Below are positions 1-64,000 of a stretch of DNA of 64,000 nt, one piece after another. The stretch comes from Bacteroidota bacterium (GTDB lineage: Bacteria; Bacteroidota; Bacteroidia; Cytophagales; Cyclobacteriaceae), in the NCBI GenBank assembly GCA_018267285.1, contig JAFDYU010000014.1, positions 186,001-250,000 on the forward strand, written 5' to 3'. The position numbers and the translations under genes were made by a program. Within the stretch, counting starts at the first letter, position 1. The number at the start of each line of letters is the position of its first letter. The notes beneath the pieces were generated by a model. It saw nothing but the letters and a program-made list of their open reading frames with translations, was not told the origin of the DNA and ran no database searches.

Positions 1-840
1 GGCATTTGTAATAAAGTGGCCGGAATTATTGGCGGGTTGATTTTCGGCTACATTGCTTTAAGCGATGCCGATGCCGTAATTCAAAACTTGCAAACCATGG
101 ACGAAACAACCAAAGCTGCAACACTCGATGCCTTAGCCGCCAGGGTTATTGTGCCCTACATCATAATTGCTGTAGTGTTGTTGGTTTTTGCTGTTGCCAT
201 TTTATTATCGAGTTTGCCCGATATAAACGAAGAGGGTTCAGATGGAGCTGCCGCATCAAATCAAAATAAATCCAGTGTATTTGAGTTTCCTCATTTGTTG
301 CTCGGTGTGTTGGCCATCTTTTTATACGTGGGCGTAGAGGTGATGGCCGGAGACACGATCATCAGTTATGGAAAGTCGCTTGGCATTGAATTGTCTACGG
401 CAAGGTATTTCACACAAGGCACATTGGTGTGTATGCTCTTGGGTTACATCGTGGGTATCGTCACCATTCCAAAATATATTTCGCAAGCTAATGCATTGAA
501 GTATTGTGCTATTCTTGGAGCAGTATTTTCTGTTTTGGCGGTGGCAACAGACGGCTATGTATCCGTTGCGTTCATTGCCTTATTGGGCCTTGCCAATTCG
601 TTGATGTGGCCGGCTATTTTTCCTTTGGCTATTGAAGGGTTGGGGAAATATACAAAAACCGGATCTGCCCTTTTGGTGATGGCCATTTCGGGTGGCGCAA
701 TTATGCCGTTGATTTACGGCCTGATTTCCGATGAAATTGGCAGCACAAGAATAGCCTACATCATTATGGCTCCCTGCTACCTTTATATCCTTTATTACGC
801 AGCCAAAGGACATACTGCCGGAAAAAAATTACAAGCATGA
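1..840 (+). CDS. Sugar MFS transporter (FucP-like), C-terminal part
   Basis: The reading frame is already open at base 1, so the N-terminal half lies outside the window. The part seen has a hydrophobic segment, a hydrophilic central loop (around nt 220-280) and about six further membrane helices, as in the second half of a 12-helix major facilitator. The GICNKVAG-like start and the later WPAIFPLA and SGGAIMPLIYG segments fit the FucP/glucose-galactose symporter group, which imports sugars with protons or sodium across the inner membrane. Its stop overlaps the next ATG (ATGA at 837), so it is probably co-transcribed with the SMP-30 gene. The exact substrate cannot be read from the sequence. 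Confidence 0.82.
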   Translation, partial: GICNKVAGIIGGLIFGYIALSDADAVIQNLQTMDETTKAATLDALAARVIVPYIIIAVVLLVFAVAILLSSLPDINEEGSDGAAASNQNKSSVFEFPHLLLGVLAIFLYVGVEVMAGDTIISYGKSLGIELSTARYFTQGTLVCMLLGYIVGIVTIPKYISQANALKYCAILGAVFSVLAVATDGYVSVAFIALLGLANSLMWPAIFPLAIEGLGKYTKTGSALLVMAISGGAIMPLIYGLISDEIGSTRIAYIIMAPCYLYILYYAAKGHTAGKKLQA

Positions 841-1718
841 AACAAGTAACGCCAGCATTTCTGTTCTTTTTCTTTTTTGCCTTTGGCAACCTCTGGGGCC
901 AGGAGTTTTATATAGCCAAAGATCTAACCGCAGAAAATCTGTTCACCACAAACTGCGAAGGGCCTGTGTTTGATAAAAACGGAAGCCTCTTCGTAGTTAA
1001 CTTTCAAAAAGACGGAACCATTGGTTTGGTTCATCCCGATGGAAAAGTAGAATTGTTTACCGTGCTACCCGAAGGCAGCACCGGCAATGCCATTCAGTTT
1101 GATAAAGACGGTAATATGCTTGTTGCCGATTTTTCGGCACACAATATTTTGAAAGTGGATGTCAAAACAAAAAAAATTAGTGTGTATTCGCACACCGATC
1201 AGTTCAATCAACCCAACGACATCTGCATCAATAAAAAAGGGCAGCTCTTTGCTTCCGACCCCAACTGGAAAGAAGGCACAGGAAAAATATGGCGCATCGA
1301 TACAGACGGACACCCGGTTTTGCTTCAGGAAAAAATGGGCACCACCAACGGTATCGAACTAAGCCCCGATGAAAAAACGCTGTATGTAAACGAAAGCGTG
1401 CAACGAACCATTTGGGTATTTGATGTTGACCGGAAAGGGAACATCAATAACAAAAGAAAATTTTTCGATTTCCCCGATTTTGGCATGGACGGAATGAAGT
1501 GCGATAAAGCCGGAAACTTGTTTGTATCCAGGTACGATAAAGGTGTAATTGCCGTGATCTCACCCGGAGGGAAACTCCTCCGCGAAATTCAAATGAAAGG
1601 TAAAAAGACCAGCAACATTACGTTTGGTGGCAAAGACGGAAAGACATGCTTTGTTACCCTGCAAGACCGCAAATGCATTGAGACATTTCGCTCAGAAACG
1701 GCCGGAAGGAATTTTTAA
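837..1718 (+). CDS. SMP-30/gluconolactonase/LRE family secreted protein
   Basis: The 293-aa product starts with a signal peptide (hydrophobic F-rich core, cleavage near GQE, residue 21-22). The rest is a series of short repeats of the NGSLFVVNF/DGNMLVADF kind, typical of six-bladed SMP-30 propellers. Candidate metal ligands of this family are visible: E in CEGPVFD, N in QPNDICI, N in TNGIELSPDEKTLY and D in GMDGMKCD. Family members hydrolyse sugar lactones. Translational overlap with the sugar transporter suggests use of an imported sugar or lactone. The substrate is inferred. Confidence 0.8.
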   Translation: MKQVTPAFLFFFFFAFGNLWGQEFYIAKDLTAENLFTTNCEGPVFDKNGSLFVVNFQKDGTIGLVHPDGKVELFTVLPEGSTGNAIQFDKDGNMLVADFSAHNILKVDVKTKKISVYSHTDQFNQPNDICINKKGQLFASDPNWKEGTGKIWRIDTDGHPVLLQEKMGTTNGIELSPDEKTLYVNESVQRTIWVFDVDRKGNINNKRKFFDFPDFGMDGMKCDKAGNLFVSRYDKGVIAVISPGGKLLREIQMKGKKTSNITFGGKDGKTCFVTLQDRKCIETFRSETAGRNF

Positions 1719-1786
1719 ATTCGACAACCACCCGTGGATTAGAAAAAAATATTTCAAAGCCGTACTTTTGAAGTTTATCTTTTCAA

Positions 1787-4195
1787 ATGAAAATTTCTTA
1801 CCGCTGGCTTCAACAGTATATTTCCATTTCCGAATCGCCCGAAGAACTCGGGCAGGTTCTTACATCTACCGGGTTGGAGGTTGAAGCCATTGAATCGTTC
1901 GAAACCATTAAAGGCGGGCTTCAAGGTCTTGTAATTGGCGAGGTGCTCACTTGCGCCAAACACCCCAATGCTGACAAACTTTCTATCACCACTGTAGATG
2001 TGGGTGCCGACAAACCTTCGCAGATCGTTTGTGGGGCATCCAACGTAGCAGCAGGCCAAAAAGTAGTGGTGGCAATGCCGGGCGCATCAATTTATCCTAC
2101 TAAGGGTGAGCCGTTCACAATCAAATCGGCCAAAATACGTGGCGAACAAAGTGAAGGTATGATCTGTGCCGAAGACGAAATCGGCCTGGGCACAAGCCAT
2201 GCCGGAATCATGGTGCTGAATACTTCCGTAAAAAACGGAACACCTGCCCCTGAGTTTTTCAAAATTGAAACCGATTACGTTTTCGAAATTGGGCTTACAC
2301 CCAACCGTGCCGATGCCGCCTCGCACATTGGTGTAGCGCGCGACATCAAAGCAGCAAAAAGCCGCGACCTGCAATGGCCTGACGTTTCTAAATTTTCGAC
2401 CGACAACCATTCACTCGCTATTGAAGTTGCAGTAGAGAATGCCGAAGCCTGTTTGCGGTATTCCGGGGTTACAATTTCGGGAGTCACTATTGATGAATCG
2501 CCCAACTGGTTAAAAACAAAACTGAAAACGATAGGCCTTACGCCCATCAATAACATTGTTGATGTCACCAATTATGTTTTGCACGAGTTGGGCCAGCCCC
2601 TTCATGCTTTCGATGCCGATGCCATCACCACCAAACGAGTAATTGTAAAAACCCTTGCAGCGGGAACAAAATTTACAACCCTCGACAATAAAGAGCGAAC
2701 ACTCACCGAAAACGATTTGATGATCTGCAATGGCGATGACCCCATGTGCATCGGAGGTGTTTTTGGAGGTATTCATTCCGGGGTTTCAGCCAAAACAAAA
2801 AATATCTTTTTGGAGAGCGCCTGCTTTTCGCCCAATTCTATACGCAAAACAGGAATGCACCATCAACTGAAAACCGATGCATCGTTTCGGTTTGAACGGG
2901 GCACAGATCCAAACTTAACGGTATATGCCCTGAAACGTGCTGCATTACTTATTCAAGAATTGGCGGGCGGAAAAATTTCGTCCGAGATCGTAGACTTATA
3001 CCCTTCAAAAGCTGAAAACAAATCGATCGAAGTAAAATATAAAAATGTAGATCGGCTTATCGGTAAGAAAATTCCCCACGAAGAAATTTTTTCAATCCTC
3101 GAAAGGCTTGATATTTCTGCAAACCATAAAACTGAAAATGGTTTCACGGCCTCCGTTCCACCGTATCGCGTTGATGTTTTGCAAGAGGCCGACATTATCG
3201 AAGAGATTTTGCGCATTTATGGTTTGAACAATATTGAGCTTATTGAATATTCGGGCACTGATTTCATCGCATCCTTTCCTGAAAAAGATAGTACGAAATT
3301 CAAGAAAACGATTGGCCAGTCTTTGGCTTCCAATGGTTTTTACGAAATTTTAACCAATTCGCTCACACACATCCGGTATAAGGATAAAATCAAGACCGAA
3401 GGTGATGCCGTTGAAATATTAAATAAACTCAGCGAAGAGCAAGGTGTCCTGCGGCAATCTATGTTATTCACCGGCCTTGAGGTCTGTGCGTACAACATCA
3501 ACCGTAAACAAAAAAACCTGAAATTGTTTGAATTCGGCAAAGTGTATGGAAAAACAACGGAGAAGTATTTTGAAAACGAACGGCTATCCATTTACCTCAC
3601 CGGCAACACCGATACCGAAAACTGGCAACATAAAACCCGGAACATAAATTATTTCGACATCGCTCAAACGGTCGTTCAAATATTGGAACAATGCGCTTTA
3701 ACTAAAATAAAGCAAGAATCATTTAACGATGATGTGTTTGAATACGGAACAAAAATTTTGAAAGGCAGCCGGGAAATCGGGTGTGTTGGCAAAGTAAAAA
3801 ACAATTGGACAAAAGAATTTGGAATCAAGCAAGAAGTTTTTTTTGCCGATCTGTCCTTCGATTTGCTTTTCAAGTCGGCAAACCCTAAGTTCGTTGCACA
3901 AGAAGTTCCGAAGTATCCGGCTGTGCGCAGAGATTTATCTTTGGTATTGAACAACCGGGTGAGTTTTGCGGAAATAGAGGCATTGGCACGAACTACGGAG
4001 CAGCGGTTGGTTAAAGAAATTATCGCGTTCGATGTTTATGAAGGCGATAAAATTGAAAGTGGTAAAAAAGCGTACGCGCTTGGGTTTACCTTGCAAGACG
4101 AACACAAAACGCTGACGGACGAAGAAATTGACAAGACCATGACCAAGCTGATCCATGCGTTTGAAGAGAAGATGGGCGCGGTAATCAGAAAGTAG
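1787..4195 (+). CDS. pheT: Phenylalanine-tRNA ligase beta subunit
   Basis: 802 aa, the usual length for bacterial PheT. Domains in order: N-terminal EMAP/OB tRNA-binding domain (about residues 40-150; CAKHPNADKLSITTVDVG), B3/4 editing domain (LTPNRADAASHIGVARDI onward), B5 domain (from about 405), inactive core catalytic-like domain, and C-terminal anticodon-binding FDX-ACB domain (KYPAVRRDLSLVL). With PheS it charges tRNA-Phe in the cytoplasm; pheS is not adjacent. The gene leads a run with the coiled-coil ORF, zapA and rny, an arrangement common in Bacteroidota. Confidence 0.98.
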   Translation: MKISYRWLQQYISISESPEELGQVLTSTGLEVEAIESFETIKGGLQGLVIGEVLTCAKHPNADKLSITTVDVGADKPSQIVCGASNVAAGQKVVVAMPGASIYPTKGEPFTIKSAKIRGEQSEGMICAEDEIGLGTSHAGIMVLNTSVKNGTPAPEFFKIETDYVFEIGLTPNRADAASHIGVARDIKAAKSRDLQWPDVSKFSTDNHSLAIEVAVENAEACLRYSGVTISGVTIDESPNWLKTKLKTIGLTPINNIVDVTNYVLHELGQPLHAFDADAITTKRVIVKTLAAGTKFTTLDNKERTLTENDLMICNGDDPMCIGGVFGGIHSGVSAKTKNIFLESACFSPNSIRKTGMHHQLKTDASFRFERGTDPNLTVYALKRAALLIQELAGGKISSEIVDLYPSKAENKSIEVKYKNVDRLIGKKIPHEEIFSILERLDISANHKTENGFTASVPPYRVDVLQEADIIEEILRIYGLNNIELIEYSGTDFIASFPEKDSTKFKKTIGQSLASNGFYEILTNSLTHIRYKDKIKTEGDAVEILNKLSEEQGVLRQSMLFTGLEVCAYNINRKQKNLKLFEFGKVYGKTTEKYFENERLSIYLTGNTDTENWQHKTRNINYFDIAQTVVQILEQCALTKIKQESFNDDVFEYGTKILKGSREIGCVGKVKNNWTKEFGIKQEVFFADLSFDLLFKSANPKFVAQEVPKYPAVRRDLSLVLNNRVSFAEIEALARTTEQRLVKEIIAFDVYEGDKIESGKKAYALGFTLQDEHKTLTDEEIDKTMTKLIHAFEEKMGAVIRK

Positions 4196-4231
4196 AAACA
4201 AGACTGATAAAAAAGTGAATCTTTAGCCAAT

Positions 4232-4528
4232 ATGGATCAGGAAGCATTAAAAACCAGCCTCAACGGACTGGAACGCAAAATCATGATGCTCATTAGCGAC
4301 AACAAAACGCTTAAAGATGAGATGCGCACCATAAAATTAGAGAACCACGAGCTGCGTACCGACCTGCGCAAGCGCGAAGAACAACTTGATCATTTTAAAA
4401 ATCAGATTAAAATCACTAAAATTGTGGATAATATTAACCCGGGAGACGAAAGTATTTCGGAGTTGAAAAGAAAAGTGGAAGAGTATATCCGCGAAATCGA
4501 TAAATGTATTGCTCATGTGAGCCGATAA
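4232..4528 (+). CDS. Small coiled-coil protein upstream of zapA
   Basis: This 98-aa protein is almost entirely charged heptad-like helix (residues about 5-65: NGLERKIMMLISDNKTLKDE and on), with no signal peptide or membrane segment. It lies 36 nt after pheT and 14 nt before zapA. A ZapB-like or ZapA-partner role in cell division is a reasonable inference from size, coiled coil and position. No catalytic motif is visible and I do not recognise a named family with certainty. Confidence 0.75.
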   Translation: MDQEALKTSLNGLERKIMMLISDNKTLKDEMRTIKLENHELRTDLRKREEQLDHFKNQIKITKIVDNINPGDESISELKRKVEEYIREIDKCIAHVSR

Positions 4529-4542
4529 TCACGGTAAAATAA

Positions 4543-4830
4543 TTGATGGACGAACTCTCTGTAAAAATAAAAATCGCAGACCGCGAATATCCGATGAAAG
4601 TAAAACGTGCTGACGAAGAGCGCGTGCGGGTAGCGGGTAAACTCATCAATGAAAAAATAAAAACCTATCGCGATAAATTCGGCATAGACGATAAACAAGA
4701 CCTGCTTGCCATGGTAGCCTTCGATTGTCTGGTAGAAAAAATGACAGACGAAGAAAACCTGCAAGTGATCGACCAAACGGTTATAGAAAAAGTAGAACAT
4801 CTAAACCGGATGGTTTCGCAAGTACTCTGA
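4543..4830 (+). CDS. zapA: Cell division protein ZapA
   Basis: 95 aa, with the typical ZapA start (SVKIKIADREYPMKV) followed by RVAGKLINEKI and a C-terminal helix for dimerisation and coiled coil. ZapA binds FtsZ at midcell and promotes bundling of the Z-ring. It follows the coiled-coil ORF by 14 nt and precedes rny by 73 nt, a conserved Bacteroidota neighbourhood. Confidence 0.9.
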   Translation: MMDELSVKIKIADREYPMKVKRADEERVRVAGKLINEKIKTYRDKFGIDDKQDLLAMVAFDCLVEKMTDEENLQVIDQTVIEKVEHLNRMVSQVL

Positions 4831-4874
4831 GCACCTTTGCTTTTCAACCTGCAGTAAGGCACTTTAACTTTCCC

Positions 4875-4901
4875 GGGTATTGTAAAACACTAACAATACC
4901 C
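4875..4901 (+). promoter_or_regulatory. Perfect hairpin abutting the rny start codon
   Basis: A 9-bp perfect stem (GGGTATTGT 4875-4883 with ACAATACCC 4893-4901, loop of 9 nt) ends two bases before the rny ATG at 4904. No U-tract follows, so it is a poor terminator. Its position suggests control of rny translation initiation or an RNA-processing site. Function is inferred. Confidence 0.5.
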
Positions 4902-4903
4902 CC

Positions 4904-6478
4904 ATGGATTCCATAGAAATAATCTCAATATCTGTAGCCGCGTTTGCAGCCACCGTTGTGCTCAGCCTGCTTATTGGTAATTTTCTTTACAAACGGAAAT
5001 TAAAACGAAACCAGGCCGAAGCTGAGGATAAGTCTAAGCTCATTGTTAAAGAAGCCGAGCTCCAGGCCGAAAATATCAAGAAAGACCGCATCATCGAAAC
5101 CAAAGAAAAATTGATGAAGATGAAGCAGGAGTTTGAAGAAGAGGCCAACCGCAGGAAAAACCAGATCATAGCCAACGAACAAAAAGTAAAACAGCGTGAA
5201 GCGCAACTCAACAAAGAACTTGAACAACTGAAGCGTAAGGAAAGCGATGTGGATGAAGAACGCCAAAGCCTTGCGCAACAACATGACTTGGTAAAAAAGC
5301 GCAAAGAAGAGCTCGATCGGTTCAATGCACAAAAAGTAGCCGTACTCGAAAACATTTCAAAACTCACCGCAGACCAAGCGCGCGATCAGCTGGTGGAGTC
5401 TATGAAAGAAGAGGCGCAGACCAAAGCCAGCAGCTACATCAAAGACATTATGGAGCAGGCCAAGTTGAGCGCCACTAAAGAAGCGAAAAAAATTATAGTG
5501 GAGACCATTCAGCGCACGGCTTCGGAGCAAGCGGTTGAAAATTGTGTCTCTATTTTCAATATAGAAAGTGACGACATCAAAGGAAAAATTATTGGCCGCG
5601 AAGGAAGAAACATTCGCACACTCGAAGCAGCTACTGGAGTAGAGTTTATTGTAGACGATACACCCGAAGCCATCATTATTTCTGGGTTCGATCCGGTGCG
5701 CAGAGAAGTAGCCCGGCTTTCGCTACACCGGCTTGTGCAAGATGGGCGCATCCACCCGGCACGTATTGAAGAGATTGTAGCTAAGACCGCAAAAAATATT
5801 GAAGACGAAATCAATGAGATCGGTGAGCGCACGGTAATAGACTTGGGTATTCACGGGCTGCATCCGGACTTGGTGCGCATGGTTGGCCGTATGCGGTTTC
5901 GCTCTTCGTATGGCCAGAATCTCCTACAACATTCGCGCGAGGTGGCCAACCTTTGCGCCATCATGGCGGCCGAGCTTGGCCTGAATGTAAAGCAAGCCAA
6001 ACGCGCAGGCCTGCTTCACGACATTGGGAAAGTGTGGCCTGAAGAATTGGAAAAACCTCACGCCATCGTTGGCATGGAACTGGCCCAGAAATACAAAGAA
6101 CACCCCATCATCTGCAATGCCATCGGTGCACACCACGATGAAATTGAAATGACCAGCATCATCTCTCCCATCATTCAAGCTTGCGATGCCATCTCCGGTG
6201 CGCGGCCCGGTGCAAGGCGCGAGGTGATGGAACAATATATGAAACGCCTGAAAGAACTGGAGCACGTGGGCTTGAGCTTTGAGGGTGTTGAAAAATGTTA
6301 CGCCATACAGGCAGGCCGTGAGTTGCGCGTGATCGTAGATGCCGAAAAAGCAACCGATGAGCGTGCCAGCCAACTGAGTTTTGACATTTCGCAAAAGATT
6401 GAACGCGACATGCAGTACCCGGGGCAAATTAAAGTAACCGTAATCCGCGAAATGCGCAGTGTAGCTTACGCCAAGTAA
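4904..6478 (+). CDS. rny: Ribonuclease Y
   Basis: 524 aa with full RNase Y architecture: an N-terminal membrane helix (residues about 5-28), a long coiled coil (about 30-200), a KH RNA-binding domain ([20 protein letters not shown], about residues 223-245), and an HD phosphohydrolase domain ([11 protein letters not shown] ... [10 protein letters not shown]). It is the membrane-anchored endoribonuclease that starts mRNA decay in many bacteria. Length and motifs are complete. A hairpin lies directly upstream of the start codon. Confidence 0.97.
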
Positions 6479-6490
6479 GATAAATCAACT

Positions 6491-6664
6491 CTACACAGAC
6501 ATTTTTCCGAAGGCGGCCTCAACCGTTTTTTTGTAGTTCGGGCCTATTGGTAACGATACCTTGTCGATGAAAATTTCTTCGGCATTGTAGGGGGTTACCG
6601 TTTGCGAATTTGCAATAAATGACCGATGAATTCCCAGGCTACGGTTATCTCTACACTTATAATT
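6491..6664 (-). pseudogene. Remnant of a LytTR response regulator C-terminus
   Basis: Reading the minus strand from 6664 to the TAG at 6491-6493 gives about 57 codons containing NRSLGIHRSFIANSQTV and a valine/lysine-rich tail ending KTVEAAFGKMSV. That is the LytTR DNA-binding fold signature (LxIHRSFIVN ... LPIGxxYK). Two consecutive TGA codons lie immediately upstream in frame, and no receiver domain or start is present, so only the end of a former regulator remains, between rny and the 7.6-6.7 kb gene pair. Confidence 0.75.
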
Positions 6665-6667
6665 TCA

Positions 6668-7123
6668 TCATGGGACGATTGGGGTAATTTGTGCCTGGAT
6701 ACACCACCATCTGCCGTTTTCTTTTTTGTAGGTATCGGTGTAGATCGAACTTCCGTTTATCTTTTTCCCATTCTTGATTCGGGTGTAAAAAGATTTTGAC
6801 CGCACCAGTGCGATGTTGCCAAAAAAACGTATGTGCTCGTCCGAATAAGAAAACGATGTGAAGTTACCGTTTGGGTAGTCGGTCGCCCAATTCTTCATAT
6901 ATTCTTTCCTGTTTTCAATGCTTCCGTCATTTTCGATGCAAACAAAATCTTTGTGAATGATTTGGTTGTGTGCAATCGTATCGTGATTAATATAATTTTG
7001 GATAAACTGTGCATTTAGTTTCTGAAGTTGCTCCAGATCGTTATCACTATTCAACTTCCGAGGCTGTGCGTTTATTACGAACGATGCCGTCAACAGAAAC
7101 ATAATTGATTTTGCTGCTACCAT
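6668..7123 (-). CDS. Secreted NTF2-like (SnoaL/DUF4440) protein
   Basis: 151 aa from the ATG at 7123, which lies 3 nt after the stop of the upstream membrane-protein gene; an upstream extension in this frame only overlaps that gene. The product has an N-terminal hydrophobic signal (IMFLLTASFVINAQ), then an NTF2/SnoaL-like cone: LEQLQKLNAQFIQNYINHD, ending GRWWCIQAQITPI, typical of DUF4440/SnoaL-like proteins. Such proteins are often ligand-binding or uncharacterised enzymes of the envelope. No specific substrate can be assigned. Confidence 0.75.
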   Translation of the reverse strand: MVAAKSIMFLLTASFVINAQPRKLNSDNDLEQLQKLNAQFIQNYINHDTIAHNQIIHKDFVCIENDGSIENRKEYMKNWATDYPNGNFTSFSYSDEHIRFFGNIALVRSKSFYTRIKNGKKINGSSIYTDTYKKENGRWWCIQAQITPIVP

Positions 7124-7125
7124 TG

Positions 7126-7641
7126 TTAAATAGCCGTTATTCTTTTTGAATAAAACTGATTCGCTAAAAGTGAAATACTCAACCCAATTACACCCATGTG
7201 AATCCCAATGCCAATGAGTGTCGGGGTCAGTCGGTACACCAATGGCGGAACATTTGACAACGGGAGAACAACGGCATTCATCATGATCCACACAAAAATT
7301 CCGTAGCCAAACCCAACATAGATTTTGTTCTTTGTAAGTATTTTTAGTTTAGGGTAAGCCACAAAAAACAGCATTGTCCATCCGGTTGCGATGATGAAAT
7401 GAAATAGTAACCCTGCCCACTCTAATCCCGAGTTTTGGTCAAGTGCTTGCTGCCCAAAAACGCCTGAGGCGATATACCGAAATACTTTGTAGGGAGTTGT
7501 TCCGCGTGCCAGATAGGCATGGGCGCAAGCTGCTGTGATATCAAGAATGCCCACGATCAGCCCCGACCTTAGCACAGCAAAAAATGGTGAAGCGTACATA
7601 TATTTACGGGGGTTAGCTGATGTTTTGTTTTTGAATCTCAA
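7126..7641 (-). CDS. Four-helix integral membrane protein, unknown function
   Basis: 171 aa with four predicted membrane helices (about residues 20-42, 75-95, 107-127 and 137-160) and a loop containing RGTTPYKVFRYIASGVFG. The pattern resembles small DUF1440/YagU-like inner-membrane proteins, which is only a weak match by eye. It precedes the NTF2-like gene by 3 nt, so the two probably form an operon. No catalytic motif is seen. Confidence 0.65.
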   Translation of the reverse strand: MRFKNKTSANPRKYMYASPFFAVLRSGLIVGILDITAACAHAYLARGTTPYKVFRYIASGVFGQQALDQNSGLEWAGLLFHFIIATGWTMLFFVAYPKLKILTKNKIYVGFGYGIFVWIMMNAVVLPLSNVPPLVYRLTPTLIGIGIHMGVIGLSISLLANQFYSKRITAI

Positions 7642-7882
7642 TGTAAGTCCTATCTGTTATTTTGTCAATCTACAAATAGTAAATACCTTATACTGGATGG
7701 CTTTTCCACATACAATCATTAATAATTACCAATCTATTCACATTTTTAAAAGTTCCAACACATAAGAAACTGATTCCCGATTTGAGACTTGTTTAGTTCT
7801 GAAAGCATCGATTTTAAGAGGTTTTCGAAGAACTTACGATTGGCATATTTTTGAAGCATACTCAGGCAATCCATAAACAGCC

Positions 7883-8287
7883 ATGAATTTCAAATCAACC
7901 CTGATCAAACTTTATTACTTGTTGGTACATGCCGATGGTGTGGTAAACGAACGCGAAGTAGCCATTGCAAAAAAAATGAATAAAGAAGAAGGTATTGCAG
8001 AAAGTGATTTTGCTGTTGCAATTGCTTCGCTTAAAAACCAAAGCGTTGCGTCTATCTATTCAAGCGCGTTGGAAGAACTAAAAAAATTAGATCACAACCA
8101 ACAAGTACGTATTGTGGGGTGGTTGTGTGTTACCGCCAATGCCGATGGCTTTATGGACAAGAACGAATGGAAATTCATTTACAAAATATACCATACAGAG
8201 CTTGCCCTTAATCTGGACGAGGTTATGAAAGTTCAAAAAGAATTGCTCGGTATTCCTTCAAAACCGATGTTGTCTCCTGTTTTGTAA
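7883..8287 (+). CDS. TerB-like family protein
   Basis: 134 aa, all-helical, with two DG-containing acidic loops (HADGVVNEREVAIAKK and ANADGFMDKNEWKFIYKIY) characteristic of TerB/DjlA-N folds, which bind divalent metal. There is no signal peptide. TerB-like domains are linked to tellurite resistance and stress responses, but stand-alone chromosomal copies are mostly uncharacterised. About 240 nt of noncoding DNA precede it; nothing distinctive was recognised there. Confidence 0.72.
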   Translation: MNFKSTLIKLYYLLVHADGVVNEREVAIAKKMNKEEGIAESDFAVAIASLKNQSVASIYSSALEELKKLDHNQQVRIVGWLCVTANADGFMDKNEWKFIYKIYHTELALNLDEVMKVQKELLGIPSKPMLSPVL

Positions 8288-8340
8288 ACTAAAAAAACTG
8301 GCCAGAACAAAATCCAACCAGCATTCTTTCTTAAATATTC

Positions 8341-8877
8341 TTATTTAATAGACACGGGTACTTCGGCAGTATCCCAACGGAACACAAAACCTTTGTTGTT
8401 TACCGCATAAACCAATCGTTCGCTGGCTTTGTTTGATTTTGATGGTTTTACTTTTACGGAAAGTATATTTTTTGCTGGGTCAAAGTTAGCTTCACCATTT
8501 CGAGTAATACCCCCCTGGCCTGTTTGAGAATTAAAAATAAATTCCCATTCGTTTTCACCGGGTACGATAAACAAACTGTACTTGCCAGCCGCCAGTGTTT
8601 TGCCTTCCACTTTAATTTCGCTATCGGTTTGGAAAACGGTGGCTTCGTTGGCACCCGCCCTCCACGCTTTTCCGTAGGGTACCAGCTCCCCAAAAATTTT
8701 TCTTCCCTTCACAGACGGGCTGCTGTAATCAATCGTAACCGTAGCTTTTCCAATTTTACCCGTAGCCACCTCGGGTGGGCTCGGTCTTTGCGATTTATCT
8801 TTTTGTGCCATTGCTGCTGTGGAAAGCAATATGCCAACCAACAATGTACCGATCGTAACTAACTTTACTTTTTTCAT
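8341..8877 (-). CDS. DUF2911 secreted protein
   Basis: 179 aa from the ATG at 8877; the frame extends to 8922 but only the internal start gives a proper signal peptide (KKVKLVTIGTLLVGILLSTA). Mature segments SPSVKGRKIFGELVPYGKAWRAGANEATVF, LAAGKYSLFIVPGENEWEFIFN and a C-terminal beta segment are hallmarks of DUF2911, a Bacteroidota envelope family of unknown function. It converges with the TerB gene and diverges from arfB. Confidence 0.85.
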   Translation of the reverse strand: MKKVKLVTIGTLLVGILLSTAAMAQKDKSQRPSPPEVATGKIGKATVTIDYSSPSVKGRKIFGELVPYGKAWRAGANEATVFQTDSEIKVEGKTLAAGKYSLFIVPGENEWEFIFNSQTGQGGITRNGEANFDPAKNILSVKVKPSKSNKASERLVYAVNNKGFVFRWDTAEVPVSIK

Positions 8878-8938
8878 AGATTTATCTTTTGGGTTTACTA
8901 AAAGTGTTGATATAATGAACAAATTATTTTAAACGAAT

Positions 8939-9355
8939 ATGACAGATTTAAGGGTTTTGTATTCTGATTTTTTTAACAACGAATTAACATTTAGCGCTTC
9001 GCGCAGTAGCGGTCCGGGTGGGCAAAATGTAAACAAAGTAAACAGCAAAGTGACACTTCGCTGGAATCTGTTAAAATCATTGTTACTCACACCTGAAAGA
9101 AGAGAAGTTCTTTTGCATAAACTTTCAACACACCTAACCGGCTCGGGTGAGCTGGTGATCCATTCACAAAATCAACGTTCGCAACTACAGAATAAAGAAG
9201 AAGTGTTGAAAAAATTCGATCTTTTGCTTGCCGGTGCATTTGCTAAAAAGAAAAAACGAAAACCCACCAAACCAAAAAAATCTGCCGTACAATCCCGCCT
9301 CGATAAAAAGAAAAAACATTCTGAAAAAAAGAAGTTTAGGCAAAGTAAATTCTGA
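8939..9355 (+). CDS. arfB: Alternative ribosome-rescue factor ArfB (peptidyl-tRNA hydrolase)
   Basis: 138 aa. The release-factor catalytic motif GGQ sits in SGPGGQNVNKVNSKVTLRW (about residues 26-28), and the C-terminal tail is very basic (KKKKRKPTKPKKSAVQSRLDKKKK), which in ArfB/YaeJ enters the empty mRNA channel of stalled ribosomes. It hydrolyses peptidyl-tRNA on non-stop complexes. Length and layout match the family. Confidence 0.92.
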   Translation: MTDLRVLYSDFFNNELTFSASRSSGPGGQNVNKVNSKVTLRWNLLKSLLLTPERREVLLHKLSTHLTGSGELVIHSQNQRSQLQNKEEVLKKFDLLLAGAFAKKKKRKPTKPKKSAVQSRLDKKKKHSEKKKFRQSKF

Positions 9356-9485
9356 AAAAAACAAAAAACTTGTTCCCACTCCAAGCTTTGTTTATCTTCG
9401 GTTGCGGCTGCCCAAAAAAATATAAAATGTTTTCAACTAATTCCTAAATTCGCGCGCCAAAAAAAGATATCAAACTGAGGTGTCC

Positions 9486-10370
9486 ATGAAACGTGAAAAG
9501 CCTATTGAAGCCATTTTTCTCGAATCACTGTTAAAAATGAGCCTTGCAGGAATTCTCATTGTGATTGGTGTAGATTTATTTTTCAATCAAATCACTGTAG
9601 TGCGCTCTGCTATTGTCAACTCTATAATATTACTTGCCATCTTAATTTCTTTTGCTCTTTACAAGAAGGGCCATTTCATATCTGCTGTGTTATCCCTTGG
9701 TTTTATGGCAATGTTCGCCATGTTTTACCAAAGTATTTTAGCTGAAACGATCACAACTTCTTCCATGGCTGTGGTAATGGTGATTGGTTTTGGTTTTTCT
9801 GTTTTGCTAAAGGGCAGACTTCCCATCTTACTTCATGCATTTACTTTACTTGGGGTGATTGTTGTTTTCGCTTGGCTCTCGCTGCACCCACTTCGGTACA
9901 ATAAGCCCGATGCCAGCGAAATTATTGTTGCCGGGGTAACTTATGTTATTCTGTACTTCATTATTGCTTATTCCTCATTAATATTAAAACAAAGGTATGA
10001 TGATGCGTACGACAAGCTTGCGCTACAAAACTATGAGTTGATAGAAAAGGCAAATGAAATTGAAACTCAAAATGAGGAGTTGGTACAGAGCCAGGAAAAC
10101 CTTCACAACCTAAATATCCATCTGGAAAGCCTGGTGAATGAACGCACCGAAAAAATAAAAAAACAAAATGAACAACTGATACGTTATGCTTACTCCAACG
10201 CACATCACATGCGTGGGCCGGTAGCTCGATTACTCGGGCTTGTTCATCTTTCTAAAATAGAAAGCTCCATTGATTACCCGTTGCTATTTAAAAAAATGGA
10301 AGAACAAGCTAAAGAAATTGATGATGTGGTAAAAGAAATAAATCGGGAACTCGAAAACCAGCAGAAATAA
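9486..10370 (+). CDS. Membrane protein with histidine-kinase DHp-like end but no ATPase domain
   Basis: About 294 aa from ATG 9486 (a GTG at 9480 is also possible). Six hydrophobic helices occupy residues about 15-165, then a coiled coil (IEKANEIETQNEELVQSQEN), then an H-box-like segment SNAHHMRGPVARLLGLVHLS and one more helix, where the protein stops. The H-box and preceding linker resemble Bacteroidota hybrid and sensor kinases, but the N, G1 and G2 boxes of the ATP-binding domain are missing. It may be a truncated kinase or a phosphotransfer/scaffold protein. The downstream DNA to 10,470 holds only an inverted repeat. Confidence 0.7.
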   Translation: MKREKPIEAIFLESLLKMSLAGILIVIGVDLFFNQITVVRSAIVNSIILLAILISFALYKKGHFISAVLSLGFMAMFAMFYQSILAETITTSSMAVVMVIGFGFSVLLKGRLPILLHAFTLLGVIVVFAWLSLHPLRYNKPDASEIIVAGVTYVILYFIIAYSSLILKQRYDDAYDKLALQNYELIEKANEIETQNEELVQSQENLHNLNIHLESLVNERTEKIKKQNEQLIRYAYSNAHHMRGPVARLLGLVHLSKIESSIDYPLLFKKMEEQAKEIDDVVKEINRELENQQK

Positions 10371-10407
10371 AGTAGGCCTCTCTCAAAAAAGTTAATAATT
10401 ATCATAG

Positions 10408-10461
10408 CTGAGCGAAGTCGAAACCTTTGTTTGAACTCAACCGGTTTTCGACTGCGCTCAG
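10408..10461. repeat. Inverted repeat between convergent genes (REP-like, possible terminator)
   Basis: CTGAGCGAAGTCGAAACC (10408-10425) pairs with GGTTTTCGACTGCGCTCAG (10443-10461) with one interruption. The core GAGCGAAGTCGAAA with its inverse is a dispersed intergenic repeat seen in many Bacteroidota genomes (recalled, not searched). It lies between a forward gene ending at 10370 and a reverse gene ending at 10471, where it could act as a bidirectional terminator. Confidence 0.6.
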
Positions 10462-10470
10462 ACTTACCTT

Positions 10471-10713
10471 TTAGTCTTTTTTCTTATCTCCGTACAAGAT
10501 GGCTTCGTCAACTTCTTTTACGGCTTTGTCAACCGCTTCGGCTGCTTTGGCGCGATGTCCCCCAAAATCGCGCTTAGCCATCTGAAGGTGATTTTTTGCT
10601 TCGATCAAACTTTTCTTAGCTGCACTTAACTGTGGGAATTCGGCTGCAGCTTTGCCAAAGCAAAATGCGGCAACTACCAATGCGCAAACGGCTACTGTTT
10701 TAAGTGTTTTCAT
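10471..10713 (-). CDS. Small secreted helical protein, unknown
   Basis: 80 aa with a clear signal peptide (TLKTVAVCALVVAAFCFGKAAA). The mature part is a short charged helix rich in Ala and Lys (AKKSLIEAKNHLQMAKRDF ... AAEAVDKAVKEVDEAI), resembling small periplasmic helical proteins. No known domain was recognised. About 150 nt separate its start from coaX, transcribed divergently. Confidence 0.7.
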   Translation of the reverse strand: MKTLKTVAVCALVVAAFCFGKAAAEFPQLSAAKKSLIEAKNHLQMAKRDFGGHRAKAAEAVDKAVKEVDEAILYGDKKKD

Positions 10714-10871
10714 AATGATCTGGTTTAGGTGGAATATTCAAGTCACTCTACGACTCATTGACTTGTGTAAAGTTTAAATCAATATAAATAAAAAAAAACT
10801 AAAACGCATATCGAATTTATGCAGAAGGTATCCTTTTTGTTCCCTATAAAAAATATTACCATTTTTAATCC

Positions 10872-11639
10872 ATGCTTTTGGCAATAGATATAGGCAACAG
10901 CGACATCACCGTTGGACTATGGAAAGACGATTCGTGGATTTGCCAATGGCGAATACCTTCGCGGGCAGAATTGCCCGAAGTTTTTTATGGCATTAAACTC
11001 CGCGATTATTTTCTTGAATCTGCTCAGAATGTCGCTGCGGTGAATACGGTTGTGCTAAGCAGTGTAGTGCCAGGCCTCACCGAAAAATGGAGGAGCGTAA
11101 CCAAAAGTTTGTTCAATCAGGAGACTATAATACTAGGTCCGGCTATCTACTCGAAACTTCCTCTTACCGTTTTAAACCCTTACGAAATTGGCTCCGACTT
11201 GGTGGCGAATGCTGTCGCTGCTTATTTTAAAATGAAGCAAACGTGCATCGTAGTTGATTTTGGCACAGCCCTTACATTCACAACCGTTTCGGGCAATGGA
11301 GAAATTCTGGGCGTATCAATCGTGCCCGGTTTGCGCACCGCATTAAAAGCGCTCTCGCAAAACACAGCCAAACTCTTTGATGTGCCTCTTGAAATGCCCA
11401 AGTCTGCGCTCGGTACGAGCACCGTAACGGCCATTCAATCGGGCATGGTGATCGGTTATGAGGGGTTGGTAAAAAATATGGTAGAGGCCATTCGCAAAGA
11501 ATTAAAAGAAGACTGCCCGGCAATTGCCACGGGCGGGCTTTCGTTTATCATTACTTCACTGAAACCCTATTTCTATTCCGTTGATCCAATGCTTACCTTG
11601 GATGGACTTAGAAGAGTAGCTGAGTTGTTACGTGAATGA
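10872..11639 (+). CDS. coaX: Type III pantothenate kinase
   Basis: 255 aa, normal CoaX length. ASKHA-fold motifs are present: the N-terminal phosphate loop AIDIGNSDITVGLW, the central VVDFGTALTF and IVPGLRTALKAL, and a late ATGGLSFI adenosine-binding segment. It phosphorylates pantothenate in the first step of coenzyme A synthesis and, as a type III enzyme, is usually insensitive to CoA feedback. It converges with the comM remnant. Confidence 0.95.
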   Translation: MLLAIDIGNSDITVGLWKDDSWICQWRIPSRAELPEVFYGIKLRDYFLESAQNVAAVNTVVLSSVVPGLTEKWRSVTKSLFNQETIILGPAIYSKLPLTVLNPYEIGSDLVANAVAAYFKMKQTCIVVDFGTALTFTTVSGNGEILGVSIVPGLRTALKALSQNTAKLFDVPLEMPKSALGTSTVTAIQSGMVIGYEGLVKNMVEAIRKELKEDCPAIATGGLSFIITSLKPYFYSVDPMLTLDGLRRVAELLRE

Positions 11640-11657
11640 ATTTTTAAAAAGATAAAA

Positions 11658-12343
11658 TCACCCGGCCCATCCTTCCCGATCTAGACTTCTGTATTGAATT
11701 GCCTCGGCTAAGTGTTCGATTTTAATTTCTTCAGACGTGGCCAGGTCGGCAATAGTGCGCGATACTTTTAAGATGCGGTCGTACGCACGTGCCGATAAGC
11801 CAAGGCGTTCCATGGCGGTTTTTAAAAGCGTACGGCCTGCATCGTTAATCACACAAATATCTTTCACCATGTTGCTCGGCATCATGGCGTTGCAATAAAT
11901 ATTTTTTTGGTCTTTAAATCGCTCCGACTGAATCTGTCTTGCATTTACAACCCGCAATCGTATCTCTTGGCTGGTTTCCGATTTTCGCGCAGCCGTCATT
12001 TCGTCAAAACTCACGGGCACAACCTCTACATGTAAGTCAATCCGGTCGAGCAACGGTCCGCTCACTTTACTTAAATAACGTTGCACCACACCCGGGGCAC
12101 AGACACACTCTTTTTCGGGATGGTTGTAATATCCACACGGGCAGGGGTTCATACTTGCAATGAGCATGAAGTTAGCCGGGTAATCGGTTGAAATTTTTGC
12201 GCGCGAAATGGTTACGCGCCTTTCTTCCATGGGCTGGCGCATTACTTCAAGTACCGTACGTTTAAATTCGGGGAGCTCATCCAAAAACAATACACCATTG
12301 TGCGAAAGTGATATTTCTCCGGGCTGCGGATTACCACCACCGC
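11658..12343 (-). pseudogene. comM: 3' part of comM, split by the Tn7-like insertion
   Basis: The minus-strand frame reads GGGNPQPGEISLSHNGVLFLDELPEF and continues through the MCM/Mg-chelatase-like AAA+ core (Walker-B-like LFLDELPEF), a CPCGYYNHPEKEC cysteine cluster and the C-terminal RTIADLATSEEIKIEHLAEAIQYR region of ComM/YifB. It has no native start: comM is interrupted after the VALVGG segment. The other part lies at 29,402-30,259. Removing the transposon and one ACCGC copy joins both halves in frame. ComM is a helicase promoting branch migration in natural transformation, so it is presumably inactive here. A short internal ATG ORF (12290) could make a fragment. Confidence 0.95.
12339..12343. 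repeat. Target-site duplication, left copy (ACCGC)
   Basis: ACCGC directly precedes the transposon's left terminal TGT. An identical ACCGC follows the right end at 29,402-29,406. A 5-bp duplication is what Tn7-family transposases produce. Confidence 0.95.
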
Positions 12344-12441
12344 TGTTATTTCCAAAAGATAGTGCGACATTTCAGAGCCATAATGCCATAAAACAATAAA
12401 AGGAAATGCGAAAAAGAATAATATTAGATGCGACACATTTT
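12344..12441 (+). repeat. Left transposon end with TnsB-type binding repeats
   Basis: The end starts TGTTATTTCCAAAAGATAG and aligns with the reverse complement of the right end (TGTCAATTCCAGAAGAAAG). Further in are repeats of a TGCGA-n-ATTT core: TGCGACATTTCAGAG at 12363, TGCGAAAAAG at 12407 and TGCGACACATTTT at 12429. The last is 16 nt before the tnsA start, so TnsB binding could also repress the tns operon, as known in Tn7. Confidence 0.85.
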
Positions 12442-12457
12442 AAAAGTATAAAAGTTT

Positions 12458-13132
12458 ATGCAACTATTTAAGCCGGTACGCCAGATTGGTTTCAAACATA
12501 GATCTGTTGCAGGATTGCAACATAACATAAAGAATGGAGAAAAGGTCCAGTTTGAATCAAGCTTAGAACGTGACTTCATAACAATCTTAAATGCTGACTA
12601 TTGTGTTTCTGAATTTGTAGAGCAACCTATGACTATACGCTTTGATGATGAAAGCGGAAGGTCTCGATCCTACACACCCGATTTCCTCGTTCGATATAAA
12701 GATGATTTTAGTATCAAACAGCTACCCACATTATTTGAGGTCAAGTACCGAAAAGATTTATTTCAAAGTTGGAAGGATCTAAAACCAAAGTTCAAAGCCG
12801 CTATGAAATACGCAGATTCTCGCAAGTGGAAATTTAAAATTATTACTGAGAAGGAGATCAGAACGGACTTTCTTAGGAATGCTGAGTTTCTATGGAGGTA
12901 TAAATTTGATCAGCTAAATTCTGGTGAAGAAATGGATCTCAAGATAATTTTACTGGCACGGTTAAAAGAATTGTCATTGACAACACCTCAAGAATTGATT
13001 TTGGCATCCTCGAAGAGTATTCTAATGAGAGGAAAATTATTACATGCGCTTTGGTCTTTAGTTGCTAACGGACAGGTCGGATGTGATCTAAATATAAAAT
13101 TGAATATGAACAGCGAAATATGGGACATATGA
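12458..13132 (+). CDS. tnsA: TnsA-like transposon endonuclease
   Basis: 224 aa. The restriction-endonuclease-like catalytic residues of TnsA are visible: E37 (FESSLERDF), D76 (YTPDFLVRY) and E95-x-K97 (LFEVKYRK). A C-terminal winged-helix-like part follows, which in Tn7 contacts TnsC. TnsA cuts the 5' ends of the element, so with TnsB it gives cut-and-paste movement. It starts 16 nt after a TnsB-type repeat and overlaps tnsB by ATGA. Not obviously damaged. Confidence 0.92.
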   Translation: MQLFKPVRQIGFKHRSVAGLQHNIKNGEKVQFESSLERDFITILNADYCVSEFVEQPMTIRFDDESGRSRSYTPDFLVRYKDDFSIKQLPTLFEVKYRKDLFQSWKDLKPKFKAAMKYADSRKWKFKIITEKEIRTDFLRNAEFLWRYKFDQLNSGEEMDLKIILLARLKELSLTTPQELILASSKSILMRGKLLHALWSLVANGQVGCDLNIKLNMNSEIWDI

Positions 13133-15009
13133 ATACGATTCAGATAAAACCTGGAGTAGAGGTAATGTGCAAGGGTGAGAGATATCTTATAACAAGATAC
13201 ATCGATCTACACACCGTTATGGCAGAAGACGCCAATGGAGGTATTGCTCGACTTGAGATTAAAGATATTATGCCGCTTGAATTGCATAGCGAAACAGAAC
13301 ACGCAATTAAAGAACGATTGGATTTAATGTCGATAACCGAAGATCAGTGGGTACTAGCTCAGGAAAGATTTGCGGTCATTAAACCAATTCTTGATGATTT
13401 AGGGAATGGAAAACTGGTAGCCAAGGCAGCTAAGAAAACTGGGAAAAATAAAGCCACGATTTATAGATGGGTCGAAAAGTATCAGACTACAGGATTAGTC
13501 TCTTCCCTCATTAACAGAGAAAAATCTGGAGGAAGAGGAAAGAGCAGGCTTTCACCAGAGATTGATCTTATACTTAAAGACACCATTGAGAAAGAATACC
13601 TAAATAAAGAAAGACACAAAATTGGCCATACGTGTCTAAAGGTCATCCAAAAATGCAAAACGGCAGGGCTAAAGCCGCCACATCCAAATACGATAAGAAA
13701 TCGAATTCATGAAATATCTGAAGAAACTAGATTGAGAGCTCGTTATGGGTCTAAGGTTTCCGATGAGAAATTTAAACCGAAAGATGGAAAATTTCCTGGC
13801 GCTGATTTTCCACTTGCAGTCGTTCAAATTGATCACACAAAGTCTGATATAATTTTAGTTGATGAGGTCACAAGAATTCCAATTGGTAGGCCATGGTTGA
13901 CGTTAGCGATTGATGTTTATAGTAGAATGTGCGTTGGTGTAAACATTTCACTAGATCCTCCTGGAGCGATGGGGACAGGAGTCTGCTTGGCAAATTCTAT
14001 ACTTCCCAAGGACAAAACATTAGCTGAGTACAATCTTAATGGGGAATGGCCATCGTGGGGAATAATGAATAAGATTCATGCAGATAATGCCGGTGAATTC
14101 AGAGGTACGATGATAAAACGTGCATGCGCAGAATACGGTATAAAGCTCGAATGGAGGTTAATTGCAAAACCGAACTATGGTGGGCACATCGAAAGATTAA
14201 TGGGTACTCAAAACGAAATTACCCATAATTTACCAGGGACTACATTCAGTAATTCAAAACAAAGAGGCAGTTATGACTCTGTAGGAAAGGCGGCACTTTC
14301 TCTTAAAGAGTTCGAAGAAATATTCCTCACATACATCACAGAGATCTATCATAAAAGATTTCATAAAGGAATAAATAATACACCTCTTGCTAAATACATG
14401 GAAGGGATTTTTGGGACTCCAGAGAATCCAGGTACCGGCTTTCCAACGAAGATTTTAGATGAAAGAAAAACCCGACTTGATTTCATGCCCTATTTCCTAA
14501 GAACAATTCAGGAGTATGGTGTTAAGATTGACCATATCGACTATTATCATGACGTTCTCAGAAAATGGATTCATTCAACAGAGAAAAAAAGCGGGAAGTA
14601 CAAAGTCAAAACTAATTTCATTTTTAAACGCGATCCTCGCGACATCAGTAAAATCTATTTCTGGGATCCTGAGTTGAAGGATTATTTCCCAATACCTTAC
14701 AGAAATATTGGTCGACCATCAATTAGTATTTGGGAATTTCGGAAAGCATTAAAAGGTGCCAAGACTCTCGGCAGGGAAAATGTTGATGAAGAATCAATCT
14801 TTAGAGCATACGAACGAATTACTGAAATCAAAGAGACTGCAGTTCGGAAAAAAATGGTAGCTAAGAAAGCTAAGCTCAGTCCGGAGTTGAGAGAATTCTC
14901 AAGGAAATCAAATTACATTCCCGACATTGGAAAGAAGATGGTAGTAGAACCTATTGTATTGGAAGATATTAAACCCTTTGAAGATCTTGATCATGGAACA
15001 TCTCTCTAA
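13129..15009 (+). CDS. tnsB: TnsB-like DDE transposase
   Basis: About 626 aa using the ATG at 13129 that overlaps the tnsA stop (an ATG at 13120 is also in frame). A helix-turn-helix (KNKATIYRWVEKYQTTG) lies near residue 110. The RNase H-like core has catalytic D235 (VQIDHT), D319 (HADNAGEF) and E355 (GHIERLMG), with the expected D-35-E type spacing. It binds the end repeats and joins 3' ends to the target. The C-terminal tail, expected to bind TnsC, overlaps the tnsC start. Confidence 0.95.
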   Translation: MNTIQIKPGVEVMCKGERYLITRYIDLHTVMAEDANGGIARLEIKDIMPLELHSETEHAIKERLDLMSITEDQWVLAQERFAVIKPILDDLGNGKLVAKAAKKTGKNKATIYRWVEKYQTTGLVSSLINREKSGGRGKSRLSPEIDLILKDTIEKEYLNKERHKIGHTCLKVIQKCKTAGLKPPHPNTIRNRIHEISEETRLRARYGSKVSDEKFKPKDGKFPGADFPLAVVQIDHTKSDIILVDEVTRIPIGRPWLTLAIDVYSRMCVGVNISLDPPGAMGTGVCLANSILPKDKTLAEYNLNGEWPSWGIMNKIHADNAGEFRGTMIKRACAEYGIKLEWRLIAKPNYGGHIERLMGTQNEITHNLPGTTFSNSKQRGSYDSVGKAALSLKEFEEIFLTYITEIYHKRFHKGINNTPLAKYMEGIFGTPENPGTGFPTKILDERKTRLDFMPYFLRTIQEYGVKIDHIDYYHDVLRKWIHSTEKKSGKYKVKTNFIFKRDPRDISKIYFWDPELKDYFPIPYRNIGRPSISIWEFRKALKGAKTLGRENVDEESIFRAYERITEIKETAVRKKMVAKKAKLSPELREFSRKSNYIPDIGKKMVVEPIVLEDIKPFEDLDHGTSL

Positions 15010-15877
15010 AGAAGCCCAGAAAGCCTTATTGCTCACAGACAAAGAAAGAATCAAGTACATCAATAGTGATAAGTGGATTGGCTATACTAGATGTTCCGAA
15101 ATATTAAATAGGATGTCTGATCTGCTTGACTATCCTCAATCAAGTAGAATGCCCAATCTTATTATCATAGGTGACACGAATAATGGAAAGACTGCCATCC
15201 TAAATAGATTTACTAACCAACATAAGGCTTTTAGAAAATCTCCTGATAGTGAGTTAATTCTTCCAGTAGTTCACATTCAGTCTCCGCCAGTACCCGATGA
15301 AAAGCGACTTTATAATTCAATCCTTGACCGTCTTCTTATATCATACAAAGCCAATGAAAGAGTTGAGAAAAAGGAAATGCAGATTGTGAATATGTTAAAA
15401 CATCTAAATACCAGGATGATAATAATTGACGAGATGCATAACATTTTAGCTGGCACAATCACCAAACAGAGAGCTTTTCTGAACGTTCTAAAATACCTTT
15501 CAAACGAATTAAAAATATCCATAGTAGCTGCGGGGATAAAAGAAGCGCTCAGAGCGATATCGATTGATCCACAACTTTCAAATCGTTTTGAGCCAGCAAT
15601 TCTGCCGAGATGGAAAATGTCTCAAGATTATTTGCGACTACTTGCAAGTTTTGAACACATACTTCCATTAAAAAAGAAATCCAACTTAATCGATGATTCC
15701 ACATCACAAACTTTATTGTTAATGAGTGAAGGACTTATCGGTGAGCTTTCAACAATTTTAAAACGGGCCAGTGTATTCGCTATACAAGAGAAAAAAGAAA
15801 AAATTGATAAATCACTGTTGCAAGATTTAGAGTGGAAAGCTCCCGAAGTCAGGAGAAAGGAAATTCATAGTGTATGA
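14993..15877 (+). CDS. tnsC: TnsC-like AAA+ transposition regulator
   Basis: 294 aa from the ATG at 14993, inside the end of tnsB; an in-frame ATG at 14954 would add 13 residues but is less likely. Walker A is GDTNNGKT (residues 60-67) and Walker B is MIIIDEMHN (D146, E147); a sensor region LSIVAAG-like (LKISIVAAGIKEA) follows. TnsC forms ATP-dependent filaments that link the target-selecting TniQ protein to TnsA/TnsB. All motifs are intact. Confidence 0.92.
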   Translation: MEHLSKEAQKALLLTDKERIKYINSDKWIGYTRCSEILNRMSDLLDYPQSSRMPNLIIIGDTNNGKTAILNRFTNQHKAFRKSPDSELILPVVHIQSPPVPDEKRLYNSILDRLLISYKANERVEKKEMQIVNMLKHLNTRMIIIDEMHNILAGTITKQRAFLNVLKYLSNELKISIVAAGIKEALRAISIDPQLSNRFEPAILPRWKMSQDYLRLLASFEHILPLKKKSNLIDDSTSQTLLLMSEGLIGELSTILKRASVFAIQEKKEKIDKSLLQDLEWKAPEVRRKEIHSV

Positions 15878-16901
15878 AATGAAGAATTCAGTTAGTTGGA
15901 TTGTGCACGTAAGGCCGCAACCTGATGAATTATTAAGTAGTTGGTTAGTAAGAAATGCCCTAGTGCAGCTGACCAAAGTTCACACCTTTTGTTCTAGTAA
16001 TTGGCCTTCCATTGAGTTTTGGAATCGCGACATTGATAGATTTTCACATCCCCTGGTAATTCAATTACTCGCGCATAGGACATCAACTCCTCTTAAGGCA
16101 GCCAATGAAACATCATTGCAATCCTATATTGGAAAATTATACAAGAAGGATGCTAAAACATTTAATAGTTTTTTATTGCCATGCGGAATCTGGCATAGAA
16201 AAAGAAAACTGCCCGGATTGATGTTCTGCCCTAGCTGCTTGGAGAAAGATGGGGAACATCCTTATTACCGAAAAATCTGGAGAGTATCCTTGTCATTTTG
16301 CTGTACTAAGTGCGGCATACTTCTTCTAGATCGATGTGAGTTTTGTAAAGCTCCAGTGGCATTTTTCCGAAATGATTTTATTAGCAAGAGTGATATTCCT
16401 AGACGGAAAATTGATCAGTGTTATAACTGCGGAAAATCTCTTATCCACTGTACACGATTGAGTGCTTCTGCTAATCAACTGCGGCTGCAGGCAATTCTTG
16501 AAGAATATATTGAGACGGGATTTCAAAAATATCACATGAGAAACTTTTTTGAAGTTGTGCAACAGATACAATGGTGCTTGTATAGTAAAAGTAAGCGCTT
16601 GACAGGGTTTAAAAAGATTGTGAAGAAGAAGAACCCGTTTCGCAACAATTACAATTTCTCTCTGAGGAATAAAAAATTGAACCTCTTTGCTTTTAGAGGT
16701 ATCGAACAAAGAAGGCTTCTGTTTCAAATCTCTTGCTGGGTTCTTGATTCTTTTCCTTTCCGGCTACGCAATCTAATGCAAGAATCAAACACAACATTTA
16801 AAGCTATAGTTGGCGAAAATAAATTTCTTCCCAATTGGTTTACAGACCGACTACTGACTCCTGGGCTTGCTTCACAAAAAAATCTAACGAAATTTTTCTA
16901 A
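15870..16901 (+). CDS. tniQ: TniQ/TnsD-like target-selection protein
   Basis: 343 aa (GTG at 15870 overlapping tnsC; ATG at 15879 is the alternative). The N-terminal TniQ signature PQPDELLSSWLVRNA is followed by a zinc-binding cluster (C120, C123, C145, C148, C156, C159, then CYNCG). Length is between short TniQ and full TnsD, so a DNA-binding C-terminal part is present. The element sits precisely in comM, so this protein is the natural candidate for recognising a comM sequence. Its 3' end overlaps the convergent CoiA-like gene by 62 nt. Confidence 0.88.
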   Translation: MYEMKNSVSWIVHVRPQPDELLSSWLVRNALVQLTKVHTFCSSNWPSIEFWNRDIDRFSHPLVIQLLAHRTSTPLKAANETSLQSYIGKLYKKDAKTFNSFLLPCGIWHRKRKLPGLMFCPSCLEKDGEHPYYRKIWRVSLSFCCTKCGILLLDRCEFCKAPVAFFRNDFISKSDIPRRKIDQCYNCGKSLIHCTRLSASANQLRLQAILEEYIETGFQKYHMRNFFEVVQQIQWCLYSKSKRLTGFKKIVKKKNPFRNNYNFSLRNKKLNLFAFRGIEQRRLLFQISCWVLDSFPFRLRNLMQESNTTFKAIVGENKFLPNWFTDRLLTPGLASQKNLTKFF

Positions 16902-17598
16902 GTGCCCTCAAATTCAACTTAGGATCATATGTAACTAACTCATACACTTCTTGAAATCCGAAATCAAGAAAAACTCTGCATGTAGCTTCAAACCAACCAG
17001 TTCTTGGCCTTTTCCAATCGAATAAGTGATGCCCTTCATAGTTTAATTCTATCTTGTCTTCTATTTCCGAAATGTCATGGATTTCTACTCCAACGGAAGA
17101 AACTTCGGAACGAAAAAAATATGCGGTGTGTGGATTTTTACCTTTGATAAATCCTATATCGTTAGCCAAACTCGATGCGGGACTTGGTACTTTATTACGG
17201 AGAGAGAGATTCTTCAGAAAATTCTTTCCGTTGACGACCCATATCAAATTTTTGTAAAAAGATTCTCTTGATTTTAATTCCGCAGAACTGATCGGGGAAT
17301 TCTGCAGTTCGATAACAAGGCCGGCATCAGTTTTTACATCGGCAATGTGCTTTTCACCTGTTATTTCATCAAAGTGAACCACCTCTTGCCATTCCTTCGG
17401 GAAAAGGGATTTCCAATTCCTGTGCCATTCAGTTTCATTTTCCCACCAATTATCACAATGATTAAGGCTCTTATGAGCCCAATGATGAATTTTTTTTGCA
17501 CCACATTTTGCCTCTGTTTCTTTTTCACAAGATGGGCAGAAACCCCTTCCTTGAATGAAGGCTTCAGATTTTATACCATTTACAAGAGAATATTTCAT
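16840..17598 (-). CDS. CoiA-like nuclease
   Basis: 252 aa. An N-terminal zinc-ribbon-like part (C21-x2-C24, C32, HWAH at 39-42) precedes a restriction-like nuclease core: EWHRNWK, IADVKTDAG (D87) and VIELQNS (E97-x-Q99), the layout of the competence protein CoiA family. CoiA is needed for transformation in Gram-positives; mobile-element relatives may serve defence or DNA processing. The frame ends inside tniQ on the opposite strand. An intrinsic terminator and the tRNA-like element lie upstream of its start. Confidence 0.7.
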   Translation of the reverse strand: MKYSLVNGIKSEAFIQGRGFCPSCEKETEAKCGAKKIHHWAHKSLNHCDNWWENETEWHRNWKSLFPKEWQEVVHFDEITGEKHIADVKTDAGLVIELQNSPISSAELKSRESFYKNLIWVVNGKNFLKNLSLRNKVPSPASSLANDIGFIKGKNPHTAYFFRSEVSSVGVEIHDISEIEDKIELNYEGHHLFDWKRPRTGWFEATCRVFLDFGFQEVYELVTYDPKLNLRALRKISLDFFVKQAQESVVGL

Positions 17599-17660
17599 TA
17601 CATTTTTATTTTGACCGTTGTCTTATTTCAATGCGATTTATTTACCATCTGCTATAAAAT

Positions 17661-17688
17661 AAGAAAGACCAATTTCTTGGTCTTTCTT
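17661..17688 (-). terminator. Strong intrinsic terminator after the tRNA-like RNA
   Basis: On the minus strand AAGAAAGACCAA and TTGGTCTTTCTT form a perfect 12-bp stem with a GAAA tetraloop, followed by ATTTTAT. It lies 1-2 nt after the conserved part of the permuted tRNA-like element and before the CoiA-like gene, so it would end the sigma/114-aa/tRNA-like transcript. Confidence 0.8.
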
Positions 17689-17689
17689 T

Positions 17690-17795
17690 GATGCAACGTG
17701 GGCTCTATTCAATTGAGCTACGAGGGGTTTTATACTTCCTCACTTTGCCCCCTCGGCAAGATTCAAACTCGCATCTCCAGCGTAGATCTTAATGC
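17690..17795 (-). ncRNA. Circularly permuted tRNA-like RNA
   Basis: Read on the minus strand, the tRNA parts occur in permuted order. First comes a T arm (GCGAG-TTTGAAT-CTTGC, 17772-17756) directly joined to an acceptor 3' strand (CGAGGGG, 17755-17749) and a G discriminator. After a 21-nt linker (17748-17728) come the acceptor 5' strand (CCCCTCG, 17727-17721, perfect 7-bp complement), U8-A9, and a D arm (GCTC-AATTGAATA-GAGC, 17718-17702). The outer stem CCACGT/ACGCTGG (one bulged C) closes it at the anticodon position. Tertiary contacts fit a tRNA: U8-A14, A15-U48, G18-U55, and A19-U56 in place of G19-C56. No anticodon can be named. It could be a processed permuted tRNA, a tRNA mimic in the 3' UTR of the sigma operon, or the fused remains of tandem tRNAs. 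Confidence 0.6.
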
Positions 17796-17797
17796 AA

Positions 17798-18142
17798 TCA
17801 ATTTATTTTTTTTTCTGTCGAGTGCTTTTTGCTTTTTGTTCTCTTTCCTTTTAATGGTCTTGTGGTTGGTGCTGTGTCGGCTTCATTGGCGAAAGCGGCC
17901 ATCTGTAAAAATGGTTCACCCGCAACAATGGGTGAACTTACTGGAACAGACGAGAAGTTGGATTTATTTAACTTCTGTAAAATTGGGCCAGTGCTTTTTA
18001 GTTCTTCTGGTAAGAGAATTTCAGTCTTACCATACCGTAGCTCAAATTCCTCAACTTCCTTATCGGTCGTTGGAAAGATAAACCCCTCTTTTTTCAAAAT
18101 TTCAAAAAAGAGATTTTCAAAGGCCGGTCTTTTGTTTTTCAT
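17798..18142 (-). CDS. 114-aa protein paired with the sigma factor, unknown
   Basis: No family is recognised. The N-terminal 45 residues form a charged helical segment (PAFENLFFEILKKEGFIFPT, then DKEVEEFE); the rest is low-complexity, Ser/Thr/Pro-rich and ends in a lysine-rich tail. It starts 24 nt after the sigma-factor stop, so it is probably the second gene of that transcript. An accessory or anti-sigma-like role is only a guess from position. The permuted tRNA-like sequence begins within a few bases of its stop. Confidence 0.6.
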   Translation of the reverse strand: MKNKRPAFENLFFEILKKEGFIFPTTDKEVEEFELRYGKTEILLPEELKSTGPILQKLNKSNFSSVPVSSPIVAGEPFLQMAAFANEADTAPTTRPLKGKRTKSKKHSTEKKIN

Positions 18143-18166
18143 AATAAATTTAGGGATAAACGAAAT

Positions 18167-18856
18167 TTAGGATAAATGGTGTTTAAGAATTTTGCTTAAC
18201 TCAGCAAGAGTTCGATTTTTAATTTGTCGTATATGTGAGGAGTCTATATTATAAATCTGGCAAAGTACTTCCATCACCCCTGGAGGGAGATGAGCATCAG
18301 GGTTATCAATATCGTGGTGGAGCATGTAAGTCATTAGAATGTGACGCTTGTCCTGGTCAATTTTATCAAGAGCCTCTTCTAAATCTGATGAACTAACTTT
18401 TAAATCCGTTTTTATACGATACTTCGGGATTTTCTCTTTGGACACATTTTTTTCTGGTGGCTTTACTTTACTATGATCTATATCCTCGCTTTTCGATATT
18501 GGATAGTCCTTGCGTTGGTGGAGCAAATCGATGAATTTGTTTCGGGCAATTGTTCCAAGCCATGCCTTAATGGAGGAACCTTTTTTAGGATTGAAGGTAC
18601 TTGCGCTGAGGTACACTTGAATGAAGGTATCTTGTACAAGATCCTTTGCCAGTTGATAACCGTCCTTTAATCTTCTGCAGGCAACATAACACACCTTGAA
18701 AAGGTATGGCACATACCTTCGGTGGAATTCGTTAAAAGCTCTGTCAGCTAAGATTTTATTTTCGTCAGATTTACTAATCAGAATGAGTAAATCATTGTCT
18801 GCGGTCGTTTTTAGGCCTGTTTCGGAACTCACTATTAATCGATTAAATGCTCCCAT
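18167..18856 (-). CDS. ECF-type RNA polymerase sigma factor on the transposon
   Basis: 229 aa. Region 2 is clear (FNEFHRRYVPYLFKVCYVAC ... AKDLVQDTFIQVYLSA ... IKAWLGTIARNKFIDLLHQR), and a C-terminal region-4 helix-turn-helix follows (VLCQIYNIDSSHIRQIKNRTLAELSKIL). The 60-residue linker between the two is longer than usual and lysine-rich. It is divergent from the Bub-like operon with 121 nt between start codons, so it may direct transcription of that operon, itself, or other cargo. Confidence 0.85.
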   Translation of the reverse strand: MGAFNRLIVSSETGLKTTADNDLLILISKSDENKILADRAFNEFHRRYVPYLFKVCYVACRRLKDGYQLAKDLVQDTFIQVYLSASTFNPKKGSSIKAWLGTIARNKFIDLLHQRKDYPISKSEDIDHSKVKPPEKNVSKEKIPKYRIKTDLKVSSSDLEEALDKIDQDKRHILMTYMLHHDIDNPDAHLPPGVMEVLCQIYNIDSSHIRQIKNRTLAELSKILKHHLS

Positions 18857-18977
18857 AGATATTGTCTTTTATATAATATACTTGCAAGCGTTACATGCTG
18901 CAAACCACCCGTTCTTCTTTTCTTTGGCCACGCTTTACACCGTCACGCTTTGGAGTATTATATATAAACGATCACAA
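18857..18977. promoter_or_regulatory. Divergent promoter region, sigma gene versus Bub-like operon
   Basis: 121 nt between opposing start codons. It holds an imperfect palindrome TTGCAAGC (18882-18889) / GCTGCAA (18897-18903), flanked by A+T-rich TATAATATAC-like and TATTATATATAAA-like stretches suited to promoters. The palindrome is a candidate operator or sigma-dependent element; this is inferred from position only. Nothing else was recognised in the gap. Confidence 0.4.
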
Positions 18978-19292
18978 ATGAAAGATTCAAGCAAAAACGA
19001 AGAAAACACTGAAATTTTCGACATTGAAGCAATGTCGAAAGAAGGAAAGACACCCCCGCCAGGCAAAAAATACATGATAAAGGTCGACAACAAGACTTAT
19101 GTAGTGCCTCAAAAGTTGTCCGGAAGAGAAATTTTGGAGACAGCCGGTAAGAACCCCTATGATAGATTTCAACTCAATTTGAAGCTACGGGGAGGAATTG
19201 TGAAAAAGATAGGTTATGCAGAAATCGTGGACTTCACACAGCCTGGCATAGAGAAATTTATGACCATTCCGCTGGATCAAACTGAGGGCTAA
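18978..19292 (+). CDS. Multiubiquitin-domain Ubl protein (Bub-like operon)
   Basis: 104 aa from the ATG at 18978; the same frame runs back to 18696 but that stretch overlaps the divergent sigma gene and is not protein-like. After an acidic N-terminal tail, one beta-grasp domain is seen (KKYMIKVDNKTYVVPQKLSG, REILETAGKNP, FQLNLKLRGG, VDFTQPGIEKFMTIPL), matching the Multi_ubiq family, and it ends in a bare C-terminal glycine (DQTEG). It is the presumed modifier attached to targets by the following E2 and E1. Family members often carry tandem domains; this one has a single domain. Confidence 0.82.
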   Translation: MKDSSKNEENTEIFDIEAMSKEGKTPPPGKKYMIKVDNKTYVVPQKLSGREILETAGKNPYDRFQLNLKLRGGIVKKIGYAEIVDFTQPGIEKFMTIPLDQTEG

Positions 19293-19293
19293 A

Positions 19294-19695
19294 ATGAGAA
19301 GATATTTTAATTTGACAGAATCCGACCATGACTTCTTAGAATCCAATAAGTTCAATTGGGAAACGGTAAAAGAACACAATATGCAATGGCTTTTGCTCCA
19401 CGACTTCCCAGTTCCCGATGGATATAATTGCAAGTCGGTTACTGTTGCATTAATGATCCCGCCTGGGTATCCGGTAGCTCAAATAGATATGGCTTTTTTT
19501 CATCCGTTTTTATCGCGTTTGGATTTAGCACCGATTGGCGCTTTGTCCTTTCAGAATATTGATGGAAGAATCTTCCAAAGATGGTCGAGACACAGAACAG
19601 CGCAGAACCCTTGGCAACCTGGTGTTGATGATGTCTCTACGCACCTTGAACTAGTAAAGTATTGGTTTGAAAGAGAAATTAATAAGACCCAATGA
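19294..19695 (+). CDS. Prok-E2_E-type E2-like protein lacking the active-site Cys
   Basis: 133 aa, starting 1 nt after the Ubl stop. It has the E2 beta-meander with MIPPGYP (residues 55-60), then FFHP, the RWSRHR segment (96-101) and a helical end (WQPGVDDVSTHLELVKYWFERE) typical of the Prok-E2_E family. The only cysteine is C46, before the PPGYP motif; none lies where E2 enzymes carry the thioester cysteine. S98 in WSRH is a possible replacement nucleophile. Related Bub-type systems have been proposed to use serine oxyesters (recalled, not verified). Confidence 0.82.
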   Translation: MRRYFNLTESDHDFLESNKFNWETVKEHNMQWLLLHDFPVPDGYNCKSVTVALMIPPGYPVAQIDMAFFHPFLSRLDLAPIGALSFQNIDGRIFQRWSRHRTAQNPWQPGVDDVSTHLELVKYWFEREINKTQ

Positions 19696-19698
19696 TTC

Positions 19699-21087
19699 AT
19701 GAGAGTTAGTGTAACGATTCCCGAATCCATTTATAGTCAACTATACAGTCATTTGTATCCTGGAGACGGATTAGAGGCAGTGGCACTAGCTCTATGTGGA
19801 CGGTTGGCTCATGGTGATGATCAAAAACTTCTTTTTCACAAACTGATACCCATACCATATCATGATTGTGAAATTAGAAACGAGAGTAGAGTAACCTGGA
19901 AAACAACACTTCTGCAACCTTTACTCATTGAAGCATCAAAAAAAAACCTGTCAATTGTAAAAGCTCACAGTCATCCCGGTGGATTTAACAGTTTTTCACA
20001 AACCGACAACACATCAGATTCGGAACTTTTTGAGTCAGTTTTTGGATGGATTGACAGTAAAGACATTCATGCAAGTATGATCATGCTTCCTGATGGGGAA
20101 CTCTTTGGGAGATATATTAATCATGAAATGAATTTTTATCCGATTGATAGAATCACTGTTGTAGGTGATGATATCAAATTTTGGCCTACATACATCAACA
20201 AATCAAATAGTGAAGAATTTAATTTAAGAACCGAGCAATTATTCGGACCTAAGACAATGCACATGCTTAAAAATCTTAAGGTAGGAGTGGTCGGATGTTC
20301 AGGCACTGGAAGTCCGACTATTGAACAATTGGCAAGGCTTGGAGTAGGACATTTGGTATTAGTTGATCCCGATCACATTGAAGAAAAAAACCTTAATCGA
20401 ATTTTAAACTCGAAAATGACCGATGCTTTGGCAAAGGAAAAAAAGGTTGATGTTATTAAGGGGGCGATAGATAGAATGGGTTTAAAAACCAATGCTCTTT
20501 CAATTTCAAAAAACTTATATGATGACATTGATGCAATAAAAGAGATCGCCTCCTGCGATATTGTTTTTGGCTGTGTTGACAGCGTTGATGGAAGGCATCT
20601 TCTTAATTTAATAAGCTCTTTTTATCTAATTCCGTATTTTGATTTAGGTGTGAAGTTACTTTCAGATGGCCGAGGGGGCATTGATAAAATAGTTGGATCT
20701 GTGCATTACATCAAGCCAGGGGGCGGCTCGCTTATGTCAAGAGGGGTGTATTCAAGTGAAGATTTACGAGCGGCAAGTATTTTTCGTGCGCAAAGGGATA
20801 ATTATAATTCGTTAAAAGAATCAGGATATATAGTTGACGTAAACGTTGATAGTCCTGCGGTTATCAGTATAAATATGTCTGTTTCAGCATTTGGAGTTAA
20901 CGAATTTTTAGCAAGGCTTCATCCATTTCGATCAGAATTAAATAAAGAATTTGACATTACGCGATTAAGCATATCTGACGGTTATACAATGCACGAATCA
21001 GATGAAACAGTAGATCCTTTTTTTGAAAAATATGTTGGGCGAGGCGATATGAACCCATTCTTAAACTTACCTGAGTTAAAACCATGA
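19699..21087 (+). CDS. JAB deubiquitinase-E1 fusion (ThiF/UBA fold), no C-terminal cysteine
   Basis: 462 aa, two domains. N-terminal JAB/JAMM peptidase: E26, then H90-S-H92-P with S100 and D103, a complete zinc motif. C-terminal E1-like Rossmann domain: VGVVGCSGTGS (195-205), LVDPDHIEEKNLNR (about 221-234) and FGCVDSVDGR. After C292 there is no cysteine to the end; the crossover-loop position usually holding the catalytic Cys is GGGSLMSRGVYSS (341-353), serine-rich. It would adenylate the Ubl C-terminus and also trim or remove it. It overlaps the DUF6527 gene by ATGA. Confidence 0.88.
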   Translation: MRVSVTIPESIYSQLYSHLYPGDGLEAVALALCGRLAHGDDQKLLFHKLIPIPYHDCEIRNESRVTWKTTLLQPLLIEASKKNLSIVKAHSHPGGFNSFSQTDNTSDSELFESVFGWIDSKDIHASMIMLPDGELFGRYINHEMNFYPIDRITVVGDDIKFWPTYINKSNSEEFNLRTEQLFGPKTMHMLKNLKVGVVGCSGTGSPTIEQLARLGVGHLVLVDPDHIEEKNLNRILNSKMTDALAKEKKVDVIKGAIDRMGLKTNALSISKNLYDDIDAIKEIASCDIVFGCVDSVDGRHLLNLISSFYLIPYFDLGVKLLSDGRGGIDKIVGSVHYIKPGGGSLMSRGVYSSEDLRAASIFRAQRDNYNSLKESGYIVDVNVDSPAVISINMSVSAFGVNEFLARLHPFRSELNKEFDITRLSISDGYTMHESDETVDPFFEKYVGRGDMNPFLNLPELKP

Positions 21088-21398
21088 AGTTCAATTTTTC
21101 GTTCCGTAAAAAAGAAAAAACAAATTACACACTCATTAGCATAGAGGACTTTCCTGAGGCAATTGAAGGGGGGAAACTCTACTTAATAGGAAGTCAAAAT
21201 AAAAAATGGCTGATCGCTATGTTATGCCCATGTGGCTGCGATGCAGTAATACAGTTAAATCTTTTGAAAGAAGCAAAACCTCAGTGGAAAACACGTATTA
21301 ACAAAAAAGGACACATTACTGTACTTCCTTCAATTCGAAGGATCATTGGATGCCAGAGCCATTTTCATATTATTAAGAGCTCCGTCCAATGGCATTAA
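21084..21398 (+). CDS. DUF6527 zinc-ribbon-like protein
   Basis: 104 aa. A CPCGC cluster (C48, C50, C52) and a later C90-x2-H93-x-H95 with a C-terminal H104 suggest zinc binding. The segment GKLYLIGSQNKKWLIAMLCPCGC is typical of DUF6527, a family regularly last in bacterial Ubl operons with Multi_ubiq and Prok-E2_E. Its role is unknown; being small and metal-binding, an E3-like or target-binding function is possible but unproven. It ends 4 nt into the convergent dCTP-deaminase-like gene. Confidence 0.8.
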   Translation: MKFNFSFRKKEKTNYTLISIEDFPEAIEGGKLYLIGSQNKKWLIAMLCPCGCDAVIQLNLLKEAKPQWKTRINKKGHITVLPSIRRIIGCQSHFHIIKSSVQWH

Positions 21399-21976
21399 TC
21401 AATCATAGATTTAAGTATGTCAATATCTGAATCACCATCAGACTTAGAGATCTGAGGGCGTACTTGGCAGATGTATTTTCGGTTGGTATTTAGATAGTTG
21501 GAGCTCTTATCCATTTTAAAAAATCTTGCTTGAATTATTCGCGAGCCGACAAGTAGTTTAACTGGAGTATTACCTGTATTTATGAGTTCAATAGACAAGC
21601 AGCCACAATACCCCGGCTGAATAACTGTTGATAGACTGAATCCTAAACGACTGAAGGAGCTACGTGTACTTAAAGCAATAAATATGTTCTTTGGAAGTTT
21701 GATGTACTCTAGCGTAGAACAGAGGACAGTTTGATGAGGATGGAACACGAAAGATTCTCCAACTAAACGTCTTGATTCATCATAAAAACTACTGATTGTG
21801 CGATCTCTGCCAGTGGCATCAATGTTCACCTCGCGCCCCAGAAATGAAAGCAAAAAGTCTGTACCCAGCCGTAAATCCAAACTCATCTCACCGAGTTGTG
21901 AATCCTCCAAAAGAGGGCGTATTACAAGCTGACCACTTTTTATGAGCTTACTTATTTCTTTTTTTGTTAGGTACAT
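21395..21976 (-). CDS. dCTP deaminase-like protein
   Basis: 193 aa with the Dcd/dUTPase beta-barrel signature: SLDLRLGTDF, RSSFSRLG (105-112), QPGYCGCLSIEL (120-131) with the catalytic-type glutamate E130, and GSRIIQARF. The aspartate normal in the IDPG motif of Dcd is a glutamine (IQPG, 119-122). Dcd-type enzymes drain dCTP/dUTP and some stand-alone versions act in phage defence. It overlaps the metallopeptidase gene by 29 nt and is last in a three-gene reverse-strand group between the two Ubl operons. A housekeeping role is unlikely on a transposon. Confidence 0.82.
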   Translation of the reverse strand: MYLTKKEISKLIKSGQLVIRPLLEDSQLGEMSLDLRLGTDFLLSFLGREVNIDATGRDRTISSFYDESRRLVGESFVFHPHQTVLCSTLEYIKLPKNIFIALSTRSSFSRLGFSLSTVIQPGYCGCLSIELINTGNTPVKLLVGSRIIQARFFKMDKSSNYLNTNRKYICQVRPQISKSDGDSDIDILKSMID

Positions 21977-23042
21977 TTTTCTTTTTCCATTCTTTAAGAA
22001 GAAAATAATTACTTATTGATTTTTCAATCAAGTTATTGAGGATTGTATTCAACTGACTTGGATTACTGAACTTCTTACGCAATACGCTGTTCTTGTTTAA
22101 CCAAATGCTCCATCCCTGAATGAAGAGAGAATGAAGTTCAGAATCATTTTTAATGTTCGGGGGTATTAAATTATTAAAATCTTTAAGGGGGATTTTCTTG
22201 TACCGAATTTTCAGATCTTGGTCGGTGATTATTTTTGTTGCATTCATAAGTAAATCCAGATTTTCGGATTTTTTTCCTGCAACGAAATCTTTCACAAAAT
22301 TTATTCTATTCTCAGTTGATGGATGACTATCGCTGGAAGGGGCCTTGTAGGCTATATAATTTAAATAATGATTAGCGGAAAGTCCGATGTACTGTGCAGC
22401 AAAGACATCAGCAAAATGCTCCCCTAAATACATTTCCAGTTTTTTCTTTTCAATGTCAGGTAGCCCGCTGAATTGTGGCTCGCGTTGAACAATCCTTTGG
22501 GTAATTTTATAATACTGCTTATCAATAAAGTGACCGATTTCATGATACAAGACTACATTTCCGAGGTAATCATGAACTAAGTATTTGGGAATATTTAACT
22601 GAATAAGACTTTTGTTGAAAACGATGCCGTATCGCGCAAAGACTTGAGTAGCAAAGTAGTCGTTAATATTTTTTAGGGAAAACTGTAGGCTATACGAATC
22701 CATTTTATTGGAAAGAGATGTAACGATGCTATGATCCTCGTAGTCGCTTATCCAGTCTTTTAATACAACATTGAGGCAGTTGATAATTTCATACGGCACA
22801 AGATTAATCGTACTATTATCTAAGAACTCTACCCAATTGAATACGACTTTTAGTATAAAGCGATGAGCTTCAATGTCATCTTTAGTAAACCTTTTCTGGC
22901 TCTTGAGTTTTATTTGATCAACAAGATCGAGAATCTGATCGTGAAATTCTTTTTTTACCTTATCTGAATATTTATTCGACCTGGTCTTCAGCAAGGCTCG
23001 TTCTAGTTGAGCAAATCTTAACTCAAAGGTCTGGAGATTCAT
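21948..23042 (-). CDS. Zinc metallopeptidase-like protein (HEIGH)
   Basis: 364 aa. A helical N-terminal half precedes the zincin motif HEIGH (167-171). A second conserved stretch GEHFADVFAAQY (207-218) supplies the third ligand as in gluzincins, and HPSTENRINFVKDF follows. No membrane segment or signal peptide is seen, so a cytoplasmic protease is likely, distantly like ImmA/M48-type enzymes. It starts 8 nt after the 107-aa gene and overlaps the dCTP-deaminase-like gene, so the three are likely co-translated. It may act as a sensor or regulator protease; this is inferred. Confidence 0.72.
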   Translation of the reverse strand: MNLQTFELRFAQLERALLKTRSNKYSDKVKKEFHDQILDLVDQIKLKSQKRFTKDDIEAHRFILKVVFNWVEFLDNSTINLVPYEIINCLNVVLKDWISDYEDHSIVTSLSNKMDSYSLQFSLKNINDYFATQVFARYGIVFNKSLIQLNIPKYLVHDYLGNVVLYHEIGHFIDKQYYKITQRIVQREPQFSGLPDIEKKKLEMYLGEHFADVFAAQYIGLSANHYLNYIAYKAPSSDSHPSTENRINFVKDFVAGKKSENLDLLMNATKIITDQDLKIRYKKIPLKDFNNLIPPNIKNDSELHSLFIQGWSIWLNKNSVLRKKFSNPSQLNTILNNLIEKSISNYFLLKEWKKKNVPNKKRNK

Positions 23043-23050
23043 TAAGGATT

Positions 23051-23374
23051 TTAGACTACATGAAAAGTGCCCCGCTTAGTGATGAGTGTGGCTAAAAAAT
23101 CACGAACAGTTTTGAAGACGTTGTCGCTTATGTTTTCAGGATCCACTTGATCAGCAAAATACGGTTTGTTATCCTTCGCGATTAGATACACAAGGTTATA
23201 GATGGATTGATCAATCTTGTAGAGATCGATTTCATTTTTTGCTAATTTATGAGCGGTAATGATGATGGATTCCGATATCTTTTTGTAGTCCTCTTTGCCG
23301 TATTTAAGATACTGATCCAGCATCAATGAAAACAACTCTAATTCACTATTCTCTATTGATTTCGCATTATACAT
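23051..23374 (-). CDS. 107-aa helical protein, unknown
   Basis: No family is recognised. The product is acidic and helical (SELELFSLMLDQYLKYGKED, then ISESIIITAHKLAKNEIDLY), without signal peptide or metal motif. It is the first gene of the reverse-strand group with the metallopeptidase and dCTP-deaminase-like proteins, 8 nt from the former. Small partners of HExxH proteases are often the cleaved repressor or antitoxin, but no helix-turn-helix is evident here. Confidence 0.6.
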   Translation of the reverse strand: MYNAKSIENSELELFSLMLDQYLKYGKEDYKKISESIIITAHKLAKNEIDLYKIDQSIYNLVYLIAKDNKPYFADQVDPENISDNVFKTVRDFLATLITKRGTFHVV

Positions 23375-23918
23375 GGAATGTATAGTTAGTTATAACAACG
23401 TTGAGAGGACTAATTAGGTGCAAATATGGTATTGAAAATACCAGGAATCAAGGATATTTCCTATGATTATAGTATCAAATTGGTTACCGCCACTCAACAA
23501 TATGTGATAGGACACCCAAAGACCCCTGCTGAATTACAGCCGCGTTTCCCATTGTGAAACGCTTCCAAGTAATATATGTGCATACGGGAAGAAACCAGGA
23601 GACTGGTGAGCCTCCTGATTTAGAGTTAAGTAAACACCCAAGCCCAGTAAGCTTGGGAGGTACTAAATAATTGACGTTATAATAGTAGCCACCGTTTTCT
23701 TATTCTCCAAATTTATCCAGGCTTGCCACACCGAAATCCCGTTAAGTGCGTCTCCTTTAAATTTTAACGATAAATAATACTACTAAGTTGACTCAAACAT
23801 CCTTGTAAAGAGATTGGAAACATTCTCAAGGTGCCCTCAAGGGTAAACTGAACCTAGCGCATAGCGTTGGCCGGTGGTTACTGTCTTTTTTTTTCAACTG
23901 ATTTAAAAAACAACACTA
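23375..23918. other. 544-bp gene-free divergent region with several hairpins
   Basis: No plausible ORF is present. Short perfect stems are: GGTATT/AATACC (about 23428-23442); GCGTTTC/GAAACGC (23542-23548/23556-23562, 7-nt loop); CAGGAG/CTCCTG (23596-23601/23612-23617); and CCCAAGC/GCTTGGG (23637-23643/23651-23657, 7-nt loop). The region separates the reverse-strand deaminase group from the Bil-like operon and must hold both promoters. A small structured RNA is possible. I see no tRNA or CRISPR pattern in it. Confidence 0.45.
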
Positions 23919-24398
23919 ATGAAAATCATAGTATACTTACCGAATAAGGAGATAAAGGAAATTTTTCCTAACGGTGCGATCAAAGTTGGCGAGCTTATAA
24001 AATTAGTTTCTCCACAAACGGCCAATCTTGCCGATAACTTAGAAGATCAAGAAGTCTATTTACTTGACAAGCCAGATGAACTTTCAAAAGATTCAAAAAC
24101 AGATGACCACAAGGCTTTTGTAATTCATCGATGCAAGAAGGTTCAGGTAACTGTTATCTACTCCAATAAATCTTTCACACACGCTTATCCACCGTCAACG
24201 TTGATTAAGCACATCAGATTGGAGGCGATAAAGAAGTTTGAAATTGATGGGCCAGCCGGTGAAAATCTTGAGCTCTTTGAAAATGGCGAAAACCAGAATT
24301 CAAAAGTGAATAGAAATTATCCGATAGGATACTATTCAGACTACCCGACTTGTTCAATCAAGTTGTACTTAGCTGATCCAAACGCTTTTGCAGGATGA
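23919..24398 (+). CDS. bilA: Ubiquitin-like modifier of the Bil-like operon
   Basis: 159 aa with no signal peptide. The C-terminal part (residues about 72-159) is a beta-grasp fold starting CKKVQVTVIYSNKSFTHAYP, with STLIKHIRLEAIKKF and a final strand CSIKLYLADPNAFAG ending in a bare glycine ready for adenylation. Residues 1-70 form a second, weaker beta-rich segment (MKIIVYLPNKEIKEIFP), so the protein may be a double Ubl as described for ISG15-like BilA. It overlaps the E2 gene by ATGA. Presumed role: conjugation to phage or host targets. Confidence 0.75.
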   Translation: MKIIVYLPNKEIKEIFPNGAIKVGELIKLVSPQTANLADNLEDQEVYLLDKPDELSKDSKTDDHKAFVIHRCKKVQVTVIYSNKSFTHAYPPSTLIKHIRLEAIKKFEIDGPAGENLELFENGENQNSKVNRNYPIGYYSDYPTCSIKLYLADPNAFAG

Positions 24399-24892
24399 AG
24401 CCTGATCAATTGCTTTTTGAAGATCATTTAAGATTACCAGAATTTACCCAAGGAGAAATTCTTGGATACTGGGGTATAGTAAATGAAAAGGAAGAGAGGG
24501 AGGCCATTTGGCCTCTCTCTTTTTTTTGGATATCGGTTCCTCCAAGAGGGACAAAGCAAATAACAAAGTATTATCTAAGGTTAGAATTAACGAACTACAA
24601 TGTGCTTGCTCCAGCCGGGTGCTTTTGGGACATTGAAAAAAATGTTCGCTTGGACAATTCATTGTGGCCTAGGGTAACAGGTCCGTTTGCGCGGGGCTTT
24701 AGGATAGATTGGCAAAATGCGCACGAGCTATACGCACCTTGGGATAAGGGCGGTCTTCAAGCACACCCTGAGTGGGCAACGACTAGTAGCGCTGTGGCGT
24801 GGAAATCAGGGAATTCTAAAATCCACAATTATCTGGAGATCATGTACGAAATATTAAACAGTGAAAACTATCATGGAACCAATGCAGGCTAA
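24395..24892 (+). CDS. bilB: E2-like protein of the Bil-like operon
   Basis: 165 aa. Visible are YLRLELTNYNVLAPAGCFWD (60-79), equivalent to the E2 beta-meander and PP turn, then FRIDW, LYAPWDKGGLQAH (112-124), W127 and a C-terminal helix (IHNYLEIMYEIL), as in E2-like proteins of Bil operons. The only cysteine is C76. In relatives I recall the LYxPxD turn carrying the catalytic cysteine (LYxPCDR); here W116 occupies it. The E2 may therefore use another residue. A terminator-like hairpin lies inside this gene at 24,493-24,527. Confidence 0.7.
   Translation: MKPDQLLFEDHLRLPEFTQGEILGYWGIVNEKEEREAIWPLSFFWISVPPRGTKQITKYYLRLELTNYNVLAPAGCFWDIEKNVRLDNSLWPRVTGPFARGFRIDWQNAHELYAPWDKGGLQAHPEWATTSSAVAWKSGNSKIHNYLEIMYEILNSENYHGTNAG
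24493..24527 (+). terminator. Intrinsic-terminator-like hairpin inside the E2 gene
   Basis: AGAGAGGGAGGCC (24493-24505), loop ATTT, and GGCCTCTCTCTTT (24510-24522) form up to 13 bp with two G-U pairs, followed by an unbroken run of eight T (24520-24527). This is a textbook Rho-independent terminator within codons for about residues 33-45 of the E2. It could reduce expression of E2, JAB and E1 relative to the Ubl, or promote slippage on T8. Function is inferred. Confidence 0.7.
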
Positions 24893-25349
24893 AATAATAT
24901 TGAAAAAATCACTTTGGGAGGCATTATACGCTGAGCTAGGCAAAAGAGGAAAAGGCGAAACCGAAAGCGGTGCATTCTTATTGAGCGCAGAAAATTCAAT
25001 GGAGATTGTTGAATTCGTATGCTATGATGATCTAGAACCTGGATGTCTCGACTCAGGAGGAATTCATTTAACAGCCAAGGGCTTTATTAAGCTCTGGGAC
25101 TATTGCTTTGAGAACAAACTTGAAGTAAGAGCTGACATCCATACTCACCCGGGCAGAAGCACGAGGCAAAGTTACATTGATAAAGATAACCCGATGATAA
25201 AAATTAAAGGGCACATAGGCATTATTGTACCTCACCTTGCTTTACCACCTCAGTGCGAAATGAATGCACTTGGCATCCATGAATTTATGGGAAACGGTTT
25301 TGTTTGGAAGGAGTGGAAATTTGGTGATGGAATAATAAAAGTAATCTGA
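24873..25349 (+). CDS. bilC: JAB/JAMM deubiquitinase of the Bil-like operon
   Basis: About 158 aa from ATG 24873 (ATG 24882 is equally possible; both overlap the E2 end). The JAMM zinc motif is complete: E31 (ETESGAFLL), H90-T-H92-P, S100 and D103 (HTHPGRSTRQSYID). It is a stand-alone peptidase expected to process or remove the Ubl. It ends 3 nt before the E1 start. Short length and lack of extra domains match BilC-type enzymes. Confidence 0.85.
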   Translation: MEPMQAKIILKKSLWEALYAELGKRGKGETESGAFLLSAENSMEIVEFVCYDDLEPGCLDSGGIHLTAKGFIKLWDYCFENKLEVRADIHTHPGRSTRQSYIDKDNPMIKIKGHIGIIVPHLALPPQCEMNALGIHEFMGNGFVWKEWKFGDGIIKVI

Positions 25350-25352
25350 TCA

Positions 25353-26705
25353 ATGAGTATACTACAAAAAGAATCAATAAGTCGATTGGCTGTAGCTTTT
25401 TTAGAATTGGATCCAAGTCTTGCAGAGCTTGGAGATAAAGCCCTTGATTCCATTAAAGATCGACTTTCAAGTTACACGGTTGCTATTTTTTGTAATGAAG
25501 AGATCGAAAACTCGGCTTCGCAGCAAGCTGCACTGTTAACAGCAATTAACGTAGGTAAGCGCTGTTATAAAGGCGGAGTTTTTGTGTTTCTAAAAGAAGA
25601 AGTTAAGTGTCTTTTGAATTGGCCGATAAGAGCATCATTAAATGAAATTGCTGAAGAACTTGGCGCGCGTGTGAATTCAGGTAACGAGAAAAACGTTTAT
25701 ACCGCTGAGATATTAATTGGTTCTGCAAAATTAGATAATGACAAATGGTTATTGCAGGTCAATGATTGGAATGCAGGGATAATTCCTCCAGGGATTAAAC
25801 ACTCAACACTAACTGGGGCTCAAGATTTTCCTCTGGGTGGTATTTTAGGCGGGGCACTATCAATAGGTCTAACCTTCCTCAAAATTGCTGGCTTCGATCA
25901 TAGCATAGGATCAGAAGCCGTGGGGCTTTCTCTGTGGCGACCTGATCTTAATTGGGATGATCCCCAGTCTATCGGACCAAAACCGGAGAGCTTTCCTAAC
26001 AAGGTATGGATTTTAGGGCTTGGTCACTTAGGTCAAGCATATACATGGGCCCTTGGATTACTTCCTTTAAGGAATCCAAAAGATCTTTTCGTTAAAATCC
26101 AAGATGATGATCGCATTGAGGAAGGAAATTATGACTCAGGGATGTTAAGTGAAAAGATTAATGAAGGTGAGTATAAGACTCGAGTCTGTGCAAGTTGGTT
26201 AGAATCGCGAGGAATTTTAACCGCTATTGTGGAAAGAAAATATGATGAAAAATATCACAGACAAAACACGGATCCCGAAATATTACTTGTTGGTGTTGAT
26301 AAACTTGAGGCCCGTAAGTCACTAAAAATTGAAGAGTTCAAATTGGTTTTGGATTGCGGCTTAGGTGCGGGTTTGAACTTTGACATGATTAGATTTAATA
26401 TTTTCCCTAATCTTAAAACCAGCCCTAAAAAATTTTGGGAGAATGCAAAAGAAATTGAGAGTACGCCAGTGCTAAAAAATCTATCGCAAAAATTAATTGG
26501 CTGCGGTTACACAGTTGGTATAGCTTCTGCATTCACAGGATGCGTAAGTGCCTGTTTAATCATTTCAGAAATTCTTCGTTCGTATCATCAAGGAATTAAA
26601 CTTGATCACCACTACATGTCGATAAGAGAGCTGTCAAGTAGCAATTTGAGTTTAATAGGTGATTATAGGACTGAAACCTTCTGTGGAAGTACTCCGATGA
26701 AGTAA
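25353..26705 (+). CDS. bilD: E1-like Ubl-activating enzyme of the Bil-like operon
   Basis: 450 aa. An N-terminal domain of about 200 residues precedes an E1-type Rossmann adenylation domain with VWILGLGHLGQAY (218-230), an acidic strand (KIQDDDRIEEGNYDSGM) and LLVGVDKLEARKSL. C384 in LIGCGYTVGIASAF lies in the position of the conserved CG of this E1 family and is the candidate catalytic cysteine; the following helix (CLIISEILRSY) matches relatives. Gene order Ubl-E2-JAB-E1 equals that of BilABCD. The gene appears intact. Confidence 0.82.
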   Translation: MSILQKESISRLAVAFLELDPSLAELGDKALDSIKDRLSSYTVAIFCNEEIENSASQQAALLTAINVGKRCYKGGVFVFLKEEVKCLLNWPIRASLNEIAEELGARVNSGNEKNVYTAEILIGSAKLDNDKWLLQVNDWNAGIIPPGIKHSTLTGAQDFPLGGILGGALSIGLTFLKIAGFDHSIGSEAVGLSLWRPDLNWDDPQSIGPKPESFPNKVWILGLGHLGQAYTWALGLLPLRNPKDLFVKIQDDDRIEEGNYDSGMLSEKINEGEYKTRVCASWLESRGILTAIVERKYDEKYHRQNTDPEILLVGVDKLEARKSLKIEEFKLVLDCGLGAGLNFDMIRFNIFPNLKTSPKKFWENAKEIESTPVLKNLSQKLIGCGYTVGIASAFTGCVSACLIISEILRSYHQGIKLDHHYMSIRELSSSNLSLIGDYRTETFCGSTPMK

Positions 26706-26805
26706 GGTTTAAGTACTGAATCGAATCCCTTGGAATTAGGACGTCAATTTTCTCGCACAAAAATCTATTTGTAATCTTGCATTTGATGACTAACCAGCAG
26801 AGGGA

Positions 26806-26970
26806 CTGCGACTGAAATTCAAAATTCATGGCAATCTAAGTGATGAGGACTTGATCAAAAGATTTATTCCGACTAATCTATCTGAATCAGAATTGCAACT
26901 CATTAAAGAAAAGGCTAATACTCTCGATCAATTACTGATCTCTATTGAGCGCTACTTTAATTCAAACTGA
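26806..26970 (+). CDS. Possible 54-aa protein with non-ATG start
   Basis: An open frame after the TAA at 26791 encodes KFKIHGNLSDEDLIKRFIPT then LSESELQLIKEKANTLDQLL, ending at TGA 26970. It looks like real helical coding sequence but has no ATG; CTG 26806 or 26812 are the only near-cognate starts. It may be a 5'-truncated gene or a leaderless small protein. It ends 36 nt before the next ATG used (27007). Confidence 0.4.
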   Translation: MRLKFKIHGNLSDEDLIKRFIPTNLSESELQLIKEKANTLDQLLISIERYFNSN

Positions 26971-27006
26971 TTTGGTTTGCTAAAAATTGCTTTCGAGCTT
27001 CGATGC

Positions 27007-27276
27007 ATGAAACTAGCAGAACTTGAGCAAGGAATTTACAAAGTTAAGGTCAACAAAAGCACTTCTATAATTAAGCCAAATAAGAATGCACCCAAAGCCA
27101 GCGCTCATCTATTGTTTGTGAAAGGATTTGGTGAACAAAAGACATATAGACTAGACAATGGTATTGCTCAGCCCAAAAAGTACTTTGTTGCTGATGAACG
27201 CGAGTTTGAGGTTGTCAGAAAACTAGGTGATATCCCAGTAAACGTGCAACGAATTTATTTAAACTTGGAAAGATGA
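27007..27276 (+). CDS. Small protein downstream of the Bil-like operon, unknown
   Basis: 89 aa from ATG 27007 (a start at 26977 would add ten residues). Basic, beta-rich product: AELEQGIYKVKVNKSTSIIK, HLLFVKGFGEQKTYRLDNG and a C-terminal IPVNVQRIYLNLER. No family is recognised and there is no signal peptide. It is in the same direction as the Bil-like genes and may belong to the same cargo unit. Confidence 0.55.
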   Translation: MKLAELEQGIYKVKVNKSTSIIKPNKNAPKASAHLLFVKGFGEQKTYRLDNGIAQPKKYFVADEREFEVVRKLGDIPVNVQRIYLNLER

Positions 27277-27390
27277 AGAAGGGGATGATTATTTTTTCTC
27301 GACAAGTGACGCGTGGGCTCTAAGATCAATGTTTGAAGAGTTCAAGTTTCTGGCAAATCCTTTCAACTTTAGACCGCAAAGAAAAAGAAG

Positions 27391-27483
27391 ATGACCTGGC
27401 TTGAAATCCTATTCTTTATTGTAGCATGGTTAGCAGGAATGTGGCTTTGTTCCAAAGCATATGACGTCTTGCGGGAGAAATAA
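27391..27483 (+). CDS. Possible 30-aa single-span membrane peptide
   Basis: ATG at 27391 overlaps the TGA of a short upstream open frame (about 27270-27394, DEEGDDYFFSTSDAWALRS-type, lacking an early ATG), giving an ATGA coupling. The peptide is one hydrophobic helix (WLEILFFIVAWLAGMWLCSK) with a charged tail (DVLREK). Size and coupling resemble small toxin-like or membrane peptides, but this is unproven. Confidence 0.4.
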   Translation: MTWLEILFFIVAWLAGMWLCSKAYDVLREK

Positions 27484-27511
27484 TAACTCAAGGATACAGA
27501 TGAAGTCTTGA

Positions 27512-28111
27512 CTACAATTCATTTTTCTCGCCTGACTTTATTTTCGAAATAATTCTTTCAGCTCTAGTTTCACTTGTATCGTCCCTAAGATGCTTAATGC
27601 CATGGAATCTTAATCCTTCGTAGCCCTTCATATCTTTTAGAACTGCTTCTTTCAAGGCCACGTGAGACAGAAATTCATTTAATTCTGAATCAACTAATTT
27701 TCTTCTATCCTCTTTGCTCTCGAAAACCACCATGAACCCATGTTCTTTCGGTTTCTTTTTATTATTCAATCTTCTTTGAACATCCATGAGATAAAAAAAC
27801 TCGCCTTCAGAAAGCTTACACTCAATCAAAAAACATTTTCTTAGGACATCATATTTTATCAAAAAACACCAGTCATAGGCTGGGCTATATTGTGCAAACT
27901 TGGAATATGGAAAAAATGAATAACCTTGTCCATCATTCAAATCGCAATCCTCTGTCGTTACCCCTAGTGTATTTAAATTTGCTACTACTTTATCAAAGGC
28001 TTCTTCTGTGTTCTGATCCAAGACGTGATCTACTAGTTCAGAATCTTTGCCAATAACTCCGGAATTTTTTTTGCCTCCTTCGCCTCGTGTCCTGCGTCCC
28101 GAATCCTTCAC
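27512..28111 (-). CDS. C-terminal part of a TnsE-like protein (after in-frame stop)
   Basis: 199 aa from a GTG at 28111. It lies in the same frame as the 408-aa ORF, separated by one TAA (28127-28129) and five sense codons, so both look like one protein of about 613 residues split by a stop. The piece has TEEAFDKVVANLNTLGVTTE, a beta strand CFLIECKLSEGEFFYLMD and a helical end. This order resembles the C-terminal domain of Tn7 TnsE. Either tnsE is disabled, or both parts are made separately. Identification is tentative. Confidence 0.5.
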   Translation of the reverse strand: MKDSGRRTRGEGGKKNSGVIGKDSELVDHVLDQNTEEAFDKVVANLNTLGVTTEDCDLNDGQGYSFFPYSKFAQYSPAYDWCFLIKYDVLRKCFLIECKLSEGEFFYLMDVQRRLNNKKKPKEHGFMVVFESKEDRRKLVDSELNEFLSHVALKEAVLKDMKGYEGLRFHGIKHLRDDTSETRAERIISKIKSGEKNEL

Positions 28112-28126
28112 CAGTTTGTTGATGAT

Positions 28127-29353
28127 TTATCCTGTAGTTTTTTGATCTTCTTTATCAACTTTTGAGGCATCGAAACTTGCATTTGGAAAAGGAGGAAACT
28201 CGATTTTAATAATCTCTTTTTCATCTTCCCCGTCTGGCTCTCTTTCTCCATCCTCACTTACAGGTGGTTTCTTTTTATCTTCTTCCTTTGGATCTTTTGG
28301 ATCCTTACCGTTTTCATTGGTGTTTTTTCTTTTTTGCCTTTTAGGTTTACGCTTTTCCAATTCGTGATCAACTTTATCTGCGATACTTCGACCATCATTT
28401 ATTCTAAGAAAATCCAGGTCATCAAAAGGAAAAGGATGACTGCATGAATGTATTTCAGTGACTAAAGCAATTCTGGGAGCATCCTTTAAATGGGGAAATC
28501 TCTCAAGAAATTTGGACTTCTCTTTAACAGTAATACTTTCATAGTTGACCAATAAGTTTGTTTGATCATTGAAGGGAAATCCTGATGAAGGATATATACT
28601 ATATTTTTTACTCTCCAGAAGTGAATCATAAATCTTTTCAGCATTTTTAAACGCTACATCATCAAAGACCATTCTTCCAACAGTTTTTGCGCACTTGTCT
28701 TCGATTTTCTTGCTGAGCATTACAAACGGGACTTCTTTATCGTCTCGTTTAACAAAAGCACTATATTCAGGATAAAAAATTTCCTTTGTGCTGAGTCCAC
28801 CATTGAAAAGGGCGGAAACTAAGTTTGATGTGAATCCATAATAAAATCGGATGATTTCATATGTTGGGATCACTACTAATCCAAGCTTCGACTTCTTCGA
28901 CTTTTCATCAAGGTTGTCTCGATTTTTAAATTCACAAGTCACGTTGTTGAATACCCAGACCTTAGAACTCAGCTGACCTTGGAGGTTGAAATAATAAGTA
29001 TCACTAATATTGATAAGGTCTGCCAAGGCACATTCTTTCCCGGACTCAATTGAGATTTCAAGGTTTACTAATTTGCCAAAGGCAACGTGTCTTTTTACTA
29101 GATCCTCACCACTGTAAATGCTCCCAACTCTTAGTGCAGCAAGCCTTCTCACATTTATTTTAACCATCACATCTCCTCCTCCTTTAAGGAAGGGATGATT
29201 TTTGTCCTTGTTAAAATATTCCTGGTAATTAGTTACCTCTTGAAAAAAAACTTCAAGTAGTTTTTCTTTATTATTTCCTTCGACCAACTGACCAATATAC
29301 TTAAGCCTATAGAACTTGTCCCGTTCTAGTGAGGTCAGTTTCAGAAGCGGCAT
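28127..29353 (-). CDS. N-terminal part of a TnsE-like protein at the right transposon end
   Basis: 408 aa, starting 49 bp inside the right end, within the end-repeat region. Segments YIGQLVEGNN (near residue 18) and IPTYEIIRFYYGFTSNLVSA (about 160-180) align by eye with Tn7 TnsE (HIGHLFRNSG and IPQLELARSLF). A basic then acidic, proline-rich linker (KPKRQKRKNTNENGKD; PPVSEDGEREPDGEDEKE) leads to the stop. TnsE directs transposition to conjugal plasmids and replicating DNA through the sliding clamp. No family search was possible; an unrelated cargo protein is the alternative. Confidence 0.45.
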   Translation of the reverse strand: MPLLKLTSLERDKFYRLKYIGQLVEGNNKEKLLEVFFQEVTNYQEYFNKDKNHPFLKGGGDVMVKINVRRLAALRVGSIYSGEDLVKRHVAFGKLVNLEISIESGKECALADLINISDTYYFNLQGQLSSKVWVFNNVTCEFKNRDNLDEKSKKSKLGLVVIPTYEIIRFYYGFTSNLVSALFNGGLSTKEIFYPEYSAFVKRDDKEVPFVMLSKKIEDKCAKTVGRMVFDDVAFKNAEKIYDSLLESKKYSIYPSSGFPFNDQTNLLVNYESITVKEKSKFLERFPHLKDAPRIALVTEIHSCSHPFPFDDLDFLRINDGRSIADKVDHELEKRKPKRQKRKNTNENGKDPKDPKEEDKKKPPVSEDGEREPDGEDEKEIIKIEFPPFPNASFDASKVDKEDQKTTG

Positions 29354-29401
29354 AAATTCGCATTAGCTTCTGGAAATTCGCGCTTTCTTCTGGAATTGAC
29401 A
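29342..29401 (-). repeat. Right transposon end with TnsB-type repeats
   Basis: Read inward on the minus strand it begins TGTCAATTCCAGAAGAAAG, then GCGCGAATTTCCAGAAG (29383-29367) and TGCGAATTTATGCC (29362 on). These share the GCGA-ATTTC core with the left-end repeats. The start codon of the TnsE-like gene (29353) falls inside the innermost repeat. Confidence 0.85.
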
Positions 29402-29406
29402 ACCGC
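29402..29406. repeat. Target-site duplication, right copy (ACCGC)
   Basis: ACCGC follows the terminal ACA of the element and matches the copy at 12,339-12,343. Confidence 0.95.
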
Positions 29407-30259
29407 CCACCAAGGCAACATCGGAAATGGTATGGTGCGGAGAACGAAATGGGCGGGTGGTGATCAGCGTTCCGTCTGCGCCTACTTTGCCCGCCACCGA
29501 ATGTATCTTGGTTGTTTCGAGTGCTTCGTTCAGGGTGAGCGGTGGCAAAATGGTTGGGAGCCGCTTAGCCAACATAGTTTTACCCGCACCGGGTGGACCG
29601 ATTAAAATAGCGTTATGCCCTCCGGCTGCGGCAATTTCAAGTGCGCGTTTAATATTTTCCTGCCCTTGCACATCTTTAAAATCTGTTTCGTAATTATTGA
29701 GTTTGTTCTGAAAGACTTCGCGTGTATCGATTGAGAGGGGTTCAATTTTCTTTTTACCCTCTACAAACTCAATCGCCTCGTTCAAATTATCAACGCCAAT
29801 CACATCCAAGTTATTGACAATAGCTGCCTCGCGTGCATTAGATTTAGGCAAAATAAATCCTTTGAATTGTTCCTTTCGAGCTTGAATGGCGATGGGCAGC
29901 ACTCCTTTGATTGGTCTTAATTCACCATCCAGCGAAAGCTCTCCCATAATCACATACTGCTCCAATATTTGCGTGCTGATTTGTGCCGATGCCGAAAGAA
30001 TACAAAGCGCAATGGGCAAATCGTAAGCCGAGCCTTCTTTCCGGATGTCGGCCGGAGCCAGATTGACCACTACTTTATTCCGTGGCATGAAGTAATTTAA
30101 ACTTTTCAATGATGACTCCACGCGATGTTCGCTTTCTTTCACGGCTGTATCGGGCAAACCGCTCATGTGGAAATTTTTTCCTTGCGTAACATTCACCTCT
30201 ACGGTAATGGTGCGGGCATCAACACCGTGCACAGCACTGCCAAAAGTTTTTGAAACCAT
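29402..30259 (-). pseudogene. comM: 5' part of comM, split by the Tn7-like insertion
   Basis: From ATG 30259 the frame encodes the ComM/YifB N-terminal Lon-like domain (KTFGSAVHGVDARTITVEVN, HMSGLPDTAVKESEHRV) and the start of the AAA+ domain with Walker A LIGPPGAGKTMLAKRLP, up to RPFRSPHHTISDVALVGG at the insertion. Translation would run 13 residues into the transposon and stop at 29363. The rest of comM is at 11,658-12,343. It is divergent from bioF. Confidence 0.95.
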
Positions 30260-30347
30260 TTTTTTGAATAGTAAAAAGCAAATTACTAACTATTTTGGAT
30301 TCTAAGCCGATGCCTGTTTCCTGAGGAAAACTTGAGTACCTTGCGTT

Positions 30348-31472
30348 GTGAATACCTCTACTTTAGAAAAATTGCTCGAAGAAAAAAGAGAAGCCGATGC
30401 TTTTCGCCAGTTAAAAGTAGCCGACCATCTGGTTGACTTCTGCTCAAACGATTATCTTGGCCTCGCCCAATCGTACGACCTCTTTGAGATCATAAACTCG
30501 AAAGCGGAAAGGCTCAAGCCTCCTTACAATGGTGCGACAGGCTCACGCTTGCTTTCGGGCAGCAGCCTGTTGGCAGAAGAAACCGAGCATCTGCTTGCGC
30601 GCATTTTTCATGCACCTAAAACGCTTTTGTTCAATTCAGGATATACCGCTAACCTGGCCGTTCTGTCTTCCGTGCCCCAGCGTGGTGATACAATTATATA
30701 CGATGAACTGGCTCATGCTTCTATTAAGGACGGAGCCCGGCTAAGTTTGGCCACACGTTACAGCTTTAAGCACAATGACCTCAATGATCTCGAATCGAAA
30801 ATAAAGCGGGCGAATGGAAATATTTTTATTGCCGTAGAATCTATTTATTCTATGGATGGCGATGAGTGCCCGCTTGAGGAGCTGACCTTGCTTGCCGAAA
30901 AATACGATGCCACTATTCTGCTCGATGAAGCACACAGCACCGGAAGCTACGGAGACAATGGAAGCGGGTTGGCTATCCAAAAAAAATTGGAAAAAAAAAT
31001 CGGAGTTCGCATTTATACGTTTGGCAAAGCAATGGGCGTCCATGGCGCTTGTGTGGCGGGTGACGAAGCGTTGATCAATTACCTCATAAATTTTGCGCGA
31101 CCTTTCATCTACACAACGGCTATGGCACCTCATAGTTTAATTGCCATCGGCTGTGCGTTTGATTACTTGAAAAAAAACATTGGGTTGCAAGCTATGCTGC
31201 AAAAGAAAATAAAATTATTTCGAAGCGGGTTCGACAAAATCAATTTAACCAGTACACCTAGCAACAGCTCCATTCAAAACATCATTATTCCGGGCAACAC
31301 ACAAGTAAAAGAAGTTGCTCACTTTCTTCAGCATCATAATTTCGACTGTAGGCCGATCTTATCACCTACGATTAAAGCGGGCAGTGAGCGAATCCGGATC
31401 TGTCTCCATGCTTTTAATTCTGAAGATGAAATTCAGGAGTTGCTCGATTCGCTCGAAAATTTCGAATCGTAA
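30348..31472 (+). CDS. bioF: 8-amino-7-oxononanoate synthase
   Basis: 374 aa from a GTG at 30348. PLP-dependent alpha-oxoamine synthase with VDFCSNDYLGLA, GATGSRLLSGSS, LDEAHSTGSYGDNG (PLP-binding D/H) and TFGKAMGVHGACVAG with the Schiff-base lysine. It condenses pimeloyl thioester with alanine in biotin synthesis. bioD and bioA follow closely, so the three form a biotin operon. 88 nt separate it from the divergent comM 5' part. Confidence 0.93.
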   Translation: MNTSTLEKLLEEKREADAFRQLKVADHLVDFCSNDYLGLAQSYDLFEIINSKAERLKPPYNGATGSRLLSGSSLLAEETEHLLARIFHAPKTLLFNSGYTANLAVLSSVPQRGDTIIYDELAHASIKDGARLSLATRYSFKHNDLNDLESKIKRANGNIFIAVESIYSMDGDECPLEELTLLAEKYDATILLDEAHSTGSYGDNGSGLAIQKKLEKKIGVRIYTFGKAMGVHGACVAGDEALINYLINFARPFIYTTAMAPHSLIAIGCAFDYLKKNIGLQAMLQKKIKLFRSGFDKINLTSTPSNSSIQNIIIPGNTQVKEVAHFLQHHNFDCRPILSPTIKAGSERIRICLHAFNSEDEIQELLDSLENFES

Positions 31473-31484
31473 CCTTAACTAATT

Positions 31485-32093
31485 TTGAATTACTTTGTTA
31501 CAGCCATCGGCACAGACAGCGGAAAAACTTTAGTATCTTCAATTTTATGTGAAGCGTTGAAGGCAGATTATTGGAAGCCCGTACAAGCCGGAACCCCGCG
31601 CGATGCCGATACCGTAAAATCTTTAATTACAAATCTCTATTCCAAGATCCATTCGGAATCTTATTTACTGAATACCCCTGCATCGCCTCATGCTTCTGCA
31701 AAAATAGATGGAGTAGAAATTGATTTGAAAAAATTTAAAATTCCAAAAACTAAAAATGATTTGATTATTGAAGGGGCGGGCGGTTGTTTGGTGCCACTCA
31801 ATGAAACAGATTTTGTAATTGATCTTGCCAAGCAATTTAATTCGCAAATTATTTTGGTTTCCAATCTCTACCTAGGAAGCATCAACCACACATTGCTTAC
31901 GGTTGATTTTTTAAAGCGAAATCAATTTACAATAAAGGGGATAATTTTTAATGGAGAGCCCAACCCCGAAAGCGAACGGATTATTTTAAAACACGCGCAG
32001 TTCAAATGCCTTCTCCGTATTGCAAAAGAAAAACAAATCACAAAAAAAACGGTAACTCAGTACAGTGAACTACTGAAAAAGAATTGGTCATGA
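31485..32093 (+). CDS. bioD: Dethiobiotin synthetase
   Basis: 202 aa from a TTG at 31485. P-loop AIGTDSGKTLVSSIL (family motif GTDxxKT), YWKPVQAGTPRDADT, IIEGAGGCLVPLN and ILVSNLYLGSINHTLL are all BioD signatures. It closes the ureido ring of dethiobiotin using ATP and CO2. The protein is slightly short (family about 220 aa). Its TGA overlaps the bioA ATG. Confidence 0.92.
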   Translation: MNYFVTAIGTDSGKTLVSSILCEALKADYWKPVQAGTPRDADTVKSLITNLYSKIHSESYLLNTPASPHASAKIDGVEIDLKKFKIPKTKNDLIIEGAGGCLVPLNETDFVIDLAKQFNSQIILVSNLYLGSINHTLLTVDFLKRNQFTIKGIIFNGEPNPESERIILKHAQFKCLLRIAKEKQITKKTVTQYSELLKKNWS

Positions 32094-33373
32094 ATATTGA
32101 AGCAATAGACAAAAGAAATATCTGGCATCCGTTTACACCGCTGGTTGGTGGCCTTGAGCCTCTGCTTGTTAAATCGGCACAGGGTATTTATCTGGAGTTA
32201 AAAGATGGAAGAAAAATTATTGATGCGGTGTCTTCCTGGTGGGTGAATCTTCATGGGCACTCCAACCCTGTAATTACACAAGCCATTGCCGAACAGGCAA
32301 AAAAATTGGAGCATGTAATTTTTGCGGGCTTCACGCACGAACCGGCCATTCTTCTTTCTGAAAATTTACGGAGCATTCTTCCTGAAAATCAATCGAAAAT
32401 TTTCTTTTCAGATAACGGCAGCACAGCGGTGGAAGTAGCGCTGAAAATGGCCATTCAGTTTTGGCACAATCAGGAAATAAAAACAAAAACAAAAATTATT
32501 GCCTTGGAGGGTGCCTATCACGGAGACACGTTTGGTTCCATGTCGGTGGGCGAACGTGGCGCGTTCAACAACGCCTTTGCACCCTACCTCTTTGACGTTG
32601 AGTTTATTCCATTCCCCGATGGGGAAAACTCTTCAGAAGTTTTAACCCGTTTTGAACAAATAACTTCCGGTGGAAACGCGGGCATCTTTATTTATGAACC
32701 ATTGGTGCAGGGCGCGGCCGGTATGCGTATTTACTCACCGGAAATATTAGATCAGTTGATATCGATAGCAAAACAAAATCAAGTGGTTTGTATTGCGGAT
32801 GAAGTCTTCACCGGTTTTGGAAGAACCGGGAAATTATTTGCAAGCGATTATCTATCGCATCAACCCGACATCGTTTGCGTATCGAAGGGTATTACGGGCG
32901 GTTTCTTGCCGTTGGGAGTAACCAGTTGTTCGGAAAAAATTATTGAAGCCTTTACATCAGCCGAAGTATCAAAGACTTTTTATCACGGCCATTCGTACAC
33001 GGCTAATCCGCTGGCATGTGCTGCAGCCAACGCAAGCTTTGAATTGTTGACGAGCAACGAATGCCAACAAAACATTGAACGAATCAGCCGGCAACACTCG
33101 GATTTTGTTTTAAAAAATAAAAAGCATGCGGCTATTAAGAGTGTGAAAAGCCTGGGAACGATTTTGAGCATAGAATTAAAAACACCAGGAAACTCAAGCT
33201 ACTTCAGCGAGCTACGAGAGAAAATTTATCCATACTTCTTGGAACGGAATATTTTGCTTAGGCCCCTGGGTAATGTGATTTACATTTTGCCACCGTACGT
33301 AATTGGTGATACGGAGCTAACTCAAGTTTATACTGCAATCGAAGAGTTCCTGCATCAGCTTACCGAAAAATGA
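32090..33373 (+). CDS. bioA: Adenosylmethionine-8-amino-7-oxononanoate aminotransferase
   Basis: 427 aa from the ATG at 32090, which overlaps the bioD stop. Class III aminotransferase with RNIWHPFTPL, SSWWVNLHGHSNP, ALEGAYHGDTFG, IADEVFTGFGRTGKLFA and CVSKGITGGFLPLG (PLP lysine). It makes 7,8-diaminopelargonate in biotin synthesis. Its 3' end overlaps the convergent response-regulator gene by 19 nt. Confidence 0.95.
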   Translation: MNIEAIDKRNIWHPFTPLVGGLEPLLVKSAQGIYLELKDGRKIIDAVSSWWVNLHGHSNPVITQAIAEQAKKLEHVIFAGFTHEPAILLSENLRSILPENQSKIFFSDNGSTAVEVALKMAIQFWHNQEIKTKTKIIALEGAYHGDTFGSMSVGERGAFNNAFAPYLFDVEFIPFPDGENSSEVLTRFEQITSGGNAGIFIYEPLVQGAAGMRIYSPEILDQLISIAKQNQVVCIADEVFTGFGRTGKLFASDYLSHQPDIVCVSKGITGGFLPLGVTSCSEKIIEAFTSAEVSKTFYHGHSYTANPLACAAANASFELLTSNECQQNIERISRQHSDFVLKNKKHAAIKSVKSLGTILSIELKTPGNSSYFSELREKIYPYFLERNILLRPLGNVIYILPPYVIGDTELTQVYTAIEEFLHQLTEK

Positions 33374-34035
33374 TAGCCCACGCCTTTTAGGGTGATGATT
33401 TTGACGGACGGGTCTTCTTTTAAGTAATCGCGGAGTTTGGTAATGTACACATCGAGATTGCGCGAATTGAAAATCGAATCATCGCCCCACACGCTCATCA
33501 GTATGTCCTTGCGGCTGATGGTTTTGTTTTTGTTTTCGATAAGTGTTTGAAGTAAAACCGACTCGCGGTGCGACAGCTTACGAGTATTGTTATTGCCTGT
33601 CAATTCATACTTCGAATGGTCGAACTCAAATTTCCCGAAAGAAATTTTTCCTTTGTGCGAAATGCTCTTTTGGGTGAGCTTCAAAAGATTATTAATGCGC
33701 GCAATCAATTCTTCCATACTGAAGGGCTTGCGCAAGTAATCATTACCCCCCAGTTCAAAGCCTTTCAGCAAATCTTCGGTCTGATCTTTAGCCGTAACGA
33801 AAATAATAGGCACATCGTCTTTTATTTTGCGCAAAGCACCGGCAATGGAAAAACCATCTTTGCCCGGAAGCATAACATCCAGTACAACGATATCCGGCTG
33901 CAGCTCTTCGAAAACCGTTTGAGCCAACGCTCCATCCGTTACCCAGCGCACCTCAAAACCTCTTGTCTCCAGGCTTTCTTTTACAATGCGGCCCAGAAAA
34001 GGCTCATCTTCAACGTACAGGATTTTTATTTTCAC
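33355..34035 (-). CDS. OmpR/PhoB-family response regulator
   Basis: 226 aa. Receiver domain (residues 1-120) with the acidic pair YVEDEP, phosphoacceptor D in PDIVVLDVMLPGKDG, T in IFVTAKD and K in YLRKPFS; then a winged-helix DNA-binding domain (LTGNNNTRKLSHRESVLLQT ... RNLDVYITKLRDYLKEDP ... GVGYHFSV). It starts 4 nt downstream of the kinase gene and is its likely partner. The target may be the divergent GLPGLI/barrel pair. Confidence 0.93.
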   Translation of the reverse strand: MKIKILYVEDEPFLGRIVKESLETRGFEVRWVTDGALAQTVFEELQPDIVVLDVMLPGKDGFSIAGALRKIKDDVPIIFVTAKDQTEDLLKGFELGGNDYLRKPFSMEELIARINNLLKLTQKSISHKGKISFGKFEFDHSKYELTGNNNTRKLSHRESVLLQTLIENKNKTISRKDILMSVWGDDSIFNSRNLDVYITKLRDYLKEDPSVKIITLKGVGYHFSVS

Positions 34036-34039
34036 AAAT

Positions 34040-35455
34040 TCAAGCAGACTTAGGTAAAGTTATAATAAACGCAGTACCTCTGCCAAGTTCACTTTCAACC
34101 TTTACTTCTCCCCGATGACGCTTCACCACACTATCGACATAACTTAAACCCAAGCCGTGACCTTTAACATTTGCCACATCGCCTGTGGGTACGCGATAAA
34201 ATTTTTCGAAAATTCTCTTTTGATGTTCGGGGGCAATTCCTACCCCATGATCACGTACCGATAAATTAATTTCCGTATCCGATGTTCTCAATTCTATTTC
34301 CACATCGGAACCAGCCGAACTGTATTTCAAAGCATTGTCGAGCAGGTTGTAAACTACATTGGTGAGGTGATCGGCATTACCGTTTAATTCAAAATTGTTG
34401 CCTTCGGTTTTTAACATCACTTTGCGTTGGTGTTTTTCAAAAACCAGCTTCATCGAATCAAGCACGTTGCGTACAATTTCATCAAGTTGAATACGCTCTG
34501 TATTAAACGCCAGACCATTACTTTCGAAAACAGCGGTCTTCAATACTTTATCGGTGAGAATTGAGAGGCGGTTAAGCTCATGCCGGGCTATGTCGATATA
34601 TTCTTTAGTTCGTTGTTCGTCTCCCAATGCATTAAAGTCTTTTAACGATTCAAGAGCTACACTAACCGTTGCAATGGGGGTCTTCAACTCGTGCGTCATG
34701 TTGCTGATGAAATCGTTCTTTATTTCAAGCAGCCGTTGGTTCGAAAGTATGCTTCGGTACATCAGGTAAAATGCGGTGCCGGTTAGCAGAGTAAGAAACA
34801 TCGAAAACAAAAGCTGGGGCAGCAATTTTTTCAGCAGGAAAAAAGTTATTTCTGAAAAACGAGCCACGTAAAACGATCCGCGTTGAAAAAACGGGAAAGG
34901 CTCGGTTACAATGTCGGCCGTTTCTTCTTGATGCCGATTGTGATTTTTTGTTTTTTCAATTGTAAAAGGCAAATATAAAGTTGACTTGGCCAAGGTGATG
35001 CCATAATTTCTTTTTATGTCATCGGGCTTGAGCGAATCTAATGTAATTTGCATTACATACCCCCGTTGCTTACGGCTGGTTCTGAGTTTCATCATCAGCG
35101 GCCTGAAAAATTTTCTCATCGAATCGGGCTGCACTCCACTAAAATAAATGACTTTATCTTGTGTTGGTTTTCCAAGCTCGGCTCGATCGTGTCCATTAAA
35201 CCGAATGGTGTCGCGAGCTGCTGCGATGTTTCCAAAAATTTCTGCGGTGCTGTCGCCCGGCAACGGTTTGATGTTTTTTTCAAGTACCGAGTCTTGCATG
35301 GCCATCAGCGTTGAGGTAAAAAGCATGCTCACCTCTCTGCGCAAATCGCGTTTTACATCTTTGTAGCGCGATCGCAACCATACCACCTGAAGGCTAATCA
35401 GCAATACCAGGCTGGTGGTCATTAGAATAAGGGCAACCCAATTTCTCTTTTTCAT
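34040..35455 (-). CDS. Sensor histidine kinase
   Basis: 471 aa from ATG 35455 (an in-frame ATG at 35506 gives a non-membrane extension). Two membrane helices (about residues 5-28 and 207-230) flank a periplasmic domain; then H-box FISNMTHELKTPIATVS, N-box VVYNLLDNALKYS, G1 DHGVGIA, F-box IFEKFYR and G2 GHGLGLSYV. It forms a two-component system with the downstream OmpR-type regulator. About 115 nt separate it from the divergent GLPGLI gene. Confidence 0.93.
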   Translation of the reverse strand: MKKRNWVALILMTTSLVLLISLQVVWLRSRYKDVKRDLRREVSMLFTSTLMAMQDSVLEKNIKPLPGDSTAEIFGNIAAARDTIRFNGHDRAELGKPTQDKVIYFSGVQPDSMRKFFRPLMMKLRTSRKQRGYVMQITLDSLKPDDIKRNYGITLAKSTLYLPFTIEKTKNHNRHQEETADIVTEPFPFFQRGSFYVARFSEITFFLLKKLLPQLLFSMFLTLLTGTAFYLMYRSILSNQRLLEIKNDFISNMTHELKTPIATVSVALESLKDFNALGDEQRTKEYIDIARHELNRLSILTDKVLKTAVFESNGLAFNTERIQLDEIVRNVLDSMKLVFEKHQRKVMLKTEGNNFELNGNADHLTNVVYNLLDNALKYSSAGSDVEIELRTSDTEINLSVRDHGVGIAPEHQKRIFEKFYRVPTGDVANVKGHGLGLSYVDSVVKRHRGEVKVESELGRGTAFIITLPKSA

Positions 35456-35570
35456 TGATACTTCAAAAATACTCGCTTCGGTTTTAATCTTTCCATCCTT
35501 TAACATTAATTAACCTTCTTTTGAGAATGATTAACCTAAAACCGATTTAGCTTTACAAAAAAATAATTTT

Positions 35571-36299
35571 ATGAAGTACGTATTATTTCTGATCGTAAGC
35601 CTTGCGCTCCTCTCGCCCGGTATCTTGTCTGCACAAAATGAGGGCGTTATTACCTATGAAGTTACGATTGACAACCACCGTAATCTCTCGGCCGATCGGC
35701 AAGATATGAAAGCGATGATACCGCAATACCTCACCCTGAAGCAGCAACTCTTTTTTAATACAAGTCAATCCTTGTATAAGCCGTTGATCGAAGATGAGGA
35801 GGAAGACATGCAAGGCGGTGGAGGAAGGAGGTTTATGTTTCGCAGGCGCGGAACTACAACCTATTTCGATCAATCTACAAGTCAGTTCCTAACTGTTATG
35901 GAGTTGATGGGCAAAAAATATTTGATCTCCGATACATTGAAAATGGACCCTTGGAAATTTGGCACCGAAATGAAAGTTATTCAAGGATACGAATGTATGC
36001 AGGCTTATTATACAACCAATGAGGAACGCCCACGCACCATCACGGCCTGGTTTACCAACAAACTACGCCCCATGCTCGGGCCTGAAAAATACAATTCGTT
36101 GCCCGGAGCCGTTCTGGCCGTTGACATCAATAACGGTGAACAAGTGCTTGTGGCCAAAAAAATTGAACTGAGACCACTAAAGAAAAACGAAATGCAAATC
36201 CCTGACGAAGGAGAAAAGATTTCGCAGGCAGAATTTAAGAAGAAAGGTGAAGAAATGCGCCAGCGTTTCAATAATCGGGGTGGAAGATTCAGAAATTAA
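35571..36299 (+). CDS. GLPGLI family secreted protein
   Basis: 242 aa with a signal peptide (YVLFLIVSLALLSPGILSA). The family signature region is present: EGVITYEVTI at the start, GYECMQAYYTT in the middle and YNSLPGAVLAVDINNGEQ (the GLPGLI motif as SLPGAVL). The C-terminus is basic and disordered. GLPGLI proteins are uncharacterised Bacteroidota envelope proteins usually next to an outer-membrane beta-barrel, as here (5 nt spacing). Confidence 0.85.
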   Translation: MKYVLFLIVSLALLSPGILSAQNEGVITYEVTIDNHRNLSADRQDMKAMIPQYLTLKQQLFFNTSQSLYKPLIEDEEEDMQGGGGRRFMFRRRGTTTYFDQSTSQFLTVMELMGKKYLISDTLKMDPWKFGTEMKVIQGYECMQAYYTTNEERPRTITAWFTNKLRPMLGPEKYNSLPGAVLAVDINNGEQVLVAKKIELRPLKKNEMQIPDEGEKISQAEFKKKGEEMRQRFNNRGGRFRN

Positions 36300-36304
36300 T
36301 CCTT

Positions 36305-39172
36305 ATGAAATTATCTTTTGCTTTATTTTTTATTTTGATGGTCGGTAGCGTTGCTGCTCAAAAATTTACCATCAAAGGTCAGCTTACGGATTCGGTCGGA
36401 TCCTTACCTGGGGCCACGATACTGATTCTCCAACAAAAAGATTCGTCCCTTGTTCAGTTTGGAGTGAGTGATGCCAACGGACTTTTCGAAATCAAAAACA
36501 TTGCACAAGGCAATTATCTTTTTAAGATTTCATTTGTTGGCTACGCCAACTTTGTTAAAAAAATTTCTCCACAGCCTCAGAACGGATTTGAAATCGACTT
36601 GGGCAAAATCCGGATGTCGCCCCAATCCAAACAACTTAATGAAGTTGTTGTGAAGGGCATGAAAGATCCGGTAACCGTGAAGCGCGATACTATTGAATTT
36701 AATGCTCCTTCGTTCAAAGTAAAACAAAACGGAACAGTCGAGGATTTGCTGAAGAAAATTCCAAGTATAGAAGTTGATAACAGCGGAGCCATTACGGCAC
36801 AAGGTGAGCAAGTGAAAAAAGTGATGGTAGATGGAAAAGAATTTTTTGGACAAGACCCAACGCTTGCCACGCGCAACTTGCCGGCCGATGCGGTGGAAAA
36901 AGTGCAAGTGTACAATAAGAAATCAGACCAAACCATTTTCACCGGCATTGATGACGGGCAATATACAAAGACCATCAACTTGGCCTTGAAAGAAGGCAAA
37001 CATCACGCTTACTTTGGCAACGACATGGCCGGTGGTGGAAGGGATTTACTTCCCTCGCCTGCGGCCAACAGTGGTAGGTATCAGGCATCGGCAAGTCTTA
37101 ACCGTTTTGAAAATGGCAATCAATTATCCTTTCTCGGCATGGGCAATAATGTGAACCAACAAGGGTTTTCATTTGGCGATTATGCCAATTTCTCTGGAGG
37201 AGGAGGTGGCGGAGGCGGTGGCCAGAACAACACCGGGCAGCAAAGTGGTATTGTGTCCAACTTCGCGGGCGGAGTAAATCTAAATCAAACGGTAAATAAC
37301 AACAATACGAAAGTTAATGCTACGTACTTCTACAATCGGCTTGACCAAACCATGACAAGCAACACACACCGTATCAATTACCTCGATACGATGACCGCCA
37401 ACGGGAACACCTACAACTTCGATCAAAGTTCATTGCAACACACCATCGTAGATAATCACCGGGCAAACGTCAACATCGACCATAAAATAGATTCGGCCAA
37501 TTCTTTGTTGTTCCGAGGTAGTGCGGTTTATACCACCAACAATCAAAACTCGAATAGTGTCGGTAAAACGTATCAAGTGGGCAGCAGTACAGAACTTCAA
37601 AACTACAACCCCATAAATACTTCTTCGTTGGGTAATAACACAGCAATTACCTCATCGTTGCTGTTACGCCATCGCTTTCCAAAAAAGGGAAGAACACTTG
37701 CCACCACATTAACTTTCAATTATACCGATAATGGTTCGCGTACTTTTTTGAATGATACCCTTCGAACATTTCGGAATAATATTGCCAAAGACTCTTTACA
37801 GAATCAACGTACCACGCAATCAACAACAAGCCCTACCTATGGGGCATTGGTTTCGTTTACCGAACCGCTTGGCAACCGAATGTACCTTGAAGCGGACTAT
37901 AATTTTACTTCCGATATCAATCGTGTTAATCAATATGCCGAGAATGCAGATACCGGAAACCCTATTCCCCAGCTCACCTCCAACTACAACAGCAATTATC
38001 TGTACAACAAGCCATCATTGAATTTCAGGATAAACCGAGAGAAGTATAATTTATCGCTTGGTATAGGCGTGCAAGAAACTTATTTGCACAGCGAGGGTAC
38101 TGTAATGACCAAGGGGGTTGTGCTCGGTCGGCAATTTCAAATGGTGCAGCCCGCCCTTCACTATAACTATGACTTCAGCAATTTTAAAAGATTTCGTTTT
38201 GATTACTCCACCAGCATGTCGGAGCCGAGCGTGTCGCAATTACAGTTGGTTGTTAACAATAGTAATCCGCTTAATTTATCAACAGGAAACCCTAATCTGA
38301 AGCCGGCTTATTCGCATCAGATCCGGAGCAACTTCACCATCTTCAATCCGAATAATTTTATGAATTTCTTTGCATTGATCAATGCAAATTACACAGCCAA
38401 TGCGTTAACCAGCGCCCAAAATACAGACTCAAAAACATTGGTGAGGACCACCATACCGGTGAATGTGGCGAACTCATCCAGCATCAGTGGAAATTTTAAC
38501 GTTGGCATTCCTCTGCAAAAAATTAACAGTCGTTTCAGCTTAGGGCCTAACTATTCCTTATCGAAAAATTACAACGCGCTCTCCACAGGTACATTTAATA
38601 TTAATAATATTGATGCGCTTCTACAGAAAATGAGCCACAGCATGATCTTACAGCAAACAGCGGGCGGTACAGTGCGTTACAATTTTACCTATGGCGATAT
38701 CCTGATCTTTGACATGAGTGCCAATATGAGTTATCAGCAAACTACTTATAGTTTCAACGGACAGCAAAGCAGACCTTCTCAAAACCAATATTATTTAAAT
38801 AAAACTTATTCGGCCGAAGTGAACGTAAATTTTTTGAAGAACTATTCGTACAACACTGAAATGGATTATTTCATTTACAACAGTACCACCACTAATTTTC
38901 ATCAGATCATTCCGCTTTGGAAAATGTCGGTATCGAGGTATTTGCTGAAAAACAAGGCCGGTGAATTGAAATTAACCGTGAACAACATCCTCAACTATGG
39001 TGTGAGCATTTCGCAAACCGCTACTTCAAATTACCTGCAACAAGTAACGAACAACAACTTAGGTCGTTACTTTTTAGTAAGCTTTACATACGCGCTTAAT
39101 AAACAACTGAACCCGATGGGCGGTATGGACAGGAGAAGAGGTGGGCCACCGAGAATGTTTATGCGTCATTAA
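36305..39172 (+). CDS. CarboxypepD_reg/outer-membrane beta-barrel protein (TonB-receptor-like)
   Basis: 955 aa with a signal peptide, then a carboxypeptidase-regulatory beta-sandwich (KFTIKGQLTDSVGSLPGATI), a plug-like region (NGTVEDLLKKIPSIEVDNSG, KVQVYNKKSDQTIFTGIDDG) and a long outer-membrane barrel ending in aromatic residues and RMFMRH. A run of nine glycines lies near residue 300. Such proteins (OMP_b-brl_3) resemble SusC/TonB-dependent receptors and sit with GLPGLI proteins. Substrate unknown. Confidence 0.85.
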   Translation: MKLSFALFFILMVGSVAAQKFTIKGQLTDSVGSLPGATILILQQKDSSLVQFGVSDANGLFEIKNIAQGNYLFKISFVGYANFVKKISPQPQNGFEIDLGKIRMSPQSKQLNEVVVKGMKDPVTVKRDTIEFNAPSFKVKQNGTVEDLLKKIPSIEVDNSGAITAQGEQVKKVMVDGKEFFGQDPTLATRNLPADAVEKVQVYNKKSDQTIFTGIDDGQYTKTINLALKEGKHHAYFGNDMAGGGRDLLPSPAANSGRYQASASLNRFENGNQLSFLGMGNNVNQQGFSFGDYANFSGGGGGGGGGQNNTGQQSGIVSNFAGGVNLNQTVNNNNTKVNATYFYNRLDQTMTSNTHRINYLDTMTANGNTYNFDQSSLQHTIVDNHRANVNIDHKIDSANSLLFRGSAVYTTNNQNSNSVGKTYQVGSSTELQNYNPINTSSLGNNTAITSSLLLRHRFPKKGRTLATTLTFNYTDNGSRTFLNDTLRTFRNNIAKDSLQNQRTTQSTTSPTYGALVSFTEPLGNRMYLEADYNFTSDINRVNQYAENADTGNPIPQLTSNYNSNYLYNKPSLNFRINREKYNLSLGIGVQETYLHSEGTVMTKGVVLGRQFQMVQPALHYNYDFSNFKRFRFDYSTSMSEPSVSQLQLVVNNSNPLNLSTGNPNLKPAYSHQIRSNFTIFNPNNFMNFFALINANYTANALTSAQNTDSKTLVRTTIPVNVANSSSISGNFNVGIPLQKINSRFSLGPNYSLSKNYNALSTGTFNINNIDALLQKMSHSMILQQTAGGTVRYNFTYGDILIFDMSANMSYQQTTYSFNGQQSRPSQNQYYLNKTYSAEVNVNFLKNYSYNTEMDYFIYNSTTTNFHQIIPLWKMSVSRYLLKNKAGELKLTVNNILNYGVSISQTATSNYLQQVTNNNLGRYFLVSFTYALNKQLNPMGGMDRRRGGPPRMFMRH

Positions 39173-39193
39173 AAAAAGTTTAGCTTTACGGGC

Positions 39194-39928
39194 ATGAGCA
39201 AGGATTTATTTTCCAATCATGCCCACCAATATGCTGCGTTTCGCCCTACGTATCCTCAAGAACTTTACGATTTTGTATTCACCCACGTAAAAAATTTCGA
39301 TACAGCCTGGGATGCAGGTACCGGCAACGGTCAAGTAGCACGCGATCTTGCAAAGAAATTTAAATGTGTTTTCGCTACCGACATTAGTGCTCAACAAATT
39401 GCAAAAGCACATCCGGCCACAAATATTTTTTACTCTATCGCGGGCGAAACAACAACCTTTGAGACAAACCATTTCAATTTGATTTGTGTAGCACAAGCAC
39501 TACACTGGTTTAACCGGGAAAAATTTTATATGGAAGTAAACCGAGTTGCAAACGCCAATGCGATCGTTGCTATTTGGGGTTATGGCCTTTTAAAGATCTC
39601 TCCGAAAATAGATTTGCTCATCGAAGATTTTTATAAAAATTTAATTGGGCCTTGGTGGGACAAAGAAAGAAGACTAATTGATGAATCCTATCAAACCATT
39701 AGCTTCCCTTTTCAGGAAATAAAATCACCTCAGTTTGCTTTTTCTTTTCATTGGACGATAGACCAATTACAGGGTTATCTCACCACGTGGTCGGCCGTGC
39801 AAAAGTATATTGTAGATAAAAATTTTAATCCTGTTGAGGATTTGATCCAAAAGATAAAACCCTACTATCGCAGCACGATGGAAATAAGTTTTCCATTATT
39901 TATGAGGGTTGGAAAAGTAAATAACTGA
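39194..39928 (+). CDS. Class I SAM-dependent methyltransferase
   Basis: 244 aa. Rossmann-type motifs: motif I TAWDAGTGNGQVARDL, a short acidic strand CVFATDISAQQI, and post-II FNLICVAQALHWFNREKFY. The SKDLFSNHAHQYAAFRPTYP start matches Methyltransf_11 proteins related to trans-aconitate methyltransferases. The substrate cannot be deduced. It starts 22 nt after the barrel gene but is probably functionally separate. Confidence 0.85.
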   Translation: MSKDLFSNHAHQYAAFRPTYPQELYDFVFTHVKNFDTAWDAGTGNGQVARDLAKKFKCVFATDISAQQIAKAHPATNIFYSIAGETTTFETNHFNLICVAQALHWFNREKFYMEVNRVANANAIVAIWGYGLLKISPKIDLLIEDFYKNLIGPWWDKERRLIDESYQTISFPFQEIKSPQFAFSFHWTIDQLQGYLTTWSAVQKYIVDKNFNPVEDLIQKIKPYYRSTMEISFPLFMRVGKVNN

Positions 39929-39937
39929 TGTTGCCTA

Positions 39938-40333
39938 CTAAATCAGTTTGGTATCAATAACGATCGGGCCGGTCAATATTTTGTGCACCGGGCAAGCGTT
40001 GGCAATAGCCAAAATCCGCGTGCGTTGTTCTTCGGTTAAGTTTCCGGTCAATTTAATTTTTCGGGTGATGATCGTTTTTTTTGCCGCCTCATCGCGTTCA
40101 ATTTCAACATCGGTATCCAGAGTTTGTAACTCCCATCCCTTACGGTCGGCATACATTCGTACGGTGATACTTGTGCAGGCTGCCAAGGAGGCTGCTAAAA
40201 GTTCGTTGGGCGATGGCCCTAAATTTTTTCCTCCTTTATCAATGGGTTCGTCACTTACCACAACGTTGCCGGAAGGAGTTTTTATTTCTACTCTATAATT
40301 TTCTTTACCAATATGTGCGGATATTTTGTCCAT
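39938..40333 (-). CDS. OsmC family peroxiredoxin-like protein
   Basis: 131 aa. OsmC/Ohr fold with GPSPNELLAASLAACTSITVRMYAD, whose Cys is the peroxidatic residue, and a second Cys in ANACPVHKILTG. Members reduce organic hydroperoxides or remain uncharacterised (YhfA-like). It starts 3 nt after the dioxygenase gene, in the same direction. Confidence 0.85.
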   Translation of the reverse strand: MDKISAHIGKENYRVEIKTPSGNVVVSDEPIDKGGKNLGPSPNELLAASLAACTSITVRMYADRKGWELQTLDTDVEIERDEAAKKTIITRKIKLTGNLTEEQRTRILAIANACPVHKILTGPIVIDTKLI

Positions 40334-40336
40334 CGC

Positions 40337-41164
40337 TTAGCTTATTTTAAATGATGTCATCGTGAGTGAGCCTCCAACGGGCTTATCGTTAAACAAGTTT
40401 ACAACTTCATTTTCCTCTTTCAAAGCCAACGCATAGAGCATGGGTAAATAATGTTCGGGGGTAGGTATAGCCAACTCAAACGCTTTTCCCTGAGCCTGAA
40501 AATCGATGAGGAGTTGATGCGCATCATTTAAAATATATTTTTTCATCTTATCGCTGGCTTCTAATGCCCATTCATAACCATACGAGTCTTCGTTCAGCTT
40601 GTTCCAGTCTACCAAGCGAAGGTTATGCACCATATTGCCGCTGCCTATAATCAGCACTCCTTTTTTTCTAAGCGAGGACAATTCCTGAGCAAGTTCATAA
40701 TGGTATTGTGGAGCTTGATAGTAGTCTAAGCTCATCTGAATAACGGGTACATCTGCTTGTGGGTATAAATGTTTGATAACACTCCAGGCACCATGGTCGA
40801 GCCCCCATTTTTCATCAAGCCCTACGTCTGTTTTTTTTACAATATTCTTTGTTTCGTGTGCTAATTCCGGGCTTCCGGGGGCTGGATAGTGTACATCGAA
40901 TAGAGCCTTGGGGAAGCCGCCAAAATCATGAATAGTTATGGGCTTCTCCATCGCTGTAACAAATGTGCCGCGCGTTTCCCAATGAGCCGACACGCAAAGT
41001 ATGGCATGCGGTCTTGGTATTTCTTTAGCCATATTTCTAAAGCCCACCACAAATTCGTTTTCTTCTATTGCATTCATCGGGCTGCCATGGCCTAAGAACA
41101 ACACCGGCATTGTTGGGGAGCTACTCAGTGTGTCCGATATTTTATTTAGTTCTTTTAATTTCAT
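40337..41164 (-). CDS. DODA-type extradiol dioxygenase (YgiD-like)
   Basis: 275 aa from ATG 41164 (ATG 41179 gives a short extension). Class III extradiol ring-cleavage motifs: PVLFLGHGSPMNAIE near the N-terminus, CVSAHWETRG, GLDHGAWSVIKHLYP and IGSGNMVHNLR, supplying zinc/iron-binding histidines. Homologues include 4,5-DOPA extradiol dioxygenases. It lies just past the terminator of the efflux operon, so it probably has its own promoter. Confidence 0.85.
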   Translation of the reverse strand: MKLKELNKISDTLSSSPTMPVLFLGHGSPMNAIEENEFVVGFRNMAKEIPRPHAILCVSAHWETRGTFVTAMEKPITIHDFGGFPKALFDVHYPAPGSPELAHETKNIVKKTDVGLDEKWGLDHGAWSVIKHLYPQADVPVIQMSLDYYQAPQYHYELAQELSSLRKKGVLIIGSGNMVHNLRLVDWNKLNEDSYGYEWALEASDKMKKYILNDAHQLLIDFQAQGKAFELAIPTPEHYLPMLYALALKEENEVVNLFNDKPVGGSLTMTSFKIS

Positions 41165-41176
41165 ACATGGGGTCAA

Positions 41177-41205
41177 CAAAAAAGCACCAACTAAGGTGCC
41201 TTTTT
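41177..41205 (-). terminator. Terminator after the RND efflux operon
   Basis: On the minus strand GGCACC and GGTGC form a short hairpin (TTAGTT loop) followed by six T. It lies 28-56 nt after the stop of the outer-membrane efflux gene and before the dioxygenase start. Confidence 0.65.
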
Positions 41206-41232
41206 CTATTCAATAATTTTATGGAGTCTTCT

Positions 41233-42666
41233 CTAATTCCAACCACCGCCAAGTACTTGATACATTTTAACCATGGCATTCATTTGATGTTTTTTAGTTT
41301 CGATCAATTCCATCTTAGATTCAAGGGCATCTCGTTGAACCAACAATACTTCAAAGTAATCGGCACGGGCTGATTTAAAGAGGTTAATTGAAATATCAAC
41401 GGAACGGGCAAGGGCTTGTACTTGCTCTTTCTTCAAATTATAGCTGTTGGCCAGATTGTTTATTTTCGCTATCTGGTTAACAATTTCGGTATAGGCATTT
41501 AAAACGGTTTTTTCATAATTGAACGCTGCCTGCACCTGCATGGCATTGGCTGAAAGATACGTTGCTTTGATTGCGTTACGATTAACAAAGGGGGTTAACA
41601 AACCACCGGCAGCATTGTAAAACATGGACTCGGGCGAGGAGATCAGATACTTTGTATTAAAGGCTTCAAACCCACTGCCCGCTGTAATATTGAGTACCGG
41701 ATAAAAATTAAATCTCGCCACCTTTACGTCAAGTTCGGCTGCAGCCAATTGCATTTCTGCCTGTCTTACATCCGGGCGGTTTCGCAACATCTGCGAAGGT
41801 ATACCGGCTTTCATCATTTCGGGAGTTAAATCCACAAACGTCCATGAGTTTCTTTCAACATTTTTGGGGTAACGGCCTACCAAAAAATTAATTCTGTTTT
41901 GTGCCTCGATGATGCTCTGCTGAATGTAGTACTGCCGGCTTTGGTTTTTGCGCACTTCTGCCTGATACCTGCGCACAGCAAGTTCGGTTACCATCCCCGC
42001 TCTTTTTTGCAACGTCACAATCTTGAGAGCATTTTGCTGAATCTGAATATTCTGTTTTAAAATGGCGAGCTGGTTGTCGAGTGCCATCAGTTCAAAATAA
42101 GAGTAAGCTATTTCGGCAACAAGATTGGTAACCATGAAATTTTTTCCTTCAATGGTGGACAGATACCTGTAAATGGCCGATTTTCTTGCTGTGCGAAGTT
42201 GCTTCCAAATATCCACCTGCCAGGATAAGTTGGCCGATAATAAGTAGTCTGTTAAATGTGTGGGGATTTGCGTTTGTGGGGCGATAAGCGTACTAGAATT
42301 ATCATCCACAGCTCCAAACCGTGTGTGGCGTGCTGTCTTTTCAACACTGGCGCCTCCGTACACATCTATAAAAGGCAGGTAAGCACCTTTTCGCGACCTC
42401 ACCTCGTTGTTGGCAATATTTATCTCCTGTAAAATAATGTTCAGTTCCTGGTTATTCATAAGCGCTGTATCTATCAACGCTCGGAGGTTTGCATCTGTAA
42501 AAAACTCATCCCACTTAATCTTTGCGGTGTTGACGGTATCTAGTGAGCCGTTGTAGCTCGCAGGAATATTTGTATTGGCCGGTCTTTGTACGGCCAGCGG
42601 GATACAGGCCTGAACCACTATGGCTATGCAGCCTATGGCTAAAAATTTATAAACTATTTTGTTCAT
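41233..42666 (-). CDS. RND efflux outer-membrane lipoprotein (NodT/TolC family)
   Basis: 477 aa with a lipoprotein signal (lipobox-like VVQAC, Cys at about residue 21). Two outer-membrane efflux repeats are seen, with long helices (LRALIDTALMNNQELNIILQ, AAELDVKVARFNFYPVLNI) as in OprM/NodT factors. It forms the outer-membrane channel of the tripartite pump with the two upstream genes and is last in the operon, 38 nt after the permease. Confidence 0.9.
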   Translation of the reverse strand: MNKIVYKFLAIGCIAIVVQACIPLAVQRPANTNIPASYNGSLDTVNTAKIKWDEFFTDANLRALIDTALMNNQELNIILQEINIANNEVRSRKGAYLPFIDVYGGASVEKTARHTRFGAVDDNSSTLIAPQTQIPTHLTDYLLSANLSWQVDIWKQLRTARKSAIYRYLSTIEGKNFMVTNLVAEIAYSYFELMALDNQLAILKQNIQIQQNALKIVTLQKRAGMVTELAVRRYQAEVRKNQSRQYYIQQSIIEAQNRINFLVGRYPKNVERNSWTFVDLTPEMMKAGIPSQMLRNRPDVRQAEMQLAAAELDVKVARFNFYPVLNITAGSGFEAFNTKYLISSPESMFYNAAGGLLTPFVNRNAIKATYLSANAMQVQAAFNYEKTVLNAYTEIVNQIAKINNLANSYNLKKEQVQALARSVDISINLFKSARADYFEVLLVQRDALESKMELIETKKHQMNAMVKMYQVLGGGWN

Positions 42667-42704
42667 CTTAGGCTCAACTGTTTTTTTCTACACTATAAAA
42701 AAGA

Positions 42705-45700
42705 TTAGTGATGTTCATTTCCATGGTGGTTGTGTTCGGTCAGCGGGTCGTTATCTTCATCTCTGATAAGCTTGCGACCGCCAACTATGGTGCCGAAAAT
42801 AAAGTACAGACCCGGCACGATAATTACCCCGAATATTGTTCCGAAAATCATACCGCCTAACGCAGAGAAACCAATGGTGTGGCTACCTACAGCACCAGGG
42901 CCGTGAGTAAACACCAATGGGATCAACCCTGCAATGAAAGCAAACGATGTCATCAAGATCGGGCGGAAGCGAGCCTTCGCACCTTCAATAGCAGCTTGCA
43001 ATACAGTTAAACCGTGCTCTTGTTTTTGAATGGCAAACTCCACAATCAATACAGCATTTTTCCCCAACAGACCAACCAACATCACCAATCCCACCTGCGC
43101 ATAAATATCGTTTGCGAGCCCGGCAAGTTTGATAAACAAGAATGACCCAAATACACCGGCAGGCAACGACAATATTACCGTAAGTGGAATGATAAAGCTC
43201 TCGTATTGCGCTGAAAGTACCAGGTACACAAACATCAATACCACAAGGAAAATATAAATGGCTTCGTTACCTCGTCTTACCTCATCCACTTGAAGCCCCT
43301 GCCAGTTAATATCAAAACCTTTTGGTAGCGTTTTGGCGGCAACTTCTTTAATGGCTTCAATCGCCTGGCCACTGCTGTAACCGGGTGCCGGATCGCATCG
43401 GATGGAAGAGGTAGTGTACATGTTGTAACGGTTCACTTCATAAATGCCCTGTGTTTTCACCATTTTCATAAAAGATGAATAAGGCACCATTTCGCCATTA
43501 TCATTTTTAAGATAAAATGTGTTCAAAATATCGGAAGGTAATCTGCGGTAAGACGGATCTGCTTGCACAAACACTTTGGTGTAGTAACTGAATTTGATGT
43601 AACCGATGTCGTACGAGCTACCTATCAGAATTGAAAGATTATCCAGTGCTTCACCTATCGTAACGCCTTTCTGCATAGCCATTTTATTGTCGAACACCAG
43701 TTCTTGTTGCGGATAATCGGTTCTGTAAAAAGTGAACAAGGCCATCAACTCTTTTCTCTTCTCTAATTCTTTCAAAAATTCTTCGTTCACTTTTTCTGTT
43801 CGCTTGTAGTCAACGGTGTTGTTTTTGTCCAACAGTTGAAGCGACAGACCACCTGCAGAGCCATAACCCGGTACAGCGGGTGGATTGAAAAATTCAATTT
43901 TAGCACCCGGAATATCTTTTACTTTTTCTTCCAGCTCCAAAATAGTTTGTTTGGCTGTCATATCACGTTTACTCCAAGGCTTAAGGTTGATTAAGCAAGT
44001 ACCGGAGTTAGAGCCACGTCCTTGAGTTAAAATTTCAAAACCTGCCAGTGAAGAAACAGATTCAACGGATTCTACTTCTTTAGCCGCTTTCTTTAATTGA
44101 AGACTTACATCGTACGTTCTTTCTAAGGTAGAACCGGGAGGTGTTTGCAATACGGCATAAATCATACCTTGGTCTTCATCGGGCACAAAACCCGAAGGAA
44201 CGATGCTCACGATAATCGCAATACCGCAAACGAAAATCAAAAGCAACACCCAAGTTATATACCTGCGTGGAGCTATTACTTTCATCAGCCTAACATATTT
44301 GTCGGTTACTTTTTCGAAACCGTTGTTGAAGCCGTCTAAGAATCTGTTGAATAAATTTCTCTTTTTCGGAACCCCATGTGTATTTTTCAAAATCATGGCA
44401 CACAACACGGGCGTGAGCGTAAGCGCTACAAAACCAGAAATCACAATAGCCGATGCCATGGTGATCGAGAATTGTCTGTAGAACACACCAACCGGGCCAG
44501 ACATGAACGATACGGGCACAAATACAGACACCATCAAGAGTGTGATGGCGATAACTGCGCCACTGATTTCGCCCAATACTTCTTTCACTGCTTTGAATGG
44601 CGACAAGTGTTTTTCCGCCATTTTAGCGTGCACCGCCTCTACCACCACAATGGCATCGTCAACCACAATACCAATAGCCAGCACCAACGCGAACAATGTG
44701 ATGAGGTTGAGCGTAAGCCCAAACGCCTGCATCATAAAGAATGCACCGATCAACGACACGGGCACAGCGAGCGTAGGGATGAGCGTAGATCGCCAGTCGC
44801 CCAAGAAGATGAACACCACCAACGCCACGAGAATAAACGCATCGCGCAGCGTGTGAACAACCTCCTCAATCGAAGCTTCCAAGAAAGTGGAAACGTCATA
44901 ACTGATTTCGTATTCCATTCCTGGTGGAAAATCTTTTTCAAGATCTTTAAGCAAATCTTTTAATTTATCAATAACGACAAGGGCATTGCTGCCATACGTT
45001 TGGTTGATCATGATCGCAGCCGAGGGGTACTCATCTTTGGTGGAGTACATATCGTAATACTCGCTCCCAAATTCCACCCGTGCAACGTCTTTCAATTTCA
45101 GCACCTCGCCCCTGGAGTTGGCACGGATAATTACATTTTCATATTCTTCAACGCTGCTGTATCGGCCCGGGTAAGTCAACACGTATTCAATGGCTTCAGA
45201 CCGTTTACTGTCGGCACGCCCCAAACGGCCGGGCGATCCCCACACGCTTTGATCATCGATGGATTTCATCACTTCATCCGCGTTAACATTGTACGCACGC
45301 ATGCGGTCGGGATTCAGCCATACCCGCATGGCATATTGACGACTTCCCAAGATTTTAGCATACGCCACACCATCAACCCGCTGTATTTCGCGCAACATGT
45401 TTACATACGCGTAGTTAAAGATGAACTTCATGTTCGCGTTAGCAGTGTCTTTGCTAAACAAGTTGACGTACATGAGCATACTGGGCTGCAACGGCATCAC
45501 CACAATACCTTCGAGCTGCACCAACGGTGGAAGGCGCATCTTCATTTGATTGACACGGTTTTGCACATTGGAAAGAGCCTGATTGGGATCTTGCCCCGGC
45601 TCGAAGACGATCTGTATGTTGGCCTCGCCCGAACTGGCTGCGGTTGAGAACATATAGCGTTTTCCGGGCACGGTGTTAAGTCCTTGTTCCAACACCGTGA

Positions 45701-45884
45701 TAACCGCATCGGTAAGCACGGTGGAACTCGCTCCCGGATAAGAAGCGTAAACAATCACCATGGGTGGTGCAATTTCGGGGAATTGCGAACGGGGCAAGGT
45801 GTTGATTGCAAGCAAACCCACAAAGATGATGACCAGCGACAGCACAATCGCCAACACGGGTCGTTTTATAAATCGAGCAAACAT
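42705..45884 (-). CDS. RND multidrug efflux permease (HAE1/AcrB family)
   Basis: 1059 aa, full AcrB length with twelve membrane helices and two large periplasmic loops. Starts FARFIKRPVLAIVLSLVIIF; the proton-relay region ALVLAIGIVVDDAIVVVEAVHAKM has the DD pair, and VGLLGKNAVLIVEFA the matching lysine. Ends in a His-rich tail (HNHHGNEHH). It exports drugs or other compounds using proton flow, with the adaptor upstream and the channel downstream. Confidence 0.95.
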   Translation of the reverse strand: MFARFIKRPVLAIVLSLVIIFVGLLAINTLPRSQFPEIAPPMVIVYASYPGASSTVLTDAVITVLEQGLNTVPGKRYMFSTAASSGEANIQIVFEPGQDPNQALSNVQNRVNQMKMRLPPLVQLEGIVVMPLQPSMLMYVNLFSKDTANANMKFIFNYAYVNMLREIQRVDGVAYAKILGSRQYAMRVWLNPDRMRAYNVNADEVMKSIDDQSVWGSPGRLGRADSKRSEAIEYVLTYPGRYSSVEEYENVIIRANSRGEVLKLKDVARVEFGSEYYDMYSTKDEYPSAAIMINQTYGSNALVVIDKLKDLLKDLEKDFPPGMEYEISYDVSTFLEASIEEVVHTLRDAFILVALVVFIFLGDWRSTLIPTLAVPVSLIGAFFMMQAFGLTLNLITLFALVLAIGIVVDDAIVVVEAVHAKMAEKHLSPFKAVKEVLGEISGAVIAITLLMVSVFVPVSFMSGPVGVFYRQFSITMASAIVISGFVALTLTPVLCAMILKNTHGVPKKRNLFNRFLDGFNNGFEKVTDKYVRLMKVIAPRRYITWVLLLIFVCGIAIIVSIVPSGFVPDEDQGMIYAVLQTPPGSTLERTYDVSLQLKKAAKEVESVESVSSLAGFEILTQGRGSNSGTCLINLKPWSKRDMTAKQTILELEEKVKDIPGAKIEFFNPPAVPGYGSAGGLSLQLLDKNNTVDYKRTEKVNEEFLKELEKRKELMALFTFYRTDYPQQELVFDNKMAMQKGVTIGEALDNLSILIGSSYDIGYIKFSYYTKVFVQADPSYRRLPSDILNTFYLKNDNGEMVPYSSFMKMVKTQGIYEVNRYNMYTTSSIRCDPAPGYSSGQAIEAIKEVAAKTLPKGFDINWQGLQVDEVRRGNEAIYIFLVVLMFVYLVLSAQYESFIIPLTVILSLPAGVFGSFLFIKLAGLANDIYAQVGLVMLVGLLGKNAVLIVEFAIQKQEHGLTVLQAAIEGAKARFRPILMTSFAFIAGLIPLVFTHGPGAVGSHTIGFSALGGMIFGTIFGVIIVPGLYFIFGTIVGGRKLIRDEDNDPLTEHNHHGNEHH

Positions 45885-45901
45885 GTTCTGTGTTTAAATA
45901 T

Positions 45902-46981
45902 TTATTCTGCGTGCAATTTCAGGTGAGATAGTACTTCTTCGGGTTTTTCAAAACTGTATTGTATGGTGTCGTTTTCGCTCACCAATCTCAACCCTTCTAA
46001 AAGTATTTTGTCGGTAACTTTCAATCCCGATCGGATGGCGTACAAATCGGGCAATTCGGCATCTATAACTATATGTCTTGTTTTTAGCGAGTTGTGTTCG
46101 TCCACTACATAAACATATTTTTGATCCAACACTTCAAAGGTTGCTTTTTGTGGAATAAGTAGTGCATTTCTTAAAGGCGCATCCACAATTATATTTCCGG
46201 TTTCACCGTGGCGCAGCAAGCCATTGGGGTTGATGAATGTGGCTCTAAAGGCTATGTTCCCGGTTTGGTTATTAAAATCAGCTTCAATAGTTTTTACTTC
46301 ACCTATGTGGTCGTAAATTTCATGGTTGGCCATGCGCAGCTTCACTTTCATAGCCGAATCACCCTTCAGCGATTTTTTGTAATTCAGGTATTCGGCTTCA
46401 GGTACGTTAAAGTAGACCCATAGATGACTGATGTCGGAAAGGGTGGTGAGTAAATCGCCATCATCCAAAAGGCTTCCCAACCGAACTTGAAAGCGATCCA
46501 TCAGGCCGCTAAACGGAGCTCTGATTTCTGTAAAGCTCATGTGTACCCTTGCCAGCTCAAGTTCTGCTTTTGCTTTGGTTAACTTTGCTTTTACCAAAGC
46601 CAACTGAACCACCGAAATCACGTTGCTGTCGGCCAGCATTTTTGCGTTTTCGTATTCTATCTCAACGTAATTGGCCTCGGCCTTTGCTTTTTCGTATTCT
46701 GCCTTGTATTGGATAGGTAGTATCTGAAACATCAGGTGTCCCTTATTCACAAATTTACCTTCGTCAACAAATATTTTTTCCAGGTAACCGCTTTCCAGCG
46801 CACGGAGTTCGATGTGCTGTATGGCCCGGATCTGGCATACGTATTCTCTCGTAAGAGACGTGTCCTTCAGTATCGGGGTTGTAACTTGAAATTTTATTTG
46901 CTCTTCCTTTTCTTCCTTTTTACTGCAGCTTAGGTTACACAGTAAGGCTGCCAGACTCATAACCACAAGAATTCTTTTCAT
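45902..46981 (-). CDS. RND efflux periplasmic adaptor (AcrA-like lipoprotein)
   Basis: About 359 aa from ATG 46981 (the frame begins at 47044, but the internal start gives a signal). Lipobox LLCNLSC puts the lipidated Cys at about residue 19. Barrel-sandwich hybrid halves (HIELRALESGYLEKIFVDEG; FTEIRAPFSGLMDRF) surround a helical hairpin, followed by beta-barrel and membrane-proximal domains. It is the first gene of the pump operon. Confidence 0.92.
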   Translation of the reverse strand: MKRILVVMSLAALLCNLSCSKKEEKEEQIKFQVTTPILKDTSLTREYVCQIRAIQHIELRALESGYLEKIFVDEGKFVNKGHLMFQILPIQYKAEYEKAKAEANYVEIEYENAKMLADSNVISVVQLALVKAKLTKAKAELELARVHMSFTEIRAPFSGLMDRFQVRLGSLLDDGDLLTTLSDISHLWVYFNVPEAEYLNYKKSLKGDSAMKVKLRMANHEIYDHIGEVKTIEADFNNQTGNIAFRATFINPNGLLRHGETGNIIVDAPLRNALLIPQKATFEVLDQKYVYVVDEHNSLKTRHIVIDAELPDLYAIRSGLKVTDKILLEGLRLVSENDTIQYSFEKPEEVLSHLKLHAE

Positions 46982-47112
46982 ATTAATTAAATTTTTCAAG
47001 CTTTTCTTTTTTGAGTGATTGGATGTGCCTTTCCATACGCACATACTTCTATTAAGTTTATGATTTTAGAAAAAACGAATGAGTCAAGCAAGCTAAAAGC
47101 TGCTTGTGGTTT

Positions 47113-47538
47113 CTAAATCCTAAATACCTGCAACAGGAGATGTTGCCGGCAGGATGGGAATGGGAAAAACAGCACTCCCTGAGATATTTTTTTTTCTGAT
47201 GAATACAAAAAACAATCGTTCGGTTTGTACGAATAGTCATCAAAAACGAAGTTGCTTTCGAAGTGTTTTTTTTGAGACAGGAAATCTCGCTCGCTATCGT
47301 CCTCGTTTTCCTCTTTGATTTCCTTTACATCTAAAGTAAGAATTTTCTGTTGATTATCCGATGGTGCTGTTTCGCTTATCAACAACGCCAGGTCGTTACT
47401 TTGCTTATCCTCAGCTTGAGCTTGTTGAGTTGGGGGTGGGCAATCCGAAATTGAAAATGAATACGCGTACAGTTTAAAACCGCCCCATAAAAGAATGGTG
47501 CATACCAATAGAAAAAATCGTATTGACAGCTTCTTCAT
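47113..47538 (-). CDS. Small hypothetical protein with signal peptide or anchor
   Basis: 141 aa. A hydrophobic N-terminus (IRFFLLVCTILLWGGFKLYA) is followed by an acidic, disordered middle (DVKEIKEENEDDSERDF) and a C-terminal part with two cysteines. No known domain was recognised. It lies between tRNA-Lys and the efflux operon, 131 nt from the adaptor start, and may not be co-transcribed with it. Confidence 0.55.
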   Translation of the reverse strand: MKKLSIRFFLLVCTILLWGGFKLYAYSFSISDCPPPTQQAQAEDKQSNDLALLISETAPSDNQQKILTLDVKEIKEENEDDSERDFLSQKKHFESNFVFDDYSYKPNDCFLYSSEKKISQGVLFFPFPSCRQHLLLQVFRI

Positions 47539-47548
47539 TGAATGAACG

Positions 47549-47621
47549 TGATCCCGCTGGGATTCGAACCCAGGACCCTTACATTAAAAGTGTAATGCTC
47601 TACCAGCTGAGCTACGAGATC
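47549..47621 (-). tRNA. tRNA-Lys (anticodon TTT)
   Basis: A 73-nt cloverleaf on the minus strand: acceptor GATCTCG/CGGGATC, D arm GCTCAGCTGGTAGAGC, anticodon loop CTTTTAA and T arm CTGGGTTCGAATCCCAG. The CCA end is not encoded. Confidence 0.97.
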
Positions 47622-47699
47622 AATTACAAATTGCTTATCAATCATTTCTTGCCTGATTTAAAGGCTTTTCCGTAATTGAGCCCGCAAAGGTAGCAGGAT

Positions 47700-48422
47700 A
47701 TGAAAAATTTACAAACGTGCCTATTAAAAATAATCGTCACTATTTCTGTTCTTTTCGGTATGCCTGATAACGTAAAAAGTCAGAATAAGTTAGCGTTGGC
47801 CGACTCGCTTTTTAAGGCAAAACAGTACACGCAATCTTTAACAGCTTATCAATCGATCTTTGACGAAGGGAAATATACCCCGGCCATGCTTTTAAAAATG
47901 GCCTACATTAGTGAGGGCCTCGACAAAATTGGCACCACACTCTATTTTCTTAAAATTTACAGTGCTCTCACCCATGACGACCAAGTCATAAAAAAGATTG
48001 AAGAGCTTGCCACGAAATACTCACTAACGGGTTACGCAAATGATTCCATCCCGGTACAGGAATGGGTAAAACGGAGCTTGCCCCTTCTTCAAATTGTGCT
48101 ATTATTAGTAATCTGTATCTCTTTTTTAATTTTGTTGATTTGGAAAAATAGACAAAAATCGTGGGGAGTACTCGTACTGATATTAATTACGGTTTCAGGA
48201 TTGATTTATTTAACCGATTTCTATTCTACTACACCTATAATCACCGCCCATCAACATACCTATTTAATGGATGCGCCTTCGGCTGGTGCACACGTCTCAT
48301 CAATAATTAGTGAAGGGAACTTACTTCGACAGATAGGTCAAGAAGATGTATGGCTCAAAGTTCGGTGGCTTGATGGAATAGTTTATGTAAAAGAGACAGA
48401 TGTGTTGAGAATTGAGCTTTAG
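47700..48422 (+). CDS. Secreted or membrane TPR protein with SH3-like end
   Basis: 240 aa: signal peptide, a TPR-like helical stretch (ALADSLFKAKQYTQSLTAYQSIF), two membrane helices (about 122-145 and 150-172), and a C-terminal SH3b-like domain (ITAHQHTYLMDAPSAGAHVSSIISEGNLLRQI ... WLKVRWLDG). This organisation resembles BatE-type proteins of Bacteroidota aerotolerance operons, but no other Bat genes are nearby. Its stop overlaps the convergent gliding-type gene by 4 nt. Confidence 0.7.
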   Translation: MKNLQTCLLKIIVTISVLFGMPDNVKSQNKLALADSLFKAKQYTQSLTAYQSIFDEGKYTPAMLLKMAYISEGLDKIGTTLYFLKIYSALTHDDQVIKKIEELATKYSLTGYANDSIPVQEWVKRSLPLLQIVLLLVICISFLILLIWKNRQKSWGVLVLILITVSGLIYLTDFYSTTPIITAHQHTYLMDAPSAGAHVSSIISEGNLLRQIGQEDVWLKVRWLDGIVYVKETDVLRIEL

Positions 48423-50740
48423 TGAATAACGGTGAGCGAACTTTTATACTGGGTCTTGGTAAAATATAAAACGTAAAAATAAACACCCGCTGTTTCATTT
48501 TGTGCGTACCACCTAAACTTACGGTCTGTACTTTCAAAAACCTGCTTGCCCCATCGATCGTAAATTTTAACTCGCTCAAACCGATTTATGCAATTATCCA
48601 AAGGAGGCAATGGAATGCTCCGTGCCTGCCCGTTGCAATCGGGCTCCGATTCGTAGCCTTCAATGGCAAAGAAATCGTTGCAATGATCGGGGTAAGTTGT
48701 AATGACGTTGGCCGGCAAAAAGTTTTTACCTGTGCTTTCAATGTCTTTAATCCTTAGTTTAACATAGGCCGTATCGGTCTTTGGTGTTTTACAATGATTG
48801 TTTTGAACCAAAAATTTGAACGTGTACAGATTGTCGTACGTTCCATCTATAAAAATGGAACAAGTGGGATCCCACACCAACACCGATTCGACATCGTGCA
48901 GACCTGTAGCAGGCGAAAACACATAGCCCGTAGCCTCTACGTTACCTTCCACATTCAATAATGATAAGTTTAGCGTATCAATAGCCGATGTATTAATGTC
49001 TGTGCCCGCCACATCAAAAGCGATGTGCCCTAAATTCATTTCCACCAAACTGTCGGTTAGCTCTTTGGTCTTGGTTTCATTATAGATTTTCAGTTTAGGC
49101 TCGATGTCCGGAAGGATGACCTTGAGCTGAAAAGTAGCCGTATCGAAGTGTACCAAGCGGCACACGTCATCATCGTCCACCAAAACTTTTATGGAAAAAT
49201 CGGTTTGTTTTGAGAACTCATAATTTTTACAAAAGGCATCCCAATGTAGCGCTCCATTAACCGATCCGGGCTGGGCATTGTAATTGAATGTCATCCCGGC
49301 ATCTTTCAACACAAAATGATCGGGCAAAACCGAAATCACAAGGTTATCGCCATCATCGTCTTTGGCGGTTATCGGCCATGTGCCCGAACCACCCTCGTAT
49401 AATTGTGCCTCTATATTTTTTTGTGGCAAAAAATAGGCGTTCGAATTGGGGGGGTAGGGCACTGTGACTGTAATTTTTAAAGTATCCGTCATGGGTAAGC
49501 TGCAAGCATCATCGGCTGCAATGATGCCAATTTGAAAAGGGCCATTGGTGAACGGGCATTGTGGAAAGCAAATGGTAAATTCTGCAGTGCTTCCATTGGC
49601 AAGATGAGCCTTAGTAACTGTGGGGAGAACAGTGTCAATATTTTTGTTTTTAAAATTGAGCGGAACAACACGAATGGAAACATTCTCCGAATAGTTTTGA
49701 AGGGAATCTTGAGAATCGGGATCCGATACGCGCACCACAATACATCGTGTGCCATTGGAAGTGGTATCGGAAAAAATTACCGGCATGGTCTTCACATAAG
49801 TGAAACCGGTATCCGTCAATTTTTTTCCTACAATTTGTGGGGGCTGATCGGGTTGGCATCCATTTACTACCAACATCTGAAAATCCCGTCTGGTCTCTCC
49901 TATTTTTATTCCATCACGGTATTCCTCTGCTTTTATTGCAAAAACAAAAAGACCTTCCGTGGTAGGTGTGCAGGTGAGCAATCCGTCTGTACTTATTCGT
50001 AAATCAGGCGAACCATTCATTATATTTAAAAGGCTGTATCCCGGTCTCCACGTAACCAATGGGTAGGGTGCTGGTGAGGGTTCTGGCAAAGCTGTGCCTG
50101 ATTTTGTATTTAATGGAGTAGTTAATGAATATACAATAGAGTCTCCATCATCATCTACTCCTGCAAAATTTACATAGTAAGGCCGACCGGGGCAACCATA
50201 ATCGCTGAGGGGCGGGAACAAGTGGGGCGATGAGTTGACAAATGGCTCACCATTTTTTACAACAGGCGGAAACTCCATGTAAAAAGTCTGACCGGCTGTA
50301 ATGGGATCTCCTATATTTGGATCTTCACTGTAAATGTTGGTTATATTATAATTGCGGCAGCATCTTTGCCAAGAAGCATAGTATCCCTCCGAATCGTTAA
50401 AAATATCGGGCGAAAGTGTAATGTTACTTGTATAAAAAAGTCTGTCCGTTTGAAGGAACCCGCTGGAGCATGCGGGCTGTGTATATGGAACTTGCGCTCG
50501 TGTGCCTAGCGGGAGCACTAAACTGGTGATAAACACATTGTCTCTTTTTCTAAAAAAAGAAACCGTCACGGTCTGATCCAATGCTCCTGGATTTCCATGA
50601 ATATCATCGAAATACAAAATCAAGTTAAACTGGTAGGTATAGCCCGAAAGGTGGATCATCTCAAATTCACCGCCCACAATGTGCGAGGCATACAGTGGAA
50701 TAGCAATGATGAGTGCAGCCGATAGAAGAGCCCTTTTCAT
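48419..50740 (-). CDS. Gliding-motility/T9SS type-B sorted surface protein
   Basis: 773 aa with a signal peptide (LLSAALIIAIPLYA), an N-terminal beta-rich region (VGGEFEMIHLSGYTYQFNLILYFDD), several Ig/cadherin-like modules (DDDGDSIVYSLTTPL, KDDDGDNLVISVLPD) and a C-terminal gliding-motility-associated domain: VKIYDRWGKQVFES, AGVYFYVLYF, as in CHU_C/TIGR04131 proteins exported by the type IX secretion system. Surface location is expected. Adhesion or matrix roles are typical but not shown here. Confidence 0.88.
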   Translation of the reverse strand: MKRALLSAALIIAIPLYASHIVGGEFEMIHLSGYTYQFNLILYFDDIHGNPGALDQTVTVSFFRKRDNVFITSLVLPLGTRAQVPYTQPACSSGFLQTDRLFYTSNITLSPDIFNDSEGYYASWQRCCRNYNITNIYSEDPNIGDPITAGQTFYMEFPPVVKNGEPFVNSSPHLFPPLSDYGCPGRPYYVNFAGVDDDGDSIVYSLTTPLNTKSGTALPEPSPAPYPLVTWRPGYSLLNIMNGSPDLRISTDGLLTCTPTTEGLFVFAIKAEEYRDGIKIGETRRDFQMLVVNGCQPDQPPQIVGKKLTDTGFTYVKTMPVIFSDTTSNGTRCIVVRVSDPDSQDSLQNYSENVSIRVVPLNFKNKNIDTVLPTVTKAHLANGSTAEFTICFPQCPFTNGPFQIGIIAADDACSLPMTDTLKITVTVPYPPNSNAYFLPQKNIEAQLYEGGSGTWPITAKDDDGDNLVISVLPDHFVLKDAGMTFNYNAQPGSVNGALHWDAFCKNYEFSKQTDFSIKVLVDDDDVCRLVHFDTATFQLKVILPDIEPKLKIYNETKTKELTDSLVEMNLGHIAFDVAGTDINTSAIDTLNLSLLNVEGNVEATGYVFSPATGLHDVESVLVWDPTCSIFIDGTYDNLYTFKFLVQNNHCKTPKTDTAYVKLRIKDIESTGKNFLPANVITTYPDHCNDFFAIEGYESEPDCNGQARSIPLPPLDNCINRFERVKIYDRWGKQVFESTDRKFRWYAQNETAGVYFYVLYFTKTQYKSSLTVIH

Positions 50741-50811
50741 TAGGTATCAAAAAACGAAAGATAACTATTTGGCCGATCGTGTGAAACACCCAACTTTGCG
50801 TAATTATTAAA

Positions 50812-52236
50812 ATGAAAAAAGGCGATATCATTGAAAACATGTTGATTGAAACCATGGCTGCCGAAGGCAAATGTATTGCCCGGTATAACGGCCAGGTGGT
50901 TTTTGTACAGGGCTGTGCACCCGGTGATACCGTAGATGTTGAACTGCATAAAATTAAAAGCAATTTTTTGGAAGGCCGAACCGTGCGTATAAAATCTTTA
51001 TCGCCCAATCGCACCCAGCCGATCTGTTCGCATTTTGGAATATGTGGCGGCTGCTCCTGGCAACACATCAATTATCCAACCCAACTGGTTTACAAACAAC
51101 AGCAAGTGGTCGACCATCTGGAACGCATCGGTGGGCTTCAATTTCCTCCAATAAAACCTATCGTTGGGTCGGCCCAAACATTCCATTACCGCAACAAACT
51201 CGATTTCACTTTTTCTGCCAACCGCTGGCTCACCAAAGAAGAATTACTTTTGAAAACCGATCCACACGCTTCTCCAACAAGCGAAGGCCTTGGCTACCAC
51301 ATTCCGCGCATGTACGATAAAGTATTTGATGTGGGCGAATGTTTTCTTCAACCCGATCCTTCTAATGCCATCCGGTTGCTTGTGAAGGAAACCGCCATAA
51401 AAAATAACATTCCTTTTTTCGATTTACGAAAGCAAGTTGGGTTTCTGCGCACACTCACCATCCGTACAGCTTCAACGGGCGAGGTGATGGTTATTCTGCA
51501 GGTTACTTACGATAAACCGGAATGGACAGAAAAAATTTTAACCACGCTTGCTGAAACATTCCCACAAATCACTTCGCTGAATTTTATCATTAACGGTAAA
51601 AAAAACGACACGTTCAGCGATTTGGAAATCCATTGTTGGAAGGGCAACCCCTACATCACCGAAGCTATGCCCAAACCGGATGGGACAGGCGAGCTTCGGT
51701 TTCGAGTTGGTCCAAAATCATTCTACCAAACCAATTCAGCCCAGGCATTTGAGCTCTACAAAATAGCTTTTCAATTGGCCGATCTCACCGGAAATGAGTT
51801 GGTTTACGATCTCTACACCGGCACCGGCACCATTGCCAATTTTGTGGCTGCTCTTGCTAAACAAGTGATCGGCCTGGAATATGTGGCTGATGCCGTTGAG
51901 GATGCCAAAATAAATTCATCCATAAACAATATATCGAATACCAAATTCTTTGCCGGAGACATAAAAGATTTGCTAAGCGAAAATTTTATCAATGAACACG
52001 GCAGGCCCGATGTGGTGATTGCCGATCCCCCACGGGCAGGCATGCACGAAGATGTTTGTCGTATGTTATTGAAGGTGGTACCCGAAAAAATTGTTTATGT
52101 AAGCTGCAACCCTGCCACACAAGCGCGCGATCTCAAAATACTATCTGAAAAATATTCCATTCTACAAGTTCAGCCGGTAGATATGTTTCCACACACGGTG
52201 CATGTGGAAAATGTGGTGTTGCTGGCAAAGAAGTAA
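50812..52236 (+). CDS. rlmD: 23S rRNA (uracil-5-)-methyltransferase, RlmD/RumA-like
   Basis: 474 aa. N-terminal TRAM domain (IENMLIETMAAEGKCIARYN), the Fe-S cysteines CSHFGICGGC, and the SAM-dependent domain with LVYDLYTGTGTIANFVA, PDVVIADPPRAGMH and catalytic Cys in VYVSCNPATQARDL. It makes m5U in 23S rRNA (position cannot be decided here; RlmD-type U1939 is usual). 71 nt separate it from the divergent surface-protein gene. Confidence 0.9.
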   Translation: MKKGDIIENMLIETMAAEGKCIARYNGQVVFVQGCAPGDTVDVELHKIKSNFLEGRTVRIKSLSPNRTQPICSHFGICGGCSWQHINYPTQLVYKQQQVVDHLERIGGLQFPPIKPIVGSAQTFHYRNKLDFTFSANRWLTKEELLLKTDPHASPTSEGLGYHIPRMYDKVFDVGECFLQPDPSNAIRLLVKETAIKNNIPFFDLRKQVGFLRTLTIRTASTGEVMVILQVTYDKPEWTEKILTTLAETFPQITSLNFIINGKKNDTFSDLEIHCWKGNPYITEAMPKPDGTGELRFRVGPKSFYQTNSAQAFELYKIAFQLADLTGNELVYDLYTGTGTIANFVAALAKQVIGLEYVADAVEDAKINSSINNISNTKFFAGDIKDLLSENFINEHGRPDVVIADPPRAGMHEDVCRMLLKVVPEKIVYVSCNPATQARDLKILSEKYSILQVQPVDMFPHTVHVENVVLLAKK

Positions 52237-52301
52237 TATTGGTAAAGTTTCAAATTCCTTTTACTTTTGCCGTCCCTCAATCAGGAAGAAGGTTTTTTAT
52301 T

Positions 52302-52386
52302 GCCCAGGTGGTGAAATTGGTAGACACGCTACTTTGAGGGGGTAGTGCCGCAAGGTGTGCTGGTTCGAGTCCAGTCCTGGGCACCA
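52302..52386 (+). tRNA. tRNA-Leu (anticodon GAG), CCA encoded
   Basis: Class II cloverleaf: acceptor GCCCAGG/CCTGGGC, D arm with GGTAGACAC, anticodon loop TTTGAGG, a variable arm and T arm CTGGTTCGAGTCCAG. ACCA follows the acceptor, so the CCA appears to be encoded here. The next tRNA starts 2 nt later. Confidence 0.95.
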
Positions 52387-52387
52387 A

Positions 52388-52469
52388 GCCGAAGTGGTGA
52401 AATTGGTAGACACGCACGTTTCAGGGGCGTGTGGCGCAAGCTGTGCGGGTTCGAGTCCCGCCTTCGGCA
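52388..52469 (+). tRNA. tRNA-Leu (anticodon CAG)
   Basis: Class II cloverleaf beginning one base after the previous tRNA: acceptor GCCGAAG/CTTCGGC, anticodon loop TTTCAGG, variable arm, T arm GCGGGTTCGAGTCCCGC, discriminator A. No encoded CCA. The two Leu tRNAs share a 16-nt D-arm sequence and are almost certainly co-transcribed. Confidence 0.96.
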
Positions 52470-52476
52470 CTCCATT

Positions 52477-52923
52477 TTAGGCGCTCTTTTTTTTAGGGAT
52501 TTTCTGAGAGAGATACTGTACCATCCGCAGATACTCCGTATGCTCGCGGTGGCCTACACTCAGGCTTTGCCCGTCAGCAAACAAAATTCTTAATTCTTTG
52601 TAAACCGAATTTTTGCCTGTCTTAACAATATTCTCCGTCCACTTAATGATTTGTGCTAACGGGTACTTATTAGATTTCCTCAGCACGGGGTAGTCGATCT
52701 GGATCTGATTATCACCCATCTTTAAAATCTTATACCGGATAAAAATTTTATAGAACACGAAGAGCCCAATCGGTACAAGCACTGCCACCAACGCATAATT
52801 ATACCAGGGCACCTGTGAAATTTTAAGTATAATACGCACATTCAGCACCGTCACCCATGTGGTTATGGCAAGAAACAAAGCAAACGAAATGAGGGTGCTG
52901 GGTTGAGGCTTTGAGATAATCAA
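52477..52923 (-). CDS. Two-helix membrane protein, PH-like, unknown
   Basis: 148 aa with two membrane helices (about residues 10-30 and 42-62) followed by a soluble beta-rich tail (IQIDYPVLRKSNKYPLAQII, VYKELRILFADGQSLSV) ending in basic residues. The hydrophobic pair plus beta-rich end resembles small bPH/DUF-type membrane proteins. No specific function. It lies between tRNA genes on the opposite strand. Confidence 0.6.
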   Translation of the reverse strand: MIISKPQPSTLISFALFLAITTWVTVLNVRIILKISQVPWYNYALVAVLVPIGLFVFYKIFIRYKILKMGDNQIQIDYPVLRKSNKYPLAQIIKWTENIVKTGKNSVYKELRILFADGQSLSVGHREHTEYLRMVQYLSQKIPKKKSA

Positions 52924-52943
52924 AACAAAAAATTAGCATTTAG

Positions 52944-53016
<73 letters not shown>

Positions 53017-53054
53017 AATGCTTCAAAATTAATTCAAAAAGCCTAACTTGGGGC

Positions 53055-53489
53055 ATGCTTTCAAAAAAATGCAAATATGCCATCCATGCCCTTATCTATT
53101 TGGCGGAGCGCCATCAACAAGGGCCAATACACATCAGCGAAATTGCTGAAAAAAAGCGCATTCCGAAAAAATTTCTAGAAGCGATCCTTCTGGAGCTTCG
53201 CAATGCCAAAGTGCTTCACAGCAAAAAAGGGAAGGGAGGAGGGTATTACCTTCAAAAAAAACCGGCAGAAATAAACTTAATGGAGGTTATCCGCCATATG
53301 GATGGTGCCATTGCCTTACTGCCTTGTGTTTCGTTGAATTATTACGAAAAATGCGATGAGTGCAAAAACGAAAAAACATGCGGTATCCACGATGCCTTCG
53401 TAAAGGTACGAGATGAAACCCTTAAGATACTCAGCGGAAGCACCCTCGATAAGATCATGAAACGCGAAAAATTGCTGGGGATAAAATAA
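53055..53489 (+). CDS. Rrf2-family transcriptional regulator
   Basis: 144 aa from ATG 53055; the frame extends upstream but overlaps the tRNA. Winged helix with KKCKYAIHALIYLAERH, HISEIAEKKRIPKKFLEAIL and GGYYLQKKPAEINLMEVIRHMDGA, typical Rrf2. Four cysteines (C94 area: LPCVSLNYYEKCDECKNEKTC) are placed to bind a Fe-S cluster, so it may sense redox or iron-sulfur status. It lies 74 nt upstream of the peroxiredoxin gene and may control it. Confidence 0.85.
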   Translation: MLSKKCKYAIHALIYLAERHQQGPIHISEIAEKKRIPKKFLEAILLELRNAKVLHSKKGKGGGYYLQKKPAEINLMEVIRHMDGAIALLPCVSLNYYEKCDECKNEKTCGIHDAFVKVRDETLKILSGSTLDKIMKREKLLGIK

Positions 53490-53563
53490 TTCCACATTAA
53501 TACTATGAAATCCATAGACTTTATGTAATTTTGCATAAAAATTACAATTAAATACTATTTACT

Positions 53564-54199
53564 ATGGCTGTTCGATTAGGAGACCTTGCACCCGATTTTC
53601 AGGCTGAGACAACCGAAGGCAGAATAAGCTTTCACCAATGGCTTGGAGCAGGCTGGGGAGTTTTATTCTCTCACCCTGCCGATTTTACACCTGTTTGTAC
53701 CACCGAGCTTGGTGCAGTTGCCAAACTGAGATCTGAGTTCGACAAACGAAACGTTAAAGTAGTTGCCTTAAGTACCGACAGCGTCACTTCGCACTCGCAG
53801 TGGATTGGCGACATTAACGAAACACAAAAAACTCAAGTCAATTTTCCCATTATTGCCGATCCTGATTTTAATGTGTCTAATTTATACGACATGATCCACC
53901 CCCAGGTAAGCGATAAATTTACAGTACGATCTGTCTTTGTAATTGGGCCGGATAAAAAAGTTAAGCTCACCATTACCTATCCTGCATCTACCGGAAGAAA
54001 TTTTGACGAGATACTCCGGGTGATCGACAGCCTGCAGCTTACTGCAAAGTACAGCGTGGCTACGCCAGCCAACTGGAAGCACGGTGAAGATGTAATCATT
54101 ACATCCGCTGTAAAAGATGAAGACGTTGCTACCAAGTTTCCCAAAGGGCACAATCGGATTAAACCTTATTTAAGGACCACTCCACAACCAAACCTATAA
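53564..54199 (+). CDS. 1-Cys (Prx6-type) peroxiredoxin
   Basis: 211 aa. The peroxidatic Cys is in HPADFTPVCTTELG (C45). The C-terminal extension GEDVIITSAVKDEDVATKFP is typical of the AhpC/Prx6 group; no resolving Cys is present. It reduces hydroperoxides in the cytoplasm. An upstream Rrf2 gene and a terminator downstream suggest a single-gene unit. Confidence 0.92.
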   Translation: MAVRLGDLAPDFQAETTEGRISFHQWLGAGWGVLFSHPADFTPVCTTELGAVAKLRSEFDKRNVKVVALSTDSVTSHSQWIGDINETQKTQVNFPIIADPDFNVSNLYDMIHPQVSDKFTVRSVFVIGPDKKVKLTITYPASTGRNFDEILRVIDSLQLTAKYSVATPANWKHGEDVIITSAVKDEDVATKFPKGHNRIKPYLRTTPQPNL

Positions 54200-54212
54200 C
54201 TATTTTATTGCC

Positions 54213-54244
54213 AAAAGGGAAAGCCTAAAGTTTTCCCTTTTTTT
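54213..54244 (+). terminator. Bidirectional terminator between peroxiredoxin and LytTR genes
   Basis: AAAAGGGAAA (54213-54222) pairs with TTTCCCTTTT (54232-54241), followed by T. Both convergent genes (stops at 54199 and 54246) end next to it. Confidence 0.7.
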
Positions 54245-54245
54245 A

Positions 54246-55004
54246 TTATTCAAACCATTTTTTGAACTCCCCTGCCTTTTCTTTACTTACTATCAGGTTT
54301 TCTGTCTTCAAGTTTCTCAACTTTAATATAAGTTTTCCGGTATCGTCTGCCCGGTAGCTCTCAATAAAGGACAGGTGAACCAAATGTTGGCGGTTGATAC
54401 GGTAGAATAGTTTTGGATTGATGAGCTCTTCGATTTCATCAAGCGAACGAAAGTCGGTTATGTATTTGAGTCCATCGGGCTTCATCAAAAAAATAAATTC
54501 CTCTTTTAAAAAAAGCACCGTTTCTTCGACAGGGATTAAACCAACCGATTGCCCAATATGAATCGTAAATCGGTCTTTGTATTTTTTAGCTTGTTGGAAG
54601 TTCGAAAATAACTCGTGCAGTTGAGTTCTGTACATTTCGTTGGCAAATTTCGATTGCAGGAAATGAAATTTTTGTAAGGCAATGCTAAGTTCACTTTTAT
54701 CTATTGGTTTTAGTAAATAGTCAATGCTGTTGAGTTTAAATGCTTTGATTGCATACTCGTTGTATGCAGTGGTAAAAATGATGGGACACAGAGCTTTGCT
54801 TTCGGAAAAAATATCGAGGCTAATGCCATCGGATAATTGGATGTCTGATAATATCAAATCCGGAGTGTTGTTAGCAAGCCAGTCTTTGGCCTCCGCTACG
54901 CTTGTAAGCGGGCCTAATAGTTCTGCGCTGGGTTCTAGTTCGCGCACAATCTTGGCAAGGCTTACGGCTACAAACTGTTCGTCTTCGATAATCAGAATTT
55001 TCAT
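54246..55004 (-). CDS. LytTR response regulator
   Basis: 252 aa. Receiver with IIEDEQFV, D in PDLILSDIQLSDG and K in YLLKPIDKS; C-terminal LytTR domain (FTIHIGQSVGLIPVEETVLF ... FYRINRQHLVHLSFIESY). It starts 2 nt after the LytS-type kinase gene and is last in the export operon, probably regulating that operon or envelope genes. Confidence 0.92.
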   Translation of the reverse strand: MKILIIEDEQFVAVSLAKIVRELEPSAELLGPLTSVAEAKDWLANNTPDLILSDIQLSDGISLDIFSESKALCPIIFTTAYNEYAIKAFKLNSIDYLLKPIDKSELSIALQKFHFLQSKFANEMYRTQLHELFSNFQQAKKYKDRFTIHIGQSVGLIPVEETVLFLKEEFIFLMKPDGLKYITDFRSLDEIEELINPKLFYRINRQHLVHLSFIESYRADDTGKLILKLRNLKTENLIVSKEKAGEFKKWFE

Positions 55005-55006
55005 AA

Positions 55007-56032
55007 TTACAGCAACGGGAGTTTCACTTCAAAAAAATGTTCGTGGTCCGTAATCGTTACAGCTTTATCTGTTAGGAAGGAATACAACTGAACCAATTGT
55101 TTCAATCCGAGTTTTGTCGAATGATCGATTTGTTTGCGAGGCTGTTTGTTGTTTCGAATCCGTAAAAAATCGTTTTCATCATAAATATCAATGCTCAACG
55201 GAGATCTTTCATGAACCACATTGTGCTTAACGGCATTATCGATAAGCATTTGAAGTGTCACCATTACAATTCCTTTTTCCTTTGCCGGATTTGAAACATT
55301 CAAATTAATTTTTACGGCTTCGTTAAATCTGATCTTTAAAAGAGAAACATAATGCTGAATAAACTCAAGTTCAATGCCTATCAACACAATTTCATTACCC
55401 TTGTTCTCTAACACATACCGGTAAATTTTAGAAAGATGCCTGACATAATCCGAAGCAACGGCAGAATTTGTTTGAATTAAGCCGTCCAATGATGTGAATG
55501 CATTAAATAAAAAATGTGGGTTTACTTGATTTTTTAAATGATGGTATTGCATCATCGATTTTTCTTTTTCTAGTTGAGCGGTTGTTACTTGTAACCGAGC
55601 TTTCTCTTCAACAGAATCTTTCCATTGTTTCGATAAATATTCATTGTAAAAATAAAAGTTCATCAAAAATATAACGACCAATATCAACACGGATAAAATG
55701 GCTAAAAATTGAGGAGTAATAAAATAAGGCTTCAAGTAGGTTGTGACCATAAAATAAAATAAGAGAAATACCGGGAGGGCAACGATTATGGCAGCTCCTT
55801 GCTGAACCAACAAACGTTTTGTGCTACCATCGGAGTAGGGCATCCGAATATCCAGAAATGCATTGATGCGTTTAATAATTTCCCATTCCAGAAGAAAGCC
55901 CGCGATTTGCATTATCAAAAACAAGGAGTGCCACCAAACAGACCACCCCTCTATTACCCACCAGCGAACCAAAGCCGAAATTACTGAGCCAACACAAATG
56001 ATTACGTATGGAATAAATTTATTTTTCATCAC
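55007..56032 (-). CDS. LytS-type sensor histidine kinase
   Basis: 341 aa. Several membrane helices (within residues about 8-130) precede the His_kinase domain with MMQYHHLKNQVNPHFLFNAFTSL (conserved His and NPHFLFN), LQMLIDNAVKHNVV and a short ATP-binding end lacking a long G-box region, as typical of LytS/YehU kinases. Its partner is the downstream LytTR regulator. It overlaps the ABC-2 gene upstream by 4 nt. Confidence 0.88.
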   Translation of the reverse strand: MMKNKFIPYVIICVGSVISALVRWWVIEGWSVWWHSLFLIMQIAGFLLEWEIIKRINAFLDIRMPYSDGSTKRLLVQQGAAIIVALPVFLLFYFMVTTYLKPYFITPQFLAILSVLILVVIFLMNFYFYNEYLSKQWKDSVEEKARLQVTTAQLEKEKSMMQYHHLKNQVNPHFLFNAFTSLDGLIQTNSAVASDYVRHLSKIYRYVLENKGNEIVLIGIELEFIQHYVSLLKIRFNEAVKINLNVSNPAKEKGIVMVTLQMLIDNAVKHNVVHERSPLSIDIYDENDFLRIRNNKQPRKQIDHSTKLGLKQLVQLYSFLTDKAVTITDHEHFFEVKLPLL

Positions 56033-57150
56033 ATGGTCTTACGGTAATTTAAGATAGCCCATCCCATCAACAAAACTGAAAAGCCAACAATCGCAACGAA
56101 ATGATATTTAATATCGGCAAAGCTGCTACCTTTTAACACAATCATACGCATAACTTCAATAAAATAGGTTACGGGGCTCAGTTGTGAAATCGCTTTCGCC
56201 CAGGAGGGCATACTGTCGATGGGTGTAAACAACCCGCTCATCAGCATGAAAATCATAACAAAGAAAAAAGATACAGACATGGCTTGTTGTTGGGTGTCGC
56301 AATAGGTAGAGATGAGCAACCCGAAGCCGAGGATACCAACCAAATAAACGGCCAAAAAGCCATACAACAAAAAAAGATTTCCCTGGGGTATGATTCCATA
56401 CACCAAAAATGAAACAACAAACAGACCAAACGAAAAAACAAAAATGCCAAGCACCCAAAAAGGGATGAGTTTACCGAGAATAAAATGGTGCTTGCGTATA
56501 GGGGTTACATTAATTTGCTCTATCGTTCCAATTTCTTTTTCTTTTACAATGTTCAGGGCAGTCATATAACTGCCGATCATGGTTACCAGCACGGCCAAAA
56601 TACCGGGCACCATAAAATAACGGAAGTTCATCATAGGATTGTACCAGTTTGAATGCATCACTTCGATTGTTGGAGCTTCATTAAAACGCGATTGCTGTTT
56701 CCACTCCATTCGGATTTGCGAGTTAAAGTCGGCAAGTACTTGTATCAGATACGCTCCGCCTAAATTTGCCTTAGTACCATTGATGGCGTTTACTGCCAGA
56801 AAAATTTTTTCGGTATTTTCTTTTACAATGTTCCTCTCAAAATGATCTGGGATTTCTAATATCAAATCTGCTTCATCTTTTTCTATTTGATGAAACGCTA
56901 CGTCATAGCCTTCGTAATAACCCGATAACTTAAAATATCCGGAGGCCATTATTTTTGAAATCAATTTTTGAGAATACGGTGACTTGTCGTGGTCTACCAC
57001 GGCCAGATTGATATTTTTTACTTCGTAATTTGCAGCGAGCGGAAGTATAAGCAACTGCAAAATAGGGGCAACAAATATAAGGGGCAGCAGCGCTCTGTTG
57101 CGGAATATCTGTTTGAATTCTTTGCGAAGGAGGAAAAAAATAGTTCTCAT
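56029..57150 (-). CDS. ABC-2 type export permease
   Basis: 373 aa. One N-terminal helix, a large extracytoplasmic domain, then five helices (IGSYMTALNIVKEKEIGTIE, SQLSPVTYFIEVMRMIVLKG) as in ABC2_membrane_3/YhhJ. Paired with the similar upstream permease, it would export a substrate with the two ABC ATPases. It overlaps its neighbours by 4 nt on both sides. Confidence 0.9.
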   Translation of the reverse strand: MRTIFFLLRKEFKQIFRNRALLPLIFVAPILQLLILPLAANYEVKNINLAVVDHDKSPYSQKLISKIMASGYFKLSGYYEGYDVAFHQIEKDEADLILEIPDHFERNIVKENTEKIFLAVNAINGTKANLGGAYLIQVLADFNSQIRMEWKQQSRFNEAPTIEVMHSNWYNPMMNFRYFMVPGILAVLVTMIGSYMTALNIVKEKEIGTIEQINVTPIRKHHFILGKLIPFWVLGIFVFSFGLFVVSFLVYGIIPQGNLFLLYGFLAVYLVGILGFGLLISTYCDTQQQAMSVSFFFVMIFMLMSGLFTPIDSMPSWAKAISQLSPVTYFIEVMRMIVLKGSSFADIKYHFVAIVGFSVLLMGWAILNYRKTM

Positions 57151-58253
57151 GCAAGTCTCACTTTAAATTTCTTCAAACTGAGTATTAGCAAAAGTAAAGT
57201 CATCACTAAAAGTATTAATGTCTCTTTCCAAATTGATTCTATGCCGAGCCCTTTGATCATAATTGATTTTACAATAATGTAAAACCATTTGGCCGGCACC
57301 ACATTCGAAAATATTTTCAATGGCAGGGGCATATTTTCAATGGGGAACATAAACCCGGCAAATAAAATGGTGGGCAGCAACATGCCCATCAGCGAAAGCA
57401 GCATAGCCGTTTGTTGCGAAGCTGTTGATGTTGAAATAAGTAGCCCCAACGACAATGCCGTGATAATGTAAAGCATGCTCACTGCAAAAAGTAAAACAAT
57501 GCTCCCGTTAATCGGCAGACCAAGCGCATACACACTCAATACCAGAATGACAATGAGGTTTACCAGCGACAGCGCCAGATACGGAACGGCCTTTGATAAA
57601 ATGACAAGAATCGGTTTGAATGGAGATACCAATAAAACTTCCATGGTGCCAAGTTCTTTTTCGCGCACTATGGAGATGGAGGTCATCATCACGCAAACCA
57701 ACATAAGCACCAAGGCAATGACGCCCGGCACAAAATTCTGCGCGCTTTTCAGCTCCGGGTTATACAGCATTCTCACTTCAGGAATAATTTGCAACGGCAC
57801 AGCAGCAGTACTTATTTTTTCTTTCCAATAGTTTTGAATGATCGAAGTCAAATAGTTAACAAGTGTTGTGGCTGTGTTGGGGTCTGACGCATCGGCTATA
57901 ATTTGAACCCGCGCTTTGTGTAGATGATAAAGTTTATTTTCAAAATCGGATGGGAAGATTATGGCCGACTTAATTTTGTTTTTTTTAAATGTTTCCTCGA
58001 TCTCGTTTTTGTTTGTCGCGTTTATGGCAATTTCAAAATACCGACTTGCTTCAATTTCGTGTGTGATTGCCCGGGTTACATTGTCTTTCGAGTAATCTAA
58101 CACGGCTATTTTAGAATTTTTTATTTCGTTTGTTAACGCAAAACCAAAAAGAACGATTTGCACGATGGGCAAGCCAAACAACATGAGCAGCGATTTGCGA
58201 TCGCGAAACACATGCATAAACTCTTTTTTAACGAATGTGATAAATTGTTTCAT
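57147..58253 (-). CDS. ABC-2 type export permease
   Basis: 368 aa with the same layout: an N-terminal helix in LLMLFGLPIVQIVLFGFALT, a large periplasmic domain, then TSISIVREKELGTMEVLLVS and a run of helices. A paralogue of the following permease. It starts immediately after the ATPase gene, so expression is coupled. Substrate unknown; such two-ATPase/two-permease systems export drugs or cell-surface lipids. Confidence 0.9.
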   Translation of the reverse strand: MKQFITFVKKEFMHVFRDRKSLLMLFGLPIVQIVLFGFALTNEIKNSKIAVLDYSKDNVTRAITHEIEASRYFEIAINATNKNEIEETFKKNKIKSAIIFPSDFENKLYHLHKARVQIIADASDPNTATTLVNYLTSIIQNYWKEKISTAAVPLQIIPEVRMLYNPELKSAQNFVPGVIALVLMLVCVMMTSISIVREKELGTMEVLLVSPFKPILVILSKAVPYLALSLVNLIVILVLSVYALGLPINGSIVLLFAVSMLYIITALSLGLLISTSTASQQTAMLLSLMGMLLPTILFAGFMFPIENMPLPLKIFSNVVPAKWFYIIVKSIMIKGLGIESIWKETLILLVMTLLLLILSLKKFKVRLA

Positions 58254-58997
58254 CTAATTGTCGCTTCGTTTCGCACTGCGTGCCAGTTGATAAAAGACCT
58301 CATCCATCGAATTGGCGTTAAACTGTTTTTTCAGTCCGTCCGGTGAATCCAGCGCTTCAATCTTTCCATCTACCATTATTGAAACGCGGTTACAATATTC
58401 GGCTTCATCCATGTAATGCGTTGTAACAAAAACAGTGATGCCGTTTTCGGTTGCTTGATAAAGCATATCCCAAAATTGTCTGCGCGTAACCGGGTCAACC
58501 CCACCGGTGGGCTCATCGAGAAAAACAACTTTCGGTTGATGAAGGATAGCGATTGAAAAAGAAAGTTTTTGTTTCCACCCCAGAGGAAGCGAGCCTACCA
58601 GTTGATCTTTTGCTTTTACCAGGCCGAGCCGCTCAATTAAATCTTTGCTTTTTTCAGCAATCTGTTTGTTCGTAAGTCCGTAGATGCCTCCAAAAAATTC
58701 AATATTTTCGGTAATGGTTAAATCTTCGTACAGTGAAAATTTTTGGCTCATGTAGCCAATATTTTTTTTTATTTCCTCGGGTTGGGTATTCACATCAAAT
58801 CCTGCAACAGTGGCATGACCGGACGATGGTTTCGACAAGCCGCAGAGCATGCGCATAGCGGTTGTTTTTCCGGCACCGTTGGCACCCAGAAACCCAAAGA
58901 TTTCGCCTTTGTAAACTTCAAACGTAATTTTATTGGTGGCGATGAAATCGCCAAATTGTTTGGTGAGCTGGTTTGTGGAAATAACTGTCTCTCTCAT
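58254..58997 (-). CDS. ABC transporter ATPase
   Basis: 247 aa. Walker A GANGAGKTTAMRML, Q-loop MSQKFSLYEDLT, signature-like LPLGWKQKLSFSIA (degenerate LSGG), Walker B VVFLDEPTGGVDP and H-loop VTTHYMDEAEYC. It powers the ABC-2 permeases with the upstream ATPase. The signature is LPLGWKQ rather than LSGGxxQ. Confidence 0.93.
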   Translation of the reverse strand: MRETVISTNQLTKQFGDFIATNKITFEVYKGEIFGFLGANGAGKTTAMRMLCGLSKPSSGHATVAGFDVNTQPEEIKKNIGYMSQKFSLYEDLTITENIEFFGGIYGLTNKQIAEKSKDLIERLGLVKAKDQLVGSLPLGWKQKLSFSIAILHQPKVVFLDEPTGGVDPVTRRQFWDMLYQATENGITVFVTTHYMDEAEYCNRVSIMVDGKIEALDSPDGLKKQFNANSMDEVFYQLARSAKRSDN

Positions 58998-59000
58998 TTG

Positions 59001-59918
59001 TTATTTGAGTAACTCAATAAAGCAATCTTCAATCGAGGCTTCAATAGGCTTCAATACAACCTGCTCATGATTTTTATTTGTCAGGAAGTGAAGTAGTTCA
59101 TCGTTGTGATTCTCTTCTTTGAAAATTAAATGCAGGTATTCTCCGAACGCATAGCAACTGAGTGTGTTTTCGTAAGCATGTATGTCTTTCAGCAACCGAT
59201 AAATTTCTGGCGATTTGATGGCGTACAACGGATGTGGAAACGAAGCAATAATTTTTTGAGGAGTGTCGATCGATAAAATAGTTCCGTGCTGAATCAGTGC
59301 AATACGGTCGCACAACGTGGCTTCGTCCATGTAGGGTGTAGAAACCAAAATTGTTATTCCCTGTTGCTTCAACCGTTTAAGCATCTCCCAAAATTCTTTG
59401 CGCGATACCGGATCAACGCCTGTTGTGGGCTCATCCAAAAATAAAACAGCCGGCTTGTGGATGAGGGCACAGCACAAGGCCAGTTTTTGTTTCATGCCCC
59501 CAGAAAGTTTTCCTGCCCTTCTTTTTTTAAATGGCTCAATCTGAATGTAGATGTCTTTTACCAACTCATAGTTCGCTTCAAGGGTGGTACCAAAAAGTGT
59601 GGCGAAAAAATTAAGGTTCTCCTCTACCGTTAAGTCTTGATAAAGCGAAAACTTGCCGGGCATATAACCCACACAACTGCGGATCTCTCTATACTTATTT
59701 ACCACATCAAAACCATTCACGGTTGCCTTTCCTCCATCGGCCAAAAGCACAGTAGTTAATATCCTGAACAAACTGGTTTTGCCGGCACCGTCTGGCCCAA
59801 TCAGCCCAAACAGTTCTCCCGAATTTACTGCAAATGAAATATCTTGAAGCGCATGAGTAGTGCCTATCTCCGAAGTGTAAGTCTTTCTGATATTTTCAAC
59901 CTCTACTGCGTAGTTCAT
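59001..59918 (-). CDS. ABC transporter ATPase
   Basis: 305 aa. Walker A GPDGAGKTSLFRIL, Q-loop MPGKFSLYQDLTVEENL, signature KLSGGMKQKLALCCALI, Walker B VLFLDEPTTGVDPVSRKEF and H-loop VSTPYMDEATLCD (Pro before Tyr, where His is usual). A C-terminal extension follows. Two ATPases and two permeases suggest a heteromeric exporter. Confidence 0.93.
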   Translation of the reverse strand: MNYAVEVENIRKTYTSEIGTTHALQDISFAVNSGELFGLIGPDGAGKTSLFRILTTVLLADGGKATVNGFDVVNKYREIRSCVGYMPGKFSLYQDLTVEENLNFFATLFGTTLEANYELVKDIYIQIEPFKKRRAGKLSGGMKQKLALCCALIHKPAVLFLDEPTTGVDPVSRKEFWEMLKRLKQQGITILVSTPYMDEATLCDRIALIQHGTILSIDTPQKIIASFPHPLYAIKSPEIYRLLKDIHAYENTLSCYAFGEYLHLIFKEENHNDELLHFLTNKNHEQVVLKPIEASIEDCFIELLK

Positions 59919-59920
59919 CT

Positions 59921-60826
59921 TTAGAATTTTACCTCACCGTACATCCCGATTTTCAAAAACCCATCGTTTTTAACTTTGATTTTTATGGCATACACCAGGT
60001 TAGCCCGTTCGTCTTGGGTCTGTATAGTCTTCGGGGTGAACTCGGCCGTAGTGCTGATCCATTCAACTATTCCCGGGTTGGATTTCATGCCGCCTTTCCC
60101 ATCGTCTGTCAAAACAGAAACAGTCTGGTTGAGCTTCACTTGTGCCAGTTGATCGTTTGTTAGATAGGCACGTAAAATAATTTCTTGCAGGTCTGCAATT
60201 TTATACAACGGTTTGCCAACAGCCACAAGTTCTTCGGGCTCCGAATATTTTGTAAGCACAACGCCATCTACTGGGTTTACAATTTTACATTTAAACAATA
60301 GGTCGTTCAATTGTTCGATCTGTGCCTGAATCGGTTTTACCTGTGCCTCCAAACTGTTTGTAGTTGTGGTTAAATTGATTTGTGTGGATGAGATCTGCGT
60401 TTGGATAAGCTCTACTTGTGCCGTAATGTCGTCTAACTGTTTTTGGTTTGCGGCATTCGATGAAACCAGGTTTTTTAAGCGCACCTGTTCTTTTTTCGCT
60501 GTCTCCAGTTGTATTTTCAGAGGGGCTAATTGAGAATTGATGTTTGGCCTTTGAGCAAGCGTTGCTATTATTTGGGCCTGGAGTTGTTGTTTTTTAAGGC
60601 TTAACTGAGCACTGTCTATGTATCCAATTACCTGATCTTTTTTAAGCGGCACGCCTTCTGCAACAGTAAACTGTAAAAGCTTGCCGTTGGCATCGGCAGA
60701 AATAATAGTTTCAACTGCTTCAAAGGATCCGGTGGCATTGCTTTGTTTTTCTTTCGAACACGAGACAAGCATAAATAAAACGAAAGCGATACTGATGACC
60801 AAGCTGTTCTTATTCATAGATCTCAT
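59921..60826 (-). CDS. HlyD-family membrane fusion lipoprotein
   Basis: 301 aa with lipobox-like FMLVSCSKEK (Cys near residue 23). Biotinyl-lipoyl halves (ISADANGKLLQFTVAEG; VNPVDGVVLTKYSEPEEL) flank a long coiled-coil hairpin (QLQAQIIATLAQRPN ... TQISSTQINL), then a beta-barrel end. It links the inner-membrane ABC exporter to the TolC-like channel encoded 2 nt upstream. Confidence 0.9.
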   Translation of the reverse strand: MRSMNKNSLVISIAFVLFMLVSCSKEKQSNATGSFEAVETIISADANGKLLQFTVAEGVPLKKDQVIGYIDSAQLSLKKQQLQAQIIATLAQRPNINSQLAPLKIQLETAKKEQVRLKNLVSSNAANQKQLDDITAQVELIQTQISSTQINLTTTTNSLEAQVKPIQAQIEQLNDLLFKCKIVNPVDGVVLTKYSEPEELVAVGKPLYKIADLQEIILRAYLTNDQLAQVKLNQTVSVLTDDGKGGMKSNPGIVEWISTTAEFTPKTIQTQDERANLVYAIKIKVKNDGFLKIGMYGEVKF

Positions 60827-60828
60827 AG

Positions 60829-62070
60829 TTAATTCCCTGATGTTGTTTTATAATTATATTGAGCCATGGCAAGCTGAACTTTATGCACCATGGCATTTTG
60901 TTTAGCCAAATCTTCGGCATTAACGTCTCGCAGATAATCATGACTGGTGATTACTCCTTGTTGAAGTTGATCGGCCGATGTATTTTTTACCGAAGCAAGC
61001 AGCTCAATAATTTCATTGTCCTTGCTAAGGAGTTGTTTCAGTTTCTCAATCTCCATATTTTGCTTACTCAGCGTTTGTTTGGTGTTTAACAGAAAAGTTT
61101 CACGTTGTGTGGTCAGCATTTCTTTGTTCAGGTCAATAATTTTTCTTTCATTTTTTAACGTATAGAAATTGTTGATTGACCAATTCAACCGCACGCCTCC
61201 AATGTAATAGCCCGTCAGGGTGCCGTTCACAATATTCAGAGGCGAGGGTTGGCCCCATCCGCTTTGGAGGAAAAGAGAAAAACGTGGTATCGTTTTAGCA
61301 TTGAGCAATTTCGATTGCTGATCGAGCACCATGGTTCGAAAGTCGTAATATTTTAGCTCCGGCCGGTTGATGCTGTCCGTCCATTCCACATCTACAGGCC
61401 ACTGCAAAACAGTCTGCTCACCTAAGGGCAGGTTGATTAACAAGCTCAACATTTCTAAAAATGATTTCTTGGAAAACAATAGATCAATATCTCTTTGCTC
61501 GGCTTTAAGAAGTTCGGCCTTCATTTTATTTAAGCTGGAATTATTTTCAACGCCATTTGCAAGGGCTGCCTCCATTCTATTGATGCCGTTTCGAATATCT
61601 TTTTTGTACAATTCATTCTGTGCCGTTTGCTCGTTAAGCAAAAGAATGCCAAAATAAAGTTGGTTGATGCGCTCTTTCATTTGGTACAGCTCAACTTCAA
61701 GGTTCTGGATTTGAGAAAGTGTCTGTGCTTGTTGTACATCTTGTTGCCGCTTTGTGGTAATAAAATCGGTAAGCGGCTGATTGATCTCTCCATAAACGCG
61801 ATATTGGTTTTTAGGGATTTTAGGCCCATCGGGAATGGGCAACTTAACTACTTCCGATTGATAGCTTTCCTGTCCATTGATGGCAAGCTGCGGCCAGTTT
61901 CCTTTTGCAATGTTGCTCACGGTATAGTCATTGACTTGAGTGAGCAAATCTCGTTGGCGTGTTAAGGGGTAATTCTTTTTTGCCAGCTCGTAGCATTGTT
62001 CAAGGGTTATGGTTTGGCCTTGAACGGAGAAGCCGATACTCAAAAATAAAATCGAAACAAGTCGTGTCAT
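60829..62070 (-). CDS. TolC-family outer-membrane channel of the ABC exporter
   Basis: 413 aa with a signal peptide (LVSILFLSIGFSVQGQ) and two helical OEP repeats (LEQCYELAKKNYPLTRQRDL; TLSKQNMEIEKLKQLLSKDN). It is the first gene of an eight-gene operon TolC-HlyD-ATPase-ATPase-permease-permease-LytS-LytTR with overlaps or gaps of 1-3 nt, a complete envelope-spanning exporter with a built-in two-component regulator. Confidence 0.9.
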   Translation of the reverse strand: MTRLVSILFLSIGFSVQGQTITLEQCYELAKKNYPLTRQRDLLTQVNDYTVSNIAKGNWPQLAINGQESYQSEVVKLPIPDGPKIPKNQYRVYGEINQPLTDFITTKRQQDVQQAQTLSQIQNLEVELYQMKERINQLYFGILLLNEQTAQNELYKKDIRNGINRMEAALANGVENNSSLNKMKAELLKAEQRDIDLLFSKKSFLEMLSLLINLPLGEQTVLQWPVDVEWTDSINRPELKYYDFRTMVLDQQSKLLNAKTIPRFSLFLQSGWGQPSPLNIVNGTLTGYYIGGVRLNWSINNFYTLKNERKIIDLNKEMLTTQRETFLLNTKQTLSKQNMEIEKLKQLLSKDNEIIELLASVKNTSADQLQQGVITSHDYLRDVNAEDLAKQNAMVHKVQLAMAQYNYKTTSGN

Positions 62071-62177
62071 TATTTCATGGTTTTCGAAACAACGACATAA
62101 AGAGAAAAATCTATTTCGTTACTTAAAAATAGTAGTCAACGAAACAGAAGAAATCCACAAGGAAGCGGAAATTTGTC

Positions 62178-62203
62178 GGGGTGAGAGGACGATGTCTCAC
62201 CCC
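62178..62203. terminator. Perfect 9-bp hairpin at the cassette boundary
   Basis: GGGGTGAGA (62178-62186) pairs perfectly with TCTCACCCC (62195-62203), 8-nt loop. It lies 108 nt upstream of the TolC start and 180 nt past the next gene's stop. No U-tract follows on either strand. The gap 62,071-62,382 contains this hairpin and otherwise nothing I recognise. Confidence 0.45.
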
Positions 62204-62382
62204 TATTAAATCTTATTGATCAGTCTGTTACAAAAATTTCAAGAACGTGGGGCACAAATAGGGCACATATTTTTTAAAATACTTTAGCCGTCTTTATGAC
62301 TTGAATGTGCGTGACAAAGATACGAAACACTTGCCATTTCATCGAACAGTTAAGAACAAATTCATCCAAAAAATATTGATCG

Positions 62383-62583
62383 TCAGTCGTTCAGATATTT
62401 TACAACTTCCTGTTGATTTAATCCCATGAACTCACAGAACTCAGCAAGTGAAACGAGCTGGTGTTTTTGTTTACCGTGTTTTGCTTTGATCTTGTTCAGG
62501 ATCTTGCGGCCGTAGCGTTCACTCTTGCCAGTGATGCGCTGAACATCCTTCACGTAAATTACTATGCGGGTAAGTTTGACCAT
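62383..62583 (-). CDS. 66-aa putative DNA-binding helical protein
   Basis: From ATG 62583 (longer in-frame start at 62691 is unlikely): VKLTRIVIYVKDVQRITGKS, then RYGRKILNKIKAKHGK and QLVSLAEFCEFMGLNQQEV. The VKDVQRITGKSERYGRKIL part looks like an excisionase-like winged-helix turn (substrate-binding K/R). No start domain or other motif. Its position at the edge of the phage-like cassette suggests a mobile-DNA regulator. Confidence 0.55.
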   Translation of the reverse strand: MVKLTRIVIYVKDVQRITGKSERYGRKILNKIKAKHGKQKHQLVSLAEFCEFMGLNQQEVVKYLND

Positions 62584-62775
62584 GCTGTATCTATACTTTA
62601 CATATTGCTTCGGGTGAATGTACCACCGGAAAAAAGTAGAACAAACAGCCACATTAGTTCTGAAACGGAATCTCCTCTTTTGATGCGTCAATCATTCCAT
62701 TCTCCTTTGTGCCCTGGTTGCAACAAGGCTTAACCAAGCTGTGCCAAACAGGTTGGACAACTAATTTTTTAAACT

Positions 62776-63537
62776 ATGGCAAGACAAAAAGGTATTATCA
62801 AATTACAAGGACAGATGGGAGGCGTTTCCTTCTATAAGTCGCAGCAAGACGGGTTTCTTGCACGCGAGAAAGGAGGTGTAGATGCAGCACGCATTCAGAA
62901 CGACCCGAACTTTCAGAGGACGCGCGAGAATGGCGCTGAGTTTGGGCGAGCCGGTGCAGCCGGAAAATTACTGCGCACCTCTCTGCGGGGATTACTGCTC
63001 AACATTGCGGATAGCCGAATGACAAGCAGGCTCACTGCAGAGATGGTGAAGGTTATCCAGGCGGACGCGACCAATGCTCGTGGACAGAGGAACGTGATCG
63101 ATGGGGAAGCGGAGTTGCTGGAGGGGTTTGAGTTCAACGACAACGCAAAGTTCTTCAGTACATTTTTCGCTCCGTTCACCCCAACGATTGACCGTGCAAC
63201 TGGAACTCTCAAGGTAGATGTGCCTGCGTACATTCCGGGAAACATGATCGGAGCACCGCAAGGTGCAACGCACTTCAAGCTGACCGCTGCGGGCGCGGAG
63301 GTGGATTTCGAAGGTGGGGTTTACGTGATGAACATGGCCTCCACTGCTGAGATCGTGCTCGGCCAGCAGAACGAGGCAGCGGTGTCGTTGAGCAATGCGG
63401 TGACCCCTGCGAGTGTGCACCCGCTGTTCATTGCCTTTGGCATTGAGTTTTTCCAGCAAGTGAATGGCGCGTTCTATCCGTTGAAGAACGGGCTCTACAA
63501 TGCCTTGGCACTTGTAAAGATTGACGGAGGTGCCTGA
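62776..63537 (+). CDS. Hypothetical phage-like protein
   Basis: 253 aa, starting ARQKGIIKLQGQMGGVSFYK and then FLAREKGGVDAARIQNDPNF; Ala-rich with beta-sandwich-like C-terminus. I recall similar proteins repeated in Bacteroidota genomes beside DUF5675 genes, with no known function; no signal peptide is seen. Codons and base composition are visibly more G+C-rich than the preceding operon. It overlaps the next gene by one base. Confidence 0.7.
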   Translation: MARQKGIIKLQGQMGGVSFYKSQQDGFLAREKGGVDAARIQNDPNFQRTRENGAEFGRAGAAGKLLRTSLRGLLLNIADSRMTSRLTAEMVKVIQADATNARGQRNVIDGEAELLEGFEFNDNAKFFSTFFAPFTPTIDRATGTLKVDVPAYIPGNMIGAPQGATHFKLTAAGAEVDFEGGVYVMNMASTAEIVLGQQNEAAVSLSNAVTPASVHPLFIAFGIEFFQQVNGAFYPLKNGLYNALALVKIDGGA

Positions 63538-63938
63538 TGGAGCTGGAACTGATCAGGACCTACTACCCTGACGGGACCAATGGCGAGCTCAAAGATGGTG
63601 CGCAGCAAATCTGCTGCACCATCGAGCTGCCGTGGCTCATGAATGTGCACAACATCTCATGTATTCCGGAAGCAAAGTATGAGCTAGCGAAACGGTATCA
63701 CGAGCACTACGGCTGGCATCTTCATGTGCTGAATGTTCCCGCGAGAGAATGGATACTGATCCATCCTGCCACCGATGCAGAGACTCAGCTGAAAGGATGT
63801 ATCGCCCCTGTCTCCGTATTGGTTGGGCATGGAAAGGGGACAGCCACCCGGATAGCAAATGAAAAACTCCGGTCGCTCGTGTACGGTGCGATGAAGAACG
63901 AAAAAGTATTTCTAACTATTAAATCAAAAACGTTATGA
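63537..63938 (+). CDS. DUF5675 family protein
   Basis: 133 aa. ELELIRTYYPDGTNGELKDG, CCTIELPWLMNVHNISCIPE, WILIHPATDAETQLKGCIAP match DUF5675, a family proposed to be peptidoglycan- or phage-lysis-associated but uncharacterised. It overlaps both neighbours by short start/stop overlaps, so the three genes form one unit. Confidence 0.78.
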   Translation: MELELIRTYYPDGTNGELKDGAQQICCTIELPWLMNVHNISCIPEAKYELAKRYHEHYGWHLHVLNVPAREWILIHPATDAETQLKGCIAPVSVLVGHGKGTATRIANEKLRSLVYGAMKNEKVFLTIKSKTL

Positions 63939-64000
63939 ACTTGATGGAACGGGCAAAATCGCCCACACCCAAATTTTTTAGAGTGCTGAGGACCATTGGC
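63935..64000 (+). CDS. Start of a small (holin-like?) protein, partial
   Basis: ATG at 63935 overlaps the DUF5675 stop (ATGA). Only 22 codons are in the window: MNLMERAKSPTPKFFRVLRT, then IG. The KSPTPKFFRVLRTIG start resembles small membrane proteins that accompany DUF5675 in Bacteroidota, often holin-like. Product type is inferred. Confidence 0.5.
   Translation, partial: MNLMERAKSPTPKFFRVLRTIG

Follow-up and report, generated by a model that had tools for sequence, protein, structure and literature searches.

A Tn7-like transposon in comM carries two ubiquitin-like conjugation operons, one of them beside a predicted ECF sigma switch

Bacterial ubiquitin-like (Ubl) conjugation of the Bub type proceeds through an oxyester instead of a thioester, and published Bil systems tag phage structural proteins. 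Sigma factors that are released by a protease are found in type III CRISPR modules (CalpL-CalpT-CalpS; Craspase-Csx30-sigma), and phage-defence dCTP deaminases exist as well. Antiphage activity of Bub has not been demonstrated according to the accessible part of PMC13373217. In Bil, the catalytic cysteine of the E2 sits in a CEHH motif (PMC11354881, accessible part). For bacterial caspase/EACC2 systems, which encode an ECF sigma factor beside the caspase, a coupling of protease and transcription has been proposed in the available sections of PMC8195603. Among possible carriers, Tn6022-type Tn7-like elements target comM and encode TnsABC, TniQ, TnsF and TnsE (PMC10293859, available sections). 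Defence systems are common as Tn7 cargo in the portion of PMC8649781 at hand, the main text of which does not contain the word ubiquitin.

In the window analyzed here, the whole stretch of 64,000 nucleotides, a Tn7-like transposon of 17,058 bp (12344–29401) has interrupted the competence gene comM. The element starts with TGTTATTTCC at 12344, finishes with GGAATTGACA at 29401, and is flanked on both sides by a 5-bp target site duplication, ACCGC (12339–12343 and 29402–29406). Repeats resembling TnsB sites were observed in the left end (ATAGTGCGA, AAATGCGA and AGATGCGA; 12344–12440, + strand) and right end (AAGCGCGA and CTAATGCGA; 29353–29401, − strand). The target gene is split into a C-terminal part (11658–12290, − strand) and an N-terminal part (29363–30259, − strand), both recognized from the comM of congeners. 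When the element and one copy of the duplication were excised in silico, the resulting 595-base join, which restores the alignment to comM, matched all seven congeneric loci tested over 575–594 bases with 78–81% identity, gap-free in five and with two gap openings in two of them. The match of the N-terminal half lay within a frame of 512–548 aa in 32 of 40 genomes sampled in the genus, compared to 308 aa here; the remaining seven included several at contig ends, one without a match and one with a weak match.

Along with the defined ends and the duplication, the genes expected of a Tn7-like element were all found on the + strand: tnsA (12458–13132; PF08722, PF08721), tnsB (13120–15009; Mu-transpos_C, 31.2 bits), tnsC/TniB (14993–15877; PF05621 (TniB), 246 bits) and a tniQ/tnsD-like gene (15870–16901; PF06527, 62.7 bits). 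The tnsB product is 68% identical to the TnsB of genome G104, where the tns genes adjoin the C-terminal part of comM. Further cargo on the − strand comprises a CoiA-like protein (16840–17598; PF25164, 31.1 bits) and p199 (27512–28111), for which Pfam, NCBIfam and PADLOC gave no match. On the same strand, p408 (28127–29353) is related to a protein of about 600 aa encoded beside tniQ in a relative, in a TnsE-like position (E 4e-16 with the 607-aa protein of L118), and perhaps occupies the TnsE place. No tyrosine recombinase match, by which a TnsF-like gene might be recognized, was obtained among the scanned element proteins using Pfam rather than a TnsF profile. Ubl systems are recurring cargo in this setting, as seen in another genome of the same family (L117), where a Tn7-like element inserted in comM, both parts of which were seen, carries a tri-Ubl/DUF6791-E1/DUF6527 operon.

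The Bub operon of the element encodes, on the + strand, BubA with one Multi_ubiq domain and a C-terminal TEG (18978–19292; PF14452, 28.3 bits, cut-off 24.5), the E2-like BubB (19294–19695; PF14462 (Prok-E2_E), 125 bits; Citrobacter BubB in PDB, 88 bits), the JAB peptidase-E1 fusion BubCD (19699–21087; PF14464 (Prok-JAB), 28.9 bits; PF00899 (ThiF), 89.5 bits) and, as fourth gene product, a Cys-rich DUF6527 protein (21084–21398; PF20137, 64.1 bits). BubCD matched Citrobacter BubCD (PDB 9ea4) with 281 bits over residues 7–460 of 462 aa. The Bil operon, also on the + strand, is complete, with the Ubl BilA ending in AFAG (23919–24398; PADLOC BilA, 68 bits), the E2 BilB (24395–24892; PADLOC BilB, 130 bits), the JAB peptidase BilC (24873–25349; PADLOC BilC, 164 bits; HxH and SxxD in the alignment) and the E1 BilD (25353–26705; PADLOC BilD, 353 bits). 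The initial annotation had proposed two Ubl systems with distinct modifiers inside one Tn7-like element. The Multi_ubiq, Prok-E2_E, JAB, ThiF and Bil profiles place both operons in these families and, with the ends, the duplication and the empty site, bear this proposal out; it also placed the element and the two operons at the correct coordinates.

To compare Bub operons, the best 80 of 244 relatives were kept, representing 79 distinct loci, with the sole viral contig found (L107) excluded. We observed that Gly104 of BubA is invariant in all 79 aligned rows and that a DUF6527 gene is present at all 79 loci. BubB possesses no conserved cysteine (position 46 is Cys in 5/79 rows), and its WSRHR columns are conserved at 95% or more over the 79 rows. 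This lack of a conserved cysteine is consistent with oxyester conjugation. BubCD would activate the C-terminal Gly of the single-domain BubA, and BubB would transfer it, probably via a different residue, for instance the Ser conserved in WSRHR, with the DUF6527 protein as a presumed constant partner. PADLOC had no model matching BubA, BubB or DUF6527, and BubCD hit generic E1-E2 models only (best, 52 bits). The identification of DUF6527 with a protein of solved structure was rejected, PDB searches by sequence and with a 58-row profile being empty.

In BilB, Trp116 occupies the column of the motif cysteine, in a register that is uncertain; Cys is found there in 8 of the 13 BilB compared and is absent in five, including that of Paraburkholderia caffeinilytica; the L108 row was read by eye. 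Within this uncertainty the CEHH cysteine was not found in this BilB, and the usual catalytic cysteine is missing from both E2-like proteins of the element. The Bil operon would be expected to tag phage structural proteins, with an unusual E2 devoid of the motif cysteine.

Divergently to Bub, the element carries an ECF sigma gene (18167–18856, − strand; PF04542, 55 bits; TIGR02937, 71.8 bits, cut-off 42.9), accompanied by p114 (17798–18142, − strand), a candidate anti-sigma factor or protease substrate by its linkage to the sigma gene. Sigma factor, p114 and divergent promoters had gone without mention in the initial annotation. A neighbouring sigma gene of this type (sigma1) was present at 27 of the 79 Bub loci (best 80 of 244 relatives), and p114-family homologs adjoin it in 23 of these 27, with L074 as a 24th from a separate comparison. 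Sequence searches with p114 gave no family match and no link to anti-sigma factors.

In the spacer between the sigma gene and BubA, we identified a promoter-like motif, TGTCACGCTT-N4-RTWTA, in two divergently oriented copies. By a matrix from which the window was left out, the predicted promoter toward BubA (18941–18964, + strand; 21.9 bits) was the best site of the window and the one toward the sigma gene (18872–18895, − strand; 17.2 bits) the second. The best chance scores in 60 shuffled windows (mean 14.2, 90th percentile 16.8, maximum 21.7) are so high that the 17.2-bit site is not decisive by itself. The BubA-direction site still reached 19.0 bits with a matrix made from sigma-direction sites only. 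Over 1.46 Mb, 54 sites of at least 14 bits were detected, and 46 of them lay between 217 bp upstream and the BubA start, in sigma1 loci or in L076 (upstream cut), 35 of these 46 being training sites. Using a matrix from 19 sigma-direction sites and a 12-bit threshold on 77 loci (L029 and L051, with no usable upstream region, were dropped), we found a Bub-direction site in 16/27 sigma1 loci compared to 1/50 others (Fisher p 1.3e-8), among related, non-independent loci; this comparison was not blind, since both directions were visible when the motif was first noticed and training sites were chosen by eye. Eleven of the 27 sigma1 loci fell under 12 bits: L031 because its site overlaps the start codon used, L028, L035, L038 and L039 with other inverted pairs and L033 with one similar element (by eye), and L034, L043, L049, L067 and L072 with a weak or absent site.

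A promoter motif common to its own gene and its target, as expected of an ECF sigma factor, was found here by sequence comparison. The ECF sigma factor would recognize both copies, one driving the sigma gene and p114 and the other driving Bub, and this predicted control of Bub expression by the adjacent sigma factor through paired divergent promoters is well supported by the comparison of loci. That the sigma factor instead governs transposition or other genes of the element is very unlikely. At L123 and L124, tnsA does have divergent neighbours, namely a small gene, a CapP-like peptidase gene and a gene with what we took for weak sigma similarity, but Pfam gave no sigma match for the last of these in L123, the two strong motifs of the window point at the sigma gene and BubA, and near tnsA none of the 25 best sites reaches 6 bits save one inside tnsA (12575, 6.1 bits). 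We considered extending the sigma claim to clusters c13 and c10, which are divergent genes at other Bub loci, and kept them out of all counts. These clusters resemble each other (hhalign probability 96.9%) and the window-type sigma at only 0.2% and 9%; one c10 member scored 23.7 bits for Sigma70_r2 (cut-off 24).

A protease gene was found past the sigma gene on its strand, at no more than 3.6 kb, in 20 of the 27 sigma1 loci. By clustering, 15 are of the CapP/M78 type, four are caspases and one is a subtilase; Pfam/PADLOC confirmed the M78/CapP protein of L041, the caspases of L010 and L012 (= loci L058 and L046) and the subtilase of L032. No protease was seen on the sigma strand in the other seven loci, including L049, which is cut. 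Counted by eye, the short p114 proteins carry the motif AA[R/Q] in 14/14 loci with CapP and AA[F/L] in 4/4 loci without it, window included. Here, p114 is not followed by a protease gene, and CapP is absent. The protease genes at the other loci suggest that p114 most likely keeps the sigma factor inactive until cleaved by a protease. Damage or infection would then act through the protease to free the sigma factor, which would set up a positive loop by firing the paired divergent promoter, toward its own gene on one side and the conjugation operon on the other. We give even odds to a regulatory class of Bub operons in which a divergent ECF sigma factor is combined with a small protein serving as substrate or anti-sigma factor and with a protease that can be exchanged (CapP, a caspase, a subtilase or, in this element, perhaps the HExxH protein described below), and in which damage or infection starts the positive loop. 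No description of a sigma/p114/protease class of Bub operon was found in the literature searched, including the accessible parts of PMC13373217 and PMC8195603.

Beyond Bub, a three-gene cassette on the − strand encodes p107 (23051–23374), whose homologs precede the HExxH gene in L030, L031, L032 and L093, a metallopeptidase-like protein (21948–23042), and a dCTP deaminase (21395–21976; TIGR02274, 124 bits, cut-off 92.8). The HExxH residues H167, E168 and H171 of the second protein are invariant in 9/9 relatives. Profile searches of Pfam/NCBIfam placed it in no family, a Zmp1/ATLF-like peptidase was rejected on insignificant matches only (E 0.2–0.7), and neither the other 389 of 390 genomes of the phylum nor phage records gave a match. 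The gene order recurs on two E. coli plasmids of about 93 kb with phage-like genes, where small genes occupy the place of p107 before the HExxH gene, in an Emticicia type I restriction locus and, in Agrobacterium, after a Bub-like operon. On its gene order, kept on phage-like plasmids and in a restriction locus, the cassette is a separate mobile module; the initial annotation had raised the deaminase/metallopeptidase group as a possible third defence module. It is probably an independent anti-phage module that would deplete dCTP, and the literature searched held no description of it.

The HExxH protein may also be considered as a candidate p114 protease in this element. It is, in our estimate, doubtful that it replaces CapP in cutting p114, with the whole p107/HExxH/dCTP-deaminase group forming part of the Bub switch. 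The HExxH gene is present in all four sigma1 loci that have a short p114 but lack CapP (window, L030, L031 and L032) and absent, over the stretch examined, from the 14/14 short-p114 loci with CapP, the p114 motif differing accordingly (by eye). However, the four are not independent, being drawn from the nearest relatives of the Bub in the window, the cassette occurs on plasmids with neither sigma factor nor p114 in view and adjoins Bub loci whose regulators are of other kinds (L089, L093), and in L032 a subtilase adjoins p114 besides the HExxH protein.

We then consider whether Bub and Bil belong together, cross-talk or division of labour between the two Ubls having been suggested initially. 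Bil was present in none of the Bub-locus flanks (0/79, within 10 kb, best 80 of 244 relatives), many of which extend less than 10 kb per side, and elsewhere in 2/78 of the Bub-locus genomes, as searched with one BilD protein and one 10-row profile. Conversely, no Bub was found on the nine Bil plasmids checked, of 35 Bil plasmid records. The pairing looks like a one-off, and a Bub-Bil association was set aside: no second instance appeared among the loci and plasmids searched, and neither cross-talk nor division of labour was supported beyond a weak, non-significant hint. That Bub and Bil are functionally coupled, the Bub sigma factor driving Bil or the E1 and E2 serving both modifiers, is highly improbable. 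A degenerate sigma-like site at 23555, about 360 bp upstream of BilA and pointing toward it, is the best outside the sigma-Bub spacer, and no regulator gene was recognized beside the window's Bil, while an HTH and ImmA/IrrE pair lies beside 2/9 plasmid Bil operons. Yet this site scores 11.1 bits, about two as good being expected per shuffled window, so that regulation of Bil by the sigma factor of Bub was rejected; in addition, E1, E2 and JAB are encoded separately in each operon, and the two were paired at no other locus examined.

It is quite likely that the pairing is without meaning and reflects ordinary Tn7 accretion of unrelated defence-type cassettes. Besides the absence of the pairing from the other loci and plasmids searched, Bub rides other elements at comM (L153 and L155, with recombinase-type genes, named by eye, adjoining comM) and other Tn7-like elements (L089, L121). 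Accretion leaves unexplained why sigma gene, p114 and paired promoter stay with Bub across many genera; it is compatible with the Bub sigma switch and competes only with a coupling of the systems. The element holds three immune-type modules, probably separate acquisitions. Overall, we regard as likely that a sigma/anti-sigma/protease switch controls Bub, this and the separate modules being the best explanation of the whole. A cognate sigma factor with a recognizable promoter makes Bub activation directly testable and points to a predicted signal-receiving protease. Where a caspase or subtilase stands in for CapP next to this sigma gene, bacterial ubiquitin-like tagging would be tied to caspase signalling. 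One transposon moves two Ubl systems as cargo, and the HExxH-protein/dCTP-deaminase cassette would be a mobile unit common to Bacteroidota islands and phage-like E. coli plasmids.

Compared to the solved Citrobacter Bub (PDB 9ea4, 9ea8, 9eae, 9eav), the operon shares the Multi_ubiq Ubl, the Cys-less Prok-E2_E protein and the JAB-E1 fusion, but its BubA has a single Ubl domain. It is associated with an ECF sigma/p114 pair, where the accessible part of PMC13373217 names CapW, CapH+CapP or CapK+CapS. Like the CapH+CapP DNA-damage switch, 15/27 sigma1 loci have a CapP-type peptidase beside Bub (by clustering); the partner is instead an ECF sigma factor with p114, predicting an activator rather than a repressor logic, and the present element lacks CapP. 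Caspase/EACC2 systems differ in their partner domains and have no Ubl conjugation operon in the available sections of PMC8195603. By gene make-up, the type III CRISPR modules are alike in combining sigma factor, small partner and protease, whereas here the sigma factor is linked to Bub and CRISPR is absent. The Bil operon matches BilABCD in its four proteins, their order and the PADLOC models, and differs by Trp116 of BilB where 8/13 have Cys and by its carrier, a Bacteroidota Tn7-like element. That carrier resembles Tn6022-type elements, as far as the available sections of PMC10293859 describe them, in TnsA/B/C/TniQ and comM insertion, but no TnsF-like gene was recognized in the Pfam scan and p408 is perhaps in the place of TnsE. 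Finally, the cassette shares with phage-defence dCTP deaminases a dCTP deaminase on a mobile element, and is set apart from them by giving no PADLOC match and by recurring as three genes with an HExxH protein.

The initial annotation placed two ubiquitin-like (Ubl) conjugation systems on one Tn7-like transposon, and both profile searches and the ends of the element bore this out. Pfam assigned the proteins of the Bub operon (18978-21398) to Multi_ubiq Ubl, Prok-E2_E, JAB-ThiF and DUF6527, and we observed near full-length similarity of BubCD and BubB to the solved Citrobacter proteins (281 and 88 bits), together with a weak match of BubA to multi-ubiquitin chains (best E 2e-4). PADLOC models gave no match for BubA and BubB and generic E1-E2 models for BubCD; all four of its Bil models matched the Bil operon (23919-26705). 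All eight genes were uninterrupted frames. The four transposition genes, TnsA, TnsB, TnsC/TniB and TniQ, lie at 12458-16901, and the element ends at 12344 and 29401 with an ACCGC repeat on either flank. Removal of the element and one ACCGC copy gave a 595-base join, which aligned to comM at all seven congeneric loci tested (575-594 bases, 78-81% identity; gap-free in five, two gap openings in two). Overall, a mobile defence island is a plausible reading of the element.

The N-terminal half of comM was matched in 39 of the 40 genomes of the genus sample (one merely weakly). The open frame around it measured 512-548 aa in 32 of the 40, compared to 308 aa in the window's genome, so that an intact comM is the usual state; some of the remaining genomes have their comM match at a contig start. 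In one congener (G548, C83:52447-86328), a distance of 33 kb separates two pieces of the N-half, probably through another comM insertion. Acinetobacter AbaR islands share this target-site duplication in comM. In four of the nine family TnsB neighbourhoods fetched (L116-L119), comM adjoined the tns genes, and one of these (L117) contained both comM parts and a cargo of three-domain Ubl, DUF6791-E1 and DUF6527. This cargo of a comM-inserted Tn7-like element spans L117:10711-12890, with CapP-like and HTH genes upstream (by eye). Among 79 distinct Bub loci, drawn from the best 80 of 244 relatives, tns genes lay within 10 kb of Bub in two (L089, L106) and a comM part lay nearby in four (L052, L059, L074, L081). 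The gene adjoining the comM N-part begins like a serine recombinase in L052 and L074 (by eye, in neighbourhoods L153 and L155); a different gene set adjoins the comM part in L081. From these comM parts near Bub and from L116-L119, L117 in particular, we infer that comM is a recurrent landing site for elements carrying Ubl operons. According to the portion of PMC10293859 available, Tn6022 elements target comM via TnsF, which selects the site; no TnsF was recognised in the window element, whose scanned proteins gave no tyrosine recombinase match in Pfam. In two other Tn7-like elements, with Bub not in view (L123:17925-19732, L124:1668-3637), a possibly sigma-like gene (by eye), a small gene and a CapP-like peptidase gene stand divergent from tnsA and may control transposition.

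A recurrent association of Bub with Bil, sought in other genomes, did not emerge: the pairing on one element was seen just in the window element. Bil and Prok-E2_E were found in 3 and 4 of 148 family genomes and in 2 and 9 of 395 phylum genomes, respectively, and the window's genome was the sole one on both lists. Bil was near Bub at none of the 79 loci within the available flanks, and occurred away from the Bub locus in two of the 78 genomes behind them (G616, G644). On plasmids, Bil was present in 35 records and BubCD matches in 175; none of the nine Bil plasmids checked, out of the 35, carried Bub. The pairing is probably chance cargo. Seven of the nine plasmid Bil operons fetched (L127, L129-L134) follow a UvrD-type or ATP-dependent helicase gene; in the remaining pair, L125 and L126, an HTH gene together with an ImmA/IrrE peptidase takes its place.

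The genes between the operons had been proposed as a third defence module. Their existence as a separate cassette held up, with p107 (23051-23374), an HExxH protein (21948-23042) and a dCTP deaminase (21395-21976), all on the minus strand (23374-21395), recurring as a unit. The cassette stands beside Bub in L031, L032 and L093; L089 has the HExxH protein and deaminase near Bub behind a small first gene without p107 match, and L030 lacks the deaminase, which brings all versions to 5 of the 79 loci. Further occurrences were in Emticicia (inside a type I restriction locus), in Agrobacterium (behind a multiubiquitin/ThiF/DUF6527 operon) and, in the order small gene, HExxH protein, dCTP deaminase, on two ~93-kb E. 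coli plasmids (L136, L139), read as P1-like, with phage-like genes (Ref, Icd-like, baseplate). The plasmid version occurred in 8 of 5,426 complete E. coli genomes, plasmid-borne every time. We read the cassette as a putative mobile module in its own right, which probably counters viruses by depleting dCTP.

With regard to catalytic residues, DUF6527 was present at all 79 Bub loci (on genome contigs), and BubA and BubB at 78 each. BubA and BubB form one open frame at 40 loci, where the Ubl would need cutting free. The glycine ending the window BubA was conserved in all 79 aligned rows, window included, and DUF6527 has four cysteines, each in 79 or 80 of 80 rows, and one conserved histidine. BubB has no conserved cysteine (just 5 of 79 rows have one at position 46) and a WSRHR motif at least 95% conserved over the same rows, which would be in line with the oxyester chemistry of Bub. 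As to BilB, the CEHH motif holds a Cys in the available part of PMC11354881. The window BilB has Trp116 in that column, which among 13 BilB (L108 read by eye from its printed frame) contains eight Cys, the window Trp, two Tyr, one Ile and one Leu; the column was set by Cys/Glu/His spacing with the last His out of register, a good but not certain match. The single cysteine of the window BilB, at 76, has no counterpart in the other aligned BilB. The BilD Cys-Gly pair was conserved in six of six. In two family genomes (L014:11391-12317, L015:8182-9105), BilA and BilB form a single open frame, whose maturation would need cleavage.

The result worth following is the probable control of Bub by a sigma factor, p114 and a protease. 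Divergent to the window BubA is an ECF sigma gene (18167-18856, minus strand; 71.8 bits, with the cut-off at 42.9), followed by the small gene p114 (17798-18142, minus strand). A gene of its cluster, sigma1, to which all sigma counts refer, was divergent to BubA at 27 of the 79 loci, the upstream of L029, L051 and L076 being too short to judge. The Bub-locus records are mostly Bacteroidota; L049, L067 and L072 are titled Acidobacteria, Chloracidobacterium and Blastocatellia. Relatives of p114 follow sigma1 at 23 of the 27 loci, with one more in L074 by a separate comparison, and the c28 family, whose N-terminus resembles p114 (hhalign probability 73%), occurs at two. Non-sigma1 loci have, for example, HTH/CapP-cluster pairs, AAA+subtilase pairs or a second group at best weakly sigma-like upstream. 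A ~450-aa protein (c7; L061:6843-8195 and relatives) recurs upstream of Bub in Proteobacteria; it has no Pfam match above cut-off, and its start resembles an Ntn hydrolase (by eye).

Sigma-BubA spacers contain two TGTCACGCTT-like elements in inverted arrangement, each followed four bases on by RTWTA. With a 24-column matrix from 35 sites chosen by eye, window excluded, the two predicted window sites were the top two of the 64 kb (21.9 and 17.2 bits). The best scores of 60 shuffled windows averaged 14.2 (90th percentile 16.8) and reached 21.7, so the persuasive part is a pair in the correct place, facing both genes. In the Bub loci (1.46 Mb in all), the matrix gave 54 sites with scores of at least 14, and 46 of these, including the 35 training sites and 11 others (among them L072, L076, L044 and L046), lay between 217 bp upstream and the BubA start: 44 in sigma1 loci and two in L076, whose cut-off upstream leaves sigma1 status unreadable. 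Eight lay elsewhere, L100 (14.4) standing 161 bp before BubA without sigma1. In a fairer test, a matrix from 19 sigma-direction sites was scanned at 12 bits over the 150 bp preceding BubA, on the Bub strand alone; sites were found at 16 of 27 sigma1 loci, 19.0 bits in the window, versus 1 of 50 others (L076), with p 1.3e-8, an optimistic value given the kinship among the loci and a motif initially spotted by eye. Among the 11 misses, the L031 site overlaps the start codon used, the inverted pairs of L028, L035, L038 and L039 clearly differ from the motif (those of L035, L038 and L039 are TGTCAT-type), L033 has a single element of this sort, and the site is weak or absent in L034, L043, L049, L067 and L072.

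On the sigma strand within 3.6 kb, the 27 sigma1 loci showed a CapP/M78-cluster peptidase (15), a caspase (4) or a subtilase (1), and none of these proteases at seven, L049 among them being truncated where its contig ends. Clustering supplied these labels, and direct checks confirmed the L041 peptidase (Pfam M78; PADLOC capP, 122 bits), the caspases of loci L058 and L046, identical with L010 and L012 respectively (Peptidase_C14), and the L032 subtilase. Alignment of 18 short p114 proteins revealed a common motif close to FP.T..EV..FE. Short p114 carry AA[R/Q] at 14 of 14 loci with CapP (counted by eye) and AA[F/L] at the four without (window, L030, L031, L032), where the HExxH protein stands on Bub's other side; the long-form loci L043, L045, L046, L058, L082 and L090 were left out. 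This pattern, thin at four related loci, is consistent with a CapP site at the AA motif and with the HExxH protein replacing CapP in the window. In Chryseosolibacter histidini (L032:3256-11684), two Bub operons share a stretch of under 9 kb, one with sigma genes and the subtilase. The Bub operons at L010:9622-13173 and L012:6617-10190 combine a fused BubA-BubB with a sigma-like gene in divergent orientation, accompanied by a p114-type protein of ~280 aa and a caspase. ECF sigma genes adjoin caspase systems in the available part of PMC8195603, which offers a precedent for the caspase version of Bub control.
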